From Pseudosulfitobacter pseudonitzschiae (lineage in GTDB: Bacteria > Pseudomonadota > Alphaproteobacteria > Rhodobacterales > Rhodobacteraceae), in contig NZ_CP022415.1 in assembly GCF_002222635.1 (NCBI RefSeq), positions 1,674,001-1,738,000 of the forward strand: DNA of 64,000 bases, read 5' to 3'. Under the pieces are notes generated by a model. It was not told where the DNA came from. It searched no databases and saw only the letters and a program-made list of their open reading frames with translations. Both the position numbers and the translations under genes were made by a program. Each line of letters begins with the position of its first letter. The stretch's first letter is position 1. Of the stretch, positions 1 to 64,000 are shown piece by piece.

Positions 1-1222
1 CGGCAAGGTCGTCGTTTTGCACGGCCTGCCACAGATCATCGGCGCGCGTCCCCACAAGGGCGTGCGCCTTTTTCATGATCTTGGCCCGCCGCTCGGCCAG
101 CGGAATAGGCGCATCAAGGTCATGGAACGCCGCCTGCCCATCGACAACGACACGCGCCTGCATCTCGGACAGGCTGTCGTCGGTGTCGATGCGCACACGG
201 GTGCGGAACTGCGCCAGATCGGCGCGGGCGGCAGTGGCGTCGCTGAATTGCGTGATGTCGCCTGTGTCTAGCCCGTGGGCAGCCATTGCCGCCACTTGGG
301 CATAGCTGAACTTGCATTCCAGACCTGTGCGGGGATTGGCAATGTTGCACACGGTCACCCAGCGCGGGTGGGTGGTGATCTCGATGGTGCTGTCGGGCGT
401 CAGGTCTGCATCGGCCAAAGCCTCGAGTGTGGCGTGAAGACCGTGGCAGCAGGCATGAAATTTGTGACTGACCTGGGTCATCCGCCAGTCTGTTCCCAAA
501 GATACAGCATCGCCCGCACCGTGGTGTGTCGGGCCAAATCCCAGTGGCCCCGCCAGCCCGTCATCGGCTGATGTCATGCCCGCTGCTGCCCAATCCGCCG
601 CTTCGATGCCAGAGCGCGCCGCGAGCCCTGCATTCAGCGGTTTGCCCATCGTGCCGAATTGGGACTTCAACCCCGAGGCCATCGTGCTGCACAGTCCGAG
701 CGCATGGCGCATCTGCACATCGTCCAGCCCCCGCAGCCGTCCAGCGGCCACGGTGGCTCCAAATGCCCCCGCCGTCGCGGTCTGGTGATAACCGACCTGA
801 TAGTGCCCGCGCCCCAGCCAGATGCCCACTGCAACCGAGACTTCGGCACCGATCAGGGCCGCGTCGATGATGTCGGACAAAGACGCCCCCGCTGCCTGCC
901 CTGCCGCGAATGCGGCGGACACCACGGCAACAGACGGATGGCCGATGTGGGCAAAGTGCGTGTCGTCGTAATCCAGCGCATGGCTGAGGGTGCCGTTGAT
1001 CAGCGCCGCCGCAGCGGGCGCGCCCTGCCCGCCACCAAACTGCGCGCATCCACCCGCCACATTGGCAACGGTGGCAAAGCCGTCAAAGCTGCCCTCGGCG
1101 GCGCCGGCGATGCCGCAAGCGGCCCAATCCAGCACCGACAGCGCCATTACCGCGCGCGCATCGTGGTCCGGCACGGCCTGTGCAAAGCCGACCAGTTGAT
1201 CCGTGATACCTGTCGCTGCCAT
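1..1222 (-). CDS. MmgE/PrpD family protein (partial, C-terminus outside window)
   Basis: The reverse strand is open from ATG 1222 to the window edge, giving about 407 N-terminal residues. The stretch ALINGTLSHALDYDDTH near residue 83 is the signature of the MmgE/PrpD family, whose members include 2-methylcitrate dehydratase and cis-aconitate decarboxylase. An all-helical first domain is followed by the start of the second lobe. A strong GGAGGAGG ribosome site lies just upstream of the ATG. Family members usually have about 450 residues, so only the last part is missing. Genes of this family outside prp operons often have unknown substrates, and no prpB or prpC is visible here, so the substrate is left open. 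Confidence 0.85.
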   Translation of the reverse strand, partial: MAATGITDQLVGFAQAVPDHDARAVMALSVLDWAACGIAGAAEGSFDGFATVANVAGGCAQFGGGQGAPAAAALINGTLSHALDYDDTHFAHIGHPSVAVVSAAFAAGQAAGASLSDIIDAALIGAEVSVAVGIWLGRGHYQVGYHQTATAGAFGATVAAGRLRGLDDVQMRHALGLCSTMASGLKSQFGTMGKPLNAGLAARSGIEAADWAAAGMTSADDGLAGPLGFGPTHHGAGDAVSLGTDWRMTQVSHKFHACCHGLHATLEALADADLTPDSTIEITTHPRWVTVCNIANPRTGLECKFSYAQVAAMAAHGLDTGDITQFSDATAARADLAQFRTRVRIDTDDSLSEMQARVVVDGQAAFHDLDAPIPLAERRAKIMKKAHALVGTRADDLWQAVQNDDLA

Positions 1223-1252
1223 GTGGTGGCCTCCTCCCAAGTGGCAGGACGC

Positions 1253-1696
1253 TCAGCTGTAAAGCTCGGTGGCCCGCCGTTCGAATGCGCGCACGATCCG
1301 CTGCATTGCTTCGTTGAACACAACGCCGATGATGCCCTGCAACATGCGGTTGCGAAACTCGAAATCGACAAAGAATGTCACGTCACAGCCGCCATCGGTA
1401 TCGGTAAAGCCCCAGTTCGACTTCATATAGCGAAATGGCCCGTCCAGATATTCGGTATCGATCTTGTGCATATCGGGCCACAACACCACGCGGCTGGTAA
1501 AGCGTTCGCGGAACACTTTGAAGCTGATCACCAGATCGGCCTCCATGACCGAATGGTCGCCCTGATCGGTCGTCGATTTGACACGCGCGGCGGAACACCA
1601 CGGCAGGAACTGCGGATAAGAGCCGACGTCGGCCACCAGATCATACATCTGTCGGGCGGTGTAAGGCAGGAAACGAGTTTCAGAATGTGTCGGCAT
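1253..1696 (-). CDS. RatA/Coq10-like START-domain protein
   Basis: A 147-residue protein beginning MPTHSETRFLPYTARQMYDL, the typical opening of the RatA/COQ10 polyketide cyclase-like (START) family. The family includes mitochondrial Coq10, which binds ubiquinone, and E. coli RatA. The motif DVGSYPQFLPWC and the end with NRMLQGIIGVVFNEAMQRIVRAFERRA are characteristic. ATG 1696 is preferred over longer upstream starts because family members begin there. The gene lies upstream of the MmgE/PrpD gene with a 30-nt gap and probably shares its transcript. It is divergent from hpt. A ubiquinone-binding role is an inference from the family. Confidence 0.85.
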   Translation of the reverse strand: MPTHSETRFLPYTARQMYDLVADVGSYPQFLPWCSAARVKSTTDQGDHSVMEADLVISFKVFRERFTSRVVLWPDMHKIDTEYLDGPFRYMKSNWGFTDTDGGCDVTFFVDFEFRNRMLQGIIGVVFNEAMQRIVRAFERRATELYS

Positions 1697-1766
1697 CACG
1701 CTATGAGTTATGGCAAAGGTTCTGGCCCATGTGTTACGAATTACACCTGAATTCAAGGGGGATACC

Positions 1767-2303
1767 ATGCCGGAACGGCCTTATGTGATTGATCAGATGA
1801 TCTCGGCCAAGATGATTGCCGCGCGCATCGAAGAACTTTGCGCGGAAATACAGGACGAATTCAACGGCACCGACAAGCTGGTTGTTGTGGGCCTGTTGCG
1901 CGGATCGTTTGTGTTTATCGCGGATCTTGTGCGTGAGTTGGACCTGCCGATCGAGGTCGATTTTCTTGAGGCATCGTCCTATGGCGACGGAATGGAATCA
2001 AGCCGCGAGGTGCGCATCCTCAAAGACCTGCGCGGCACCATCGAAGGGCGCGATGTGCTGGTGGTCGAAGATATCGTCGACACCGGCCACACCCTGCACC
2101 ATGTGATGAACCTGCTGCGCTCGCGCGAGCCTGCGCGGCTGAAATCCATCGCCCTGCTGGACAAGCCCGAGCGCCGCGAAATCGACATGAAGGCGGATTG
2201 GACCGGTTTCGAAATTCCGGACGAATTTGTCGTGGGATATGGCATCGACTTTGCCCAGCGCAACCGCAATCTGGGCTTTATCGGCAAGGTGCGGTTCACA
2301 TGA
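1767..2303 (+). CDS. hpt: Hypoxanthine phosphoribosyltransferase
   Basis: A 178-residue purine salvage enzyme that transfers the ribose phosphate of PRPP to hypoxanthine (and usually guanine) in the cytosol. The PRPP-binding loop [12 protein letters not shown] is at about residues 99-110, and the LLRGSFVF segment near residue 43 is the other conserved family block. The start at 1767 follows an AAGGGGG ribosome site. A longer reading frame from 1710 lacks family support. The stop overlaps the ATG of the next small gene (ATGA), so the two are likely translationally coupled. Confidence 0.95.
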
Positions 2304-2467
2304 ACCCGATCTGGTTCGTGCGCATGGCCCGTTGGGCGCGCAATCCGCCATCAACCGCGCGGATCAGGCTGGTGTTCGGAATTATCGCCGTGCTTTTGAT
2401 GATCTGGGGCATCGAGAAAATAGGCTGGTGGCCCGACTGGGCCAAGGCAACGCGCGCGCGGCCCTGA
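2300..2467 (+). CDS. Small single-pass membrane protein coupled to hpt
   Basis: A 55-residue protein whose ATG overlaps the hpt stop codon (ATGA). It has a basic N-terminus ([15 protein letters not shown]), then one hydrophobic helix ([16 protein letters not shown]) and a Trp-rich tail (GWWPDWAK). The positive-inside pattern predicts the N-terminus in the cytoplasm. I recognise similar short proteins after hpt in other Rhodobacteraceae, but their function is unknown. Confidence 0.7.
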
Positions 2468-2475
2468 GTGCGTGG

Positions 2476-2531
2476 CGGGGGTGCGGCCCCCGGCGCTTGC
2501 GCGCCTCTCCCGGAGTTTATCTGGCAAGGTC
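2476..2531 (+). repeat. Rhodobacteraceae-type intergenic repeat, copy 1
   Basis: A GGGG...CCCC hairpin (2477-2492) is followed by CTCCCGGAGTTTAT and GGCAAGGTCAAGG. The layout matches copy 2 at 10466-10509, read on the opposite strand. It lies between two convergent genes and may act in transcription termination. The family attribution comes from memory of similar sequences. Confidence 0.5.
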
Positions 2532-2535
2532 AAGG

Positions 2536-3501
2536 TCAGGCGCCCACACGGCGCAAGCCCGGAATGCCGCCCAGCGCCACGGCAAGGCCGGTGGTCGCCA
2601 GCACGGCGCCCAGCCATTCGGGGGCTGTTGGCACCTCACCTGCCAGCGGAATGCCCAATATCAGCGCCACAGCGGGCACCACGGCGGGAAACAGCGCCGC
2701 CAACCCCACACCCAAGAGTGCCACCGAGCGCGCATAGGCAACCATCGCCAGCACGCCCGCCATCCCGCCGTGAACGACAATTTGCACCACCAGCTTGTCG
2801 ACGGGCAATGCGGCCAGACGGTCGAGCGTTCCGAACATCAGAACGCCCGGCACGACAACCGCCGCCGACAGTACCGAGGCCGCCGCCGTTGCAGCAATCG
2901 CACCCAGTTGCCACAGACGCAGCAGGATCGTGAACGCCGCCCAGCAGCCGCCTGCGGCCATGAACATCAGATGGCCCTTCCACGCATCAGGCGCACTGGC
3001 GGTGGTGCCGGTCATCGAGATCAGCGCGATGCCCCCCAGAACCATCGCGATTCCGGCAATACGCGCCGCATGCAGCTTTTCCCCCAGAAACAGGATGGCA
3101 ACCCCCGTGGCCACCAAGGCTGCGGTAGAGGGTTGTATCACAGCGCCGTGGGCCAGCGGCGCGAACAGAAACCCGCCTGCGCCGAACATCAGGAACAGCG
3201 GGCCGACAACGATCGCAACCACAACACCCCGCCCCCAGCCGACGCCACCCAGATTGCCCAGCCCCTTGCGGACAAGCCACGGCAACAGAATCAGCCCCGC
3301 CACGCCATAGCGCAACAAGATGACGTCGATGGGCAGCAGACCCGTCTGCGCGGCCTCGCGGGCATAGACAAAATAAAGCGCCCACATCACCACAGCCGAC
3401 AGGCCAAAGATAACACCGATCAGCCGTGTGCGCGCGGCATCGCCGTCACTGTCAGCCAAACTTGGCAAGCCGCGCAGCACGCAGACGCGCAAAGTCGTCA
3501 C
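2536..3501 (-). CDS. EamA-family (DMT) permease
   Basis: A hydrophobic protein of about 320 residues with ten predicted membrane helices in two EamA repeats, for example [18 protein letters not shown] near the start and [15 protein letters not shown] near the end. The family exports or imports small metabolites; the substrate here is unknown. The start is uncertain. All upstream candidates are GTG or TTG (3501, 3480, 3468), none has a clear ribosome site, and the gene overlaps the 3' end of lipA by up to 50 nt. This suggests translation coupled to lipA. Confidence 0.85.
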
Positions 3502-4399
3502 CGGCGTGATAGGACGAGCGTGTCAGCGGCGTGGCCGAGACCATCAGGAAGCCTTTGCCATATGCGGCCTTTTCATACCCCGCAAACTCGTCCGGGTGCA
3601 CAAATCGGTCAACACGGTGGTGTTTCGGCGTGGGTTGCAGGTACTGGCCGATGGTCAGAAAATCGATGTCGGCAGCGCGCATGTCTTCCATCACCTGCAT
3701 CACCGATTGGCGGTCCTCGCCCAGACCGACCATAATGCCCGATTTGGTGAACATCGTGGGGTCCAGTTCCTTGACCCGCTGCAACAAACGCAAACTGTGG
3801 AAATAGCGCGCACCGGGGCGCACCTCGGGGTAGAGGCCGGGTACGGTTTCAAGGTTGTGGTTGAACACATCGGGGCGCGCTTCAACCACGACCTCGAGCA
3901 CAGAAGGATCGCAGCGGATAAAGTCCGGCGTCAGGATCTCGATGGTGGTGGCGGGGCTGCGGTGACGGATGGCGCGGATGGTCTGGGCAAAGTGATCTGC
4001 CCCGCCGTCGGTCACATCGTCACGGTCCACACTGGTGATAACCACATGGTTCAGCCCCAGCTTTTCGACCGCATGGGCCACGCGGCCCGGCTCGAATGCA
4101 TCCAGCGCCTCGGGGGGTTTGCCGGTGGCGATGTTGCAGAACGTGCAGGCGCGGGTGCAAACCTCGCCCATGATCATCATGGTAGCGTGGCCTTGGGACC
4201 AGCATTCGCCCACATTGGGGCAGCCCGCCTCTTCGCAGACCGTGGTCAGGTTGTTGTCGCGCATGATCTTGCGCGTGTCGGCATAGCCCTGCCCGCCCGG
4301 TGCCTTGACGCGGATCCAGTCCGGTTTTTTCGGCTGCGGATTGTCAGGGCGACGCGCCTTTTCGGGGTGGCGTTGCTCGGGGATTTTCAGATCGCGCAT
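3452..4399 (-). CDS. lipA: Lipoyl synthase
   Basis: A 315-residue radical SAM enzyme that inserts two sulfur atoms into octanoyl groups on lipoyl carrier proteins. The auxiliary [4Fe-4S] cluster cysteines are in [12 protein letters not shown] (Cys55, 60, 66) and the radical SAM cluster cysteines are in CTRACTFC (Cys81, 85, 88). The C-terminal RSSYHA motif supplies the conserved serine ligand of the auxiliary cluster. Length and order match the family fully. The DMT permease gene overlaps its 3' end. Confidence 0.97.
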
Positions 4400-6889
<2,490 letters not shown>

Positions 6890-6910
6890 ACACCAATCTG
6901 CCAATCCAAG

Positions 6911-6944
6911 GGGCGCGCCGGATCATCTTCGGGGCGCCCTTTTT
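6911..6944 (+). terminator. Rho-independent terminator of katG
   Basis: The stem GGGCGC (6911-6916) pairs with GCGCCC (6934-6939) and is followed by five T residues, 22 nt after the katG stop. Confidence 0.75.
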
Positions 6945-7084
6945 CAGTTCCGCTTTCGGCATCTGGCAACCTGTCCGCCCGTCCCACGCCAGCGATACTT
7001 GCCCGCTGTGCCGGAGCCAAAGGTTTTCTGCGGGCGATGCAACTGGGGTTTCAAACGGTTCCGTCCCGCTGCCATCCGCAGATG

Positions 7085-8242
7085 TTATCCGATCAACCCA
7101 CCACCGGCGCCAGAAATTTCGTCATAATGCCGTTTGAGCCGCATCAACGCGATGCGCAGCACGATCTTGCCCGAACGTGCCGACCAGCCCAGCCGTTTTT
7201 CCGCAGTCTCTAACCCTTCCAGATAGCAACAGCAGCGCAAGACCACATCCGACAACCCCGGTCCGAGTTCGGCCAGTGCGCCGGACACCCGTGCGCGGGC
7301 CGCATCCGGTCCGGTGCCAAACCCGCCATCCGGTGCATGGCCCCCGCGCGCGCCTGCCGTCAGGAACCGGTCCCAATTCTGCGTGACATTCGGCCCCATA
7401 TTGGCCAGTTCGAAATCCTCGCGCAGCCGCTCGCCCGCGCGCACCAGATCACCGCTCAGAAACATCTCGCCGTCCTTGTCGCGCCGCCGCGCCAGCGCCG
7501 TCAGAGGTGATTCCGACAAGTTATAGCGCATCCGGCGTACGGCTCCGCCGTCACCGTCTTCGCGAACTTCCCTTTCACCCCATTGCCGGTGCTGGCCTGC
7601 AAAATCCGCCCGCGCTTCAGCAAAGCCATCGACCGGTTCGTCTTCGCCCGCGTCGCGTATCATCTGTGTCAGCGCCAGACGTCCCGCAGCCGTGATACGG
7701 TAGCGGATGATGCGCCCCTGTCCCTCTGGTGCGATCCAGTCTTTCAGCGCCATCGCCTCGGCGACAGCGCGGTCCACCACCGCCGTGCGTGTGGTGCCGT
7801 CGCGCACCACCACAGCCTTTTGCATGTCACCGGCCACCGCCAACACTGCACCCTTTTCGCACATGCGCCGCAACACGCGGCACGCCTCTTGCGCGAGGTC
7901 ATCTTCTTGAGGGAATGCGCTTTTTCTGACTGGTTGGTTCATTTCTGGATCGTCCTTATGTTCTGAAGCGCCCTCGCCATGGGCGTCGCCGCCGCGGGCA
8001 CCGCGATAGAACCGCGCGCCCAGATTGTACAAAGCCGCATCCACCAGCGGGTCATCGCGGCGGCTCTCCAGTCGCCGGACCTGCCGCAAAACGGTTGACG
8101 CGTGACAGCCCGCAATACGGGCAAGCGCCCGAATGGTCAGCCCCGCTTCGGTATGCGCCAGATAGGCCTGTGCTGCCTCTGGCACCCAAGCGGGCGCACC
8201 CGCCATCAGTGATCGTTGATCCGAAGCTTGGTCCATCCCCAT
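7085..8242 (-). CDS. DUF6456 helix-turn-helix protein
   Basis: A 385-residue protein typical of Rhodobacterales. An N-terminal helix-turn-helix segment (TIRALARIAGCHASTVLRQVRRLE, about residues 35-58) suggests DNA binding. The C-terminal part (GPGLSDVVLRCCCYLEGLETAEKRLGWSARSGKIVLRIALMRLKRHY) is the DUF6456 domain. The function is not established; a regulatory role is likely from the HTH. Its upstream region carries a perfect DnaA box and a CtrA-like box. The other gene from this region, DUF6477, is divergent. Confidence 0.8.
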   Translation of the reverse strand: MGMDQASDQRSLMAGAPAWVPEAAQAYLAHTEAGLTIRALARIAGCHASTVLRQVRRLESRRDDPLVDAALYNLGARFYRGARGGDAHGEGASEHKDDPEMNQPVRKSAFPQEDDLAQEACRVLRRMCEKGAVLAVAGDMQKAVVVRDGTTRTAVVDRAVAEAMALKDWIAPEGQGRIIRYRITAAGRLALTQMIRDAGEDEPVDGFAEARADFAGQHRQWGEREVREDGDGGAVRRMRYNLSESPLTALARRRDKDGEMFLSGDLVRAGERLREDFELANMGPNVTQNWDRFLTAGARGGHAPDGGFGTGPDAARARVSGALAELGPGLSDVVLRCCCYLEGLETAEKRLGWSARSGKIVLRIALMRLKRHYDEISGAGGGLIG

Positions 8243-8272
8243 GTGTTTTTCCCTGACACTTTATCGGCATAG

Positions 8273-8281
8273 TTATCCACA
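8273..8281 (+). promoter_or_regulatory. Consensus DnaA box (TTATCCACA)
   Basis: A perfect 9-mer DnaA box in the divergent region between the DUF6456 and DUF6477 genes. It is single, so it is more likely a regulatory site than an origin. Confidence 0.5.
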
Positions 8282-8312
8282 GATTTACCCCCACAACCTA
8301 GGGATGAAATAG

Positions 8313-8327
8313 TTACCTACTAATTAA
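8313..8327 (+). promoter_or_regulatory. Candidate CtrA box
   Basis: TTAC-N7-TTAA matches 7 of 8 bases of the CtrA consensus TTAA-N7-TTAA. It lies 32 nt from the DnaA box in a divergent promoter region. Confidence 0.35.
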
Positions 8328-8489
8328 CAAATCGCCGATATGACAATCATTGTTTCCAAAAGATAAACCCATGTGAAGACGCCGAACGCTGCTGCCACGC
8401 CCTGCGCAACACCCGCGCAAGCTGTGCCAATGTCGAAGTCCGCAGGCCGTTCAGGGCCAGCAACTCTGCCATTGCGAAGGAACCAAGCC

Positions 8490-8777
8490 ATGCAAGATAT
8501 TCTGTCGATGCTATCCGCCATCCACCGCCCGCGTCTGCTGATGCGGGCTGCCCGTTTCGGCGCCGAAGATTACCGCCGCGAGGTACATCTACCGCGCCTG
8601 CTGGGCTACGGCATGCTGCCCCGCTATGGCGCGGCGCTGATACAGTTGATGGAAATGGAAACGGCGCTGAATGCCCAGCGCAAGGACGATGATGCGGCCT
8701 ATAGCCTGACCCGACACATCGACGTTCTGATCGCCATCGTTGCCGAGGCGCGGGTGATGCGCACCGCCCAAGTCTAG
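8490..8777 (+). CDS. DUF6477 family protein
   Basis: A 95-residue protein starting MQDILSMLSAIHRPRLLMRA after an AAGGAA ribosome site. The sequence AARFGAEDYRREVHLPRLLGYG is the recognisable core of the DUF6477 family, which is common in Rhodobacteraceae and has no known function. It is divergent from the DUF6456 gene and ends 17 nt from the convergent MttB-like gene. A longer frame from 8373 has no family support. Confidence 0.8.
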   Translation: MQDILSMLSAIHRPRLLMRAARFGAEDYRREVHLPRLLGYGMLPRYGAALIQLMEMETALNAQRKDDDAAYSLTRHIDVLIAIVAEARVMRTAQV

Positions 8778-8794
8778 AGCGATGCGCTTATGGT

Positions 8795-10342
8795 TTACAT
8801 GAACGAATCGGGTTCGGCGGCCTTGCGTTTGGCCACAAATGCATCCAGCGCCTCGACAACCGCAGGATCAATTGCGGGCTGCTGGTAGTCGTTCAGCATC
8901 TTTTCGACACGTAAAGTGGCAAGCGCCTGCGTGTCGCGCGCGCCGTCGTCCTGCCATGTCTCGAAGGGTTTGTAGTCCAGCAAATCCGACTTCCAGAACG
9001 CCGACTTAAAGTTCGCTTGCGTATGGGCGCACCCCAGATAATGCCCGCCTGGCCCCACTTCGCGGATCGCGTCCATGGCTTGGGCGTTCTCGTCAATGGC
9101 CACACCTTGGGCCAGATGGTGCAAGGTGCCCAACTGATCGGCATCCATCACGAATTTCTCGAACGACGACACAAGACCCCCCTCAAGCCATCCGCATGCG
9201 TGCAGCATGAAGTTCACACCCGACAGCAAACCCATGTTCAGCGAGTTCGATGTTTCATAGGCCGCCTGCGCATCCGGCAGTTTCGAGCCGCAGAACGACC
9301 CCGCCGAGCGGAACGGCAGCCCCATGCGCCGCGCCAACTGGCCCGCCCCATAGGTGATATGCGCAGCCTCCGGCGTGCCAAAGGTCGGCGCACCCGAGTT
9401 CATGTCAATCGACGTTACGAACGCGCCAAAGATCACGGGCGCGCCTTTGCGACACAACTGACTATAGGCGATGCCCGCCAACACTTCGGCCAGAACCTGC
9501 GTCAGCGTGCCCATCACCGAAACAGGCGCCATCGCACCGCCCACGATAAAGGGCGAGATGATGCAGGCCTGATTGTTTTTGGCATAGACCTCCAACGCAC
9601 CCATCATCACATCATCAAAGGTCATGGGCGAGTTGATGTTGATCAGCGATGTCATCACGGTATTTTGCTGAACAAAGTCCTCTCCGAACAGCACGCCGCA
9701 CATATCCACCGAATCCTGCGCGCGGCTGGGTTCGGTGACCGACCCCATGAACGGTTTGTCCGACAGGGTCATGTGCGCGTACAGCATATCAAGGTGACGT
9801 TTGTTCACCGGAATGTCCGTCGGCTCGCAGACAGTGCCACCCGAGTGGTGCAGCCATTTCGACATATAGGCCAGCTTCACGAACTTCTGAAAATCGTCCA
9901 GCGTCGCATAGCGACGGCCCCCAACGGCATCGCGCACAAACGGCGGGCCATAGACCGGCGCCAACACCAGATTGCGCCCGCCGACCACAACATTGCGTTC
10001 GGGGTTGCGGGCGTGCTGGGTGTATTGGGATGGTGCCGTCTTGCACAATTCGCGCGCCAGTCCTTTGGGAATGCGCACACGCTCGCCATCAACCTGTGCA
10101 CCCGCATCGCGCCACCGTTGCAGGGCTGCGGGGTTGTCCGGGAAATTCACGCCGATCTCGGCGAGAATCGTTTCGGCGTTATCTTCAATAATCTGCAACG
10201 CTTCTTCGTTCAGAATTTCAAAGTTGGGAATATTGCGCTCGATATACTTTGCTGTCTCGAACGACACCGCGCTGCGCTCGGCCCGCCGTGCGGCACCACC
10301 GCCCCCGCGTCCACGCCGACCAGTTGCTGCTGTATCCGTCAT
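8795..10342 (-). CDS. MttB-family (non-pyrrolysine) methyltransferase
   Basis: A 515-residue member of the trimethylamine methyltransferase (MttB) superfamily, a TIM-barrel protein that moves methyl groups from quaternary or tertiary amines to a corrinoid protein. The reading frame has no in-frame amber codon, so it belongs to the pyrrolysine-free branch, whose characterised member MtgB demethylates glycine betaine. The first 20 residues are a low-complexity Gly/Arg-rich tail. No corrinoid protein or MtgA-type partner lies beside it, so the substrate (betaines or related osmolytes) is an inference. Confidence 0.85.
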   Translation of the reverse strand: MTDTAATGRRGRGGGGAARRAERSAVSFETAKYIERNIPNFEILNEEALQIIEDNAETILAEIGVNFPDNPAALQRWRDAGAQVDGERVRIPKGLARELCKTAPSQYTQHARNPERNVVVGGRNLVLAPVYGPPFVRDAVGGRRYATLDDFQKFVKLAYMSKWLHHSGGTVCEPTDIPVNKRHLDMLYAHMTLSDKPFMGSVTEPSRAQDSVDMCGVLFGEDFVQQNTVMTSLININSPMTFDDVMMGALEVYAKNNQACIISPFIVGGAMAPVSVMGTLTQVLAEVLAGIAYSQLCRKGAPVIFGAFVTSIDMNSGAPTFGTPEAAHITYGAGQLARRMGLPFRSAGSFCGSKLPDAQAAYETSNSLNMGLLSGVNFMLHACGWLEGGLVSSFEKFVMDADQLGTLHHLAQGVAIDENAQAMDAIREVGPGGHYLGCAHTQANFKSAFWKSDLLDYKPFETWQDDGARDTQALATLRVEKMLNDYQQPAIDPAVVEALDAFVAKRKAAEPDSFM

Positions 10343-10465
10343 GATTCCATTCCCTCATCTGTGCGGGTGCCTGTATTGTCCCGCTGATTAGCCCAGCACC
10401 ACCCCCAAGCGCACGCCCTGAACGGCAGACAGCAGCAAAAAGCGACATATCCCGCCACTGTCTCC

Positions 10466-10509
10466 CTTCATCTTGCAAAATAAACTCCGGGGTTCGGGGC
10501 AGAGCCCCG
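10466..10509 (-). repeat. Rhodobacteraceae-type intergenic repeat, copy 2
   Basis: On the reverse strand, a GGGGC/GCCCC hairpin is followed by CCCCGGAGTTTAT and TTTGCAAGATGAAG. It is the same arrangement as copy 1 near 2.5 kb, here upstream of guaA and the MttB-like gene. Confidence 0.55.
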
Positions 10510-10552
10510 TCAGACGCTTGCCACAGGCAGCCCACAGCCTTAACAGGTTCGC

Positions 10553-12115
10553 ATGAAACAAAGCTCCCATGACCGCCTTTTGATCATCGACTTCGGCAGC
10601 CAGGTAACGCAGCTGATCGCGCGTCGCCTACGCGAACTGAATGTCTATTGCGAAATCCACCCGTTCAACACAGTGACCGATGCCTTTCTGGCCGACTTTG
10701 CGCCAAAGGCCGTGATCTTTTCGGGTGGCCCGTCTTCGGTCTTTGCCGAAGGCGCGCCAATGCCACCGATGTCCGTCTTTGACCTTGGCGTACCGATTCT
10801 CGGTATCTGCTATGGCCAACAGGTGATGATGCATTGCCTTGGAGGCAGGGTCGAACGCGGCCACGGCACCGCCGAATTCGGGCGTGCCTATGTCTCCAAG
10901 GGGGCCAAGCCACTGGACTGGCTGAACGGCTGGTTCCTTGAGGACCGCGAACAGGTCTGGATGAGTCACGGTGATCATGTCAGCGCGCTCGCACCGGGCT
11001 TTGAGGTTTACGGCACCTCGCCCAATGCGCCCTTTGCCATCACGGCAGACACCGAGCGCAACTTTTTTGCCGTGCAATTCCACCCCGAGGTGCACCACAC
11101 CCCCAACGGCAAGACGCTGTACGAGAATTTCGTCAAACTGGCAGGCTTCAAGGGCGACTGGACAATGGACGCCTACCGCGAGGAAGCCATCCAGCGTATC
11201 CGCGATCAGGTTGGCGACGGCAAGGTGATTTGCGCACTCTCCGGCGGCGTCGACAGCTCGGTTGCCGCCGTTCTGATCCACGAGGCCATCGGCGAACAGC
11301 TGACCTGCGTTTATGTCGATCACGGCTTGATGCGCAAAAACGAAAGCGAGCAGGTCGTGGGCATGTTCCGCGAACACTACAATCTGCCGCTGATCCACGC
11401 CGACGAATCCGAACTGTTCCTCGGCAAGCTCGAAGGTGTCAGCGATCCCGAGACCAAGCGCAAGATTATCGGCGGTCTGTTCATCGACGTCTTCGAGAAA
11501 TACGCCAAGCAGATTGGCGGCGCGGATTTTCTGGCCCAAGGGACACTTTACCCCGATGTGATCGAAAGCGTGTCCTTCTCGGGCGGCCCCTCGGTCACCA
11601 TCAAATCGCACCACAACGTCGGCGGCCTGCCCGAGCGTATGAACATGAAACTGGTCGAGCCGCTGCGCGAGCTGTTCAAGGACGAAGTGCGCGCCTTGGG
11701 TCGCGAATTGGGCCTGCCCGACAGCTTTATCGGGCGTCACCCCTTCCCCGGACCGGGTCTTGCAATCCGCTGCCCCGGCGAAATCACCCGCGCCAAGCTG
11801 GATATCCTGCGCGAGGCCGATGCCGTCTATATCGACCAGATCCGCAAACACGGGCTTTATGACGAAATCTGGCAGGCCTTTGTCGCAATCCTGCCGGTGC
11901 GCACTGTGGGCGTAATGGGCGACGGGCGTACCTATGATTTTGCCTGCGCGCTGCGCGCGGTGACATCCGTGGACGGCATGACCGCCGATTATTATCCCTT
12001 TACCCATGATTTTCTGGGCGAAACCGCCACGCGGATCATCAACGAAGTGCCGGGGATCAACCGGGTGACATATGACATCACCTCGAAACCTCCGGGCACC
12101 ATCGAGTGGGAATAA
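10553..12115 (+). CDS. guaA: GMP synthase (glutamine-hydrolysing)
   Basis: A 520-residue enzyme converting XMP to GMP with glutamine and ATP. The N-terminal class I amidotransferase domain has the nucleophile in GICYGQQ (Cys86) and the catalytic His-x-Glu in QFHPEVHH. The ATP-pyrophosphatase domain has the P-loop [10 protein letters not shown] near residue 228. The C-terminal dimerisation domain ends in the conserved KPPGTIEWE. The full family length is present. Confidence 0.97.
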
Positions 12116-12178
12116 CCGCCGCACCGGCAGCCCCGCACACCGGACTGTCACTCTCATCCCAGCTAAGGCTCTGATGCC

Positions 12179-13039
12179 ATGAATCCCATCCTCAAGGCCG
12201 CGCTTTGGATGAGCGGATCTATTGCTTCGTTTTCCGCGATGGCTGTGGCAGGGCGCGAAGTGGCGTTCGAACTCGATACCTTTGAAATCATGATGTACCG
12301 CAGCCTTGTAGGCGTGATCATCGTCTGCCTTGTGGCGGGCGTGACCGGCACATGGCGGCAGGTCAACACCCAGCAGATGGGCACCCATCTTTTCCGCAAC
12401 GTGGCACATTTTACGGGACAGAACCTGTGGTTCTATGCGGTCACCGCGATCCCCTTGGCACAGGTCTTTGCGCTCGAGTTCACCTCGCCCATCTGGGTGA
12501 TCGTGCTTTCGCCGCTGATATTAGGCGAACGTCTGACACTGGTGCGCGCGATTGCGGCGCTGATGGGTTTTGCCGGTATCCTGATCGTCGCGCGCCCCGA
12601 TGTGGGCGCGATCAATGCAGGTGTGGTAACCGCCGCCAGCGCCGCAATCTTTTTCGCGCTGACCATCATGTTTACCAAACGTCTGACCCGCACCCAGACG
12701 ATCACCTGCATCCTGTTCTGGCTGACGTCGATGCAGCTGGTCATGGGGCTGGTGATGGCAGGATATGACGGCGATCTGATGCTGCCTACTGCGGTCACTC
12801 TGCCGTGGCTGGTGCTGATCGGGTTGGCCGGTCTGCTGGCGCATTTCTGCCTGACCAATGCGTTGAAAATTGCACCTGCCACAGTTGTGGTGCCCATCGA
12901 CTTCATCCGCCTGCCGACCATCGCGGTTGTAGGGATGCTGTTGTATTCGGAAACCGTCGATATCTGGGTGTTTATTGGTGCCGCGGTGATCTTTGCGGGC
13001 AACTATATGAACATTTGGTTCGAAACGCGCCGCCGCTGA
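12179..13039 (+). CDS. EamA-family (DMT) permease
   Basis: A 286-residue protein with ten predicted membrane helices in two EamA repeats. The second repeat includes PATVVVPIDFIRLPTIAVVG. It is a drug/metabolite transporter superfamily member of unknown substrate. It starts 63 nt after guaA and is followed 52 nt later by a second, different DMT permease, so this is a tandem transporter pair. Confidence 0.88.
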   Translation: MNPILKAALWMSGSIASFSAMAVAGREVAFELDTFEIMMYRSLVGVIIVCLVAGVTGTWRQVNTQQMGTHLFRNVAHFTGQNLWFYAVTAIPLAQVFALEFTSPIWVIVLSPLILGERLTLVRAIAALMGFAGILIVARPDVGAINAGVVTAASAAIFFALTIMFTKRLTRTQTITCILFWLTSMQLVMGLVMAGYDGDLMLPTAVTLPWLVLIGLAGLLAHFCLTNALKIAPATVVVPIDFIRLPTIAVVGMLLYSETVDIWVFIGAAVIFAGNYMNIWFETRRR

Positions 13040-13091
13040 TTGCGCAGCTTTCGGATCGTCTGTGCATTGACGTATTGCTAGGACCAAGGCC

Positions 13092-14018
13092 ATGACAGAT
13101 CAAAAAACCATATCTGGCCGTGCATGGGCTGAAATGCTGCTGTTGGGCGCGATCTGGGGCGGTTCTTTTTTGTCGATCCGCGTGGCGCTGGACGAAATCG
13201 GGCCGCTGACTGCGGTGGCCCATCGCACCGGCTGGGCGATGCTGGTGCTGTGGGGCGTGGTGGCCCTGCGCGGAATCTCCGTGCCGCGCGATCTGCGAAT
13301 CTGGGGAGCCTTTATGGTTATGGGCCTGCTGAACAACGTGATCCCCTTTGGCCTGATGGCGTGGGGGCAGTTGCACATCGCCAGCGGTCTGACCTCGATC
13401 TTTAACGCAGCGACTGCGATCTTTGGCGTTCTGGCCGCATCGCTGTTTTTCGCAGACGAACGCATGACCCCGCGACGCGCCTTGGGCGTGGCGCTGGGAT
13501 TTGCAGGTGTGGCAACGGCCATAGGGATCGACAGCCTGCGCAGCTTTGATCTGCAAAGCCTCGCGCAACTGGCCGTTCTTGCAGGAGCTGCCAGCTATGC
13601 GCTGGCCGGTGTCTGGGCGCGCAAACATCTGGGCGGCTTGCATCCGTTGCTGGCCGCTGCGGGGATGCTGACAGGCTCGAGCCTGATCACCCTGCCGCTG
13701 GCATGGACGGTCGAGGGGCCGATCACGCTGGCTCTGGCCCCCGACACGCTGCTGGCCATCGGCTATTACGCCATCGTCGCCACTGCCGGTGCCTATCTGT
13801 TGTATTACCGCGTGCTACAAATGGCGGGCAGCAGCAATCTGATGATCGTCACGCTGCTGATCCCGCCCGTGGCCATCACCCTTGGCGCGTGGGTGCGCGG
13901 CGAAACGCTGGGGCCACAGGCCTATGCGGGTTTTGCGCTGCTGGCGTTGGGACTGGTGGTGCTGGATGGGCGTATCTGGAACCGGAAGAAGGCGCGCGCG
14001 CCGCATAACCAAGCGTAA
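13092..14018 (+). CDS. EamA-family (DMT) permease
   Basis: A 308-residue, ten-helix DMT permease. The first repeat shows LLGAIWGGSFLSIRVALDEI and the second SSNLMIVTLLIPPVAITLGAW, both typical of EamA proteins. It differs clearly from the preceding permease, so the pair is not a recent duplication. The substrate is unknown. Confidence 0.88.
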   Translation: MTDQKTISGRAWAEMLLLGAIWGGSFLSIRVALDEIGPLTAVAHRTGWAMLVLWGVVALRGISVPRDLRIWGAFMVMGLLNNVIPFGLMAWGQLHIASGLTSIFNAATAIFGVLAASLFFADERMTPRRALGVALGFAGVATAIGIDSLRSFDLQSLAQLAVLAGAASYALAGVWARKHLGGLHPLLAAAGMLTGSSLITLPLAWTVEGPITLALAPDTLLAIGYYAIVATAGAYLLYYRVLQMAGSSNLMIVTLLIPPVAITLGAWVRGETLGPQAYAGFALLALGLVVLDGRIWNRKKARAPHNQA

Positions 14019-14130
14019 ACACGCGCAAGTTTCCTTTGCGTCAGCGGTTGACGTGACGTGGTGTCGCACTCTCTTGTAACTAAGCTTTGCGGTGCATCGC
14101 CTTGCAAAGCAACTTCTGGGGAGGAGAGAC

Positions 14131-15231
14131 ATGACAGTTAAACACATCGCCATTGCGGCGCTTCTTGGCTCGGCTTGCACGGCGCAGGCGGGCGGCATCG
14201 ACCGTTCGGGGCAATCCATTCTGGCGCTGTTCGAATCCGGCCGCTACGCCGAATTCAGCCTTGGCGCGGTTTCGCCCGACACGTCGGGCACCTCTGTGGT
14301 GGGCTTGGGCGGTGCGGGTTCGGGCGACATGACGTCCAGCTTTTTGCAACTGGGTGCTGCCTACAAGGCGGACATAAACGACCGCCTGTCCTATGCGATC
14401 ATCTACGATCAGCCCTTTGGCGCCGACGTGGATTATCCGGCTGGAACAGGCTATTATGCCGCAGGTGCTGCGGCCGATCTGGACGCACATGCCATCACCG
14501 GCCTGCTGCGCTACAAATTCCAGAACAACTTCAGCGTTCACGGTGGTGTGCGCGTTCAAAGCATCGAAGCCACCGCAGCCATACCCTTTATTGGCGGCTA
14601 TGCCGTAAATGGTGCGCGTGACATTGGTGTAGGCTATGTGGCCGGTGTGGCGTACGAGCGTCCCGACATCGCGTTGCGCGTGGCGCTGACCTATAATTCC
14701 GGTATCGAACACGACGTCGAGACGACAGAAAGTTTTGGTGGCGCCCCGCTTCCGACCACGACCACACAGATCGAGACACCGCAGTCGATCAATCTGGATT
14801 TCCGGACCGGCATCGCGCAGGATACGTTGCTGTTTGGGGGCATCCGCTGGGCCGAATGGTCGGAATTCGACATCACCCCAGTGGGCTATGCTGGTGCGAC
14901 TGGCGGCGCATCCCTTGTTAGCTACGACAACGATGTCTTTACCTATTCCTTGGGCGTCGGGCGTCGGCTGAACGAAAACTGGTCGGTGTCAGCCTCGGTG
15001 GGCTTTGAAAAATCCAACGGCGGATTTGCCAGCAACCTCGGCCCGACGGACGGCTTCAAAAGCCTTGCATTGGCTGCGGTCTATACCCAGGACAACATGA
15101 AGATCACCACCGGCATCCGATATATCAACATCGGTGATGCGCAAACAGCCATTCCCGGCTTTGCGCCTGCCGCAAACTTCGAAGACAACCACGCCGTCGC
15201 GATTGGCGTAAAGGTCGGATACAACTTCTGA
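14131..15231 (+). CDS. OmpP1/FadL-family outer-membrane porin
   Basis: A 366-residue exported beta-barrel. A signal peptide ends at about residue 21 (GSACTAQA/GG). The mature protein is rich in alternating strands, and its end, VAIGVKVGYNF, carries the terminal Phe of outer-membrane barrels. Segments such as SYAIIYDQPFGADVDYP and GGIRWAEWSEFDI place it in the FadL family, which takes up long-chain fatty acids and other hydrophobic compounds. ATG 14131 follows GGGGAGGAGAG. A terminator follows. Confidence 0.88.
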   Translation: MTVKHIAIAALLGSACTAQAGGIDRSGQSILALFESGRYAEFSLGAVSPDTSGTSVVGLGGAGSGDMTSSFLQLGAAYKADINDRLSYAIIYDQPFGADVDYPAGTGYYAAGAAADLDAHAITGLLRYKFQNNFSVHGGVRVQSIEATAAIPFIGGYAVNGARDIGVGYVAGVAYERPDIALRVALTYNSGIEHDVETTESFGGAPLPTTTTQIETPQSINLDFRTGIAQDTLLFGGIRWAEWSEFDITPVGYAGATGGASLVSYDNDVFTYSLGVGRRLNENWSVSASVGFEKSNGGFASNLGPTDGFKSLALAAVYTQDNMKITTGIRYINIGDAQTAIPGFAPAANFEDNHAVAIGVKVGYNF

Positions 15232-15258
15232 CCCAGCCCACATCGTGAACGACATCTG

Positions 15259-15289
15259 AAACCCGCGGCCCGAAAGGCTGCGGGTTTTT
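15259..15289 (+). terminator. Rho-independent terminator of FadL-type porin gene
   Basis: The stem AAACCCGC (15259-15266) pairs with GCGGGTTT (15280-15287) and runs into a T tract, 27 nt after the stop. Confidence 0.8.
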
Positions 15290-15370
15290 CCGTCTGACGC
15301 AGCGCCTGAACTGGTGTCTTTTGCAGCACTCGGTTAGGAACGACATCAAACAGATAACGGACCCCGACCG

Positions 15371-16243
15371 ATGCTTTATCCAGATGCCGCAAGCTGGCGC
15401 GCTGCCAAGGAAAAATCTGTGCTTGTCTATGGCATGTCAGGTTTGGGAAAAACCCATATGTCGACGCTGTTGCGGGCTTCGGGCGACTGGTTCCACTACT
15501 CGATCGATTACCGCATCGGCACGCGTTATATGGGCGAATATATTGCCGACAACGCCAAGGCCGAGGCGATGAAGGTGCCGTTCCTGCGCAATCTGTTGAT
15601 GACCGACAGTATCTATATCGGATCCAACATCACCTTTGACAATCTATCGCCCGTCGCCACCTATCTGGGTAAGCCGGGCGATCCGGAGCTTGGTGGTCTG
15701 CCCATCGCTGAATACACCCGCAGACAAGAGCAGTTCCGCAAGGCCGAGATCAACGCCCTGCGCGACACCGCGTATTTCGCCGAACGTGGGCGCGCGCTGT
15801 ACGGCTATCCGCATTTCATTTGTGACACCGGCGGGTCGATCTGCGAATGGGTCGATGCAAACGACGATCACGATGTGCTGATGACCGAACTTTCGGCGTG
15901 CTGCCTGCCGGTATGGATCAAAGGCACCGAAGCCCACACCCAAGAGCTGATCCACCGCTTTGACAAAGCACCAAAACCGATGGCCTACCAGCCTGTATTC
16001 CTGACACAGTGCTGGCAGGAATATCTTGCGGAAACAGGGCTTTCCGAGACCGCCGTGAACCCCGACAGCTTTATCCGCTGGACCTATGCGCGCGCGCTGG
16101 CCCACCGTCAGCCGCGCTATGAGGCCATGTCGCGCTGGGGTATTACGGTGACCGCCGACGAGGTTGCGGCCATGAAATCCCCAGCCGATTTCCAAGACCT
16201 GATCGCCGCAGCCCTTGAGCGGCGCACGCAAAACCCTATCTGA
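15371..16243 (+). CDS. P-loop ATPase-like protein upstream of metA
   Basis: A 290-residue protein with an early Walker A motif, GMSGLGKTH (about residues 21-29). The rest has no motif I can name. DWFHYSIDYRIGTRYMGEYI follows the P-loop, and the end is helical. It lies 30 nt upstream of metA on the same strand and is probably co-transcribed. I recall this ATPase-metA neighbourhood in other roseobacters, but a functional link to methionine synthesis is not established. Confidence 0.7.
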   Translation: MLYPDAASWRAAKEKSVLVYGMSGLGKTHMSTLLRASGDWFHYSIDYRIGTRYMGEYIADNAKAEAMKVPFLRNLLMTDSIYIGSNITFDNLSPVATYLGKPGDPELGGLPIAEYTRRQEQFRKAEINALRDTAYFAERGRALYGYPHFICDTGGSICEWVDANDDHDVLMTELSACCLPVWIKGTEAHTQELIHRFDKAPKPMAYQPVFLTQCWQEYLAETGLSETAVNPDSFIRWTYARALAHRQPRYEAMSRWGITVTADEVAAMKSPADFQDLIAAALERRTQNPI

Positions 16244-16273
16244 ACCTCTCCTGAACAAGTCCGGACCGAAAAA

Positions 16274-17191
16274 ATGCCCATCAAGATCCCATCCACCCTG
16301 CCCGCTTACGACGTGCTGACCCGCGAGGGCGTGATGGTTGTGGACGAGGAACTGGCCGCAAGTCAGGACATTCGCCCGCTGCGCATCGCGCTGCTGAATT
16401 TGATGCCCAAGAAAATCCAGACGGAAACCCAGTTTGCCCGTCTGATCGGTGCGACCCCGCTGCAAATCGAATTCAGCCTGATCCGCATGTCCGATCACAA
16501 CACCCGCAACACCGCCGCCGAACATATGGAAAGTTTTTACCGCCCGTTTTCCGAAGTCACCGAAGAAAAGTTCGACGGGCTGATCATCACCGGCGCACCG
16601 ATCGAACATCTCGACTTTGACGAGGTCGGCTATTGGGACGAGTTGCAGCGCGTGATGGACTGGACCCAGACCAACGTGCATTCCACCTTTGGCGTGTGCT
16701 GGGGCGGGATGGCGATGATAAACCACTTTCACGGCGTGAAAAAACACATGTTGGACAAAAAGGCATTCGGCTGCTTCCGGCACCGCAACCTTGCGCCTGC
16801 ATCCCCCTATCTGCGTGGTTTTTCAGATGATTGCGTTATTCCCGTCAGCCGCTGGACCGAAATGCGGCAGGCCGAAGTCGACAGCGTCGACAGCTTGCGC
16901 ACCCTGCTAGGCAGTGACGAGGTCGGTCCCTGTCTGGTCGAGGATGTGAATCATCGCGCGTTGTATATCTTCAACCACTTCGAATACGACAGTGACACGC
17001 TGAAGCAGGAATACGATCGCGACGTGGCCGCCGGCACCGAAATCAACGTGCCGATGAACTATTACCCCCACGATGACCCCAGCCAACCACCGCAAAACCG
17101 CTGGCGCAGTCATGCGCACCTTTTGTACGGGAACTGGATCAATGAAATCTACCAGTCGACACCCTTTGATCTGGCCAAAATTGGAACGTAA
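16274..17191 (+). CDS. metA: Homoserine O-acyltransferase (probably acetyl-CoA-specific)
   Basis: A 305-residue enzyme that acylates homoserine as the first committed step of methionine synthesis. The nucleophile is Cys142 in FGVCWGG, and the catalytic His-x-Glu is in IFNHFEYD. Residue 111 is Glu (GAPIEHLDF), where E. coli MetA has Gly. Published work on this family links Glu111 to acetyl-CoA use, so the product is more likely O-acetylhomoserine than O-succinylhomoserine. The length matches the family fully. Confidence 0.93.
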
Positions 17192-18158
17192 ATTGTTGAT
17201 CTGGGGTGTTGTTCTCGGGCTGGCGCTTGTGGCCACCGTGCAGATTTCTGCGCATTTGCGCGAGACGCGGGCCGAGCAAAGTCACCCTCCTGTCGGGCAG
17301 GTTCTGGATGTTAACGGCACCAAGGTCCACGCAGTGGTCATGGGCCAAGGCCCCGATCTGGTGCTGATCCACGGTGCGGGCGGCAATGTGCGCGACTTTA
17401 TCTTTAATTTTTCTGAACGCCTGACCGATCGCTATCGCGTGATCCTGTTCGACCGCCCCGGATTGGGTTGGACAGAACGGCCCCGTGATGCCTTCGGCGG
17501 CGCGTGGGCCTCCGAGGGCACCTCGCCGCAGGCGCAGGCCGCCCTGCTGCAAGCTGCCTCCGACCAGTTGGGCGTCAGCAATCCGGTTGTTCTGGGCCAC
17601 AGCTTTGGCGGCTCTGTCGCGCTTGCGTGGGCGCTGGCGCGACCGGATGACACCGCCGCCGTGGTCATGGTTGCCGGTGTAGCGCAGCCGTGGCCGGGCG
17701 ATCTGGGACCGTTCTATACCGTTCTGGGGGCACCTTGGGGCGGTGCGCTGGTTGTGCCGCTGATCACCGCCTTTACCCCCCGTCCCTATGTAAAAAACCG
17801 CATCGACAGCATCTTTGCGCCGCAATCCGCACCCGAAGGCTATGCCGATTATATCGGTGCTGGCCTGTCGATGCGTCGCACCACCCTGCGCGCCAATGTG
17901 CGGCAGGTGAACACCCTGCGCCCTCATATGGTGGCAATGAAGGCGCAACTGCCAAGCCTGACCATGCCCTTCGAGATCATCCACGGTGATGCAGACGACA
18001 CTGTGCCGCTGACGGTCCATTCGGTCCCGCTTTCGCAACAGGTGCCGGGTGCCAACCTGACCGTACTGCCCGGCGTCGGCCACATGCCCCAACACGTCGA
18101 TCCGCGGGCCGTAACCGACGCAATCGACCGTGCCGCACAACGTGCGGGTTTGCGTTAA
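17142..18158 (+). CDS. Membrane-anchored alpha/beta hydrolase
   Basis: A protein of about 338 residues with an N-terminal hydrophobic segment ([18 protein letters not shown]) that probably anchors it in the inner membrane with the catalytic domain outside. The oxyanion-hole motif HGAGGN, nucleophile elbow GHSFGG, a candidate acid in HGDADDTVP and the C-terminal His in GVGHMPQH form a complete alpha/beta hydrolase set. The substrate is unknown. ATG 17142 overlaps the metA end by 50 nt. TTG codons at about 17193-17198 are possible later starts. Confidence 0.85.
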
Positions 18159-18214
18159 GCGCGCCGCCGCACCATATTGATGTTAATTCAAGTCACTTCA
18201 GGGGAGCACGCCGC

Positions 18215-19084
18215 GTGACCAAACCATTCGACGGCACCATCAGCGCATTTGCCGAAAGCCAAGCACCCGAAGACATCCGCAAGACCATCGCGCGGGCCGA
18301 CAAGGACGACGTGCTGTCCGACAGCTATCCCCACTCCGAGCGCATGTCGCGCAAAGCCTATGACAAGCAGATGGAACAGTTGCAGATCGAACTGGTCAAA
18401 ATGCAAGCTTGGGCGTTGGAAAGCGGGGCCCGCGTAGTCTGTGTATTCGAGGGACGCGACGCGGCTGGCAAAGGTGGCACAATCAAACGGTTCCGCGAAA
18501 ACCTGAACCCGCGCAGCGCCAATGTGGTAGCTCTGCCGAAACCCACCGAAAAGGAGGCCGGCGAGTGGTATTTTCAACGTTACATCAGACGCTTGCCCAC
18601 TGCGGGCACAATCGCGTTTTATGATCGCAGTTGGTACAATCGTGGCGTCGTTGAAAAAGTATTCGGCTTTTGCACCGACGCCCAACGCGACCATTTCTTT
18701 CAACAAGTGCAGCCGTTTGAAGACATGTTGGTGGATGACGGCATTCACCTGTTCAAGTTCTGGCTGAACGTGGGGCGCGCGGAACAACTGCGCCGGATGA
18801 TGGACCGTGAAGCCGACCCGCTGAAACAATGGAAGCTCAGCTGGATCGACGTTGAAGGGCTGAAAAAATGGGACGATTATTCCACAGCCATCCGCGAGAC
18901 GCTGGACCGGAGCCATTCGGATCACGCCCCTTGGACCATCGTGCGCTCTGACGACAAACGCCGTGCCCGTCTGGCCGCGATCCGCTGCGTGTTGCACGGG
19001 TTGGATTACAGCAACAAGGACGCCCAAGCCATTGGTGAGATTGACACTTCGATCTGCGGCGGACCGGACATCTGGGATGTCTAA
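18215..19084 (+). CDS. ppk2: Polyphosphate kinase 2 family protein
   Basis: A 289-residue PPK2-family phosphotransferase that uses polyphosphate and nucleotides. Walker A is in [16 protein letters not shown] and Walker B in [11 protein letters not shown]. The lid segment includes RPSF-type family neighbours ([24 protein letters not shown]). Single-domain size fits class I PPK2. The start is GTG, after GGGGAG. The stop overlaps the downstream tetR start by 8 nt, which suggests the pair is translated together. Confidence 0.92.
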
Positions 19085-19694
19085 GCGCGGCTATCACCAT
19101 GGCAATCTGCGACAGGCCCTTGTCGATGCAGCGCTTGAGCTGATCGAAGCCAAGGGCCCCACCGGCTTTACCCTGTCGGAGGCGGCCAAACAGGCGGGCG
19201 TGACACCTGCAGCTGTCTACCGCCACTTCGAAGGGCGCGAAGACCTGATTGCCGAAGCTGCCCTGCAAGGCTACGAGATTTTCTCGGACCTGATGGATTA
19301 TGCCTATCAATCCGGCCAACCCTCGGCGCTGGCCGCGTTCGAGGCGACAGGCCGCGCCTATCTGGCCTTTGCGCGCAAACATCCTGGCCACTATATCGCG
19401 ATGTTCGAAAGCGGCATTTCGATCAACCGCACACCCGAACTGGCCGCCGCAGCCAACCGTGCCAACGGTGTGCTGGAAAAAGCTGCGGGCGATCTGTCGC
19501 AACACATCCCCGCCGACAAACGCCCACCCGCCTCGATGTTCAGTGCCCACATCTGGGCCATGAGCCACGGCGTCGTCGAACTGTTCGCACGTAACAGCCC
19601 CGGCCGCGCCAGCCCGTTCCCGCCCGAAGATCTTTTGGAAAGCGGCATCGGTATTTATCTGCGTGGCCTGGGATTGGTGGCGCCGGACAACTGA
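19077..19694 (+). CDS. TetR/AcrR-family regulator
   Basis: A 205-residue repressor-type protein. The N-terminal helix-turn-helix is [21 protein letters not shown], with the preceding [18 protein letters not shown] typical of TetR. The C-terminal ligand-binding domain resembles the WHG-type TetR group ([13 protein letters not shown]). It overlaps ppk2 by 8 nt, so it may regulate the ppk2 operon. The ligand is unknown. Confidence 0.9.
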
Positions 19695-19750
19695 AGTCAA
19701 ACAGTAAACTCTTGTGACAGCGCCCCCCTTGACCTATCAACTTCAAGGAA

Positions 19751-20521
19751 ATGCACATTAGAGTGAATTCCCTGTTTATGACCAATATCTTTTCGAATGC
19801 GACCATCACCCGCAAAGACCGTCTGCGCGATCTGAAAGCACGTGAAACCAGCTATTTTGATCTGGGGTTCATCAAGGCGATACCGCCAGAACACCGCAGC
19901 GCCTGCATTGATTTGCTGGATCAGTCAAAATCACAACTGCGGCAAGATCTGTTCGCCCTGTCGAAGCTGAATTTTATAAAAGGCGGCTTTTTCGTTGAAT
20001 TCGGCGCTACCAACGGAGTCGAATTGAACAATACGTGGTTGATGGAAACCGCCTTTGACTGGACTGGCATCCTTGCCGAACCTGCCCGCAACTGGCAGGC
20101 TGATCTGGTGGCAAACCGCAAATGCGCCATCGAAAAGCTCTGTGTCTGGCGCGCGTCGAGCGAGACCCTTAAGTTCACCGAAGCGCCCCGTGGCGTGAAC
20201 TCGGCGATTTCCAGCTTTGTGAAAAAGTCACGCAAACTGCGTGGCACAACCTATGATGTCACCACTATTTCGTTGAACGACCTGTTGTCAAAACATGGCG
20301 CGCCGGACGTGATCGACTATATGTCTGTCGACACCGAAGGCAGCGAATTCGACATCCTCAACGCGGTTGATTTCGACCGCTGGTCGTTTCGCATCATGAC
20401 GGTCGAACACAACTATGCCCCTCAGCGTGAAAATATCTACAACCTGCTGACCTCCAAAGGTTATGTGCGCGTCCTGGAAGATGTTTCGCGCTTTGATGAC
20501 TGGTATGTCAAACCCGACTGA
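19751..20521 (+). CDS. FkbM-family methyltransferase
   Basis: A SAM-dependent methyltransferase-like protein of up to 256 residues. The FkbM signature appears as GFFVEFGATNGVELNNTWLM (SAM-binding region) and VIDYMSVDTEGSEFDIL (acidic post-motif). Family members O-methylate sugars or natural products; the substrate here is unknown. Three starts are possible (19751, a GTG at 19766 and ATG 19778), and AAGGAA sits very close to the first. No linked polysaccharide cluster is seen. Confidence 0.82.
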   Translation: MHIRVNSLFMTNIFSNATITRKDRLRDLKARETSYFDLGFIKAIPPEHRSACIDLLDQSKSQLRQDLFALSKLNFIKGGFFVEFGATNGVELNNTWLMETAFDWTGILAEPARNWQADLVANRKCAIEKLCVWRASSETLKFTEAPRGVNSAISSFVKKSRKLRGTTYDVTTISLNDLLSKHGAPDVIDYMSVDTEGSEFDILNAVDFDRWSFRIMTVEHNYAPQRENIYNLLTSKGYVRVLEDVSRFDDWYVKPD

Positions 20522-20694
20522 CGCGGCGGAGAACCTGCACTAAAAAAGGGCGATTTCGCCTATCGGCGGCCTTGGAAACGGGGCGGCTGCCTTTTGCGTT
20601 GCAGGCCCCAATGTAATACCTTAGTCAAAGACTCACTCAAAACAGTCCCAGCAAGTCCCCGATCAGCCACGGACCTCTCACTGAAAGCACACAT

Positions 20695-21384
20695 ATGACG
20701 ATCAAAACCCTCCTCGGCGCGGGCCTGTCCGCGACGCTTCTCGCTGGTACGGCCTTTGCTCAGGAAAACATTGCTGTTGGTGCCGACCCGATCTTTGATC
20801 CGGTTCAGGACCGCCCCGGCTTGTCCTGGTCCGCAGGCATCGCCGCCACAGCGCGTTTTGTCACATCAGACAATCTGGACCACGCCGAAAACGAACTCGA
20901 AGGGTTTGTCGAACTGGCCTATGCAGGGTTTCACACAGGTCTGACCGTCACGACCCTGTACCAAGATCCCGCAGATGACGTGGAATACGAGGCCAATCTG
21001 GGCTATGGCGCGGAATTCGGCAACGGCATGTCGTGGGATCTGACATATGGTTATATCTGGTTGAACAACACCGCTGGCCATTCGGAAGAAATCACCGCCA
21101 CGTTGGCGTTTCCTGTCACCGACACGGTTGATGGTGCCTTTGCCATAATCGTCGACCCCGACACCGGCAAGAGCGATCAGGAGTTCGCATTCGAAGCAGG
21201 GCTGAACGACCGTTGGTCGCTGGTGGGTCTGGTGGGCAACTCTGACCGTGACAACAACGTCTATGGCGAATTGGGCGCGGTTTATGCCATTTCGGACAGC
21301 ACCGCGTTTCAGGTTCTCTACGAAGACACAAATGACAGCGGCGGTCTACTGGGCTTTACCGTTTCCTACGCTTTCGGCGGCTGA
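20695..21384 (+). CDS. Putative small outer-membrane beta-barrel protein
   Basis: A 229-residue exported protein with signal peptide MTIKTLLGAGLSATLLAGTA and cleavage after TAFA. The mature part alternates short strands and acidic turns and ends in GFTVSYAFGG. It resembles the Gcw_chp/TorF type of small porin-like proteins in proteobacteria, but the match is by pattern only. It has its own terminator and is convergent with rpsI. Confidence 0.72.
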   Translation: MTIKTLLGAGLSATLLAGTAFAQENIAVGADPIFDPVQDRPGLSWSAGIAATARFVTSDNLDHAENELEGFVELAYAGFHTGLTVTTLYQDPADDVEYEANLGYGAEFGNGMSWDLTYGYIWLNNTAGHSEEITATLAFPVTDTVDGAFAIIVDPDTGKSDQEFAFEAGLNDRWSLVGLVGNSDRDNNVYGELGAVYAISDSTAFQVLYEDTNDSGGLLGFTVSYAFGG

Positions 21385-21406
21385 TCCAGCCACCTTCTAA
21401 CCAGCA

Positions 21407-21440
21407 AAAGGCGCGTGATCCATTTGGATTGCGCGCCTTT
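21407..21440 (+). terminator. Rho-independent terminator
   Basis: The perfect 9-bp stem AAAGGCGCG/CGCGCCTTT ends in a T run, 22 nt after the outer-membrane protein gene. Confidence 0.85.
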
Positions 21441-21465
21441 CCTGTATCCACCTCATGCAGACACG

Positions 21466-21496
21466 AAAAAACCCGCGCCGGTGTGGCGCGGGTTTT
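21466..21496 (-). terminator. Terminator of rplM-rpsI (bidirectional)
   Basis: The stem AAAACCCGCGCC/GGCGCGGGTTTT is flanked by A and T tracts, so it can stop transcription in either direction. It lies 26 nt past the rpsI stop. Confidence 0.85.
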
Positions 21497-21521
21497 CCCA
21501 ATTTCGACAGTAAAAAACGAA

Positions 21522-22022
21522 TTAACGCTTCGAGAACTGGAAGCTCTTACGGGCTTTGGCCTTGCCGTATTTCTTACGTTCCACAACGCGGCTGTCGCGT
21601 GTCAGGAAGCCTGCAGCTTTCAACGCGCCGCGCAGGCTGGGGTCGTAGAGTTGCAGCGCTTTGGATACGCCGTGCTTGACCGCACCGGCCTGACCGGACA
21701 GACCGCCGCCCTTGACTGTGGCAACCACGTCAAATTCGCCTTCGACACCGGCAACGGTGAAGGGCTGGGCCAGAATCATCTGCAGAACCGGACGGGCAAA
21801 GTATGTGTTCATCTCTTTGCCGTTCACGGTGACCTTGCCCGAACCGGGTTTGATCCAGACGCGGGCAACCGCATCTTTCCGTTTACCTGTGGCATAGGAC
21901 CGGCCGAATTCGTCACGAACGGGCTCGCGCGGGGTCAGGTCTGTTTCTGTGCCTTGCACGCCACCGACGTTTTCAGTCACGGCAGCTTGCAGGTCTTCGA
22001 GTGTGTTGATTTCGTCGGCCAT
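21522..22022 (-). CDS. rpsI: 30S ribosomal protein S9
   Basis: A 166-residue ribosomal protein with the N-terminal extension usual in alphaproteobacteria. The C-terminal [49 protein letters not shown] is the S9 hallmark, ending in the basic tail that reaches the P-site tRNA. It lies 2 nt after rplM in the standard L13-S9 operon. Confidence 0.97.
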
Positions 22023-22024
22023 GC

Positions 22025-22486
22025 TTATGCGCTCCGCGTGTTTTTCTTGTTCATCGACTTAACGTCGAGAACTTCGGGGTTTTGCGCTTCGTGGGGGTGT
22101 TCGCCACCAGCATAGACGCGCAGGTTGGTCATAACCTGACGGCTCAGACGGTTGCCGGGCAGCATCCGCTTAACGGCCAGCGTGACCACACGCTCGGGGT
22201 GTGCACCTTCAAGGATTTGCTCTTTGGTGCGCGACTTGATGCCACCGGGGTGGCCGGTGTGCCAAAAGTGCTCTTCCTGACGCTTCTTGCCAGTCAGCTG
22301 CACCTTTTCGGCGTTGATGATGATCACGTTGTCACCCATGTCCATGTGGGGGGTAAACGACGGCTTGTGCTTGCCGCGCAGGCGGCTTGCGACGATCGTG
22401 GCAAGACGGCCCAGAACGATGCCTTCGGCGTCGATCAGGATCCATTTCTTGTCGATGTCCGCAGGTGTTGCGGTAAAGGTTTTCAT
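22025..22486 (-). CDS. rplM: 50S ribosomal protein L13
   Basis: A 153-residue protein starting [20 protein letters not shown] after [28 protein letters not shown] and [20 protein letters not shown] are conserved L13 blocks. It is the first gene of the rplM-rpsI operon, with a good sigma70-type promoter upstream. Confidence 0.97.
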
Positions 22487-22550
22487 TGCAGGAGTTTCCT
22501 GTTTGCTGTTGCGGAGCACGTCCGACGTGTCCCTAGTATGCGATGGGCGG

Positions 22551-22578
22551 GTTATATAGCACGCATACGGGCGGTCAA
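22551..22578 (-). promoter_or_regulatory. Sigma70-type promoter of rplM-rpsI
   Basis: On the reverse strand, TTGACC (-35) and TATAAC (-10) are separated by 16 nt. The pair lies 65-92 nt upstream of the rplM start. Confidence 0.6.
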
Positions 22579-22646
22579 GCGGCGCAAACCTTTTAAAACT
22601 GTTTGAAATCAGCGTATTGCAAATAAGGTATTATTATACCCCACTT

Positions 22647-24059
22647 TCAGACGTTGATCTGCTCGGGTGGATTGTCCAGCAGCGCCCGCAAACGGCCCAC
22701 CGCCGCCTCGAAGGTCTGCAAATGCACGCCAGCGTTGATGGCAAAGCGAATGGCATGAGTACTGCGCGCCTCGCGGCCTGCATATTCCTCGCCTGCGCGC
22801 ACTTGCACGCCCTGTGCTTCGGCGGCCTGACAAAAAGCGGTCGCACGCCAGCCCTCGGGCAGCGGCAGCCAGACGAAAGGCACATTCTCGCGCCAACGCA
22901 CGTCATAACCGCCAAGGATGTTCACAGCCGATTGCACATACTGGTTGATACCCGCCTGCACCTGCGCTGTCAGGGTTGGCAATTGCGGATGGGCAAGCAG
23001 GGCCGCCGTCAGATCCAAGATCGGCGTGGGCAAACCAAAAAACGCATGTTCCGCCGCACGGCGTAGCGGTGCCGCCCTGCCGTGCGGGGCAATCGCCGCC
23101 CCGACGCGCAGCGCGGGCGTCAGAGATTTCGAGATTGACGAAACGTACCAGCCCCGCTCGGGCGCCAACATCCGATAGGATGGTGCTCGCGCCGCGGCAA
23201 TCTGATAACAGTCGTCGTCGATAATTTGCAGATCGTAGGCGCGGGCCACTTCGACCAGTTCGCGGCGACGTTCCAGAGGTGTGAACAGACAAGTGGGATT
23301 ATGAACCTCGGGCGAGGTGCAAAACACCTGTGCGTCATGGGCGGCGGCGGCGCGGGCCAGTGCTTCGGGGATGACGCCATGCGCATCCATCGCCACAGGC
23401 ACCACATCGGCGCGCACCAGTTCAGCCGCCCGCCGGAAACCAGGATAGGACAGTTCTTCGACCAGCACCACTGGCTTGCGCCCCTTCAGCAGCGCCTGCA
23501 TCAGCAACAAGATCGCGCTTTGCCCGCCATTGGCCAGCACCACATCGCCCTGATCCATATGCCCCAGTTGGGCCGCAGCCAGCCATGTCACCACCGCCTC
23601 GCGGGCGGGGCGCGCATTGGTCCGGTCGGGATAATGCATCATGCCCGAAGGTGGATCACGGGCGATATCAGCCAACAGGCCGCGAATAAGCTGCGCTTGG
23701 CCGACGCTGGGCAGATGCGGCGATACCATATTCACGCGCCAATCCTGCGCCTCACGATTATGAGCAGCGCTGTCGACCTCGATCGGCGGGGCAAAGGCTG
23801 TGTCTTCGTCCAACGGTGGCGCCACAAAGGTGCCACGTCCGACTTCGGCATTCAGCAGACCCTCGTCGGTCAGAATGGTATAGGCCCGCGCCACTGTGCC
23901 CGGCGTGATCTTCAACTGCCACGCCAGATCGCGCACGGGCGGCAACCGCGCGCCTTGGGACAAAGCCCCGTCCAATATCCCGTCACGAATGATCTGGGCC
24001 ACAGCTTTGTACTTGGGGCCTGCGCCTGTGGGCAGCGTTTCGGGCCAAATTGTATCCAT
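22647..24059 (-). CDS. MocR/PdxR-type GntR regulator with aminotransferase domain
   Basis: A 470-residue chimera. Residues about 15-80 form a GntR winged helix (LPPVRDLAWQLKITPGTVARAY). The remainder is a fold-type I aminotransferase-like domain, with the PLP lysine expected in SSISKSLTPALRVG. MocR proteins sense PLP or PLP-amino acid adducts and usually control a divergent gene. Start ATG 24059 lies inside an ATTGTA/TACAAT palindrome. The divergent gene is a DUF1127 protein, not a typical PLP-metabolism target. Confidence 0.9.
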   Translation of the reverse strand: MDTIWPETLPTGAGPKYKAVAQIIRDGILDGALSQGARLPPVRDLAWQLKITPGTVARAYTILTDEGLLNAEVGRGTFVAPPLDEDTAFAPPIEVDSAAHNREAQDWRVNMVSPHLPSVGQAQLIRGLLADIARDPPSGMMHYPDRTNARPAREAVVTWLAAAQLGHMDQGDVVLANGGQSAILLLMQALLKGRKPVVLVEELSYPGFRRAAELVRADVVPVAMDAHGVIPEALARAAAAHDAQVFCTSPEVHNPTCLFTPLERRRELVEVARAYDLQIIDDDCYQIAAARAPSYRMLAPERGWYVSSISKSLTPALRVGAAIAPHGRAAPLRRAAEHAFFGLPTPILDLTAALLAHPQLPTLTAQVQAGINQYVQSAVNILGGYDVRWRENVPFVWLPLPEGWRATAFCQAAEAQGVQVRAGEEYAGREARSTHAIRFAINAGVHLQTFEAAVGRLRALLDNPPEQINV

Positions 24060-24139
24060 TACAATATTTCCATAGATTCTTTGTACCGGACTTTGTATCA
24101 ATATTCATGGCAATAACGCCAAATTGTGTCAATACAATT
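24049..24139. promoter_or_regulatory. Divergent operator region of MocR and DUF1127 genes
   Basis: Three related elements are visible: palindrome ATTGTA-N5-TACAAT (24049-24065, over the MocR start), a direct pair TTGTAC/TTGTAT (24081-24099), and palindrome AATTGT-N6-ACAATT (24122-24139). MocR regulators often bind such repeats between divergent genes, so autoregulation is likely. Confidence 0.55.
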
Positions 24140-24166
24140 CATCGGAAAAACCAAAGGAGATTTCCC

Positions 24167-24400
24167 ATGGCACAGACAACAGCCCTTCCCGCCGACATCC
24201 TGATGCACCTGCGCGACACACGTTCGCTGCCAGTCATCTCTGTTGCCGCGATCAAGTTTGCCGTTGTTGTGTCAAAATGGGCCACACGCCGCCGCACGCG
24301 CCTGGCACTCAGCCAGTTGACGCCACAGCAGTTGGACGATGTGGGATTAACCCCGCGCACGGCTTTTATCGAGTCGCGCCGGGTATTCTGGCGGGCGTAA
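24167..24400 (+). CDS. DUF1127 (YjiS-like) small protein
   Basis: A 77-residue protein with the C-terminal DUF1127 block RTRLALSQLTPQQLDDVGLTPRTAFIESRRVFWR. Short arginine-rich DUF1127 proteins of alphaproteobacteria bind RNA and affect phosphate, carbon or sRNA-linked regulation. The start follows AAAGGAGATTTCCC, and a terminator follows. It is divergent from the MocR gene through the operator-rich region and is probably its target. Confidence 0.85.
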   Translation: MAQTTALPADILMHLRDTRSLPVISVAAIKFAVVVSKWATRRRTRLALSQLTPQQLDDVGLTPRTAFIESRRVFWRA

Positions 24401-24433
24401 CTTCCCTGTGACGCGCACCAGACCTCTTCCTTG

Positions 24434-24460
24434 CCGCCGGGTTCGCCCCGGCGGTCTTTT
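24434..24460 (+). terminator. Terminator of DUF1127 gene
   Basis: The stem CCGCCGGG/CCCGGCGG with a TTCG-containing loop is followed by TCTTTT. Confidence 0.8.
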
Positions 24461-24472
24461 CATATGCGGCGC

Positions 24473-24892
24473 TCAGCGTGGCGGGATCGCATAGGTCAGG
24501 GTGGCGCGGGCAACAGGTGCGTCCATCCCGTATGAGCGTATTAATACATCCGTCACCGACAACAGTTTGCCCAGTTTCAGCACCGTGGCATCTGCAACCA
24601 GATCAACGCCCGCCGCCGGCTTGCGCATAAAGTCGATGGAACAATTCGTAGTCACCGCCAGCGCCTTGGGGCCGATCAGGGCCAGCGTCGCCAGATAGGC
24701 CGCCACATCCGCCAGCGCGAACATCGCAGGCCCCGACACAGTGCCACCCGGGCGCAAGTGCCGCTCGGCCACCGCCATACGCACACGGATCTTGCCACCG
24801 CCCACCTCCTCGACGATGAAATCGTTTGCAACCTGATCAAATTCGGCCACCAAAAAGGCCATCAGATCTTCTGCACTCATTACCGTTTGCAT
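24473..24892 (-). CDS. PaaI-type hotdog thioesterase
   Basis: A 139-residue hotdog-fold protein. RPGGTVSGPAMFALADVAAYLATLALIG is the active-site helix region of PaaI-like acyl-CoA thioesterases, followed by TTNCSIDFMRKP. The start at 24892 follows AGGGAAAG. It is divergent from a crotonase-family gene 57 nt away, which suggests a shared acyl-CoA pathway. The substrate is unknown. Confidence 0.88.
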   Translation of the reverse strand: MQTVMSAEDLMAFLVAEFDQVANDFIVEEVGGGKIRVRMAVAERHLRPGGTVSGPAMFALADVAAYLATLALIGPKALAVTTNCSIDFMRKPAAGVDLVADATVLKLGKLLSVTDVLIRSYGMDAPVARATLTYAIPPR

Positions 24893-24949
24893 GTCTTTCC
24901 CTCTGTCCGTCCCTGTCTTAAGGTCACGATCAAACAGCTGGAGGGCAAG

Positions 24950-25735
24950 ATGGCAATTCTTGAACGTAAGGTCACGGATGGTGTGGCCCATCTGACCATG
25001 AATGCGCCCGAACGGCTGAATGCCCTGTCAGACGAAATGATTCTGGCGCTGCACACCACCTTGGATGACATCGCCGAAACCCGCAGCATCCGCGCGGTGA
25101 TTCTGTCAGGCAACGGCAAGGCGTTCTGCGCGGGCCACGATCTGAAACAGATGACCGAAGGCCGCCAAAAGCCAGACGGCGGCAGAGGGTATTTCGCCGA
25201 TCTGTTCAACCGCTGCGCGTCAATGATGGCGCGTGTCCAATCCCTGCCCCAGCCGGTAATCGCACAAGTCCACGGCATCGCCACGGCCGCAGGTTGTCAA
25301 TTGGTTGCCACCTGCGACATGGCCATCGCGGCCACCGGCACACGGTTTGGCGTCAACGGCGTGAACATCGGGCTGTTCTGCTCAACCCCGATGGTGGCGC
25401 TGACCCGCAATATTCCACGCAAACAGGCGTTTGAAATGTTGACCACCGGCCATTTCATCGAAGCCGATCGCGCCGAGGCGCTTGGCCTGATCAACCGCGC
25501 GGTGCTGCCCGAACATCTGGCGGCAGAGACACAAGAGCTTGCCACGACGGTTGCCTCGAAACTGGGGACTGCGGTGAAAATCGGCAAACAGGCGTTCTAC
25601 GAGCAATTGTCGATGACCACCGATGCGGCCTATGCGCATACGGGCGATGTCATGGTTGAAAATATGCTGCACCAAGACACCCAAGAAGGAATTGCGGCGT
25701 TTCTGGACAAACGTGATCCACGTTGGGAACAATAA
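24950..25735 (+). CDS. Enoyl-CoA hydratase/isomerase family protein
   Basis: A 261-residue crotonase-fold protein, starting after GGAGGG. The oxyanion-hole blocks are AFCAGHDLKQM and IATAAGCQLVATCDMA. By my alignment the first catalytic Glu of enoyl-CoA hydratase (in the PEI block) is replaced within FGVNGVNIGLF, while the second is kept in QAFEMLTTG. This resembles the ECHDC3-like subgroup, so hydratase activity is uncertain. It is divergent from a thioesterase. Confidence 0.85.
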   Translation: MAILERKVTDGVAHLTMNAPERLNALSDEMILALHTTLDDIAETRSIRAVILSGNGKAFCAGHDLKQMTEGRQKPDGGRGYFADLFNRCASMMARVQSLPQPVIAQVHGIATAAGCQLVATCDMAIAATGTRFGVNGVNIGLFCSTPMVALTRNIPRKQAFEMLTTGHFIEADRAEALGLINRAVLPEHLAAETQELATTVASKLGTAVKIGKQAFYEQLSMTTDAAYAHTGDVMVENMLHQDTQEGIAAFLDKRDPRWEQ

Positions 25736-26064
25736 GATGAAAACGGCTGGCATTGTGCAAGGCTCTGTATTGCAACGGCTTTCAGCCATATTAGCAATTG
25801 TTTCCAATTTGATACGGATTGTCCCGGCGGAATCTCTGGCAAATCGGGCAATACTGTGTCACAAAGTAGACAAGCCAAATGGCCCAATTCCATTTTGGGT
25901 CGCCGTCGGCGGAAGGTCCCTCCAGGTCAACTCTCACTGACCGACCATTCCCGCAGCGGCGACCCCAAAATACCCCCTGACATTCCCGCAAAACCTGACC
26001 GTTGGCGGCCTTTGCATGTCTGCGCCCCGTTGCGCATGGACGCGCCCTGCCCTACATCAACCGG
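25736..26064. other. Intergenic region upstream of trmFO with long inverted repeat
   Basis: About 329 nt without a credible gene. Its main feature is an inverted repeat with arms at 25892-25905 and 25957-25971 (ATTTTGGGTCGCCG and its complement, with one extra base) and a 51-nt loop that contains smaller GC-rich hairpins. Confidence 0.5.
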
Positions 26065-27417
26065 ATGACAGATACCCTTCATATCGTGGGCGGCGGCATG
26101 GCCGGGTCCGAAGCAGCATGGCAGGCCGCCAATATGGGCGTGCAGGTCGTCATTCATGAAATGCGCCCCAAGGTCGGCACCTTTGCCCACCAAACCGGCC
26201 TTTTGGGCGAGATGGTGTGCTCAAACTCGTTCCGCTCTGACGACAGCGAACAAAACGCCGTGGGCCTGCTGCATTGGGAAATGCGCGCGGCGGGCGGGCT
26301 GATTATGGCAATGGCAGACAAACATCGCCTGCCCGCCGGTGGCGCGCTGGCCGTGGACCGCGAGGCCTTTGCGCAATCTGTCACCGACACGCTGCTGGCG
26401 CATCCGAATATTTCTGTGGAATATGGCGAGATCACCGAATTGCCCGACGATGGTACATGGATCTTTGCCACCGGCCCGCTGACATCGACCGCGCTGGGTC
26501 AGGCCATCGCCAAAGAGACCGGCGCCGAGGCGCTGGCCTTTTTCGACGCCATCGCCCCCATCGTCTACCATGAAAGCATCGACATGGAACGCGCGTGGAT
26601 GCAGTCGCGCTATGACAAAGGCGAAACCGAGGAAGAGCGCACTGCCTACCTCAATTGCCCGATGGACAAGGAACAATACGACGCCTTCATCGACGCCCTG
26701 CTGGCCGCCGACAAAACCGAGTTTCACGAAGGCGAAACCGCGGGCTATTTCGACGGCTGTCTGCCGATCGAGGTGATGGCAGAACGCGGGCGCGAAACCC
26801 TGCGCCACGGCCCAATGAAACCAGTGGGCCTGACCAACCCGCACCAGCCCGACGTCAAGGCACATGCCGTCGTCCAACTGCGCCGCGACAACAAGCTGGG
26901 CACGCTGTATAATATCGTCGGATTTCAGACAAAAATGAAATACGGCGCACAGACCGAAGTGTTCAAGATGATCCCCGGTCTGGAAAACGCCAGCTTTGCC
27001 CGTCTGGGCGGCATCCATCGCAACACATTTCTCAACAGCCCCACGCTACTTGATGGCCAGATGCGCCTGCGTTCGCGCCCCAATGTACGGTTCGCGGGTC
27101 AGATCACCGGGGTCGAGGGCTATGTCGAATCGTCTGCGATGGGCCTGTTGGCGGGCCGTATGGCCGCAACCGAACTGCTGGGCGGATCGCTGGACACCCC
27201 GCCCGACACCACCGCGATGGGCGCGCTGATCACCCATATTTCCGGCGGCGCCGAAGCCAAAACCTTTCAGCCGATGAACGTGAATTTTGGTCTGTTCCCC
27301 CCCGTCGACGGGCTGAAAGGCGGACGTCGCGGCCGCAAGGACCGCTACAAAGCCTATACCGACCGCGCCAAGGCAGATTGGCAAGGCTGGTTGGCCCCGC
27401 AGGCCGTGATTGCCTAG
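26065..27417 (+). CDS. trmFO: tRNA (uracil-54-C5)-methyltransferase, folate/FAD-dependent
   Basis: A 450-residue enzyme forming ribothymidine at position 54 of tRNA from methylenetetrahydrofolate. The FAD motif is at the very start ([18 protein letters not shown]). [29 protein letters not shown] is the family signature with its conserved Cys. [27 protein letters not shown] closes the protein. ATG 26065 is chosen because the FAD loop must be near the N-terminus. Confidence 0.95.
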
Positions 27418-27459
27418 CGCAGACTGGACGATAGGATCACTTGGCCCTACGATTGTTCC

Positions 27460-28071
27460 ATGTCTTCTTTTTTGAACAAAGCCTTCGCAGCCAGCGATGC
27501 GCACGAAACACGCAAAGTTTACGACGACTGGGCCACCAGCTACGAGGCCGAGATTGTCGAACACGGCTATGTCACCCCCGACCGCTGCGCCGCTGCCTTG
27601 CACCGGTTTGCAGATGGACCCGACGCCCCCGTGCTGGACTTTGGCTGTGGCACGGGCCTGTCGGGTCAATCGCTGCACCAGGCAGGGTTCAAGGTGATTG
27701 ACGGCGTTGATCTGTCTTCCCAGATGTTGACCTGCGCACGCGCCAAAGGCGTCTATCGCAATCTCACGCAGGTCGAAGCCGGTGCCGCCTTGCCCTTTGA
27801 AGACGGTGCCTACACGCTGTTCAGCGCCGTGGGTGCGATTGGCGCAGGGGCCGCCCCTGCGGGAATGTTGCACACGCTGATGCGCAAACTGCCCAAAGGG
27901 GGCAAGCTGGTGTTTTCGCTGAACGACCACACGCTAAAGGAACCCGCCTTTGAAGGGGCGCTATCCGAATGGATCGACTGCGGTGCCGCACGTCTTCTGT
28001 TTCGTGAAGATGGCCCGCATCTGCCCGGAATCAACTTGAACGCCGCCGTATATGTGATTGAAAAAGCGTGA
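27460..28071 (+). CDS. Class I SAM-dependent methyltransferase
   Basis: A 203-residue methyltransferase. Motif I is VLDFGCGTGLSGQSL, preceded by VYDDWATSYEAEI. Later motifs include GAALPFEDGAYTLF. The substrate is not predictable. Its TGA stop overlaps the GTG start of gluQ, so the two are translationally coupled. Confidence 0.85.
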   Translation: MSSFLNKAFAASDAHETRKVYDDWATSYEAEIVEHGYVTPDRCAAALHRFADGPDAPVLDFGCGTGLSGQSLHQAGFKVIDGVDLSSQMLTCARAKGVYRNLTQVEAGAALPFEDGAYTLFSAVGAIGAGAAPAGMLHTLMRKLPKGGKLVFSLNDHTLKEPAFEGALSEWIDCGAARLLFREDGPHLPGINLNAAVYVIEKA

Positions 28072-28919
28072 TATTCACAACTCGTTTTGCGCCATCTCCA
28101 ACGGGGCCATTGCATTTGGGCCATGCCTATTCCGCGTTATTGGCGCATGGAATGGCACAAGACCACGGCGGGCGGTTCTTGCTGCGGATCGAAGACATCG
28201 ACACCTCGCGCGCGCGCTGTGCATTTGAAGCGCAGATATATGATGATCTGGCGTGGCTGGGCCTGACGTGGGAAACGCCTGTCCTTCGCCAATCAGACAA
28301 CATGAACAACTACCGGCAAGCCATTGACAAGTTGTGGAAATCAGGTCTTATTTATCCTTGCTCGTGCAATCGCCGCGACATTCAGGTGGCCCTGTCCGCT
28401 CCACAAGAAGGTGCGGTGCTTACCGGTCCTGACGGTCCGATCTATCCCGGAACGTGCCGCCATGTGCCGGATCCCGATGCGCCAATCCCCGACACCTCCG
28501 CCCTGCGCCTGAACATGGCCCGTACCATGCCACTGCTGCGCGATCTGCGCTACACTGAAACCGGCCTGAATGCGGGCACGGTTGATTTCAGCACCGAGGA
28601 ACTGACACAAACACTGGGCGATATTGTGCTGGCCCGCCGCGACATGGGCACCTCCTATCACTTGTCCGTGGTGCTGGACGACGCAGTCCAAGATATCACT
28701 CACGTTGTGCGCGGTGCTGATCTGGCCGAAGCGACGCGCATTCATGTGGTCTTGCAGCGCCTGTTGCGCCTGCCCACTCCAGTCTATCACCATCACCGCC
28801 TGATCCGCGATAATGCTGGCAAACGGCTGGCCAAACGCGACGACGCCCGTGCCATCGCCAAATACCGCGCCGAGGGGTTCACGCCGCACGATATCCGAGG
28901 ATGGGTCGGACTGGATTAA
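28068..28919 (+). CDS. gluQ: Glutamyl-Q tRNA(Asp) synthetase
   Basis: A 283-residue paralogue of the GluRS catalytic core that glutamylates the queuosine base of tRNA(Asp). The HIGH-like motif is PLHLGHAYS, the KMSKS-like motif is KRLAKRD, and the zinc ligands are in YPCSCNRRDI with a later CRH. It lacks the anticodon-binding domain, as expected. The GTG start overlaps the methyltransferase stop. Confidence 0.92.
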   Translation: MIFTTRFAPSPTGPLHLGHAYSALLAHGMAQDHGGRFLLRIEDIDTSRARCAFEAQIYDDLAWLGLTWETPVLRQSDNMNNYRQAIDKLWKSGLIYPCSCNRRDIQVALSAPQEGAVLTGPDGPIYPGTCRHVPDPDAPIPDTSALRLNMARTMPLLRDLRYTETGLNAGTVDFSTEELTQTLGDIVLARRDMGTSYHLSVVLDDAVQDITHVVRGADLAEATRIHVVLQRLLRLPTPVYHHHRLIRDNAGKRLAKRDDARAIAKYRAEGFTPHDIRGWVGLD

Positions 28920-29189
28920 TCCGGCAGCGCCCGCCACGGTTCGGAGACATCAGAGACCAACTTCCGTTGACATGAACCAACCCGTCAAAGGCCAGAGCCT
29001 GCGTTTTTTCTTTTGGAAAAACTTGTACCACACGAAGGGTACGTCGGCCCTGAACTACATCAAGTACCACTCATAACCGAATGTAATTTATTGTATAATT
29101 TCTTTCTCTCAGCTATATCTCATATCGCCGCACAGCCGATCACTAGCGTTCATCTCGATGTCAGCAGCAATCGCTTGGTGCAGAACACT
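28920..29189. other. Intergenic region gluQ/hisI
   Basis: 270 nt between the 3' ends of two convergent genes, with an AT-rich centre near 29080-29110. No supported gene or clear terminator is seen. Confidence 0.4.
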
Positions 29190-29555
29190 TTATGGAGCGG
29201 CTTCCAATTCGATCACATCGCCACCGCGCACCGCGCGATAGAAACAGCTTTGCCGCCCGGTGTGGCAGGCTGGCCCCGTCTGGTTGACCACGACCAGCAG
29301 GCAATCGCTGTCGCAATCAAAACGGAAATCGACCAATTCCTGCACGTGCCCCGATGTCTCGCCCTTGATCCAGAATGCCTGACGTGAGCGGGACCAATAG
29401 GTGACCTTGCCGGTTTCCAGCGTTCGGGCAATGGAATCTGCGTTCATCCACGCCATCATCAGCACCTCGCCGGTGGTGACGTCCTGCGCGATTGCGGGGA
29501 TCAGCCCTGCGTCGTTATAGGTTAGCGTCGCGGGATCAAAACTTTGGCGGGACAT
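29190..29555 (-). CDS. hisI: Phosphoribosyl-AMP cyclohydrolase
   Basis: A 121-residue, single-domain HisI that opens the purine ring of phosphoribosyl-AMP in histidine synthesis. [22 protein letters not shown] is the family core. [10 protein letters not shown] and [13 protein letters not shown] hold the zinc and magnesium ligands. It is not fused to HisE. It is divergent from the IscU-like gene. Confidence 0.95.
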
Positions 29556-29624
29556 CACAGAAAACCTTTTTGCATCTTGGGCCGAGGCGCTTATGTATCA
29601 AGCCAGACCGAAAGGAAAGCGGAC

Positions 29625-30074
29625 ATGGCTGACAGCGACCTTATCAAACTTTACTCGGGCCAGATTTTGGCGCTGGCCACCAATATCCCCCACCGCGAGC
29701 GGCTTGCCTCTCCTGGTGCCACGGTCAAGAAACGTGCGCCGCTGTGCGGATCGACCGTGACGGTGGATGTCAGCGTGCAGGACGGTGTGATTGTGGCCTT
29801 TGGTCAAGATGTGAAGGCATGCGCGCTGGGTCAGGCAGCCGCAGCCGTAACCGGCGGCGCCGTGATCGGGCGCACGCTGGCCGAGGTTGAAACCGCCCGC
29901 GACCAGTTGCGCGCGATGCTAAAGGATGCAGGACCAGCGCCGCAGGCTCCGTTTGACGGCTATAAGGTGCTGGAACCGGCACGCGAATACCGCAACCGCC
30001 ATGCGTCCATATTGCTAAGTATCGAAGCTGCCGCCGAGGCGACGCAACAGGCCTTGCAGGCCAATTGCGCCTGA
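29625..30074 (+). CDS. IscU/NifU-N-like iron-sulfur scaffold protein
   Basis: A 149-residue protein related to the NifU N-terminal/IscU family. It keeps cysteines in RAPLCGSTVTVDV and VKACALGQAAAA, two of the three scaffold positions; the third (usually near the C-terminus) is not obvious. The start at 29625 follows AAAGGAAAG. It stands alone, without suf or isc genes, so a full Fe-S scaffold role is uncertain. Confidence 0.78.
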   Translation: MADSDLIKLYSGQILALATNIPHRERLASPGATVKKRAPLCGSTVTVDVSVQDGVIVAFGQDVKACALGQAAAAVTGGAVIGRTLAEVETARDQLRAMLKDAGPAPQAPFDGYKVLEPAREYRNRHASILLSIEAAAEATQQALQANCA

Positions 30075-30132
30075 TATTAGGAACTTGTGAACCAATCGGT
30101 GCTAGCCAGTAAACACCAACTGGCGGGGCGAG

Positions 30133-31527
30133 ATGACTACACATTCCGAGTTTTCCGAACTTCAACAGATCAACCGGCTGTCTGCGCGCGCGTCAGAATT
30201 GGGTTACGAAATTGTCGATCTCGCCGGGTTTTTGGACGTTGTCGAAACCCAGGCCCGCGAACAACGCACTGCGCTGGCGGCTCTGACCCAATCGGCCACC
30301 AAGATTGAAATTGCCAATGCGGAAGTCTGCGATGCCACCACAGCACTAACCAAAAGCACCCGCGATGCTGCGCAGAACGTGAAATCCTCGGCCAGTACCA
30401 TACGCGGCCTTGGCACCCGAACCACCGAAGTTGCCGGTTGGGTGCAAGAGCTGCGCAAACGCACCCTGACCATCAGCGACACGCTGGACGCGGTGAATGA
30501 CAACAACACCCAGATCGCAGCCATTGCGATGCAGGTGAACACTCTGGCCATCAACGCCAAGATCGAAGCGGCCCGCGCGGGCGACAGCGGGCGCGGCTTT
30601 GCCGTGGTGGCCGAAGCAATCAACGAATTGAGCCAGAAAACCAAGGACGCCGCCACCCGCATCACCCGCAACATCGAGGCACTGACCGACTGGATGACCC
30701 AACTGGGCACCGAGGCAAAGACCATCGCGACCACCGCTGGAACTGTTATTGATCTGACCGCCGCCAGCGACACCGCGCTGACCCAGATCGAAAGCTCGAT
30801 GCAGGGGGCCTTTGATCAGGTTGAAAAAATCGCCGATCGCGCACAGGTGGTGGATGTGGCGATGGCCAGCTTCTCGCCAAACCTTGCGGGGATCGAAACT
30901 GCGGTCACACTTACCACCAGAGGCATCAAATCCACGCACCAGCGGATCAACCGTTTGATTGACCGATCGGAACAGATCGTACAGACCAGTGCGGCATTAG
31001 GCGGCACCACCAAAGACGCACCGCTGATCGACTATGTGCGGCAAAGCGCGGCCACCGCCAGCACCCGTCTGGAACAGGCTCTTGCCCAAGGGCGAATCAC
31101 GCGTACACAGATGTTCGACCGCACCTACCGGCCGGTGCCGGGCAGTGCGCCGGAACAGGTCATGACCGGCTTTACCACGCTGATGGATCAGGTGATGCCG
31201 GACATTCAGGAACCCGCGTTGCGCTTTGACGATCGTGTGGTGTTCTGTGCTGCGGTGGATGTGAACGGCTATTTACCGACGCACAATCGCAAATTCTCGC
31301 AGCCGCAGGGGCCCGATCCGGTGTGGAATGTAGCCAACTGCCGCAATCGACGCATTTTTGATGATCGCGTCGGCCTGAAGGCGGGGCGCAACACCGATCC
31401 GTTTCTGTTACAGGTCTACCGCCGCGACATGGGGGGCGGCAATTTCACCATGATGAAGGATCTGTCGGCCCCGATCATTATCAACGGCACCCATTGGGGC
31501 GGCTTGCGGCTGGCCTATACGTTCTGA
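30133..31527 (+). CDS. Soluble chemoreceptor-like protein with MCP signalling hairpin
   Basis: A 464-residue protein without membrane helices. Residues about 25-300 form a coiled coil with the conserved MCP tip [43 protein letters not shown]. The C-terminal 150 residues form a separate domain ending [50 protein letters not shown] recall this end from several alphaproteobacterial receptors, where it may be the sensory part. No che genes are nearby. Confidence 0.82.
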
Positions 31528-31533
31528 CGCAAC

Positions 31534-31570
31534 AAAAAAAACGCCGCGCATCCCGTATAGGATGGCGGCG
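31534..31570 (-). terminator. Terminator for the 42-residue peptide gene
   Basis: On the reverse strand, the stem CGCCGC-CATCC / GGATG-GCGGCG is followed by eight T residues. Its orientation serves the small gene at 31711-31839. Confidence 0.8.
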
Positions 31571-31710
31571 CAGGAAAAGCGGCTATCGTGTGGGATCCGG
31601 AATGTCCAGCCAAGGGGGATCTTGGTTAACTTGGGACAGGCAATCCCGTTAAAGCGCATCAATTTGGGACAGATACGCCGGACAGCCGGCACGACATCGC
31701 AGGCAGAAAA

Positions 31711-31839
31711 TCAGACAAATGCAGGCAGGTGCAATCCGACAACCAGCATCACCATCAAAGCAGCAGCGCCCATCGCATCTTGCAACAATGTGCTTTCAGC
31801 GCGGGTGGCGATGGATTTGATCATTCGCATGGTGGTCAT
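31711..31839 (-). CDS. 42-residue single-pass membrane peptide
   Basis: A short gene with its own signals: GGGAGA lies 8 nt before the ATG, and a strong terminator lies about 140 nt downstream. The product has a polar N-terminus (MTTMRMIKSIATRAESTLLQ) and one hydrophobic helix (AAALMVMLVVGLHLPAFV). Similar ~40-residue peptides occur in roseobacters by my recollection; the function is unknown. It is downstream of recG but separated by 112 nt. Confidence 0.65.
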   Translation of the reverse strand: MTTMRMIKSIATRAESTLLQDAMGAAALMVMLVVGLHLPAFV

Positions 31840-31951
31840 CTGGGCATCTCCCGTTCTTTGTTGCCCCTTTGTTCTCACATCCTTAACGCTCTGTAAAGAA
31901 CTTTATAGGAACATTTGCGAACTTAGTGGAAGATCAAAACGGAATCCACAG

Positions 31952-36297
<4,346 letters not shown>

Positions 36298-36503
36298 TTA
36301 TGCACCGATGGCCAGTCGCTGGCGGTCGTCCCCCGACAGCACACCGGGTTCGGGATCACACAGGACATAACCGCGCCCCCAGACCGTTTCGATATAGTTC
36401 TGCCCACCGGTCGCCGTGCTGAGCTTTTTGCGCAGTTTGCAAATGAACACGTCGATAATCTTCAACTCGGGCTCGTCCATGCCACCGTAAAGATGGTTCA
36501 AAA
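36298..36503 (-). pseudogene. ctrA: ctrA 3' fragment, cut off by the prophage
   Basis: Encodes the last 66 residues of the cell-cycle response regulator CtrA, including the DNA-recognition part of its winged helix ([20 protein letters not shown]) and the wing ([13 protein letters not shown]). It is in the same orientation as the N-terminal fragment at 56504-57029. Joining the two restores an apparently continuous CtrA of about 241 codons. Upstream of this fragment the frame closes at a TAA brought by the element, so it has no native start. Confidence 0.9.
36488..36503 (+). repeat. Left attachment-like direct repeat
   Basis: TAAAGAT-GG-TTCAAAA at the ctrA 3' junction. It matches the right copy at 56494-56509 in 14 of 16 positions. 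Confidence 0.6.
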
Positions 36504-36853
36504 TTTCTTAGCTTAGGCGCAGATTCAACGGCTTGTCTGCCAAAATTATACGGACAAAGCGAAAACAAAGTGCGAAACTTATACCGCTGGATCCAGCAGG
36601 TCACGCAATTGCACTAGGGCGTGTGGCCGAGATCATCAACACGATGTTCAAGACCAAATGAGAGCAGATATTTTGAGCGACGCCATGACAGAATGTATTC
36701 TGATCAGTGCTCAATTATAGGCGGAAAATCGTTGATGTCGGGTCGACGCAAGCAGATCTTTGCCTGCTTCACGTTTCCACGTGAAACTTCTGGAACCAAC
36801 TTTCTCACCTGCATGTTGGATTACTACTATTCAAAACAAACGAAGTGAAAAAA
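36504..36853. other. Left-end non-coding or decayed DNA of the element
   Basis: About 350 nt with no credible intact gene. A short open stretch ending at 36662 (reading GHAIALGRVAEIINTMFKTK before a stop) looks like the tail of a lost gene, but I cannot assign it. Confidence 0.35.
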
Positions 36854-37477
36854 ATGACACTCAGGACATTCATGGTGACAACTGCTGTGTCCGCGTTGAT
36901 CGCGAGTGGAGCGATTGCTCAGATCACCGGCACACCGAGCGCCGACCCGACTACGGCAACAGAACCGGCGATCGCCCCTAAATTCAGCTCAATCAGTGAA
37001 ATGACCGTAGGCAACATCATCGGAAAAAACGTTTATGATCCCAATGGTGATACAATTGGCGATATCGACTACATTATTGACCGTGACGGCGGAGCAAATG
37101 TAGTAGTCGGCGTCGGTGGCTTTCTCGGCCTTGGCGAATATACTGTTACTCTACCACTCGAAGATTTAACCTTTGACGCGGAGCAGCAGATGATAAAGCT
37201 GGATACGACGAAAGAAGCGCTGAAAGAGCGTCCGGAAATCGACGAAACTGAGCTTGAAAGCCTGCCGGATGACACACAGCTGGGTGAATTTTTGGCTAGT
37301 GCTGACACGACAGAAGACGCAGGTACGGCGTCCGAACCAGCAACTCGCGACGAGACATCAACGGATACCCCTGCTTCAGATGACGCAACCGCAGACACAG
37401 CTACCAAAGATGCTGATGCGACAGTCACGGACGATACCAATTCCATCGAAGAAACAAAGGACAAGCTGTCCGACTGA
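36854..37477 (+). CDS. Exported PRC-barrel domain protein
   Basis: A 207-residue protein with a signal peptide (LRTFMVTTAVSALIASGAIA). A PRC-barrel domain spans about residues 50-120 (MTVGNIIGKNVYDPNGDTIGDIDYIIDRDG...). The C-terminal tail is acidic and Thr/Ala-rich, of low complexity. PRC barrels are found in RNA-processing and photosynthetic proteins, and exported versions are common in Rhizobiales and Rhodobacterales without known roles. ATG 36854 is used; a GTG three codons upstream is possible. A terminator follows. Confidence 0.8.
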   Translation: MTLRTFMVTTAVSALIASGAIAQITGTPSADPTTATEPAIAPKFSSISEMTVGNIIGKNVYDPNGDTIGDIDYIIDRDGGANVVVGVGGFLGLGEYTVTLPLEDLTFDAEQQMIKLDTTKEALKERPEIDETELESLPDDTQLGEFLASADTTEDAGTASEPATRDETSTDTPASDDATADTATKDADATVTDDTNSIEETKDKLSD

Positions 37478-37488
37478 CCGAGGTAAGT

Positions 37489-37521
37489 AGCCCCCAAACC
37501 TTTAAGATTGGGGGCTGTTTT
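37489..37521 (+). terminator. Terminator of PRC-barrel gene
   Basis: The stem AGCCCCCAA/TTGGGGGCT is followed by GTTTT, 12 nt after the stop. Confidence 0.8.
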
Positions 37522-37700
37522 GAAAGACGAGTCCCAGATTTTCACCTGAACCATTTGGTCAATACGTCTGACCACCGCAGGCATAACTCCGCCTACCTCT
37601 GGCTGCCGTTGAGGAACCAATCCACTCTAACAGACGTTGTGCTCTCATATTCGCTAAGAGCATTTTGGCTCGCAGCATAAAATTAGAAGTGGACTCAACA

Positions 37701-38228
37701 ATGTTAGATTCTCTCAAGATAATCGGACTTGCAACTGGAGTGAGCGTTGCAATGTGGTGTTCGGCGGCTGCGGCTCAGGAACAAGTGGAATTCTCGGACA
37801 TCAATGTCGAAGCTTCAATGTCAGCTGCTACAAACAGCAACGCCTTGCAGGTCTTCCCAGAAATCGAAGCTGACCTGCAGACAGCCATAGCCTCTCGCGT
37901 ACTGACAAGTGATGATGCAAGTGACCCCACAATCCGCATCGATATTCGTCAAATTTCCCTGAACGGCAATCCGATGCTGGTTGGCTCCAACGATTTCAAT
38001 GAAATCCAAGGGGTGGTGGATATTTCTGACCCAAATAACGATATCGGCGGTCAAAGCTTCCCAGTCAACATTGCAGCATATGCAGCAGACCAAGCCATAC
38101 CAGAGGGATATGTGGTAATCGCCCCCTCACAGAGCGATTTTTATACAGCGATGATTAACGGCTTTGCAGATTCCGTTGTAGCAGAAGTCGAAAAGTTGAA
38201 CCCAGCCACATCTGGCGGCAAGAATTAA
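37701..38228 (+). CDS. Exported protein of unknown function
   Basis: A 175-residue protein starting MLDSLKIIGLATGVSVAMW, a signal peptide ending near AAAAQE. The mature part is acidic with no motif I recognise (VFPEIEADLQTAIASRVL, DIRQISLNGNPMLVG). It may be periplasmic. It lies 180 nt after the terminator of the PRC-barrel gene, so it has its own transcription unit. Confidence 0.65.
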   Translation: MLDSLKIIGLATGVSVAMWCSAAAAQEQVEFSDINVEASMSAATNSNALQVFPEIEADLQTAIASRVLTSDDASDPTIRIDIRQISLNGNPMLVGSNDFNEIQGVVDISDPNNDIGGQSFPVNIAAYAADQAIPEGYVVIAPSQSDFYTAMINGFADSVVAEVEKLNPATSGGKN

Positions 38229-38251
38229 CTTTCACCTAATTTTTACACGAA

Positions 38252-38276
38252 TGGTCGTCGCTGGTTGCGGCGACCA
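38252..38276 (+). terminator. Hairpin after exported-protein gene
   Basis: The stem TGGTCGTCGC/GCGGCGACCA (one G-T pair) lies 24 nt after the stop, with only a poor T tract. It is a possible terminator. Confidence 0.4.
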
Positions 38277-38469
38277 CTTGCGTTTGTAAAGGCACCGTCC
38301 TCCCGGTTTCTTCGGTGGAAACGAGCAGACAGCTGCCCTATTGAGTTGAAAATTAAACAAAACTGCATCTATTTAGCTTTCAGCATATCAAGACTTAGAG
38401 TCTCTACTTGAGGGGTTCGGGGGGGTTACTTAAAGCTCGTCAGAAAGATCGTTGAGGCATATTATTCTT

Positions 38470-39402
38470 ATGGATATCACCCTGATCAAGACATTTATCG
38501 AAGTCGCCAACACCGGCTCGTTCGTCGCGGCGCGGGGTCGGCTCTTCGTGACGCAATCTGCTATCAGCCTACGTATTCAACGTCTCGAGGACAGTCTGGG
38601 TCACCAACTGTTCACTCGGTCAAAGGCTGGGGCGGTACTCACAGCCGAGGGTCAGCAATTTGAACCCTATGCCCTGAGTCTTCTAAAAATCTGGGAAGAG
38701 TCCCGTCAAAAAATCTCCATTCCGGATGGCTACAAGAGAGCAATCAGTATCGGTGCACAATATTCACTCTGGCCAGGGTTAGGATTTCGCTGGCTGGATT
38801 CTCTCCAAACTGAAATGCCAGAATTGAGTATCCATGCAGAAGTAGGTTCGCCAGACCGTATCACACGTTTTCTGGTCGAGGGCATCGTGCAGGCAGCACT
38901 ACTTTATACACCCCAACTGCGCCCCGGGTTGATCGTGGAACCGGCCTTGGATGATGAGTTGATCCTAGTGGCCTCTTATCCGGACGCAAGCTTGGAAAGG
39001 CTATTGGGATATGTGTCCGTAGATTGGGGGCCTGAGTTCACCCATGCGCTTGCGTTCGCGCTCCCCCATTTGATAGATTCTGGCCGCTCCATGGCGTTGG
39101 GGGCGCTTACAATGGAATATGTCGTCAACCGGTGTGCATCTGCATTTCTGCCCGCAAGGTCGGTAAAAAGATATCTGGACAATGGAAAGCTCCACCTTGT
39201 GGCAGATGCGCCACGATTTCCTTACCCGTCTTGGGTGGTCTTGCGGGCAGACTTAACTCCGGATCTTGCAGAGCTAGCCGGACGGACGTTGAAGGCCGTA
39301 GTGCAGGGTGCTGAAAAGGCTCAGGAATCGCTCTTGGGTGAACTGGATCTCATGGAAGGCTATGAACCTGTCCCCAAAGTTAATTTTAAAGACAAGAAAT
39401 AG
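38470..39402 (+). CDS. LysR-family transcriptional regulator
   Basis: A 310-residue regulator. The N-terminal winged helix (MDITLIKTFIEVANTGSFVAARGRLFVTQSAISLRIQRLEDSLG) is classic LysR. The effector domain follows but is diverged from the common LysR_substrate pattern. The start at 38470 fits the family, although the ribosome site is weak; a TTG at 38452 is possible. Its target may be the outer-membrane protein gene 122 nt downstream. Confidence 0.88.
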   Translation: MDITLIKTFIEVANTGSFVAARGRLFVTQSAISLRIQRLEDSLGHQLFTRSKAGAVLTAEGQQFEPYALSLLKIWEESRQKISIPDGYKRAISIGAQYSLWPGLGFRWLDSLQTEMPELSIHAEVGSPDRITRFLVEGIVQAALLYTPQLRPGLIVEPALDDELILVASYPDASLERLLGYVSVDWGPEFTHALAFALPHLIDSGRSMALGALTMEYVVNRCASAFLPARSVKRYLDNGKLHLVADAPRFPYPSWVVLRADLTPDLAELAGRTLKAVVQGAEKAQESLLGELDLMEGYEPVPKVNFKDKK

Positions 39403-39524
39403 TCGCTTTATCTATAAACAATCCGAATTATCCTCATGTATCGGTGGGTGATAAATCCAAACCTAGCAGCAATGCTTTCGAACCAAATACGGTTCGGATC
39501 ACTTCTATTGGGAAGGATTGTCCC

Positions 39525-40379
39525 ATGAAAATGCTCACAAAAATTGCCACTGCCTCTGCACTGGCTCTGATCATTGCTAATCCTGCAATGGCACAAAGCA
39601 CTGTGACAGGTGTCACCGGTCTGAACGATCAGATAGACGACGTCACTACTCAAGTTGAACGTGACCAACGAAACGGCAATGACGCAGACCGCTTTGGCCC
39701 GAATGGTGTCGCAGAAGGTTGGCGCGGCTCGTTCGCCCTAACTGCCTCGGGCACCTCCGGCAATACCGATAATGGGGAATTGGCTGGTGCGGGCCGTCTC
39801 ACTTACGGAGTAGGTGATTGGAGCCACCTTATTGGGTTCGCGGTCGAATACGGCGAAGCAAACGGCACGAAGAACGAAGAAAAGTTCTTTGGCACCTACG
39901 AGGCCAGCCGTTACTTTACACCGGAATTCTACATGTTCGGGATTGGCCGCTTCCAGTATGATGGCCTGTTGACCAACAACACCGGGGCAATCCTGCCCGG
40001 CTCGGAAACCGATGCGTTCCTTGGCTTTGGTCCGGGCTACCGGGTGCTGAGCGAGCCGAACCAGACTTGGCGTGTTCAAGCAGGCCCTGGCGCGCGTTAT
40101 TATAAAGACGCGACTGGCGTGTCTGACACTGAGGTTGGTTTCATCGTGTCCTCGCGTTATTTTTACGCGCTTACTGATACGGTTTCATTCACCAATGATA
40201 CCGACGTACTTGGTTCTGACACAAACACGATTGTCTCGAACGATGCTGGTCTCAATTTTAAAGTATCGAACAACCTGTCTACACGCTTGAGCTACCGCAC
40301 CGACTATAATACCGACCCGACAGCCGGTCTGAAATCTACAGACAACACTCTTGGCGTTTCGCTTGTGATGGGGTTCTAA
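39525..40379 (+). CDS. DUF481-family outer-membrane protein
   Basis: A 284-residue protein with a signal peptide (MKMLTKIATASALALIIANP, cleavage after AMA). WRGSFALTASGTSGNTDNGELAGAGRLTYGVGDWSH is the DUF481 (YdiY-like) start, and the chain ends GVSLVMGF with the terminal Phe of barrels. The start follows GGAAGGA. The family is thought to be salt- or acid-inducible in E. coli; the role here is unknown. A terminator follows. Confidence 0.85.
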   Translation: MKMLTKIATASALALIIANPAMAQSTVTGVTGLNDQIDDVTTQVERDQRNGNDADRFGPNGVAEGWRGSFALTASGTSGNTDNGELAGAGRLTYGVGDWSHLIGFAVEYGEANGTKNEEKFFGTYEASRYFTPEFYMFGIGRFQYDGLLTNNTGAILPGSETDAFLGFGPGYRVLSEPNQTWRVQAGPGARYYKDATGVSDTEVGFIVSSRYFYALTDTVSFTNDTDVLGSDTNTIVSNDAGLNFKVSNNLSTRLSYRTDYNTDPTAGLKSTDNTLGVSLVMGF

Positions 40380-40432
40380 ATCAGACGAATTCCTTGGGTG
40401 GGATTTACCTCGCGCCGCCCAAGGGCAATCTG

Positions 40433-40463
40433 AACAGGGAATGGGGATACCATTCCCTGTTTC
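40433..40463 (+). terminator. Terminator of DUF481 gene
   Basis: The perfect 11-bp stem ACAGGGAATGG/CCATTCCCTGT is followed by TTTC. Confidence 0.8.
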
Positions 40464-40669
40464 TGTCTGTGCGCTCGCCTTTGTTGATGACGTGGAACGC
40501 CAACCCATTCTTCATAAACTTACGCAATGCGTCATTTTCACGGCTTTGAAGATATACCCCACGTGGGCATTGACCTGCCCCGCCGATCAGATGCAGGTTG
40601 TTGACCAAGGATCAGGTCAGAGGCTGTATTGTCTGGCCCCGATAAGTTCTGGGGCGCCAGGCGCCGACA

Positions 40670-40875
40670 GGCGGCGCGCTTCATCCCATCGACGAAGACA
40701 TCAACCGGATCATAGCCAAGCTGCGGGCTCGGGTCGAGCTTCCCTTCCGCGCACTCAAGCGCCAGTTCAGCTACATCAAGACCCGCTATCGGGGTCTGGC
40801 GAAGAACCGCGCGAGCTGTTCACGCTGTTCGCCCTTGGCAACCTGTTCCTCGTCCGACGAAAGCTGATGGCATAA
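40670..40875 (+). pseudogene. IS5-type transposase C-terminal remnant, frameshifted
   Basis: The end of an IS5-family transposase is readable: HPIDEDINRIIAKLRARVEL, then ALKRQFSYIKTRYRGLAKNR, then a one-base deletion near 40810 and, in another frame, ELFTLFALGNLFLVRRKLMA and stop. The catalytic DDE domain upstream is absent. It is a dead insertion-sequence scar inside the element. Confidence 0.75.
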
Positions 40876-41055
40876 GGTGGGCTCTGCCCAAAATCAGCCG
40901 TTGAGCGCGTCAGGGCTGCCAATTCTGGCATTCCCAGCGCGAAGTCAGGCCCCACCCGCAAAATCAAAGCCCGATTGATCCGAAGTCAGCGCAGCCGAAG
41001 CAGTAGATCAGACGCTCCCTAACACTACCTGAACTACGCCAACCCTCCTGTAAGG

Positions 41056-42051
41056 TTAAGAAATTGAAGTATTGCGTGCGCGAGAGATTGTTTCATTTGG
41101 ATGTTCATCAAACTTCCGGGCGTACGCCTGAGAAAACCGACCCAAATGTGTAATCCCACATTCATAAGCTATTGTTGAAACTTGGTCTTGGGGATGCGGA
41201 TCACACAGTCGACGATGTGCATACTCAATTCGAGTATCTGCAATCATTTGCCGTATTGTTATACCATACGTTTTTCTAAATGCTGTCTGAAGACTTCTCA
41301 CTCCCATTCCAATATCTCTTGCAATTTCAGCTACACGCAGCGGTTCATGAAATTTTTCACGGATAAACGCCTCTACTAGCTTCGCTCTCTCGACGTCGCG
41401 AGAACTAGCAACTTGGGAATAATCCGAGATCGTTAAATGAAAAATAGCGTCTTTAACACACTCTTCAAGCAGGATTTCCATGCCCTCTAGATATCGTTCA
41501 GTAGGAACAACAGGAGACCCTGGACTCAACTCATCAGAAAGCAACTGCAAATATCGTACTAGACGATAGTTATGCGCATCACTAAAACGCAGTTCCATCC
41601 CATATGGAAGAATTTCAAGCAACTCTCCAGAAATTAAGCCTTCAGAGTCTCTATCTGAATAGAGATCTTTAGAAAACTGGAACACCAAACATTGACAAAA
41701 TTCATCATTAAGCGGATCCACAACAGACCAGCGATCGCAAGGGCGACTTAAAAGGGCACTCTTCCCAGAGTTGGCCCAGACTTCTGAACCTGCAACCCGA
41801 ATTCCAACACGCCCGTTGAGCGGGAGGAGAAGCGCACCTGTGTCGTGCACACTAATCTCTATTTCGTGGCCTGTAGAAAACAGCCTAGTCAAACGAAACC
41901 CAGATTTAGGAAGAGCTATTGACTCTTCGGTCAATTTTGTGCGGTCCGAAATAAATCTAAATTTCTTAGCCTTTCCGAACATGGGACTATCCCAAGCATT
42001 CGCAAGTGTATCAATAGTCGACGAAGTGTGAAAAAGTCCAGCCAAAATCAT
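41056..42051 (-). CDS. AraC-family regulator (AT-rich)
   Basis: A protein of up to 331 residues. The C-terminal 100 residues contain two helix-turn-helix units (LRVAEIARDIGMGVRSLQTAFRKTYG and VSTIAYECGITHLGRFSQAYARKF), as in AraC/XylS regulators. The N-terminal half is a cupin-like effector domain of the AraC_binding_2 kind. The DNA is distinctly AT-rich compared with the core genome. The start is uncertain: GGGAG abuts ATG 42051, and Met24 is an alternative. It lies downstream of the Hint operon on the same strand. Confidence 0.85.
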   Translation of the reverse strand: MILAGLFHTSSTIDTLANAWDSPMFGKAKKFRFISDRTKLTEESIALPKSGFRLTRLFSTGHEIEISVHDTGALLLPLNGRVGIRVAGSEVWANSGKSALLSRPCDRWSVVDPLNDEFCQCLVFQFSKDLYSDRDSEGLISGELLEILPYGMELRFSDAHNYRLVRYLQLLSDELSPGSPVVPTERYLEGMEILLEECVKDAIFHLTISDYSQVASSRDVERAKLVEAFIREKFHEPLRVAEIARDIGMGVRSLQTAFRKTYGITIRQMIADTRIEYAHRRLCDPHPQDQVSTIAYECGITHLGRFSQAYARKFDEHPNETISRARNTSIS

Positions 42052-42340
42052 CTCCCATCAACGAACATAGGCAACTCAGGATCCAAGCCAATTCTCCGCA
42101 AGGCTTTGACTTAATTGAAAGATTGCCCTCTGCACAGATCAACAAGACATATTGTATTCTGAGTATAATGTAGTACACCTAACTGGAGAGTAAAGTGCGG
42201 AACTACAAGAAATAAAATTGAAAAGTAAAACATCTCCACTCTCCGTATTTCATATATATAATAACTTCAGGCTTCGATCGCCTTCCCCTATAAGGCCAAA
42301 CTTGACACAATAAACTTCAAACTACACACCCTAGATAGTT
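42052..42340. other. AT-rich intergenic region
   Basis: 289 nt of AT-rich DNA between the Hint operon and the AraC gene. It presumably holds the AraC promoter. No clear gene or terminator is seen. Confidence 0.4.
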
Positions 42341-42481
42341 TTATGAAGTTCGACATATAACGAACAGAATAGATAATATCGAGACGATATAGATAAAAAG
42401 GGATGCGAGAAAGGGTGCTCCCATAGCAATCGAGAAGGACACCAAAGACGTCAATGCAAGAAATGACAAAAGGTATTCCAT
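42341..42481 (-). CDS. 46-residue membrane peptide, third gene of the Hint operon
   Basis: A short open frame starting 9 nt after the degenerate-Hint gene stop, with AAGGA 12 nt before the ATG. The product, MEYLLSFLALTSLVSFSIAM then GAPFLASLFIYIVSILSILF, is almost wholly hydrophobic with two short or one long membrane segment and a tail of VICRTS. Such peptides can be holin-like toxins, immunity peptides or membrane partners; I cannot choose. It is too short for many gene finders. Confidence 0.5.
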   Translation of the reverse strand: MEYLLSFLALTSLVSFSIAMGAPFLASLFIYIVSILSILFVICRTS

Positions 42482-42490
42482 CCCTAAACG

Positions 42491-42964
42491 CTATCCTTTC
42501 TTATTAATAACAGCCATATCAGATGAGAGGGATTTTAAAATTAGCCCTTCGACACCGATCATAGCTCCTTCTGATAAGGCCACCTCGAAATACTCTATAT
42601 ATGGATAGGGATATTCTTCCGTTAAGATTCCATGCGTCCAAAGGTCTGATGCACGCACCCACTCACATACCTTATATCTGATGCGTGGCTTTCGAATCGC
42701 TATCAAAATCTCTTGACTAGCGCTTACTATGACACTGCTATAAGGAATCTTAGATCCAATCGCGCCCATTGGAATAACTACTGGTCGATATTTCGCTGTC
42801 CAATCAGATAACAATTCAGTGAAAATTGAATTTTTCCTCGTATATTGGATAGGGCATAACTTTTCAGACAATGGAGCTAACACGTACTCACCAGCACAAA
42901 GTTTTTGAACTGACCGCGCACCTCTGTCTGAATCGATCATCACCTTAGAGCCTTGCGCAATCAC
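42491..42964 (-). CDS. Degenerate Hint-like protein
   Basis: A 157-residue protein whose order of elements copies a Hint_2 domain: MIDSDRGARSVQKLCAGEYV (start block), YRPVVIPMGAIGSKIPYSSVIVSASQEILI (mid block) and EYFEVALSEGAMIGVEGLILKSL (end block). The catalytic residues are missing: there is no Cys at the start block, and the usual S-x-Q-H-R is SASQE. Its ATG overlaps the upstream Hint gene stop (ATGA). I infer an inactive paralogue, perhaps a partner or regulator of the active protein. Confidence 0.6.
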   Translation of the reverse strand: MIAQGSKVMIDSDRGARSVQKLCAGEYVLAPLSEKLCPIQYTRKNSIFTELLSDWTAKYRPVVIPMGAIGSKIPYSSVIVSASQEILIAIRKPRIRYKVCEWVRASDLWTHGILTEEYPYPYIEYFEVALSEGAMIGVEGLILKSLSSDMAVINKKG

Positions 42965-44151
42965 GAGCGTGCTCCCTGAAAAAGAAAATCGCTCCCAAGG
43001 TTATTGAAGGTGTGGTGTTTCTCAACCGAAACTAGTGAACGATTGTGTTTTTTATGTCGCCTGATCAAGTTTGAAATAAACGACTGCTTCTGAATTACTA
43101 GACGTGCGCTATTCTGAAGCCCAGTCTCAGGTAAAAGTTCAGGGAAAAGGAGAGAGATTTCACTAATTTGCTCGGAAGATAGCGTTTTAAGAGTTTCGAC
43201 TCCTAAGTATAAACTTTCTGTTATCGCACCATTGCTAAAAACAAGGGCATGACTGTCAAGCAGAATGTGATAGTACTCCACCTCAGTGAGAGATGTATCA
43301 ATTTCCACTCCAGAATACTCAACTAGCTTTTTTGCAGGAACAAGAATTTCATTTTCACCAAACATATTTTTTGAAATTTGCGAAGATATGTAAATACGAT
43401 GTTGCTGCGAAACATATAAATCTTTACCAGGCATTCCTTTACCAATAGTATCTTTCTTAATTGTTACAGGGTACAGGCTTGGGTTTCTTTTTAGAGTTTC
43501 TGCGTCGACCTTTGTTGAAGCAATCCATTCTAGTTTTTGGTACCCCGAATCCAACGTAAGAACGAAATCACCAACTTTTAAATTTTCAACCTCAACCTCA
43601 CCTTCTAGTGTCTTAATGAACGTCCCCTTGGCAAAACAGACCATCGGATAGTCATCTTCCAAAGCGTTGCTTGTGCTTCGCGCGTTTACTTGGCTTATAA
43701 ACTCAGTGATTTCAATTGATGCAATCTTATCAAGCGCATAATCTTCTCCACCAGGTCCGTCTGAGCCTTCGAACACTTTCTGAATGGCATTATCATGAAG
43801 ACGAAATATTAGCTTCTTATCACTAGGGCCCACGCCTGGATTATCCGGATCGTCAACTAATCGCATCACCATAATTTGTGTTTGTAAAGTGGTACCGTCG
43901 GCATAGGTAATCAGTGCATCATAAGACCAATGATGCGATATATTGTAGGTCTCCCCATCGAACGCCACACCATCGTTGGTATGACTGGTGCCTGTTGATG
44001 TACTCCCAACGGAACCGTTCTCATCACCATCCCGATATATCACTCGACTATATGTAGGATCGCTTTGAAATTTGTATCCAATTAGGTTCTCTGGTGAGTT
44101 CGGCGCAAGTCCCCGGTCGGTAACCCAAGCCCACGAATGTTGCTGTGCCAT
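42961..44151 (-). CDS. Hint-domain protein (Hint_2 type)
   Basis: A 396-residue protein with a Hedgehog/intein-type Hint domain at about residues 170-340. It starts CFAKGTFIKTLEGEVEVENLKVGDFVLTLD, keeps the catalytic Cys and the block YVSQQHRIYIS, and ends YYHILLDSHALVFSNGAITESLYLG. The N-terminal 170 residues are variable and Gly/Asp-rich, as in secreted Rhodobacterales proteins. Hint domains self-cleave; Hint_2 proteins usually lack the full C-terminal splicing site. The ribosome site GGAG lies 9 nt upstream. The DNA is AT-rich, suggesting recent transfer. Confidence 0.82.
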   Translation of the reverse strand: MAQQHSWAWVTDRGLAPNSPENLIGYKFQSDPTYSRVIYRDGDENGSVGSTSTGTSHTNDGVAFDGETYNISHHWSYDALITYADGTTLQTQIMVMRLVDDPDNPGVGPSDKKLIFRLHDNAIQKVFEGSDGPGGEDYALDKIASIEITEFISQVNARSTSNALEDDYPMVCFAKGTFIKTLEGEVEVENLKVGDFVLTLDSGYQKLEWIASTKVDAETLKRNPSLYPVTIKKDTIGKGMPGKDLYVSQQHRIYISSQISKNMFGENEILVPAKKLVEYSGVEIDTSLTEVEYYHILLDSHALVFSNGAITESLYLGVETLKTLSSEQISEISLLFPELLPETGLQNSARLVIQKQSFISNLIRRHKKHNRSLVSVEKHHTFNNLGSDFLFQGARS

Positions 44152-44495
44152 TTAAACTACTCCAGAATCCATACCCGATTTTGCACTAATCTATTGATAA
44201 GGATCATCACTTGAGTTTTGGCAAGTAAGTAGGTTTTGTTTTACATGTTTCGGATAGCAATGTTCGCTCTGTGGATATTCACTCAATCAGTGGTTGTTGA
44301 AGAAGCTTTCAATTTTATGTTTCTTATTAAGTGATCTGTGTTTGGGCCAGCCACCTCAATGAAGCTGTGCTGTCGCTTCCCTCACGCACAACGCGCTCTT
44401 TACCCACAGCCCGCGTCATGCCCCTGCACCACGGCGGTCCGCCCGTTGAGACTACAAATTTGGATATTGACGCCCACCCGGCTGCCGACTGCCCC
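44152..44495. other. Intergenic region with gene-tail repeat
   Basis: 344 nt containing the promoter of the Hint operon (reverse) and repeat copy A. No gene is seen. Confidence 0.4.
44403..44445 (+). repeat. Gene-tail repeat, copy A
   Basis: About 43 nt, closely similar to copy D at the 3' end of the spanin-like gene. On the reverse strand it reads TAVVQGHDAGCG before a stop. Confidence 0.6.
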
Positions 44496-45306
44496 CTAAA
44501 TCAATCCCGTCACAATCTCACGGTTTGACACCAGCAGCTCGCGCGCCACTTTGGCCGACTGCGCGGAGATGGTGTACTTGAGCTGAACCTCCTCGAGGTG
44601 GAACTGCCCAAACACGTCGCGGATCTCCGGCGTGTCGTTGATCGACAAAACAAATGCACCCTCTATCTCAGCCAGCGCTTCGCCCATCACCTCGAACTGC
44701 GACCGGTCGAACATGCCTTTGCCATAGTCGTTTTCACCGCCGAAGTAGGGTGGGGTCGAGATAGAACAGGGATTTGGGTCCGTCATAGCGACGGATCACA
44801 TCAAGCCAGTCCAGGTTTTCAAAGACGACCGCTTCCAGCCGCGAGTGCGCGGCGTCCAGCAGCGGTTCGAGCTTGGACAGGCTGAAGCGTGCGTGGCCGT
44901 TGCTGACGCCAAACACACCACCAAGCTGGCCGCCGAATGCCAACCGCTGCAGGTAGATGAACCGTGCGGCCCGTTCCAGATCAGTCAGCGTGTCGGGCTG
45001 GCATTGCCGCAGGCGTTCGAACTCGCGGCGTGACGCCACCTGGAAACGCAGCATGTCCAGAAACTGCGGATAATGACGCTGCAGGATCCGGAACAGGTTG
45101 GTGATTTCGCCGTTCAGGTCGTTCATCACCTCCAGCTTGGGCCGCCATGCGCGCCGCAGGAACACACCACCCATGCCCACGAAGGGCTCGATGTAGGCAG
45201 CGTGCTCGATGCGGTCGATCCGCGCGATGATCTTTTGGTGCAGGGCCTTCTTTCCTCCAAGCCAAGGGGCAACAGGTGCGGCTGCAGAAACTCTCGTCAT
45301 TGTCAT
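44496..45306 (-). pseudogene. DNA adenine methylase (D12 class), frameshifted in DPPY
   Basis: The first part (from 45306) has the SAM motif VAPWLGGKKAL and IEPFVGMGGVFLRR of Dam-like enzymes. The frame then breaks exactly at the catalytic motif: it reads DPTLLRR and stops. One extra C in the CCCC run (44752-44755 on the forward strand) moves DPPYFGG into another frame, which continues to 44496. Phage-borne adenine methyltransferases protect or regulate phage DNA. As written it is inactive; a sequencing error at the homopolymer cannot be excluded. Confidence 0.82.
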
Positions 45307-45425
45307 GTTTTATGATTCCGGATTAGACGTGCCCCACTCTCGCGGGAGTCGGGCGACATAATCCTTCTCGGATGTCGGCGCAGCTGGTCTCCAAACTAGG
45401 CTGCGTGGTGGCGCATAGCGTCACC

Positions 45426-45449
45426 CCCGCCCGTGACGGGCGGGTTTTC
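45426..45449 (+). terminator. Orphan terminator-like hairpin
   Basis: The stem CCCGCCCG/CGGGCGGG is followed by TTTTC. The T run is on the forward strand, but no forward gene lies upstream, so it may remain from a lost gene. Confidence 0.6.
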
Positions 45450-45470
45450 TTCCGGCGACGGTCAGCCACC

Positions 45471-45560
45471 GGTCAAATCTTTTGAAGGCCCACAGGCTGT
45501 GGATCAGGGCTTACGCATACCCCGCATCATGCCGTAGCACCACGGCGGTCCCTGCCCGCC
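45471..45560 (+). repeat. Gene-tail repeat, copy B (long form)
   Basis: A 90-nt relative of copy D, sharing GCTGTGGATCAGGGCT and the CACGGCGGTCCCTGCC end. On the reverse strand it reads RAGTAVVLRHDAGYA before a stop. Confidence 0.65.
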
Positions 45561-45704
45561 CGACGGCAGCAGGGTTCTGCTGGAGCGCTGCAACCGCTAT
45601 CGCAAAAAAGTCTTCGTGTTTTGAGAAAGTTGAGGTAAGTTCACCTAAGATAAGTTGAAAATACCGTCTTTTTGGTTTTAATTAGTTATTCTTGGAGACA
45701 TCAC

Positions 45705-46265
45705 ATGAAAATTCTTGGACTATCGATTGCCGCAGTGTGCCTTGCTGGCACCGGAGCAAATGCCCAGAATATATCCTACGAAATCTATGGCGGCGTCGCA
45801 CTCGAAGATAGTTCTGGCCTGAATTACGGTGGCACAAACTTTGCGATGGACCATGGAAGTACTTTTGGTGTCGGTGCCTATCTGGATCCTATACGTGGCT
45901 TCGAGTTCGGGCTTGATATCATGGTGACCGACCGTCGTTACGACGGCTTCGTCAGCGGCGTTGAAACAGCTTCTCTTATGGTGAATGCGCGCTACCCCTT
46001 TGCAATTAGCAGCACGATCGAGGGCTATGTCGGTCTTGGCTTGGGTGTTGTAGATGTCAAATATGATGGCAACACGGCATTTCCCGCTTTCTCAGGAAGT
46101 GATGCTGTCGCAGGTGGTCAAATCAGCCTTGGTGCAAGTTACGCCCTACCAAGAGGTCAGATATTCACCGAGCTGAAGTACCAAGAAGCATTTAAGGACG
46201 CGACAATCGTTGGCGCTGATGTCGGGTACAACAGCACATCCTTTCTCGTAGGGTACCGTTTCTAA
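45705..46265 (+). CDS. OmpA-like/opacity-type outer-membrane beta-barrel
   Basis: A 186-residue exported protein with a signal peptide (MKILGLSIAAVCLAGTGANA). The mature chain has eight or so amphipathic strands (ISYEIYGGVALED, TFGVGAYLDP, GYVGLGLGVVDVKY) and ends TSFLVGYRF, with a terminal Phe. This is the pattern of small 8-stranded barrels. The start follows GGAG. Likely an accessory (moron) gene of the element. Confidence 0.78.
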   Translation: MKILGLSIAAVCLAGTGANAQNISYEIYGGVALEDSSGLNYGGTNFAMDHGSTFGVGAYLDPIRGFEFGLDIMVTDRRYDGFVSGVETASLMVNARYPFAISSTIEGYVGLGLGVVDVKYDGNTAFPAFSGSDAVAGGQISLGASYALPRGQIFTELKYQEAFKDATIVGADVGYNSTSFLVGYRF

Positions 46266-46438
46266 TCCGCTTCACTCAAAAGAAGTCTTGCAGTTCGATT
46301 ACTGGCTGCCTTGCAACTGGATATTCCAGATACTTCAGCGAAGTTCATGTTGGCCTTGGCACTATGTAACGATCTCCGACGTGGGACGCTGCAATGATCA
46401 TTGCTGGTGGCAAACGATGTATGTGCTGATGGCTTCCG

Positions 46439-46480
46439 CACAGCCCGTATCATGGTCCGCGCCACGGCGGTCCCTGCCCC
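46439..46480 (+). repeat. Gene-tail repeat, copy C (diverged)
   Basis: About 42 nt with CAGCCCGTATCATGG and GCCACGGCGGTCCCTGCCC, in the same orientation as copies A, B and D. Confidence 0.5.
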
Positions 46481-46533
46481 GTCCGACTGCGTCCGGCACC
46501 AGACTGCAAAAGCAACTGTAGTGACCCTGCTCA

Positions 46534-46611
46534 TCACGTCATCAGCCAGATCACCAATGCGACCAAAACCAATATGATCAGAGTCAAAACATCGTTTGTG
46601 GCGAATGTCAT
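46534..46611 (-). CDS. Possible 25-residue membrane peptide
   Basis: ATG 46611 begins MTFATNDVLTLIILVLVALV and ends IWLMT, a single membrane span. AAGGG lies about 11 nt upstream. Its position next to the lysis genes fits a tiny phage membrane protein, but the support is weak. Confidence 0.3.
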   Translation of the reverse strand: MTFATNDVLTLIILVLVALVIWLMT

Positions 46612-46840
46612 GCTATCAATGCCCTTCGTGCTTTGCCTCCATGTGTGGCAAATTGGCTGTTTGCCCAGAAATCCGCTGCAATAGGCTTTCCATGAAACTG
46701 AGCGCGACAGTGCTGCAACCACGGCAACTGCCACACGGGCATCACGATCAGCGACGACGCGTGTCACGTAGCCAGCCCCTTCATGCAGCATTCGCAATTG
46801 CCTGGACGGCGCATGGCCAAGCCGGGCACTACGCGGCCCT

Positions 46841-46930
46841 CGATCAAATTTTTGAAAGCCCACCTGCTGTGGATCAGGGCTCACCCACACCCCGCGTCAT
46901 GCCCCCGCACAACGGCGGTCCCTGCCCTCC
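46841..46930 (+). repeat. Gene-tail repeat, copy D (source copy)
   Basis: This copy covers the last codons of the intact spanin-like gene and about 40 nt downstream, so it is the likely origin of copies A-C. Confidence 0.6.
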
Positions 46931-47081
46931 CTACATCATCGGGCGTCAGCGGATCGGGCAATGCTTCGGCCAGCCGCTCGATGGCGCCGGTGTAGTCGGG
47001 CCCACAAAAGGCCGCGTCACTGGTGCCGATGGCGCAGCTGGTCACGCCAATCAGGGGCAGCATCAGTATCCTTGACAGCAT
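46881..47081 (-). CDS. Rz1-like o-spanin candidate (lipoprotein)
   Basis: A 66-residue protein with a short hydrophobic lead and a lipobox-like VTSC at residues 13-16, as in outer-membrane spanin lipoproteins. AAAGGA lies 8 nt before the ATG. It overlaps the end of the Rz-like gene in another frame by 65 nt, the usual Rz/Rz1 arrangement, and lies next to the endolysin. The tail (LTPDDVGRAGTAVVRGHDAG) is the source of the local repeat family. Confidence 0.55.
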   Translation of the reverse strand: MLSRILMLPLIGVTSCAIGTSDAAFCGPDYTGAIERLAEALPDPLTPDDVGRAGTAVVRGHDAGCG

Positions 47082-47208
47082 CGGAGATGTCCTTTGATCG
47101 TTGCAGGGTGTCTTCACGCTGGTCGCGCGCACGGTCCTCACCGCCCTGCCGGTAGTCCAGCAGCACAATCACCAGCAGCACGGCAACGGCGGCAACCGCG
47201 CGCCTCAT
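47017..47208 (-). CDS. Rz-like i-spanin candidate
   Basis: A 63-residue protein with one N-terminal membrane helix (AVAAVAVLLVIVLLDY) followed by a charged, probably coiled-coil, periplasmic part (EDRARDQREDTLQRSKDISDAVK). Its ATG overlaps the endolysin stop (ATGA), and its 3' end overlaps the Rz1-like gene. The topology fits an inner-membrane spanin of a phage lysis cassette. Confidence 0.6.
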   Translation of the reverse strand: MRRAVAAVAVLLVIVLLDYRQGGEDRARDQREDTLQRSKDISDAVKDTDAAPDWRDQLRHRHQ

Positions 47209-47858
47209 TCCGCCAGCCGCGCCAGCCGCGCCAGCCGCTTCCGAAACAGGTAGACCAGCGCCACGCCGGTCACCACGAAGCCCGCCACGACGATGTACTG
47301 GGCCACTGGGTCAAGCCCGCCGACGCCGGTGACCACGCCGCCCGAGGCCGCAACTGCGCCGCCCAGACCTGCCAGCGTCGCCTTAGCCTGCCCGTCTTTC
47401 GCAACGGTGTCAGCCTCGCGGGGCTCTTCGGGTGCAAACTTTGGCGTGGCGCGCCGCCTGGCAAAGGGCTTGCCCCAACTTGCACGCATGGGCCGTGCGT
47501 CGACGTGCACAAAGTTCTGCTTCGGATAGGTTCCGATGCCTTTGAAGCCGACAGACAAAGCCGCCGCGATATAGGTGTCGGGGTCGTGGTTATCCATCCG
47601 CACATCAAAGGCGATCCCCTCCATGTGCTTGCTGGCCCTGGCCCCGCCCACAGCGCGGTTGTGCTCCGGGCTGCGATAGGCACTGTTGACGATCATCGGC
47701 GCGCCCAGCTTGCTGCGCAGCGCTTGCAGCTTGTCCATCGCCTCCGGCACGACCATCAGCCGCCCCGTGCCACGGCAGGCGATTTCCTGAGGGCTGAAGT
47801 CCGGCCAGCGCCAATCCGACACGGGATAGTCGCGCCAGTGTTTGTAAAGTTTGGTCAT
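47205..47858 (-). CDS. Phage endolysin, peptidase M15 type
   Basis: A 217-residue protein. The catalytic domain (about residues 1-130) has the M15A zinc-peptidase blocks NSAYRSPEHNRAVGGARASKHMEGIAFDVRM and NFVHVDARP, which cut peptidoglycan peptides. After a linker, the C-terminus carries a membrane helix (YIVVAGFVVTGVALVYLF), as in tail-anchored endolysins of GTA-like and alphaproteobacterial prophages. It lies between holin-like and spanin-like genes. Confidence 0.88.
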   Translation of the reverse strand: MTKLYKHWRDYPVSDWRWPDFSPQEIACRGTGRLMVVPEAMDKLQALRSKLGAPMIVNSAYRSPEHNRAVGGARASKHMEGIAFDVRMDNHDPDTYIAAALSVGFKGIGTYPKQNFVHVDARPMRASWGKPFARRRATPKFAPEEPREADTVAKDGQAKATLAGLGGAVAASGGVVTGVGGLDPVAQYIVVAGFVVTGVALVYLFRKRLARLARLAE

Positions 47859-47871
47859 GGTGTCTCCAATA

Positions 47872-47894
47872 CAAAAAAGCCCCGCTGGCGGGGC
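47872..47894 (-). terminator. Terminator between holin-like and endolysin genes
   Basis: On the reverse strand, GCCCCGC/GCGGGGC is followed by six T residues. It may lower expression of the lysis genes downstream. Confidence 0.75.
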
Positions 47895-47925
47895 ATGGTG
47901 GTCAGATTGCGGGGTGGTTGACCTG

Positions 47926-48168
47926 CTAGGGCCGGTTGTCGCGGCTCAGGATCTGCTTCACGTCCGTGCGGATTTCGCCGAGCATGTCGTTTGTTTCCTT
48001 GCGGGCGCTGGCAGCAACTTCCAGATCCTCCTTGCGCTGCGTCCAGAGCCGCCGGATCTCGCGCTCGTTGCCGATCGCCTTGGCCTCGAGCCGGACCATC
48101 CACAGAAGAAAGGCAAAGACCGCAGCAAGGGCCGCCCAGAAGTCGCGTATCAAATCATAAACGGTCAT
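47926..48168 (-). CDS. Small phage membrane protein, holin-like
   Basis: An 80-residue protein with one N-terminal membrane helix (FWAALAAVFAFLLWMV) and a long charged helix (EREIRRLWTQRKEDLEVAASARKETNDMLGEIRTDVKQIL). It lies just upstream of the endolysin, where prophages of this group carry a holin or related accessory. The function is inferred from position and topology. Confidence 0.6.
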   Translation of the reverse strand: MTVYDLIRDFWAALAAVFAFLLWMVRLEAKAIGNEREIRRLWTQRKEDLEVAASARKETNDMLGEIRTDVKQILSRDNRP

Positions 48169-48171
48169 GGA

Positions 48172-48615
48172 TCAGGCCCAGTGCGTGTCGTCGGTGATGT
48201 CGTCGGGGATCGGGTCCGTAGCCTCGAGCGTATCGGAGGCCGCGCGGATCGCCGCCACCTGCGCCCAGAGCGCCGCGCCCGCCGTCCATGCGTCCAGCTC
48301 GCCTGCCGTCCATTGGGACCGGCCCTTTTCGGCAAGGATGGCGGCCTGCGCTGTCAGGTTGCGCTGCTTCCATTCGGGACAGATCGCAAGAATGCGGCGC
48401 GCGGCCTCGGCCTTGATCGCGGCACATTTCTGCGACAAGACGACTGCGGGAGCGGGCACAGGTGCCTCCCCTGATGTGTAACCAAGCTGCGCAATCTGGT
48501 CCTGCGTCGCGACAAAGTACCCCTTGTACGAGACGCCATCGTAAGCGTGGTGGCCCGATTGCTGTGGAACACCTGCTTTGGTTTCGGCTGATTCAGTTTC
48601 GTCGCTCATAGCCAT
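48172..48615 (-). CDS. Phage tail-fibre assembly-like protein
   Basis: A 147-residue protein following the tail-fibre gene with a 10-nt overlap. The helical C-terminal half (CAAIKAEAARRILAICPEWKQRN) matches the pattern of small fibre-assembly or fibre-tip proteins. The function is inferred from position. Confidence 0.5.
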   Translation of the reverse strand: MAMSDETESAETKAGVPQQSGHHAYDGVSYKGYFVATQDQIAQLGYTSGEAPVPAPAVVLSQKCAAIKAEAARRILAICPEWKQRNLTAQAAILAEKGRSQWTAGELDAWTAGAALWAQVAAIRAASDTLEATDPIPDDITDDTHWA

Positions 48616-49373
48616 GCCTCAAAAATTATGTCCCAGTTTGCCGTGGTCATGCCTGCGATAGCGCCTCCACCGGCTGGAGGTATAAAGATAGATGATCCAA
48701 CTTGTACTATGCTGGTTGCGTTAACGTAACTAGTGTTGCCTCTAGCACCACTGCCTTCGGAAGTGCTTGTAATGTCAATGCGGTCTCCTACAGAATACCC
48801 TTGACTGGGAGTAGTACACTCTAGCATCACTCGCCAACGTGATGGGGTTTGACCTAACCCGTGAAGGGCAGATATCGGGTTACTGGCATTCCACGGAGTT
48901 TGGCTGGTGTAATCCGCCGCTCGGAACGTGTGGATAGCGAGTTTAAGTTGTGCAGGGGTGATGTAGGCGTAGTCTGTTACAACGCCGCCTTCCCACTCTG
49001 CGTCGGTATTGATCAGGTCCGCGAAGTTCAGCAGAGCGACGTCCCCAAGCCCTTGAACGCTCCGCGCCTCGGCGTCGGTTTCACTTTCGAGAACCGCGCG
49101 GCCCGTTGTGCCGGTGTCGAGGAACCCCAGCCCGTCCTCTGCCCCGTTGACCTGAAGCACCGTGCCCGCTTTGCCGGTCAGCTCCGGCAGATCGCCCGCC
49201 ATGGCGATGGCGGTGATCTCGGTCACCTTGGTGCCGATCCAGGTGACCACGGCGTCCATATAGGCCACCAGCGTGGCAAAGAAGGTTACATTGGCCTCGG
49301 CCCGTGCCTTGAAGGTCGCGGGCTCGCTGCGCAAGGCGGGCGGTGGCACTGTTGGGGGCACTGGTGCTGGCAT
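48606..49373 (-). CDS. Phage tail fibre / receptor-binding-like protein
   Basis: A 255-residue protein with a Pro-rich N-terminus (MPAPVPPTVPPP), a fibre-like middle (LTGKAGTVLQVNGAEDGLGFLDTG) and a Gly-rich beta C-terminus (SSIFIPPAGGGAIAGMTTANWDIIFEAWL). The pattern is that of host-recognition proteins at the tail tip. It has a 1-nt overlap with the gene before it. Confidence 0.6.
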   Translation of the reverse strand: MPAPVPPTVPPPALRSEPATFKARAEANVTFFATLVAYMDAVVTWIGTKVTEITAIAMAGDLPELTGKAGTVLQVNGAEDGLGFLDTGTTGRAVLESETDAEARSVQGLGDVALLNFADLINTDAEWEGGVVTDYAYITPAQLKLAIHTFRAADYTSQTPWNASNPISALHGLGQTPSRWRVMLECTTPSQGYSVGDRIDITSTSEGSGARGNTSYVNATSIVQVGSSIFIPPAGGGAIAGMTTANWDIIFEAWL

Positions 49374-50305
49374 CAGACTATTCCTTGTACTTCGATTGAG
49401 ATGATGGCGTGATCCGCGCCGGTGTAGAGCGTCCGGTAGCCACGATAGAACCCGTAGTTTGTCGCCGCATATTCGTTGGTTTCGCTGGCAATCCAGACCA
49501 CAGGTGTCCCGCCGCGCAGACCCTTGAGAATCCGCGTCACAGCTGCCACGCTGTTGCGCTTGACCACAACGTCGAAGTCCATAAGCCGCGTGGCCTCGCG
49601 CTTCATCGTCTCGAGATTGCCAAAGTCGTCGGTCTGCACAAAGCTGAAGTCGAGACCCGAGGCCGCAATCCCGTCCTGCGGTGTGATCCCCAGCTCGGAG
49701 ACATAGCCCTGCACGATCTGGCCCACCGCAACCTCCGGCCCCGTCGCCGTCACCACGATACGCGGCGTGCCAAGCACCGGCAGGTCGGTCAGCACGAACT
49801 CTTCCAGCGGGCGGAACGGTTCGACAAAATAAGCCAGCCAGTCGGTTACGGCGCTTTCGTCGTTCATCTCCACCGTGCGGTCATAGATCAGGTCCGGATC
49901 GGCATAGACCCGTACCCGCACGGTGTCGGCAACAATCCCGTATCCGGCAAGGCCACCGATAAACACGCCCGGTGTCACTTCAAACTCGATCGAGCCCGCC
50001 TGCACCGCAGGCTGTGACGGCTTTCGATCAAAGACCCGCCAGCGGTTCGTGGCCCCGATGATCTGCCAGTAGACAGGGTCGGGATTGTCCACCAGCGGAT
50101 CCGCAAGCGCCGCCACCTCTAGGTCGGGATCGTTGCCGGTGTTGTCATCGAGCAGCGACCGGTAAACCGCGTGCGTGACCAGACTGATGGCAAACTCCCC
50201 CCGCGCGTAGGTCGTGAGTGCGGACCAGACCGCATGGTCATCCTCGGCCACATTGGTGGCTGTCAGGGTCAGCCCGGTGACCGGCACCGGCAGGATGATT
50301 TTCAT
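49373..50305 (-). CDS. Phage tail-tip protein with carbohydrate-binding-like module
   Basis: A 310-residue structural protein following the tape measure with a 4-nt overlap. Its N-terminal part (VWSALTTYARGEFAISLVTHAVYRSLLDDNTGNDP...YWQIIGATNRW) resembles the CBM5/12 pattern seen in phage adhesins. The remainder is beta-rich. Likely part of the distal tail. Confidence 0.6.
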   Translation of the reverse strand: MKIILPVPVTGLTLTATNVAEDDHAVWSALTTYARGEFAISLVTHAVYRSLLDDNTGNDPDLEVAALADPLVDNPDPVYWQIIGATNRWRVFDRKPSQPAVQAGSIEFEVTPGVFIGGLAGYGIVADTVRVRVYADPDLIYDRTVEMNDESAVTDWLAYFVEPFRPLEEFVLTDLPVLGTPRIVVTATGPEVAVGQIVQGYVSELGITPQDGIAASGLDFSFVQTDDFGNLETMKREATRLMDFDVVVKRNSVAAVTRILKGLRGGTPVVWIASETNEYAATNYGFYRGYRTLYTGADHAIISIEVQGIV

Positions 50306-53300
50306 GTGCCGGGCTCCAGTTCGGCACGGCGTGCCTGATTAAAGAGCCGGTTGGTCAGCCGCGCGTTGCTCTGGTCGCCCTCGCGGATCGCGCGCACCAC
50401 CTCGCGCAGCAGCGTGGTGACATCATCCCCCGCAGCGGTCCGGATGTCCTCGAGGCTGGCGCGATACCCACCTGCGGTTTGCGCATAAATCTGGTCCGCT
50501 TTGGTTTTGAACAGCGTGTTGTTGGCAAGACTGGCACTCAGGGCATCCGAGGCGGCCGTAATGTCGGCAAAGGCCGGTGACAGTTTGATCAGCGCTGCCA
50601 CCAGCTCGCTGTCGCCCAGACTGTCGGCCTCATCCACCAACGCCCGGAAGGCCGCGCGGCTGGCGGGCAGTGCGTTGATCCCGAGATCCGACAGCTGCTC
50701 CGTCAACCGCTGCGTCGCCTTGGCCGTGCGTTCCTGTGCGGTGTAGAACTCCTGGTAATAGGCGCCGGTGATAGTGCCGAAGTCCTGCAAGCTGCCGAAG
50801 AGATCGACAAAGCTGCTGGCGGCATCGCCGCCCACCAGTGACAGATCATAAAGCTGCAGCCCCAGCGCATCCATCATCGGATTGACCGCCTGCAGGCTGC
50901 TGACGATCCGCTGCAGCGCATCAAACGACCCCTCGCCCACACGCTTCAGCGCCTCGAACTTCTCGTTCACATGGCTGATCGTTTCGGTGGTGGTCCGGTT
51001 GAAGAGCTTGCCGAACAGCCCCGACAGCGCAGTGCCACCAAAGATGTTGGACGTGGTGGTGATGATCTCGTCAAAGCTGCCCACCATCGCGTCCGCAAAG
51101 ACATCCGACAGCCGCCCCATCTCTTCGGTGATGGCCGTCCGGATCTCCTCTTCGGTCTTGCCCTTGGTCGAGATCTTGAACCGGAAGCTGGCGAGATCGA
51201 TGTTGTCTGCATCAAAGCCGATGAAGCTGCCCATATCCATGACGCTTTTGGCAATGTCCCCGATCGCCGCCTGCAAGGGCGCTGCCACATCATCCGCTGC
51301 TTCTTTGTAGGAGGTGCTGACCTTCTTGCTCAGCCCCCAGTACTTTTTGGTCTCGATGGTTTTGAAGGTCTCGACCAGCGCATCCATGCCATCCACGGTG
51401 ATCCGCAGGCCTGCATCCAGTTCCGTCACCTTCTTTTTGAAGAAGGAGAAGACGGCTGCCACCGCCAGAACCGGTGCGGCAATGGCCCCGATCGCACCCG
51501 CAATGGCGGTGCCGGTGCCGGTTGCAAAGGCCGTGCCCACCTGCGCGCCGATGCTGCCGAACATACCGCCGACACCGCTGCTGAACAGCGAACCGACCGA
51601 GTTCATAAATCCGCCTGTCAGCGCGCTGCCAAGACCGCCCAAGCCGCCCAGCAGGCCACCGCCACCACCGGCCCCGCCAAACATGCCGCCAACCTGTCCC
51701 ACACCGGGAACGCCCGCAGCTGCAGCACCTGCGCCGCCGCCCGTCATCCCCATCGACAGCATGATGCGGTTGCGGGCCGCAAGGCTGATCATCTGTGACA
51801 GCATCTGCTGGAAGCCGCCCAGAATGGAGCCGACAAAGCCCTTAAAATCCTTGAAGCCCCGCGCCATAAAGTCGCCAAAGGCATCGGCCACGCCGCCGAT
51901 CGCGGTGACCAGCGGGCGCTGCATTTCTTCGCGCAGGCGTTTGGCTTCTTTCTCCGCCTCCGTCAGGGCTTTCGAGGCCTTGTCGATCCCCTTGCCCGCC
52001 TTGCCGCCAGCCGCAGCGGTCTCATCCAGAACTTCATTCAGATCCCGACCGGCATCCGACGTGCGCTCTGCCTCTGCGCGCGCCGCCGCCACGCTGTCGG
52101 TCAGCACCCCCACCGAGGCCAGCGGGGCCACAACGCCTGCTTTCAACGCCTCGCCCACACCAGACGCCAGTTCTCCGGTTGCACGCAGCTCGCCCGACAT
52201 CTCGCGCATTGCACCGGTCGCCATACCGACATCGATGTATTGCGTGTTGAACGCGTCGCTGAACGCAGCACCGGCCTGGCCTGCGATGTCCACGGCATCG
52301 CCGACCTCGACCTTCCACGCCGAAAGGTCCGGCGGGGCAATGGCTGTGCCTCCAAATTTGGTGATGATCGCGTTCAGGGGCTCCAGAACACCGCCAATGC
52401 CGTTGCCGATCATTGTGATCAGCCCGTTGATCGCCTCCGCGCCGATCCGCTTGAAGGCCGCAGGCAGCGCATTCCACGCTGTGGTCACCGCCTTGAACGC
52501 CCCGACAAAAGCACCGATGATCTTGTTGTTGGTTTCAAGCGTAAATTCCACGATGCCTGCAAGCGCATCGACGGCGTCCGCCTTGGTCCGCAGCCAGCCC
52601 GCCTCCATCTGGAAACCAGCCGCATCAAAGGCCAGAACAATCCGGCTCCAGACTTCTGCCGCCACATCCTTCAGCAGGTTCATCGCCACACCAAAGCCGC
52701 CGACCGAGCCGGAAAGATCGATAAACTTGCCGACCAGAACACCCGCTGCCACCACAACCGCCCCGATGCCCGAGGAGAGCAGCGCACCGCGCAATGCGAC
52801 CAAAGCCCCGCCGAGCGAGAAGGTCGCCACTTTGGCCAGCACCAGAGCGCCGACATAGCGCACTCCGAAGGCGGTAACTGCGACAGTCACCACACCGGCC
52901 AACGTGCCGAGGTTCTGCGTAAACCCGTCGATCATCGCCCGCAGCAACCCGCCCTCTTTCAGGCTGTCGGTCATCGCCTGCGCCATTGCACCAAGTGATG
53001 GCACAAGGGCAATCGCCAGCTGCTGGCCTGCGTATTGCGAGATCAGGCCAAGCCGCCCGATCTGATCGTTTGCCGTCTCGATCGCACCCGCATCGACCTT
53101 GCTGACCTCGAGCCCGTAAGCCCTGATGTCGGCCCGCGCGTCGCGGATCGCATCGCCGCCCTGCAGTACCAGCAGCGCCATTTCCCGGTTGCGCACGCCC
53201 AGATCGCGCAGGATCGCCGTGGTTTTGCCCGAGGACAGCCCCAGCGCCTTGACCCTGTCGGCAATCACCGCCAGCTTTTCGTCGGCATCAATGCCTTGCA

Positions 53301-53691
53301 GATCCGCCAGCTCCAGCCCCAAAGCCTCCAGCGCGCGCTTGCCGTTGCCCGAGGTGCCGACACTGGCCAGCTCGCGGTTCATGGTCTGGATGTCGTTGGT
53401 GAGCCCAGACAGGCTCACCCCCGCCTCGCCTGCCGACAGCTCAAGTGCCCGAAAGCCCCCGATCGAGCTGTCCAGACGCCGCGCCGCTTTGGCCGCCGCA
53501 TCGATCTGGTTGGCCCCCGCCAGCGCCGCCGTCGCCAAAGCCGCGCCGAAGGCCGCCGCCGCACCGGCGACAGCGGCAAACTGCAGCTTCATCTTACTCA
53601 GTGCGCGGTCCGCCTCGCTGGCCCCCTTGCTGAACTTCGCACTGTCAAGGCCAAGGTTGACGCGCAGCGCGCCGATCACCGATTGCGACAT
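50302..53691 (-). CDS. Phage tail tape measure protein
   Basis: A 1129-residue protein, long and Ala-rich, with N-terminal coiled coil (KFSKGASEADRALSKMKLQFAAVAG), repeated hydrophobic helices (about residues 270-320) and a Gly-rich stretch (GGAGGGGGLLGGLGGLGSALTGG) near residue 700. This is the usual make-up of a tape measure that sets tail length. At about 1.5 angstrom per residue it implies a tail near 170 nm (inference). It directly follows the chaperone extension frame. Confidence 0.9.
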   Translation of the reverse strand: MSQSVIGALRVNLGLDSAKFSKGASEADRALSKMKLQFAAVAGAAAAFGAALATAALAGANQIDAAAKAARRLDSSIGGFRALELSAGEAGVSLSGLTNDIQTMNRELASVGTSGNGKRALEALGLELADLQGIDADEKLAVIADRVKALGLSSGKTTAILRDLGVRNREMALLVLQGGDAIRDARADIRAYGLEVSKVDAGAIETANDQIGRLGLISQYAGQQLAIALVPSLGAMAQAMTDSLKEGGLLRAMIDGFTQNLGTLAGVVTVAVTAFGVRYVGALVLAKVATFSLGGALVALRGALLSSGIGAVVVAAGVLVGKFIDLSGSVGGFGVAMNLLKDVAAEVWSRIVLAFDAAGFQMEAGWLRTKADAVDALAGIVEFTLETNNKIIGAFVGAFKAVTTAWNALPAAFKRIGAEAINGLITMIGNGIGGVLEPLNAIITKFGGTAIAPPDLSAWKVEVGDAVDIAGQAGAAFSDAFNTQYIDVGMATGAMREMSGELRATGELASGVGEALKAGVVAPLASVGVLTDSVAAARAEAERTSDAGRDLNEVLDETAAAGGKAGKGIDKASKALTEAEKEAKRLREEMQRPLVTAIGGVADAFGDFMARGFKDFKGFVGSILGGFQQMLSQMISLAARNRIMLSMGMTGGGAGAAAAGVPGVGQVGGMFGGAGGGGGLLGGLGGLGSALTGGFMNSVGSLFSSGVGGMFGSIGAQVGTAFATGTGTAIAGAIGAIAAPVLAVAAVFSFFKKKVTELDAGLRITVDGMDALVETFKTIETKKYWGLSKKVSTSYKEAADDVAAPLQAAIGDIAKSVMDMGSFIGFDADNIDLASFRFKISTKGKTEEEIRTAITEEMGRLSDVFADAMVGSFDEIITTTSNIFGGTALSGLFGKLFNRTTTETISHVNEKFEALKRVGEGSFDALQRIVSSLQAVNPMMDALGLQLYDLSLVGGDAASSFVDLFGSLQDFGTITGAYYQEFYTAQERTAKATQRLTEQLSDLGINALPASRAAFRALVDEADSLGDSELVAALIKLSPAFADITAASDALSASLANNTLFKTKADQIYAQTAGGYRASLEDIRTAAGDDVTTLLREVVRAIREGDQSNARLTNRLFNQARRAELEPGT

Positions 53692-54000
53692 CTATGTCTT
53701 CCTTCCTGCCATTGCGATGAAGAACGCGCGCACCTGCGCTTGTGCCACTTCATCTGGCACCGCAGATTTGCTCTTGGTTTTGGAGTATTTCGGGAGCTTT
53801 TTCGGGGCGTGGAAGGCAAGTGCCACAAGCCCCGCCATCTCGAAGTTGCGCGCCCGCGCCAGCTCGTGCTCGTTTTCCATTCTGGCGACTGCAGCGTGCA
53901 GGATCGTGATGATCTCGCGCGGGGTCAGCCGCCAGAACCGCTCGTAGTCCTGACCCGCCTCAAGCCAGCTGGCCTGAAGCGCATCAATCAGGTCGCGGGC
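53692..54000 (-). CDS. Tail-assembly chaperone extension (-1 frame)
   Basis: An open frame that overlaps the end of the chaperone gene in the -1 frame and ends just before the tape measure gene. It reads RDLIDALQASWLEAGQDYERFW then ...MENEHELARARNFEMAGLVALAFHAPKK. An internal ATG at 53880 would give only 62 residues. In many long-tailed phages this second part is made by programmed -1 frameshifting (the lambda G/GT system). A matching slippery heptamer lies at 54021-54027. Confidence 0.65.
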   Translation of the reverse strand, partial: ARDLIDALQASWLEAGQDYERFWRLTPREIITILHAAVARMENEHELARARNFEMAGLVALAFHAPKKLPKYSKTKSKSAVPDEVAQAQVRAFFIAMAGRKT

Positions 54001-55390
54001 TTTGCCTTCGGGCGGGGCTTGCCCCCCGCTGGCGCGTTTCCCGGGGCGCTTCCCTGTCCCGAAGCGGCCTCGGGGAAGGCTGCTTGGGCCGCCTGCGTGA
54101 TCAGATCCACCGCTTGCGCAAAGCCCACATCCGAGATCAGCTCGCCTGCATCCTCAAGCGTGTGCTGATCGGGGCCGACACCGGCCCAGAAGATCCGACG
54201 CAGACGGGTAAAGTCGGGCACATCGCGCCCTTCCATCGCCCGCAGCGCATCGACAAAGTTCTCGCTGAAGGTCTCTTCATAGGCCAGCATGGCGTTGACC
54301 GAGAAGCGCATCCGGAAGCTTGTGCCATCGACCTCGAAGGGAATTGCCCCGCGCCGCGCGCTCATGGGACTAGCCGAGACCGTATCGCCGCTGGTGTCGA
54401 CATAGGCGGCTTCGGTGGAGGACGAGATCACCAGCTTCATACTGTCGCCCACCATGCAGTCGTTGAAGTCGGCAAAGAACACTTCTGTTTCGTCGCCCCC
54501 GACGCCCAGATTGTCCGGCAGCTGCGAGGTGGTTTTGACCGGATAGCCCAGCAGCGTGTTGCTCTGGTCGATCGAGGGAAACAGATAGGAGCCGTGGTTG
54601 GGCTCGCGCAGGCTGGCAAGGAAGTTGCGCGTCGAAGCCCGCATGATCCAGCCGCAAGAGATCATCGCCACATTGGCATCCTGCACTTTCGACACCATCT
54701 GGCGCAGTGCAGCCTCGACCGCCGCCGCCGTCTTGGCCACCGCCGTTTGCGTGTGCCCCGCCAGCACCCAGCCGCCCAGACCTTTGGGCGTATCTGCCGT
54801 CCCGTCACCGCGCAGGAACGCCAGATCCTTGCGCAAGCCCATCACGTCCAGCATGTCGTCGCGCACCAGCTGCATCACCGCCGCCCCGCTGTGACGCAAG
54901 AGCGCATTGCCCACCGGCACCAGCGTGCGCAGGGTCTTGAAGCTCTGGTCCACCTTGTCAAAGGTCGGCTCGCTCTCTTCGGTGACGTGGTTTTCTGCCC
55001 CGTAGTTGGCCGTCGCACTGGTGGCCTGACGGGCATTGCGCACTTCACCTGCAGGCATGTCGATGATCCGCGCGCCGGAGTTGATCACAGTGACACGCGG
55101 GCGCAGCAGCTCGATGACCTCGGCGGCCTGCGCCTGCGGGATGGTCACCCCGCCCGCGCTGTCGCTGGCCCCCGACAGGGCCGCCGACATGCCGCTGTGC
55201 CCGTCCTTGTCGAGCCGTGCAACAGCGCGGTCCTTGTCGCCTTTGCTGTTGGCCAGCGCATGCACCATGAAGGCAAAGCCGATCCCCTTGTCCGTGAGTG
55301 CGAAGCAGAGGGGCGTGTTGTCCGCAAAGTCATCATCGATGGGAAGCGCATCGAATTGGAATTTGCTGACGCGAAAGCCGTTCAATCTCT
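53988..55390 (-). CDS. Capsid fragment fused to tail-assembly chaperone (deletion fusion)
   Basis: The upper part is an HK97-type major capsid fragment (VTIPQAQAAEVIELLRPRVTVINSGARIIDMPAGEV ... LAFLRGDGTADTPKGLGGW). It ends at DTSGDTVSA, about 40 residues early, and runs in frame into MSARRGAIPFEVDGTSFRMR, the start of a 125-residue tail chaperone whose own ATG is at 54365. The genes normally between them (connectors, tail tube) are gone. The capsid 5' part is also cut, near the integrase start. The frame is open further upstream, to 55568, inside the integrase gene; the true start is unclear. Confidence 0.75.
54021..54027 (-). promoter_or_regulatory. Candidate -1 frameshift heptamer
   Basis: On the reverse strand, G GGG GGC in the chaperone zero frame fits X XXY YYZ. 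A -1 slip joins the chaperone to the extension frame 53692-54000. Confidence 0.5.
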
Positions 55391-55402
55391 GGACAACGTG
55401 AA

Positions 55403-56389
55403 ATGGTGAAGCGTAACTTGCCGCCCTATGTCTACAAGATGGGCCGCATGGGCTATCTCTACTACCGACGCGACGGCGTTTCGCATCGTATGCCAGACGA
55501 CCCCGCCAGCGCCGAGTTTGCACAAGAATACGCCCGCTTACGTAGTGGACGCGCCGTTCCGAAAGCAAAGCGCAACATCAAGAAGCTGATTGCAAGCTAT
55601 ATGGCGTCCGAAAAGTGGCGGGGGAAAAAGCTGAACACGCAGAAAAGCTATCGCCAATCGTTCCGGTATCTCGAAGAAAAGATCGGGCCATTCGATCCGG
55701 CAAGCATCAAGCCGCACAACGTATACGACATGCGTGACAGTATGGCAGACAAGCCGACCACATCAAAGCGACGGGTCAGCGCTCTTTCGGTACTGATGCA
55801 ACATGCAGTGCAAATCGGGTGGATAGATCGCAACCCAATTCACAAGTTTGAACACTTGAAAACCAAGAAGGCGCCACGCAAGCCTTGGCCGCAAGATTTA
55901 ATCGACGCAGCGCGCGCCAAAGCACCGCCAGACACGCGCCTGCTGTTCGAGATGATGTTAGGCACCGGGCAGCGGATTAGCGACGTACTGGCCATGCAAT
56001 GGGACCAAATCGAAGATGATGGGATATGGGTCAGCCAAGGAAAGACGGGTGCTCGCCTCTACGTTCCCTTCACCGCACGGCTCTTGGATATGCTGTCAGG
56101 GATACCCCGTCGCGGCCTGCACATCATCACCCTGCCCGACGGTCGCCCCATGAAGTACAACAGCGCCTATAACCGCATGATGGAACTTCGCAGGGAAATT
56201 GGTGCTGAGGAGTATGACAACCATGCCCTGCGCCACTCCGCGGCATCCGAAATCGCCGCCCTGCCCGGTATGACTGAAGAACATGTCAAAGCACTGACGG
56301 GCCACACCTCATCGAACATGGTTCGACTGTATTCAGGCCCAGCAGGTCAGAAGGCGCGCGCAACCGAAGCCCAAAAAGCGAGGAAGTAA
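55403..56389 (+). CDS. int: Phage-type tyrosine integrase
   Basis: A 328-residue site-specific recombinase starting MVKRNLPPYVYKMGRMGYLYYRR, an N-terminal pattern common in Rhodobacteraceae prophage integrases. Catalytic residues are present: Arg in GTGQRISDVLAM, Lys in QGKTGARL, His-x-x-Arg in HALRHS, His in LTGHTSS and the nucleophile Tyr in MVRLYSG. It lies about 105 nt from the right attachment repeat. Its upstream DNA is capsid sequence, so the native promoter has probably been lost. Confidence 0.93.
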   Translation: MVKRNLPPYVYKMGRMGYLYYRRDGVSHRMPDDPASAEFAQEYARLRSGRAVPKAKRNIKKLIASYMASEKWRGKKLNTQKSYRQSFRYLEEKIGPFDPASIKPHNVYDMRDSMADKPTTSKRRVSALSVLMQHAVQIGWIDRNPIHKFEHLKTKKAPRKPWPQDLIDAARAKAPPDTRLLFEMMLGTGQRISDVLAMQWDQIEDDGIWVSQGKTGARLYVPFTARLLDMLSGIPRRGLHIITLPDGRPMKYNSAYNRMMELRREIGAEEYDNHALRHSAASEIAALPGMTEEHVKALTGHTSSNMVRLYSGPAGQKARATEAQKARK

Positions 56390-56492
56390 GGTTTGGAACG
56401 GACCGTAAACGAAAGGTGAATGTTAGAACCGTCCTTTACCACCTGAACTGCAAGGCTTGCAATATATTGATAGTAAACAATAAAGTATGCTC

Positions 56493-57029
56493 CTAAAGAT
56501 ACTTCAAAAACATTTCTTTGGTCAGCGTCGTGCCCTTGCGCAGACTCAAAAGCTCGAGCATCTGATATTCCTTGCCCGTCAGATGGACCGATTTATTGTC
56601 GACGCTGACAGTTTTCGCATCCAGATTTACCGAAATAAGCCCGGTTTCGATAACCGACTGCGAATGCCCCTTGGAACGGCGGATGATGGCATGAATGCGC
56701 GCCACCAGTTCTTCGCGGTGGAAAGGCTTGGTCAGGTAATCATCTGCACCAAACCCGAATCCCTTAATCTTGTTTTCGGTGTCGTCCGCACCCGACAGGA
56801 TGAGAATTGGCGTTTCAATCCGTGCCAGACGCAATTGGCGCAACACTTCGTGGCCGTTCATGTCAGGCAGATCGAGATCAAGAAGGATCAGATCGTAATC
56901 ATAGAGCTTTGCAAGATCGATCCCCTCTTCCCCAAGATCCGTCGCATAGACGTTCAGGTTGGCATGGGTCAGCATCAGTTCGATACTTTTCGAGGTCGTG
57001 GGATCGTCTTCAACAAGCAAAACGCGCAT
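56493..57029 (-). pseudogene. ctrA: ctrA 5' fragment (receiver and partial winged helix)
   Basis: A 178-residue frame starting [20 protein letters not shown]. It contains the full receiver domain (phospho-acceptor Asp51 in [13 protein letters not shown]) and the first part of the OmpR-type winged helix ([27 protein letters not shown]). It ends with KYL and a stop supplied by the element. The recognition helix and wing are on the separate fragment at 36298-36503. The product can still be phosphorylated but should not bind CtrA boxes. Confidence 0.92.
56494..56509 (+). repeat. Right attachment-like direct repeat
   Basis: TAAAGAT-AC-TTCAAAA at the ctrA 5' junction, matching the left copy at 36488-36503 in 14 of 16 positions. 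Confidence 0.6.
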
Positions 57030-57086
57030 TACAATCTCCGCATCACGTCACTAAAATATCAGTCATCTCACTCTGGGCAAAAAAGG

Positions 57087-57101
57087 TTAATCACCCGTTA
57101 C
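57087..57101 (+). promoter_or_regulatory. Candidate CtrA box upstream of ctrA
   Basis: TTAA-N7-TTAC, a 7-of-8 match to the CtrA consensus, 58 nt upstream of the ctrA start. It fits autoregulation before the gene was broken. Confidence 0.4.
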
Positions 57102-57150
57102 CATACGTAACTGTAAACTGAGCAACTTTAGGTTGTCATTAATTAATCTG

Positions 57151-57441
57151 TCACAAACCAGACTTGGGCGTACGGAAACGCTGTAAAGCTGTCGCTTTCA
57201 ACGCTTCCTCGCCATGCAGGCTGACGGCACGCACCCACTGCTCGAATTCTTCGGCGCTGATGCAATACCGTTCCAGTGCGGCGTCCTGCCCGATCAGACC
57301 GTAAAGGACACCGCGCACCACAGCTGCCTTGCGCGACGCCACCCAGCGGCGCGTCCTGGAATCGGGCAGATCGGCCTGCGTCATCACAGTTCCGTCCAGC
57401 AACGTGACCGCCCTTGGACCATAGACTTTTTTCAGATACAT
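57151..57441 (-). CDS. DUF1153 / SciP-like protein
   Basis: A 96-residue protein starting MYLKKVYGPRAVTLLDGTVM. The core TQADLPDSRTRRWVASRKAAVVRGVLYGLI and EEFEQWVRAVSLHGEEALKATALQRFR match DUF1153, the family of Caulobacter SciP, a helix-turn-helix protein that limits CtrA-driven transcription. It lies 122 nt upstream of ctrA on the same strand. An ATG at 57465 is an alternative start. With ctrA broken, its role here may be lost or altered. Confidence 0.85.
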   Translation of the reverse strand: MYLKKVYGPRAVTLLDGTVMTQADLPDSRTRRWVASRKAAVVRGVLYGLIGQDAALERYCISAEEFEQWVRAVSLHGEEALKATALQRFRTPKSGL

Positions 57442-57565
57442 GACTGTCTCGTGTTGCGCCTTCATCGGGGCAACCTGAGTGTTTCGTACTTAAGGTTAGG
57501 TGAAACCGCCCCTTGAGAGTAATTAGGATTTTCCTATATATTGCCTGACCTTCCCGGAGTTTGTC

Positions 57566-58708
57566 ATGCCACTAGATACTGCACACCCGCTGAATTCGCT
57601 GGGTTTTGCCAAATCGCCCGCCGAGACCCGAGTCGTTGTTGCCATGTCCGGCGGCGTCGACAGTTCGGTTGTGGCCGCACAACTGGCCGAAGAAGGCTAT
57701 GACGTGGTGGGTGTGACATTGCAGCTTTATGATCACGGGGCGGCGCTGGCCAAAAAGGGGGCGTGCTGTGCAGGCCGTGACATCCACGATGCGCGCCGCG
57801 TGGCCGAGGAAATGGGTTTCCCCCACTATGTTCTCGACTATGAAAACGTGTTCAAGGACGCGGTGATCGACGAATTCGCCGACAGCTATCTGGGCGGCGC
57901 CACACCTGTGCCCTGCATCCGCTGCAACGAACGGGTAAAGTTCAAGGACTTGCTGGAGACAGCCAAGGATCTGGAAGCCGATTGCATGGCCACCGGCCAC
58001 TATATCCAACGCAAGATGGGTGACGGCGGGGCCGAGCTGCATTGCGCCACCGATGCCGCCCGCGATCAAAGCTATTTCCTGTTCTCGACCACAGCACAGC
58101 AACTGGATTACCTGCGCTTTCCATTGGGCCATTTGCCGTCCAAGGACGCCACCCGTGCGCTGGCCGCAAAATACGGACTTAGCGTCGCGGACAAACCCGA
58201 CAGTCAGGACATCTGCTTTGTCCCCAACGGAGATTATGCCAGCGTTATTCGCAAGTTGCGCCCCGAAGCTGCGGCTCCGGGCAAGATTGTAGATATGGAT
58301 GGAAAGGTTCTGGGCAACCACGACGGTGTGATTAACTATACCATCGGTCAACGGCGTGGTCTGGGCATCGGTGGCTTGGCCGATCCGCTGTATGTGGTCA
58401 AACTGGATGCAGACACCGCCCGCGTGGTTGTCGGCCCCAAAGAGATGCTGGCCACCCGCACCGTTCCCGTGCGCGAAATCAACTGGTTGGGCGACGAACC
58501 GATGATGTCGCGCAGCGAATGGCCGATCGCGGTTCGGGTCCGGTCAACACGCCCCCCCACCGACGCGGTGCTGCGTCCGATCTCGGCCACCGAGGCGACC
58601 GTGGAACTGACCCTGCCCGAAGAAGGCGTAAGCCCCGGACAGGCCTGTGTGTTCTATGATCGCGACAGCAGCCGCATTTTTGGTGGCGGCTGGATTCACA
58701 AGGGTTAA
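57566..58708 (+). CDS. mnmA: tRNA-specific 2-thiouridylase MnmA
   Basis: A 380-residue enzyme that thiolates U34 of tRNAs for Lys, Glu and Gln. The PP-loop is [15 protein letters not shown]. The cysteine pair that relays sulfur is in [13 protein letters not shown] and QDICFVPNG. The C-terminal beta domain ends [17 protein letters not shown], the family end. A short N-terminal extension before the PP-loop is usual in roseobacters. GGAG lies just upstream. Confidence 0.96.
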
Positions 58709-58714
58709 CAACCG

Positions 58715-59869
58715 CTAAAGCCGTGCCAGCACCGCGCGGGCTGCACGTAGACCGGGGTCTTCTCCGTCGCGGCCAAGCAGCTTCATTGTGGTGTGCATTG
58801 CGGCACGTTGCGGGGCGGGGTCTTGCAGCAAATCCAGCACACCCTCTGCGATCAGGTCCGACCGACACCGCCCCCCGATATACTCGGGTACGGTGCGGGT
58901 TTCCGAAACGATATTAATCAAGTTGGCGGTATCTATTTGCATCATTCGCTGCACGATCTGGCGGCTGAGCCAGTTCATGTCATAGGCACTGACCATCGGC
59001 GTATCGGCTGCGGCAAGTTCCAGCGCCACGGTGCCAGAGGCTGCTAGGGCCGCATCAGCAGCGGCAAAAGCCACGCGTTTGGCAGATGCTGCGGTTTCCA
59101 CGTCCAGCCCGCGCGGGTCCAGAACCTTGGGCACCAGCGGCCAGTCGGCCACTGCGGCGGTCACCATTTCTGCCACGGACGCGGCCGCGGGCACAACGAC
59201 GCGCAAATCCGGATATACGGCCAGAACAGGCCGCAAAGCCGCCCCAAGACGCGGAGCAAGGCGCGAAACCTCGCCCCTGCGCGATCCGGGCAGGACCAGC
59301 AACAGCGGCTCTGCTGCTTCCATCCCGTATTGCACACGAAAATTCGCAACATCCTGCGCCGAAGGCTGCGGTTCGGACACCACGGGGTGCCCGACAAAGT
59401 CGCAGTCCATTCCGGCGGCTTCCATATAGGGTGGCTCGAACGGGAACAGCGCCAAAACGTGATCGATAACCTCGGCCATGTGTCCGGCGCGTTTGGGCCG
59501 CCAAGCCCAAACCGTCGGGGCTACATAATGCACCGTGCGCACAGTGCTGGACGCCTTAACCAGTCGCGCCACGCGCAGGCAGAAATCGGGGCTGTCGATG
59601 GTGATCACCACATCGGGTGCCGTATCGATCACCGCCTTGGCTGTCTGCGCGATGCGGCGTTTCAAGTGGCGGTACTTGGGCAGCACTTCCATGATGCCCA
59701 TAATGCTCAACTCGGACATATCAAAGCGGCTGGCCAGCCCGTGGGCCTGCATTTCGGCGCCGCCAACACCGTCGAATGTCACATCCGGCACCAATGTTCG
59801 CAGCCCTGCCATCAGCGCGCCACCCAGCTTGTCGCCCGATGGTTCGCCCGCAATGATAAACACCCGCAT
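58715..59869 (-). CDS. lpxB: Lipid-A-disaccharide synthase
   Basis: A 384-residue glycosyltransferase joining lipid X and UDP-diacylglucosamine. The start MRVFIIAGEPSGDKLGGALMAGL and the blocks HYVAPTVWAWRPKRAGHM and LPGSRRGEVSRL are family marks. ATG 59869 shares a base with the lpxI stop, so the two are translationally coupled. It is the last gene of the operon. Confidence 0.95.
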   Translation of the reverse strand: MRVFIIAGEPSGDKLGGALMAGLRTLVPDVTFDGVGGAEMQAHGLASRFDMSELSIMGIMEVLPKYRHLKRRIAQTAKAVIDTAPDVVITIDSPDFCLRVARLVKASSTVRTVHYVAPTVWAWRPKRAGHMAEVIDHVLALFPFEPPYMEAAGMDCDFVGHPVVSEPQPSAQDVANFRVQYGMEAAEPLLLVLPGSRRGEVSRLAPRLGAALRPVLAVYPDLRVVVPAAASVAEMVTAAVADWPLVPKVLDPRGLDVETAASAKRVAFAAADAALAASGTVALELAAADTPMVSAYDMNWLSRQIVQRMMQIDTANLINIVSETRTVPEYIGGRCRSDLIAEGVLDLLQDPAPQRAAMHTTMKLLGRDGEDPGLRAARAVLARL

Positions 59870-60660
59870 CAGTCGCCCGTCCGCGCCCAAAGGACGATGC
59901 CATGCCGATCAGCCAGCGCCACACACGCGGCATGGTCCAGCACCAGCACGTCGCCTGCATCTATAACAATACCGGCAAAGCCTGCCTTAGCCGCGGCGGC
60001 CACCGTGTCGGGACCGATTGTCGGCAGGTCAATGCGCCGCTCTTGTTTCGGCTTGGGGGCTTTGAACAGGATTGCGCGGGCGTCTTTCGAGGTGCCTCCC
60101 ATGCGCGCAATCAACGCGTCGGTGCCTGCGGCGTCTTCCATGCCGATCACCTTGCCGCCTGCCACCACACAAGCCTGACCAATGTCACGCGCGCCCTCGC
60201 TGGCGATGTGGGCGGCCCCGACTTCGGCGTCGCGTCGCATCCTGGCGTCTGGCCACGCGTCGCCATAAACACCGCCAGTGGCCAACAGCGACGGCACAAG
60301 GTCTTCGACCCCGCGCACGGCAAAGCCTGTCTTTTCAAAGATATCCAACACAATGCGTAATGCGCCATCGTCGCCCTGCTTCAACGCCTGCTGGAACAGC
60401 GGCACCAACGGGGCCGTTTCGGCGTCCAGCGCGTCAGGGTCCAGCACTGGTCGCGCGATCCCGCCGACAAAGCACACATCCGTGACGCCGCGCGCACCCA
60501 GATCAACCAGCAAAGACCCCAATGTTTCCAACCGGAATGTCAGATCAGGCACCAACCTGTCTGGTGCATTGCCCTGCAACACACAGATCAGCGGCGGGCT
60601 GTCCTGCGCATCGGCAACCACCTTGGGCATCTGCCCCGTTCCCACAATCAGCGCCAGCAT
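59869..60660 (-). CDS. lpxI: UDP-2,3-diacylglucosamine pyrophosphatase LpxI
   Basis: A 263-residue enzyme that cuts UDP-2,3-diacylglucosamine to lipid X. LpxI replaces LpxH in alphaproteobacteria. LALIVGTGQMP begins the N-terminal domain, and the catalytic C-terminal domain includes RRDAEVGAAH, VVAGGKVIGMEDAAGTDALI and KAPKPKQERRIDLPTIGPDT. It lies between lpxA and lpxB in the usual order. Confidence 0.94.
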   Translation of the reverse strand: MLALIVGTGQMPKVVADAQDSPPLICVLQGNAPDRLVPDLTFRLETLGSLLVDLGARGVTDVCFVGGIARPVLDPDALDAETAPLVPLFQQALKQGDDGALRIVLDIFEKTGFAVRGVEDLVPSLLATGGVYGDAWPDARMRRDAEVGAAHIASEGARDIGQACVVAGGKVIGMEDAAGTDALIARMGGTSKDARAILFKAPKPKQERRIDLPTIGPDTVAAAAKAGFAGIVIDAGDVLVLDHAACVALADRHGIVLWARTGD

Positions 60661-60667
60661 CGCGGTC

Positions 60668-61450
60668 TCACTTTGGCGTCAGAAAGGATCGGTCGGATTC
60701 ACCCAAGATGAAATCGACGATCTGTTTGACATAATCGCTGTCGGTTTCGGTGCCCAAACGTTCGGCGCGGTCGTGAAAGGTGCCGTCGCCCTGTGCCAGC
60801 ATCTGGAAGGCGGCGCGCAATGCTGTGATGTCGGCACGCTTCACGCCGCGGCGTTTCAGCCCGACCAGATTAAGCCCGTCCAGATCACCGCGCGGTGCCT
60901 GTACCAGACCGTAGGGAATGACATCGTTGGTCACCATCGTGACCGCGCCGATGATCGCACCTTGCCCGATGCGCACGAACTGGTGGATGCCGGACAGACC
61001 ACCGATAATCACATCATCCTCAAGCACACAGTGACCGGCCACAGCGGCATTGTTGACCACAATAACGCGGTTTCCCACGCGGGCGTCATGCGCAATGTGA
61101 CAGCCCGCCATGAACAACCCGTCGTCGCCCACACGGGTCACGCCGCCACCACCTTCGGTGCCACAGTTCATGGTTACATGCTCGCGGATGCGGTTGCGTT
61201 TACCGATTTCGAGGGCCGAGCTTTCGCCTTTGAATTTCAGATCCTGTGGGATCTCGCCGATCACCGCAAAAGAGAAGATCACCGTGCCCTCGCCGACAGT
61301 AGTGCGCCCTGTCACCACCACATGGCTTTTCAATTCCACGTTCGGTCCCAACACAACCTCGGGACCGATCAGACAGAACGGCCCAACCGTGACGCTTGGG
61401 TCGATTTGCGCGCCGTCCTCGACGACAGCAGAGGGGTGGATGCCACTCAT
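60668..61450 (-). CDS. lpxA: UDP-N-acetylglucosamine acyltransferase
   Basis: A 260-residue left-handed beta-helix enzyme, the first step of lipid A synthesis. Hexapeptide repeats fill residues 1-190 ([20 protein letters not shown] and [30 protein letters not shown]). The catalytic His is in [10 protein letters not shown]. The C-terminal helices ([16 protein letters not shown]) match LpxA. It overlaps fabZ by 4 nt. Confidence 0.96.
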
Positions 61451-61920
61451 ACTGCGACATCCTTGGGCAGATCCATCATCGCGGTAAACGAAGCTTCGCA
61501 GGCCATTTCGCCCTCGACTTCCGCCACGCCCGAGAATTTCCAGACCTTGCCGCCAGGCTTGCCGCGAAGGGTTTCCAGCTTAAGCTCCAACACGTCGCCG
61601 GGAATGACCATGCGGCGGAATTTGCAGCTGTCGATTGCCATGAAATAAACCAGCATATCACGGTCGGCCATGTTCAGCGCGGTGCCCACCATTACGGCGG
61701 CCGTCTGGGCCATCGCCTCGACGATGGTCACGCCCGGCATAATCGGTTTACCCGGAAAATGGCCCTGAAAATGCGGCTCGTTCATCGTCACGTTCTTGAT
61801 GCCGCGTGCCGTCTGATAGCCGTCGATATCCACGACCTTGTCCACCAGCAGAAACGGATAGCGGTGTGGCAGGATGCGCTGGATCAGATGGATATCGGCG
61901 CTCAGAAGCTCGGATGTCAT
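61447..61920 (-). CDS. fabZ: 3-hydroxyacyl-ACP dehydratase FabZ
   Basis: A 157-residue hotdog enzyme of fatty acid elongation. [17 protein letters not shown] begins the chain. [26 protein letters not shown] carries the catalytic His (in HFPG) and Glu (in VEAMAQ). It is in the conserved lpx operon and overlaps lpxA by 4 nt. Confidence 0.96.
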
Positions 61921-61999
61921 AGGCTGCTCTTTCTGTGGTGTATCAGGCTGTTAGCGTACCAAGCCGCGCGCGACTGGACAAGGGAACGGCGCGGTGCAG

Positions 62000-62572
62000 C
62001 TAGTTTGCCCCGTCGCCCAAAGCGGTGTTGATGCGCGCGATGGCGGCATCGGTGATGTCGATGGCATTGGCGCTGAGAAAGACGCTGCGCCGTTCAAGGA
62101 TAACCCCCGCACCCGAGTCGCGCATCAGGGATTCCAAAATAGGCGCCGCCGTGTTCAAAAACGCGATCTGCTCTTTTTCCAAAAGCTGCGACAGTTCGCG
62201 GCCCTTGGCTTCTTGCGCCCGTCTTGTGTCTTGAACCTTTTGGTCAAAGGCGTCGGCCAGCACCCTAAATGCCCCCGGCTCCATTGCGCTGCGTTTCTCT
62301 GTCAACTCTTGCTCTTCTGCGCCCAGTTCGGCCTCGATGCTGCGGTTTTCTGCCGACAAAGCCGCGCCGCGCTCTTCGATTTCGCGCGCGACACGCAGGC
62401 CAAATGCGCTTTGGGAAAACAGACGTTCGGTGTCAATCGTCAGGATCGGTGTTTGCACGGCACTGCGTTGCGCAGGTGCGGGGGTCGGCGCAGGCTGTTC
62501 CTGTGCAACAACAAAAGACCCTGCCAGCGCAGTGGCCAGCAGGGTCAAAAAGACGCGCGCAAAACGTCGCAT
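62000..62572 (-). CDS. skp: Periplasmic chaperone Skp/OmpH family
   Basis: A 190-residue exported protein with a signal peptide (MRRFARVFLTLLATALAGSF, cleaved near VVAQ). A Pro-rich linker leads to the OmpH core (ILTIDTERLFSQSAFGLRVAREIEERGAALSAEN), then a long coiled coil and a return strand (SGAGVILERRSVFLSANAIDITDAAIARIN). The family holds unfolded outer-membrane proteins for delivery to BamA, the next gene upstream. Confidence 0.9.
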   Translation of the reverse strand: MRRFARVFLTLLATALAGSFVVAQEQPAPTPAPAQRSAVQTPILTIDTERLFSQSAFGLRVAREIEERGAALSAENRSIEAELGAEEQELTEKRSAMEPGAFRVLADAFDQKVQDTRRAQEAKGRELSQLLEKEQIAFLNTAAPILESLMRDSGAGVILERRSVFLSANAIDITDAAIARINTALGDGAN

Positions 62573-62580
62573 CACAATCC

Positions 62581-64000
62581 TCAGAACGAGGTCGACAGGG
62601 TCAGATCGAAGCTTTGCTCGCGGTCAAACGTCTCTTTCTTGATCGCGTCGGTAAAGTTGAACCGCAACGGACCAACAGGAGTGTCCCATAGGATCGAAAG
62701 CCCCACGACGTGACGGAAAGAACCATCCGCGCCCACTACATTGGGATTACCAGCAACGCCATTCACGTCGCTGAGATCCCACAGATTGCCCACGTCATAG
62801 AAGACAGCACCGCGAATACCGTATTCTTCCGGCAGACCCAACGGAAATTGCGCCTCGAAGCGCGCTGTCAGGTACAGGTTGCCGCCCAAAGCATTATCGA
62901 ATGTACCATCCGATTCGCGCGGACCAATACCACCCGGCTCAAAGCCACGCATGATGCTGGGCCCCAAAATAAAGCGATCCACCGCACGGTTGTTGCCCCC
63001 CAGCCAGCTTAGCGCGCCGCCTTCCAGCGTCGCAGTCAACGTAACCTCATCATTGAGAATACGCTTCTGGCCAACGATCTTCGCGGTAGTACGGATAAAC
63101 TCGCTGTCACCACCAAGACCAGCAAAGTCCTGACCGAATTGCAGCAAAACACCAGCATTAGGATTCAGCCCTGAACGGCGTGTATCGTAGGTATACGTAT
63201 AACCCACCGACGAGCGGAACTGCCGGCCCACTGAAAGATCGTCAGCGATGACCAACCCGACAAGGGCAGCAGTTCTAGCCTGCACATCAATCGCTTCGGC
63301 GGTGTAACGCACCTGCAAACGACCATTTTCACTAACTGGAAAGCCCAGACTTGGCTGAAAAATGATCTCTTGCGTATCATAATCCGAGTATTCACTCTCA
63401 GTCGTTCCATACTGCAGTTGCAATCCGAATGTCAGATCACGACCTAGTAGAGCAGGCTCTACAAAAATCAGCCCATAGGATTCTGATTCTTCTGCTGTGG
63501 TAAAGTTCAGCGTCAGTTCCTGTCCGCGACCAACAAAGTTGCGTTCGACAAAGGACACAGCGAGACCGAAGCCACCCGTGGACGAAAATGTCCCGCCAAA
63601 GCTCAGCGAGCCCGTGGGCTTTTCGACCACATCCACGTCAACGATCACCTGATCCGGGCCAGAGCCTTGGCGGGCGTTCACTTCGGCGGATTCAAAGAAA
63701 TCCAGCGCACGGATGCGTTCCGCGCTTTCGCGGATTTCACGCGGGTTGAACGGGTCGCCTTCTGCCACCGGGAACTGGCGACGCAAAACGCGATCCAGTG
63801 TGGTCGTGTTGCCTTCGATGTCGATACGCTCGACAAAGACTCGCGGGCCACGGCTGATGACAAATTCGATATCCAGCGTCAGATCGCGATCATTGCGGGT
63901 GATGCGCGGCTCGACCCGCATAAAGTCAACGCTGTTGCGGATTGCCAGCGCTTCCATGCGCGAGATTTCCTGCTCGACCAGCGAGGGCGAGTAAATCACA
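62581..64000 (-). CDS. bamA: Outer-membrane assembly factor BamA (partial, N-terminus outside window)
   Basis: The C-terminal 472 residues of BamA, open at the window edge. The visible part holds the end of the POTRA region (FVISRGPRVFVERIDIEGNTTTLDRVLRRQFPVAEGDPFN and YSPSLVEQEIS before it) and the 16-stranded barrel, including the loop-6 block IMRGFEPGGIGPR and the final FDLTLSTSF. It inserts barrel proteins into the outer membrane and heads the skp-fabZ-lpx operon. Confidence 0.95.
   Translation of the reverse strand, partial: VIYSPSLVEQEISRMEALAIRNSVDFMRVEPRITRNDRDLTLDIEFVISRGPRVFVERIDIEGNTTTLDRVLRRQFPVAEGDPFNPREIRESAERIRALDFFESAEVNARQGSGPDQVIVDVDVVEKPTGSLSFGGTFSSTGGFGLAVSFVERNFVGRGQELTLNFTTAEESESYGLIFVEPALLGRDLTFGLQLQYGTTESEYSDYDTQEIIFQPSLGFPVSENGRLQVRYTAEAIDVQARTAALVGLVIADDLSVGRQFRSSVGYTYTYDTRRSGLNPNAGVLLQFGQDFAGLGGDSEFIRTTAKIVGQKRILNDEVTLTATLEGGALSWLGGNNRAVDRFILGPSIMRGFEPGGIGPRESDGTFDNALGGNLYLTARFEAQFPLGLPEEYGIRGAVFYDVGNLWDLSDVNGVAGNPNVVGADGSFRHVVGLSILWDTPVGPLRFNFTDAIKKETFDREQSFDLTLSTSF

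Follow-up and report, generated by a model that had tools for sequence, protein, structure and literature searches.

Few master regulators of the alphaproteobacteria have been studied as thoroughly as CtrA. In the Pseudosulfitobacter pseudonitzschiae contig NZ_CP022415.1 its gene lies in two pieces, and this raises the question of whether a phage targets the coding sequence of ctrA, as a first-pass annotation had proposed, and what such an insertion would mean for the CtrA of the host. The window analysed here is a stretch of 64,000 nucleotides (positions 1,674,001 to 1,738,000 of the contig), and feature coordinates are those of the window.

A 20 kb element splits ctrA

A 20,006 bp element (36504..56509, unstranded, one core copy included) interrupts ctrA after codon 175 of 241. 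The 5′ part (56503..57029, minus strand) is native to codon 175 and extends into codon 176; it encodes the receiver domain and the first part of the winged helix. The 3′ part (36298..36503, minus strand) is open to the native stop, has an in-frame stop codon a few codons upstream, and contains a stretch that we take to be the part of an OmpR-type winged helix that holds the recognition helix. The crossover point falls at the end of codon 175 and the start of codon 176 (Asn176), where the heptamer TTTTGAA forms the attL core at the 5′ junction (56503..56509, minus strand) and the attR core at the 3′ junction (36497..36503, minus strand). Joining both halves over this 7 bp repeat yields a complete, normal CtrA of 241 aa, which confirms the annotated split and the claim that the halves rejoin. 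As sequenced, the 5′ ORF (56493..57029, minus strand; 178 aa) is native through Leu175 and continues with KYL-stop, so that the 175 codons first assigned to this part were right. NF045991, the NCBIfam equivalog for Rhodobacterales CtrA, matches this ORF over model positions 1–178 of 224 with 315.6 bits, the cut-off of 350 bits being meant for whole proteins.

A second intact ctrA would have spoken against a loss of the gene. The genome, rated 100% complete (5.12 Mb), yielded none, and the best other match to the N-terminal half was 37% identical. All five congeners have kept a full-length ctrA in which few residues have changed, also in genomes without flagellin, and the locus is collinear and continuous across the position of the break, so that the window holds one clean insertion.

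Anatomy of the integrated element

A full-length tyrosine integrase gene (55403..56389, plus strand; 328 aa) lies next to the ctrA 5′ part and is convergent with it. Recognised phage structural genes are confined to about 47.2–55.3 kb of the window. On the minus strand are an HK97-type major capsid fragment (53988..55400), whose N-terminal region is missing and which continues into a tail-protein domain (phrog_2115), a tail tape measure protein (50302..53691), the phage protein phrog_6278 of unknown function (49373..50305) and an M15 peptidase or endolysin-like protein (47205..47858), as well as a D12-class adenine methyltransferase (44734..45306), which is probably truncated (183 of 253 model positions covered). 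The region from 36.6 to 46.3 kb is low in GC (49%) and holds mostly bacterial-type genes; its cargo (36845..44151, unstranded) comprises a PRC-barrel protein, a LysR regulator, a DUF481 protein, an AraC regulator and two Hint-domain proteins. The attR region with the adjoining phage arm (36485..36587, unstranded) has TTTTCGCTTTGTC on the minus strand and is 71% identical to the attP region (5129–5231) of the IMG/VR phage contig L054.

We scanned 20 ORFs of the element against Pfam, 10 of them also against PHROGs, the other ORFs being mostly shorter. No terminase or portal was found among these 20, and of a complete phage gene set (terminase, portal, capsid, lysis, repressor) only the capsid fragment, the tape measure and the endolysin-like protein were represented. 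Nor was an excisionase recognised in the element, which may thus be locked in. By its appearance it is a remnant and not a whole phage, which corrects the first-pass description as a 20 kb prophage.

The same break in other genomes

The first-pass annotation suggested looking in other roseobacter genomes for integrases with the same ctrA junction, and this search was productive: ctrA is broken at the same place, together with an element carrying a related integrase, in 11 further genomes of three other genera, namely in four of 20 Salipiger genomes, in six of 125 genomes of the genus of Paracoccus cavernae, and in Pseudooceanicola marinus. The remaining Salipiger genomes had a full-length ctrA (n=15) or a frameshift (n=1). 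In the six genomes of the P. cavernae genus, the CtrA match ends at residue 177–180 and a related integrase lies at one junction, although one of these integrases is cut short. Direct repeats of 7–12 bp were present at all nine junction pairs examined; for the window, this search returned AAGAAAT, which has the same length as TTTTGAA and lies two to three bases away.

The elements differ in completeness. That of G424 carries genes for a large terminase, portal, head-morphogenesis and tape-measure proteins (10 ORFs scanned), whereas those of G568 (7.2 kb) and G472 (10.5 kb) are small; in G568 the integrase is cut and the 3′ half of ctrA is replaced by transposase sequence. The N-terminal product stays in frame and ends 3–10 residues after Leu175 in nine of the 12 cases, and the added C-terminal tails vary between lysogens, reaching 53–68 residues in G459, G568 and G426.

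The best tree of 27 rows requires four changes of ctrA state; its Salipiger backbone is poorly supported, and three changes would then suffice. A single ancestral insertion for all cases is not favoured by this tree, while the insertion may be a shared one among the three genomes of S. bermudensis. Given the same break and a related integrase in 11 further genomes, sequence comparison indicates that phages have repeatedly used ctrA as attB, in no fewer than four genera with that of the window included, which supports the original proposal of a phage with the ctrA coding sequence as its target.

Across the family, represented by one genome per genus, CtrA was matched at E 1e-60 or better in 365 of 394 genomes. 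We re-searched 22 genomes (12 low-scoring ones and 10 of the 29 without a match), and only G117 breaks at this ctrA site. Breaks elsewhere in the gene occurred in G383 (near residue 121–125) and G011 (C part only); the rest showed ends at contig edges, frameshifts (G246, G027), full-length but divergent proteins, or no close match. Two candidate phage cases were rejected: G434 is a homopolymer frameshift, and in G526 the match stops at residue 195, with the end of a contig about 100 bp away.

Integrases and attachment sites

The integrase of the window is 80–81% identical to those of three IMG/VR contigs and 54% identical to that of Paracoccus phage Pkon1. Two features of Pkon1-type phages, a related integrase (at least about 50% identity) beside the att site and an attB around codons 173–178 of ctrA, are present in the window, and the joined attP is found in the related contig L054. 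Searching genome contigs for the integrase gave seven loci, six of them with the integrase against the 5′ half of ctrA at the same codon; these six genomes contain both ctrA halves and no intact copy. At the seventh locus (L060), the integrase is found at the beginning of rlmJ, which is intact.

More distant relatives in other genera of the family (L010, L012 and L013; about 38–40% identity) lie near tRNA-Cys genes, in contrast to the ctrA position in the window, and no ctrA fragment was found in these three loci; altogether, three of four relatives at about 40% identity sit near tRNA-Cys. The idea that the integrase family is strictly specific for ctrA was therefore rejected. In the integrase tree, the ctrA users fall into three clades. 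This tree comprises 22 of the 25 extracted rows, those of P. cavernae (2 aa recovered), G036_L014 (38 aa) and G018_L015 (222 aa) having been dropped for length; the G568 integrase lies outside the extracted rows.

The phage DNA behind similar integrases shows patchy or no similarity. Within the S. bermudensis trio, divergence between the integrases is about as large as in the host flank, which leaves room for a resident integrase that may be kept while phage bodies are swapped. The core repeat of the window is only 7 bp long, a point that we counted against our best explanation together with the occurrence of the integrase family at rlmJ and tRNA-Cys.

Sequence divergence of the halves and host traits

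Both halves of ctrA have low dN/dS in the window and in the three S. bermudensis lysogens, suggesting a recent or a reversible insertion. In the S. bermudensis trio, the values were 0.02–0.04 for the 5′ half and 0–0.035 for the 3′ half, like those of intact pairs. Comparing the split ctrA of P. marinus with a Salipiger gave higher values (0.09 and 0.10), as did the 3′ part when S. thiooxidans was set against S. bermudensis AmN7-7 (0.08). A pairwise dN/dS value also covers divergence that predates the insertion, and it cannot distinguish a recent from a reversible insertion.

The flagellin gene is part of the CtrA core regulon elsewhere. In the genome of the window, the single Flagellin_N match covers 54 aa from its ATG and runs into the tail of flgE (gene names in this comparison were assigned by eye, except Flagellin_N). 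The same arrangement occurs in the ctrA-intact congeners G003, G004 and G005, while G001 has a full-length flagellin and G002 gave no match, so that flagellin is a fragment in four of the six genomes of the genus and unmatched in one. Motility was therefore rejected as the regulated trait in this host and would be a poor read-out. Conversely, all 20 Salipiger genomes have flagellin matches, and the split of ctrA thus does not track flagellin loss. A search for CtrA boxes (TTAA-N7-TTAA) covered the window, portions of the element in G424, the record of Pkon1, 15 kb of contig L054 and roughly 11 kb from three further prophages. It returned none, with 0–0.17 per sequence expected by chance; a direct circuit between CtrA and the phage is without support in the phage DNA examined.

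Discussion

The element is very probably the remnant of a temperate phage that brought its own tyrosine integrase to a conserved attB in ctrA (codons 173–178), and whose family uses ctrA as a standard site in several genera of Rhodobacteraceae. Our best reading is a ctrA-targeting integrase family that resembles comK prophages in its effect. The phage integrase would insert the phage at this attB, and the lysogen's CtrA is predicted to keep the receiver and lose the recognition helix, in line with the N-terminal product first described. Since that helix is missing from the product, lysogens would be without working CtrA. Integration should be reversible in principle, because one crossover at the TTTTGAA core would restore the exact gene; on this point, too, the first-pass annotation is borne out by the sequence. 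Benefits to the phage can be proposed by analogy with other species: without CtrA, a lysogen might be spared the GTA lysis that depends on this regulator, as well as superinfection by some phages that require it. In other species, CtrA is needed to produce and release GTAs (PMC6363796), and phage Jorvik needs it in order to infect (PMC10589892).

Twelve of the genomes examined have ctrA cut at one and the same place, and four of the 20 Salipiger are among them. With a recurrent attB in ctrA, one would expect ctrA-minus lysogens not to be rare in nature. GTA and motility phenotypes in these genera could then depend on lysogeny, and sequenced strains, Salipiger bermudensis HTCC2601 among them, would be ctrA-minus in the form in which they were sequenced. 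The finding also allows a direct test of why the phage chooses ctrA, by way of GTA lysis and superinfection control.

What has become of the insertion is less certain. The chances are close to even that it is a dead end, that is, a recent insertion followed by phage decay, with ctrA permanently lost and bound to decay itself. The remnant anatomy of the window's element fits this view, as do the decayed G568 element and the 10.5 kb element of G472, and fragmentary or unmatched flagellin in the genus of the window suggests that CtrA may be less needed there. However, the integrase and both ctrA halves of the window are intact, and the congeners keep ctrA full length and little changed even without flagellin.

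Alternatively, the element might be a regulated genetic switch (active lysogeny, as for comK or the sigK skin), whereby some cells excise it without lysis and regain CtrA, and selection keeps the halves and the integrase. We consider this rather unlikely. In its favour, erosion in the window has affected the phage genes but left the integrase, the two core sites and the two halves of ctrA open and complete; the dN/dS values of the S. bermudensis trio and the joined attP in L054 are consistent with it. These dN/dS values would also fit a recent insertion, however, and the higher values for P. marinus and S. thiooxidans, remnants such as G568 and the lack of a recognised excisionase argue against a switch. 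Slightly more doubtful still is the wider idea that integration into ctrA is a reversible off-switch for the host CtrA programme across Rhodobacteraceae phages (GTA release, surface structures, cell-cycle traits), protecting the lysogen from GTA lysis and superinfection, with eroded members kept as skin-like switches.

Truncated CtrA could also still accept phosphate and act in a residual or competing way, for example by drawing off phosphate or by serving as a dimer partner, in which case lysogeny would rewire the CckA–ChpT–CtrA relay and not only remove CtrA. The unchanged receiver and the short in-frame extension in most cases agree with this, but the tails differ between lysogens, and we regard such a function as improbable. 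An assembly or mis-scaffolding artefact is hardly credible, and nothing was found in its favour: 11 other genomes show this junction with related elements, the core repeat is clean, and the position of the cut is internal to a 3.57 Mb contig.

The preferred reading, a phage remnant integrated at ctrA, has precedents. The sigK skin of Bacillus is a decayed phage-derived element that has kept its recombinase, splits a regulator gene and undergoes programmed removal in the mother cell; the window's element is similarly decayed, with its recombinase kept and a regulator gene split, programmed removal being a feature of skin. A closer case is Paracoccus phage vB_PkoS_Pkon1 (MK291442; 2019), a complete phage of 49.7 kb that was induced from its host and sequenced as phage, and that is reported to attach in and disrupt an 'OmpR family regulator' (PMC6536676). 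Its printed attB, GTTTCTCAA(G/C)CAT, fits ctrA codons 173–177 with the same crossover as in the window. We read the Pkon1 target as ctrA from the printed att letters and not from the host genome; 'ctrA' does not occur in the main text of that article, nor in that of PMC8224337. The window is thereby tied to a published case in which the target went without the name ctrA: it is a Pkon1-type integration, here as a remnant. No phage attachment site named as ctrA was found in the accessible portions of the open-access literature searched, a scope that excludes subscription papers and preprints. The earlier impression that such a switch had not been described thus holds for the name ctrA in these sources and falls short in view of Pkon1 and the Listeria comK prophages.

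The latter (A118, phi10403S) resemble the ctrA-targeting phages in that a siphovirus lies inside a master-regulator gene that precise excision restores; excision without phage production was demonstrated there (PMC6872733), whereas the eroded element described here is known from its sequence. Gene-disrupting integration is likewise shared with Staphylococcus phiSa3int in hlb, for which PMC6597384 reports measured excision that restores hlb; this target is a non-regulator, in contrast to the regulator gene split in the window.

Disruption of ctrA by a phage-derived element

The first-pass annotation's claim that ctrA is cut in two by an inserted element was confirmed. The 5' piece (57029-56503, minus strand) ends at the break with a 7-bp word, TTTTGAA, that the 3' piece (36503-36298, minus strand) also carries, and omission of 36504-56509 (20,006 bp) joins the halves to a full 241-aa CtrA ending in ...RLAIGA. 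As sequenced, the 5' ORF encodes 178 aa, native up to Leu175 and followed by KYL-stop; its best match is the NCBIfam Rhodobacterales CtrA equivalog NF045991 (model positions 1-178 of 224). A stretch past the break contains the recognition helix, judging by OmpR-type winged helices in general. All five congener genomes compared carry a full-length ctrA (97-99% identical to that of the window), with DNA uninterrupted at the break point and neighbours identical in kind. We also sought a second intact ctrA in the window's genome, which is rated 100% complete, and it was absent: the next-best match to the N-terminal half of CtrA is only 37% identical.

The element encodes a full-length tyrosine integrase (55403-56389) that is convergent with ctrA and stops 114 bp short of the 5' junction. 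Pfam and PHROGs scans placed phage structural genes at about 47.2-55.3 kb, including an M15 endolysin-like protein, phrog_6278, a 1129-aa tape measure and a capsid ORF that is devoid of its N-terminal part and continues into a tail-protein domain. The scans covered 20 ORFs with Pfam and 10 of these also with PHROGs, setting aside the remaining, mostly shorter ORFs; neither terminase nor portal was found among the 20. A cargo part (36.6-46.3 kb; GC content 49% versus 63% in the structural part) encodes a PRC-barrel protein, LysR and AraC regulators, a DUF481 protein, a probably truncated D12 methylase, an outer-membrane barrel and two Hint-domain (PF13403) proteins, the latter side by side at 42491-44151. 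DNA similarity to related phage contigs begins 106 bp ahead of the start of the integrase gene; at the opposite end it extends 84 bp into the element. Most likely, the element represents a remnant, carrying foreign cargo, that has retained its integration module.

Related integrases and attachment sites

Three IMG/VR contigs encode an integrase 80-81% identical to that of the window. In one of them, L054, the DNA past the integrase aligns in one stretch to the two ends of the element in the window and thus represents a joined attP; L054 also contains AACCATCT, common to the window's ctrA. At the junctions, DNA resembling TTTTCGCTTTGTC is common to several phage arms. L054 and a second IMG/VR contig, L055, have in common an integrase module of 1.8 kb (99.7% DNA identity) but differ in most of the remaining compared DNA, indicating that the integration module moves between phages.

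Paracoccus phage vB_PkoS_Pkon1 (Pkon1), the integrase of which is 54% identical to the window's, was induced from Paracoccus kondratievae (PMC6536676). That report gives the att site as GTTTCTCAA(G/C)CAT and describes disruption of an OmpR family regulator. These letters fit ctrA codons 173-177.

Recurrence of the ctrA break

The first-pass annotation had also proposed that the phage uses the ctrA coding sequence as its target. This is strongly supported, and the break is recurrent: ctrA is interrupted at this position, with a related integrase at one of the junctions, in 11 further genomes, making 12 with the window. A scan of genome contigs with an alignment of five integrases yielded seven loci, six of which abut the 5' half of ctrA: three S. 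bermudensis strains, Salipiger thiooxidans, Pseudooceanicola marinus and Paracoccus cavernae (integrase 48% identical in the scan of related integrases). The seventh locus, also from S. thiooxidans, is at rlmJ. In all six genomes the 3' half is located elsewhere and no intact ctrA was found; distances of 39.7, 40.0, 47.2 and 49.9 kb separate the halves in the four genomes where they share a contig, and in two genomes they are on separate contigs. Across Salipiger, ctrA is split in 4 of 20 genomes, full length in 15 and frameshifted in one. In the genus to which P. cavernae belongs, the CtrA match stops at residue 177-180 in 6 of 125 genomes and at residue 195, near a contig end, in one; two were unmatched at E 1e-60. 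Apart from P. cavernae, the split Paracoccus genomes carry integrases 65-93% identical to that of Pkon1, reduced in G568 to the C-terminal part. The integrase adjoins the 5' half in five of the six, and is convergent beside it in 11 of all 12 genomes. In the remaining Paracoccus genome, G456 (loci L150-L152), it lies beside the 3' half, and the direct repeat is AATGTTCCTCAA.

The longest word common to attL and attR was 7-12 bp in nine pairs. In the eight pairs other than the window's it includes CTSAA, the end of codon 175 and start of codon 176. For the window our script returned AAGAAAT; TTTTGAA is of the same length, and a crossover there is the one that restores the frame. Truncated CtrA stops 3-10 residues past Leu175 in 9 of 12 cases and extends 53-68 residues past it in G459, G568 and G426. 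The steps of the mechanism that the sequences document are the integrase at the junction, the core, the attP in a relative and the recurrence.

The frameshifted Salipiger ctrA (G434:C125, locus L118) is altered within seven consecutive G immediately past the phage site, and the 3.5-kb ctrA locus contains no integrase match. Sequencing error, phase variation and loss are alternative explanations.

Independence and age of the insertions

On the best tree of 27 genomes (six of the window's genus, 20 Salipiger and P. marinus; Paracoccus left out) the split state requires four changes, but three may suffice because the Salipiger backbone is weak. The four Salipiger lysogens were compared pairwise over as much as 10 kb of phage DNA upstream of the integrase. 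Similarity was patchy: of the six pairs, two gave no match, two matched over about 0.5 kb, one over 1.2 kb and one over at least 2.9 kb. Alignment at 82-88% was seen, by contrast, for the integrase, ctrA and neighbouring host DNA, indicating turnover of phages, or of phage bodies, at a single site.

We determined dN/dS separately for the 5' part (codons 1-174) and the 3' part (45 codons) in the window, Salipiger and P. marinus but in none of the Paracoccus genomes, P. cavernae included. Values were 0.02-0.04 (5') and 0-0.035 (3') within the S. bermudensis trio, 0.008-0.014 and 0 between the window and three congeners, 0.025-0.027 and 0.02-0.08 for S. thiooxidans, and 0.006-0.034 and 0-0.027 for four intact pairs; P. 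marinus against a Salipiger exceeded all others (0.09 and 0.10). The low values fit recent insertion and reversible insertion alike and do not discriminate between them. Individual genomes speak against insertion being generally reversible. G568 (7.2 kb) has a cut integrase, and transposase (rve) sequence takes the place of its ctrA 3' half; in G459 a distance of 1.09 Mb separates the halves, which are on opposite strands. The G472 element measures just 10.5 kb, yet its integrase and the 3' half of ctrA are open. The layout of G459:C1 points to a large inversion, one end of which lies inside the prophage.

Consequences for the host

A lysogen would be expected to lose CtrA. In R. capsulatus, production, maturation and release of gene transfer agents (GTAs) all require CtrA (PMC6363796), ctrA deletion confers resistance to phage Jorvik in the same species (PMC10589892), and Phaeobacter motility requires the CtrA relay (PMC12363192). 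We propose that a ctrA lysogen may gain protection against GTA lysis and some superinfection. The GTA family PF13547 is present in the window's genome. A search for CtrA boxes in phage DNA found none in the parts examined. A regulated switch, as raised by the first-pass annotation, is unproven.

Prophages within a protein gene, like the split ctrA in kind, are described for Listeria comK (PMC6872733) and Staphylococcus hlb (PMC6597384), where excision restores the gene. For ctrA as a phage target there is one precedent, Pkon1, the target of which was not named as ctrA; nor do the accessible parts of the literature searched name ctrA as the usual attB for a family of phages found in four genera.

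The window's genome has a single flagellin match, a 54-aa fragment (G000:C1:3294704-3294838, locus L163) that meets, head-on, an apparent flgE tail (flgE read by eye), as if the region between two convergent genes had been deleted. Three congeners with intact ctrA have the same layout (loci L175, L176 and L177), and in the congener G001 flagellin is full length. Given this sole fragment, common to three congeners, motility of the window's host was probably lost for a reason other than the ctrA split.

Other sites of the integrase family

In S. thiooxidans, where ctrA is already occupied, locus L060 carries a second family integrase (8914-9921) ahead of an intact rlmJ (9979-10764; PF04378), and CAACACCTCTAC near rlmJ resembles the ctrA core region. 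The front of rlmJ is possibly a secondary site of the family in this species. At three loci (L010, L012 and L013), an integrase with about 40% identity to that of the window is found close to a tRNA-Cys (GCA) gene, and tRNA-Cys is a possible ancestral target.
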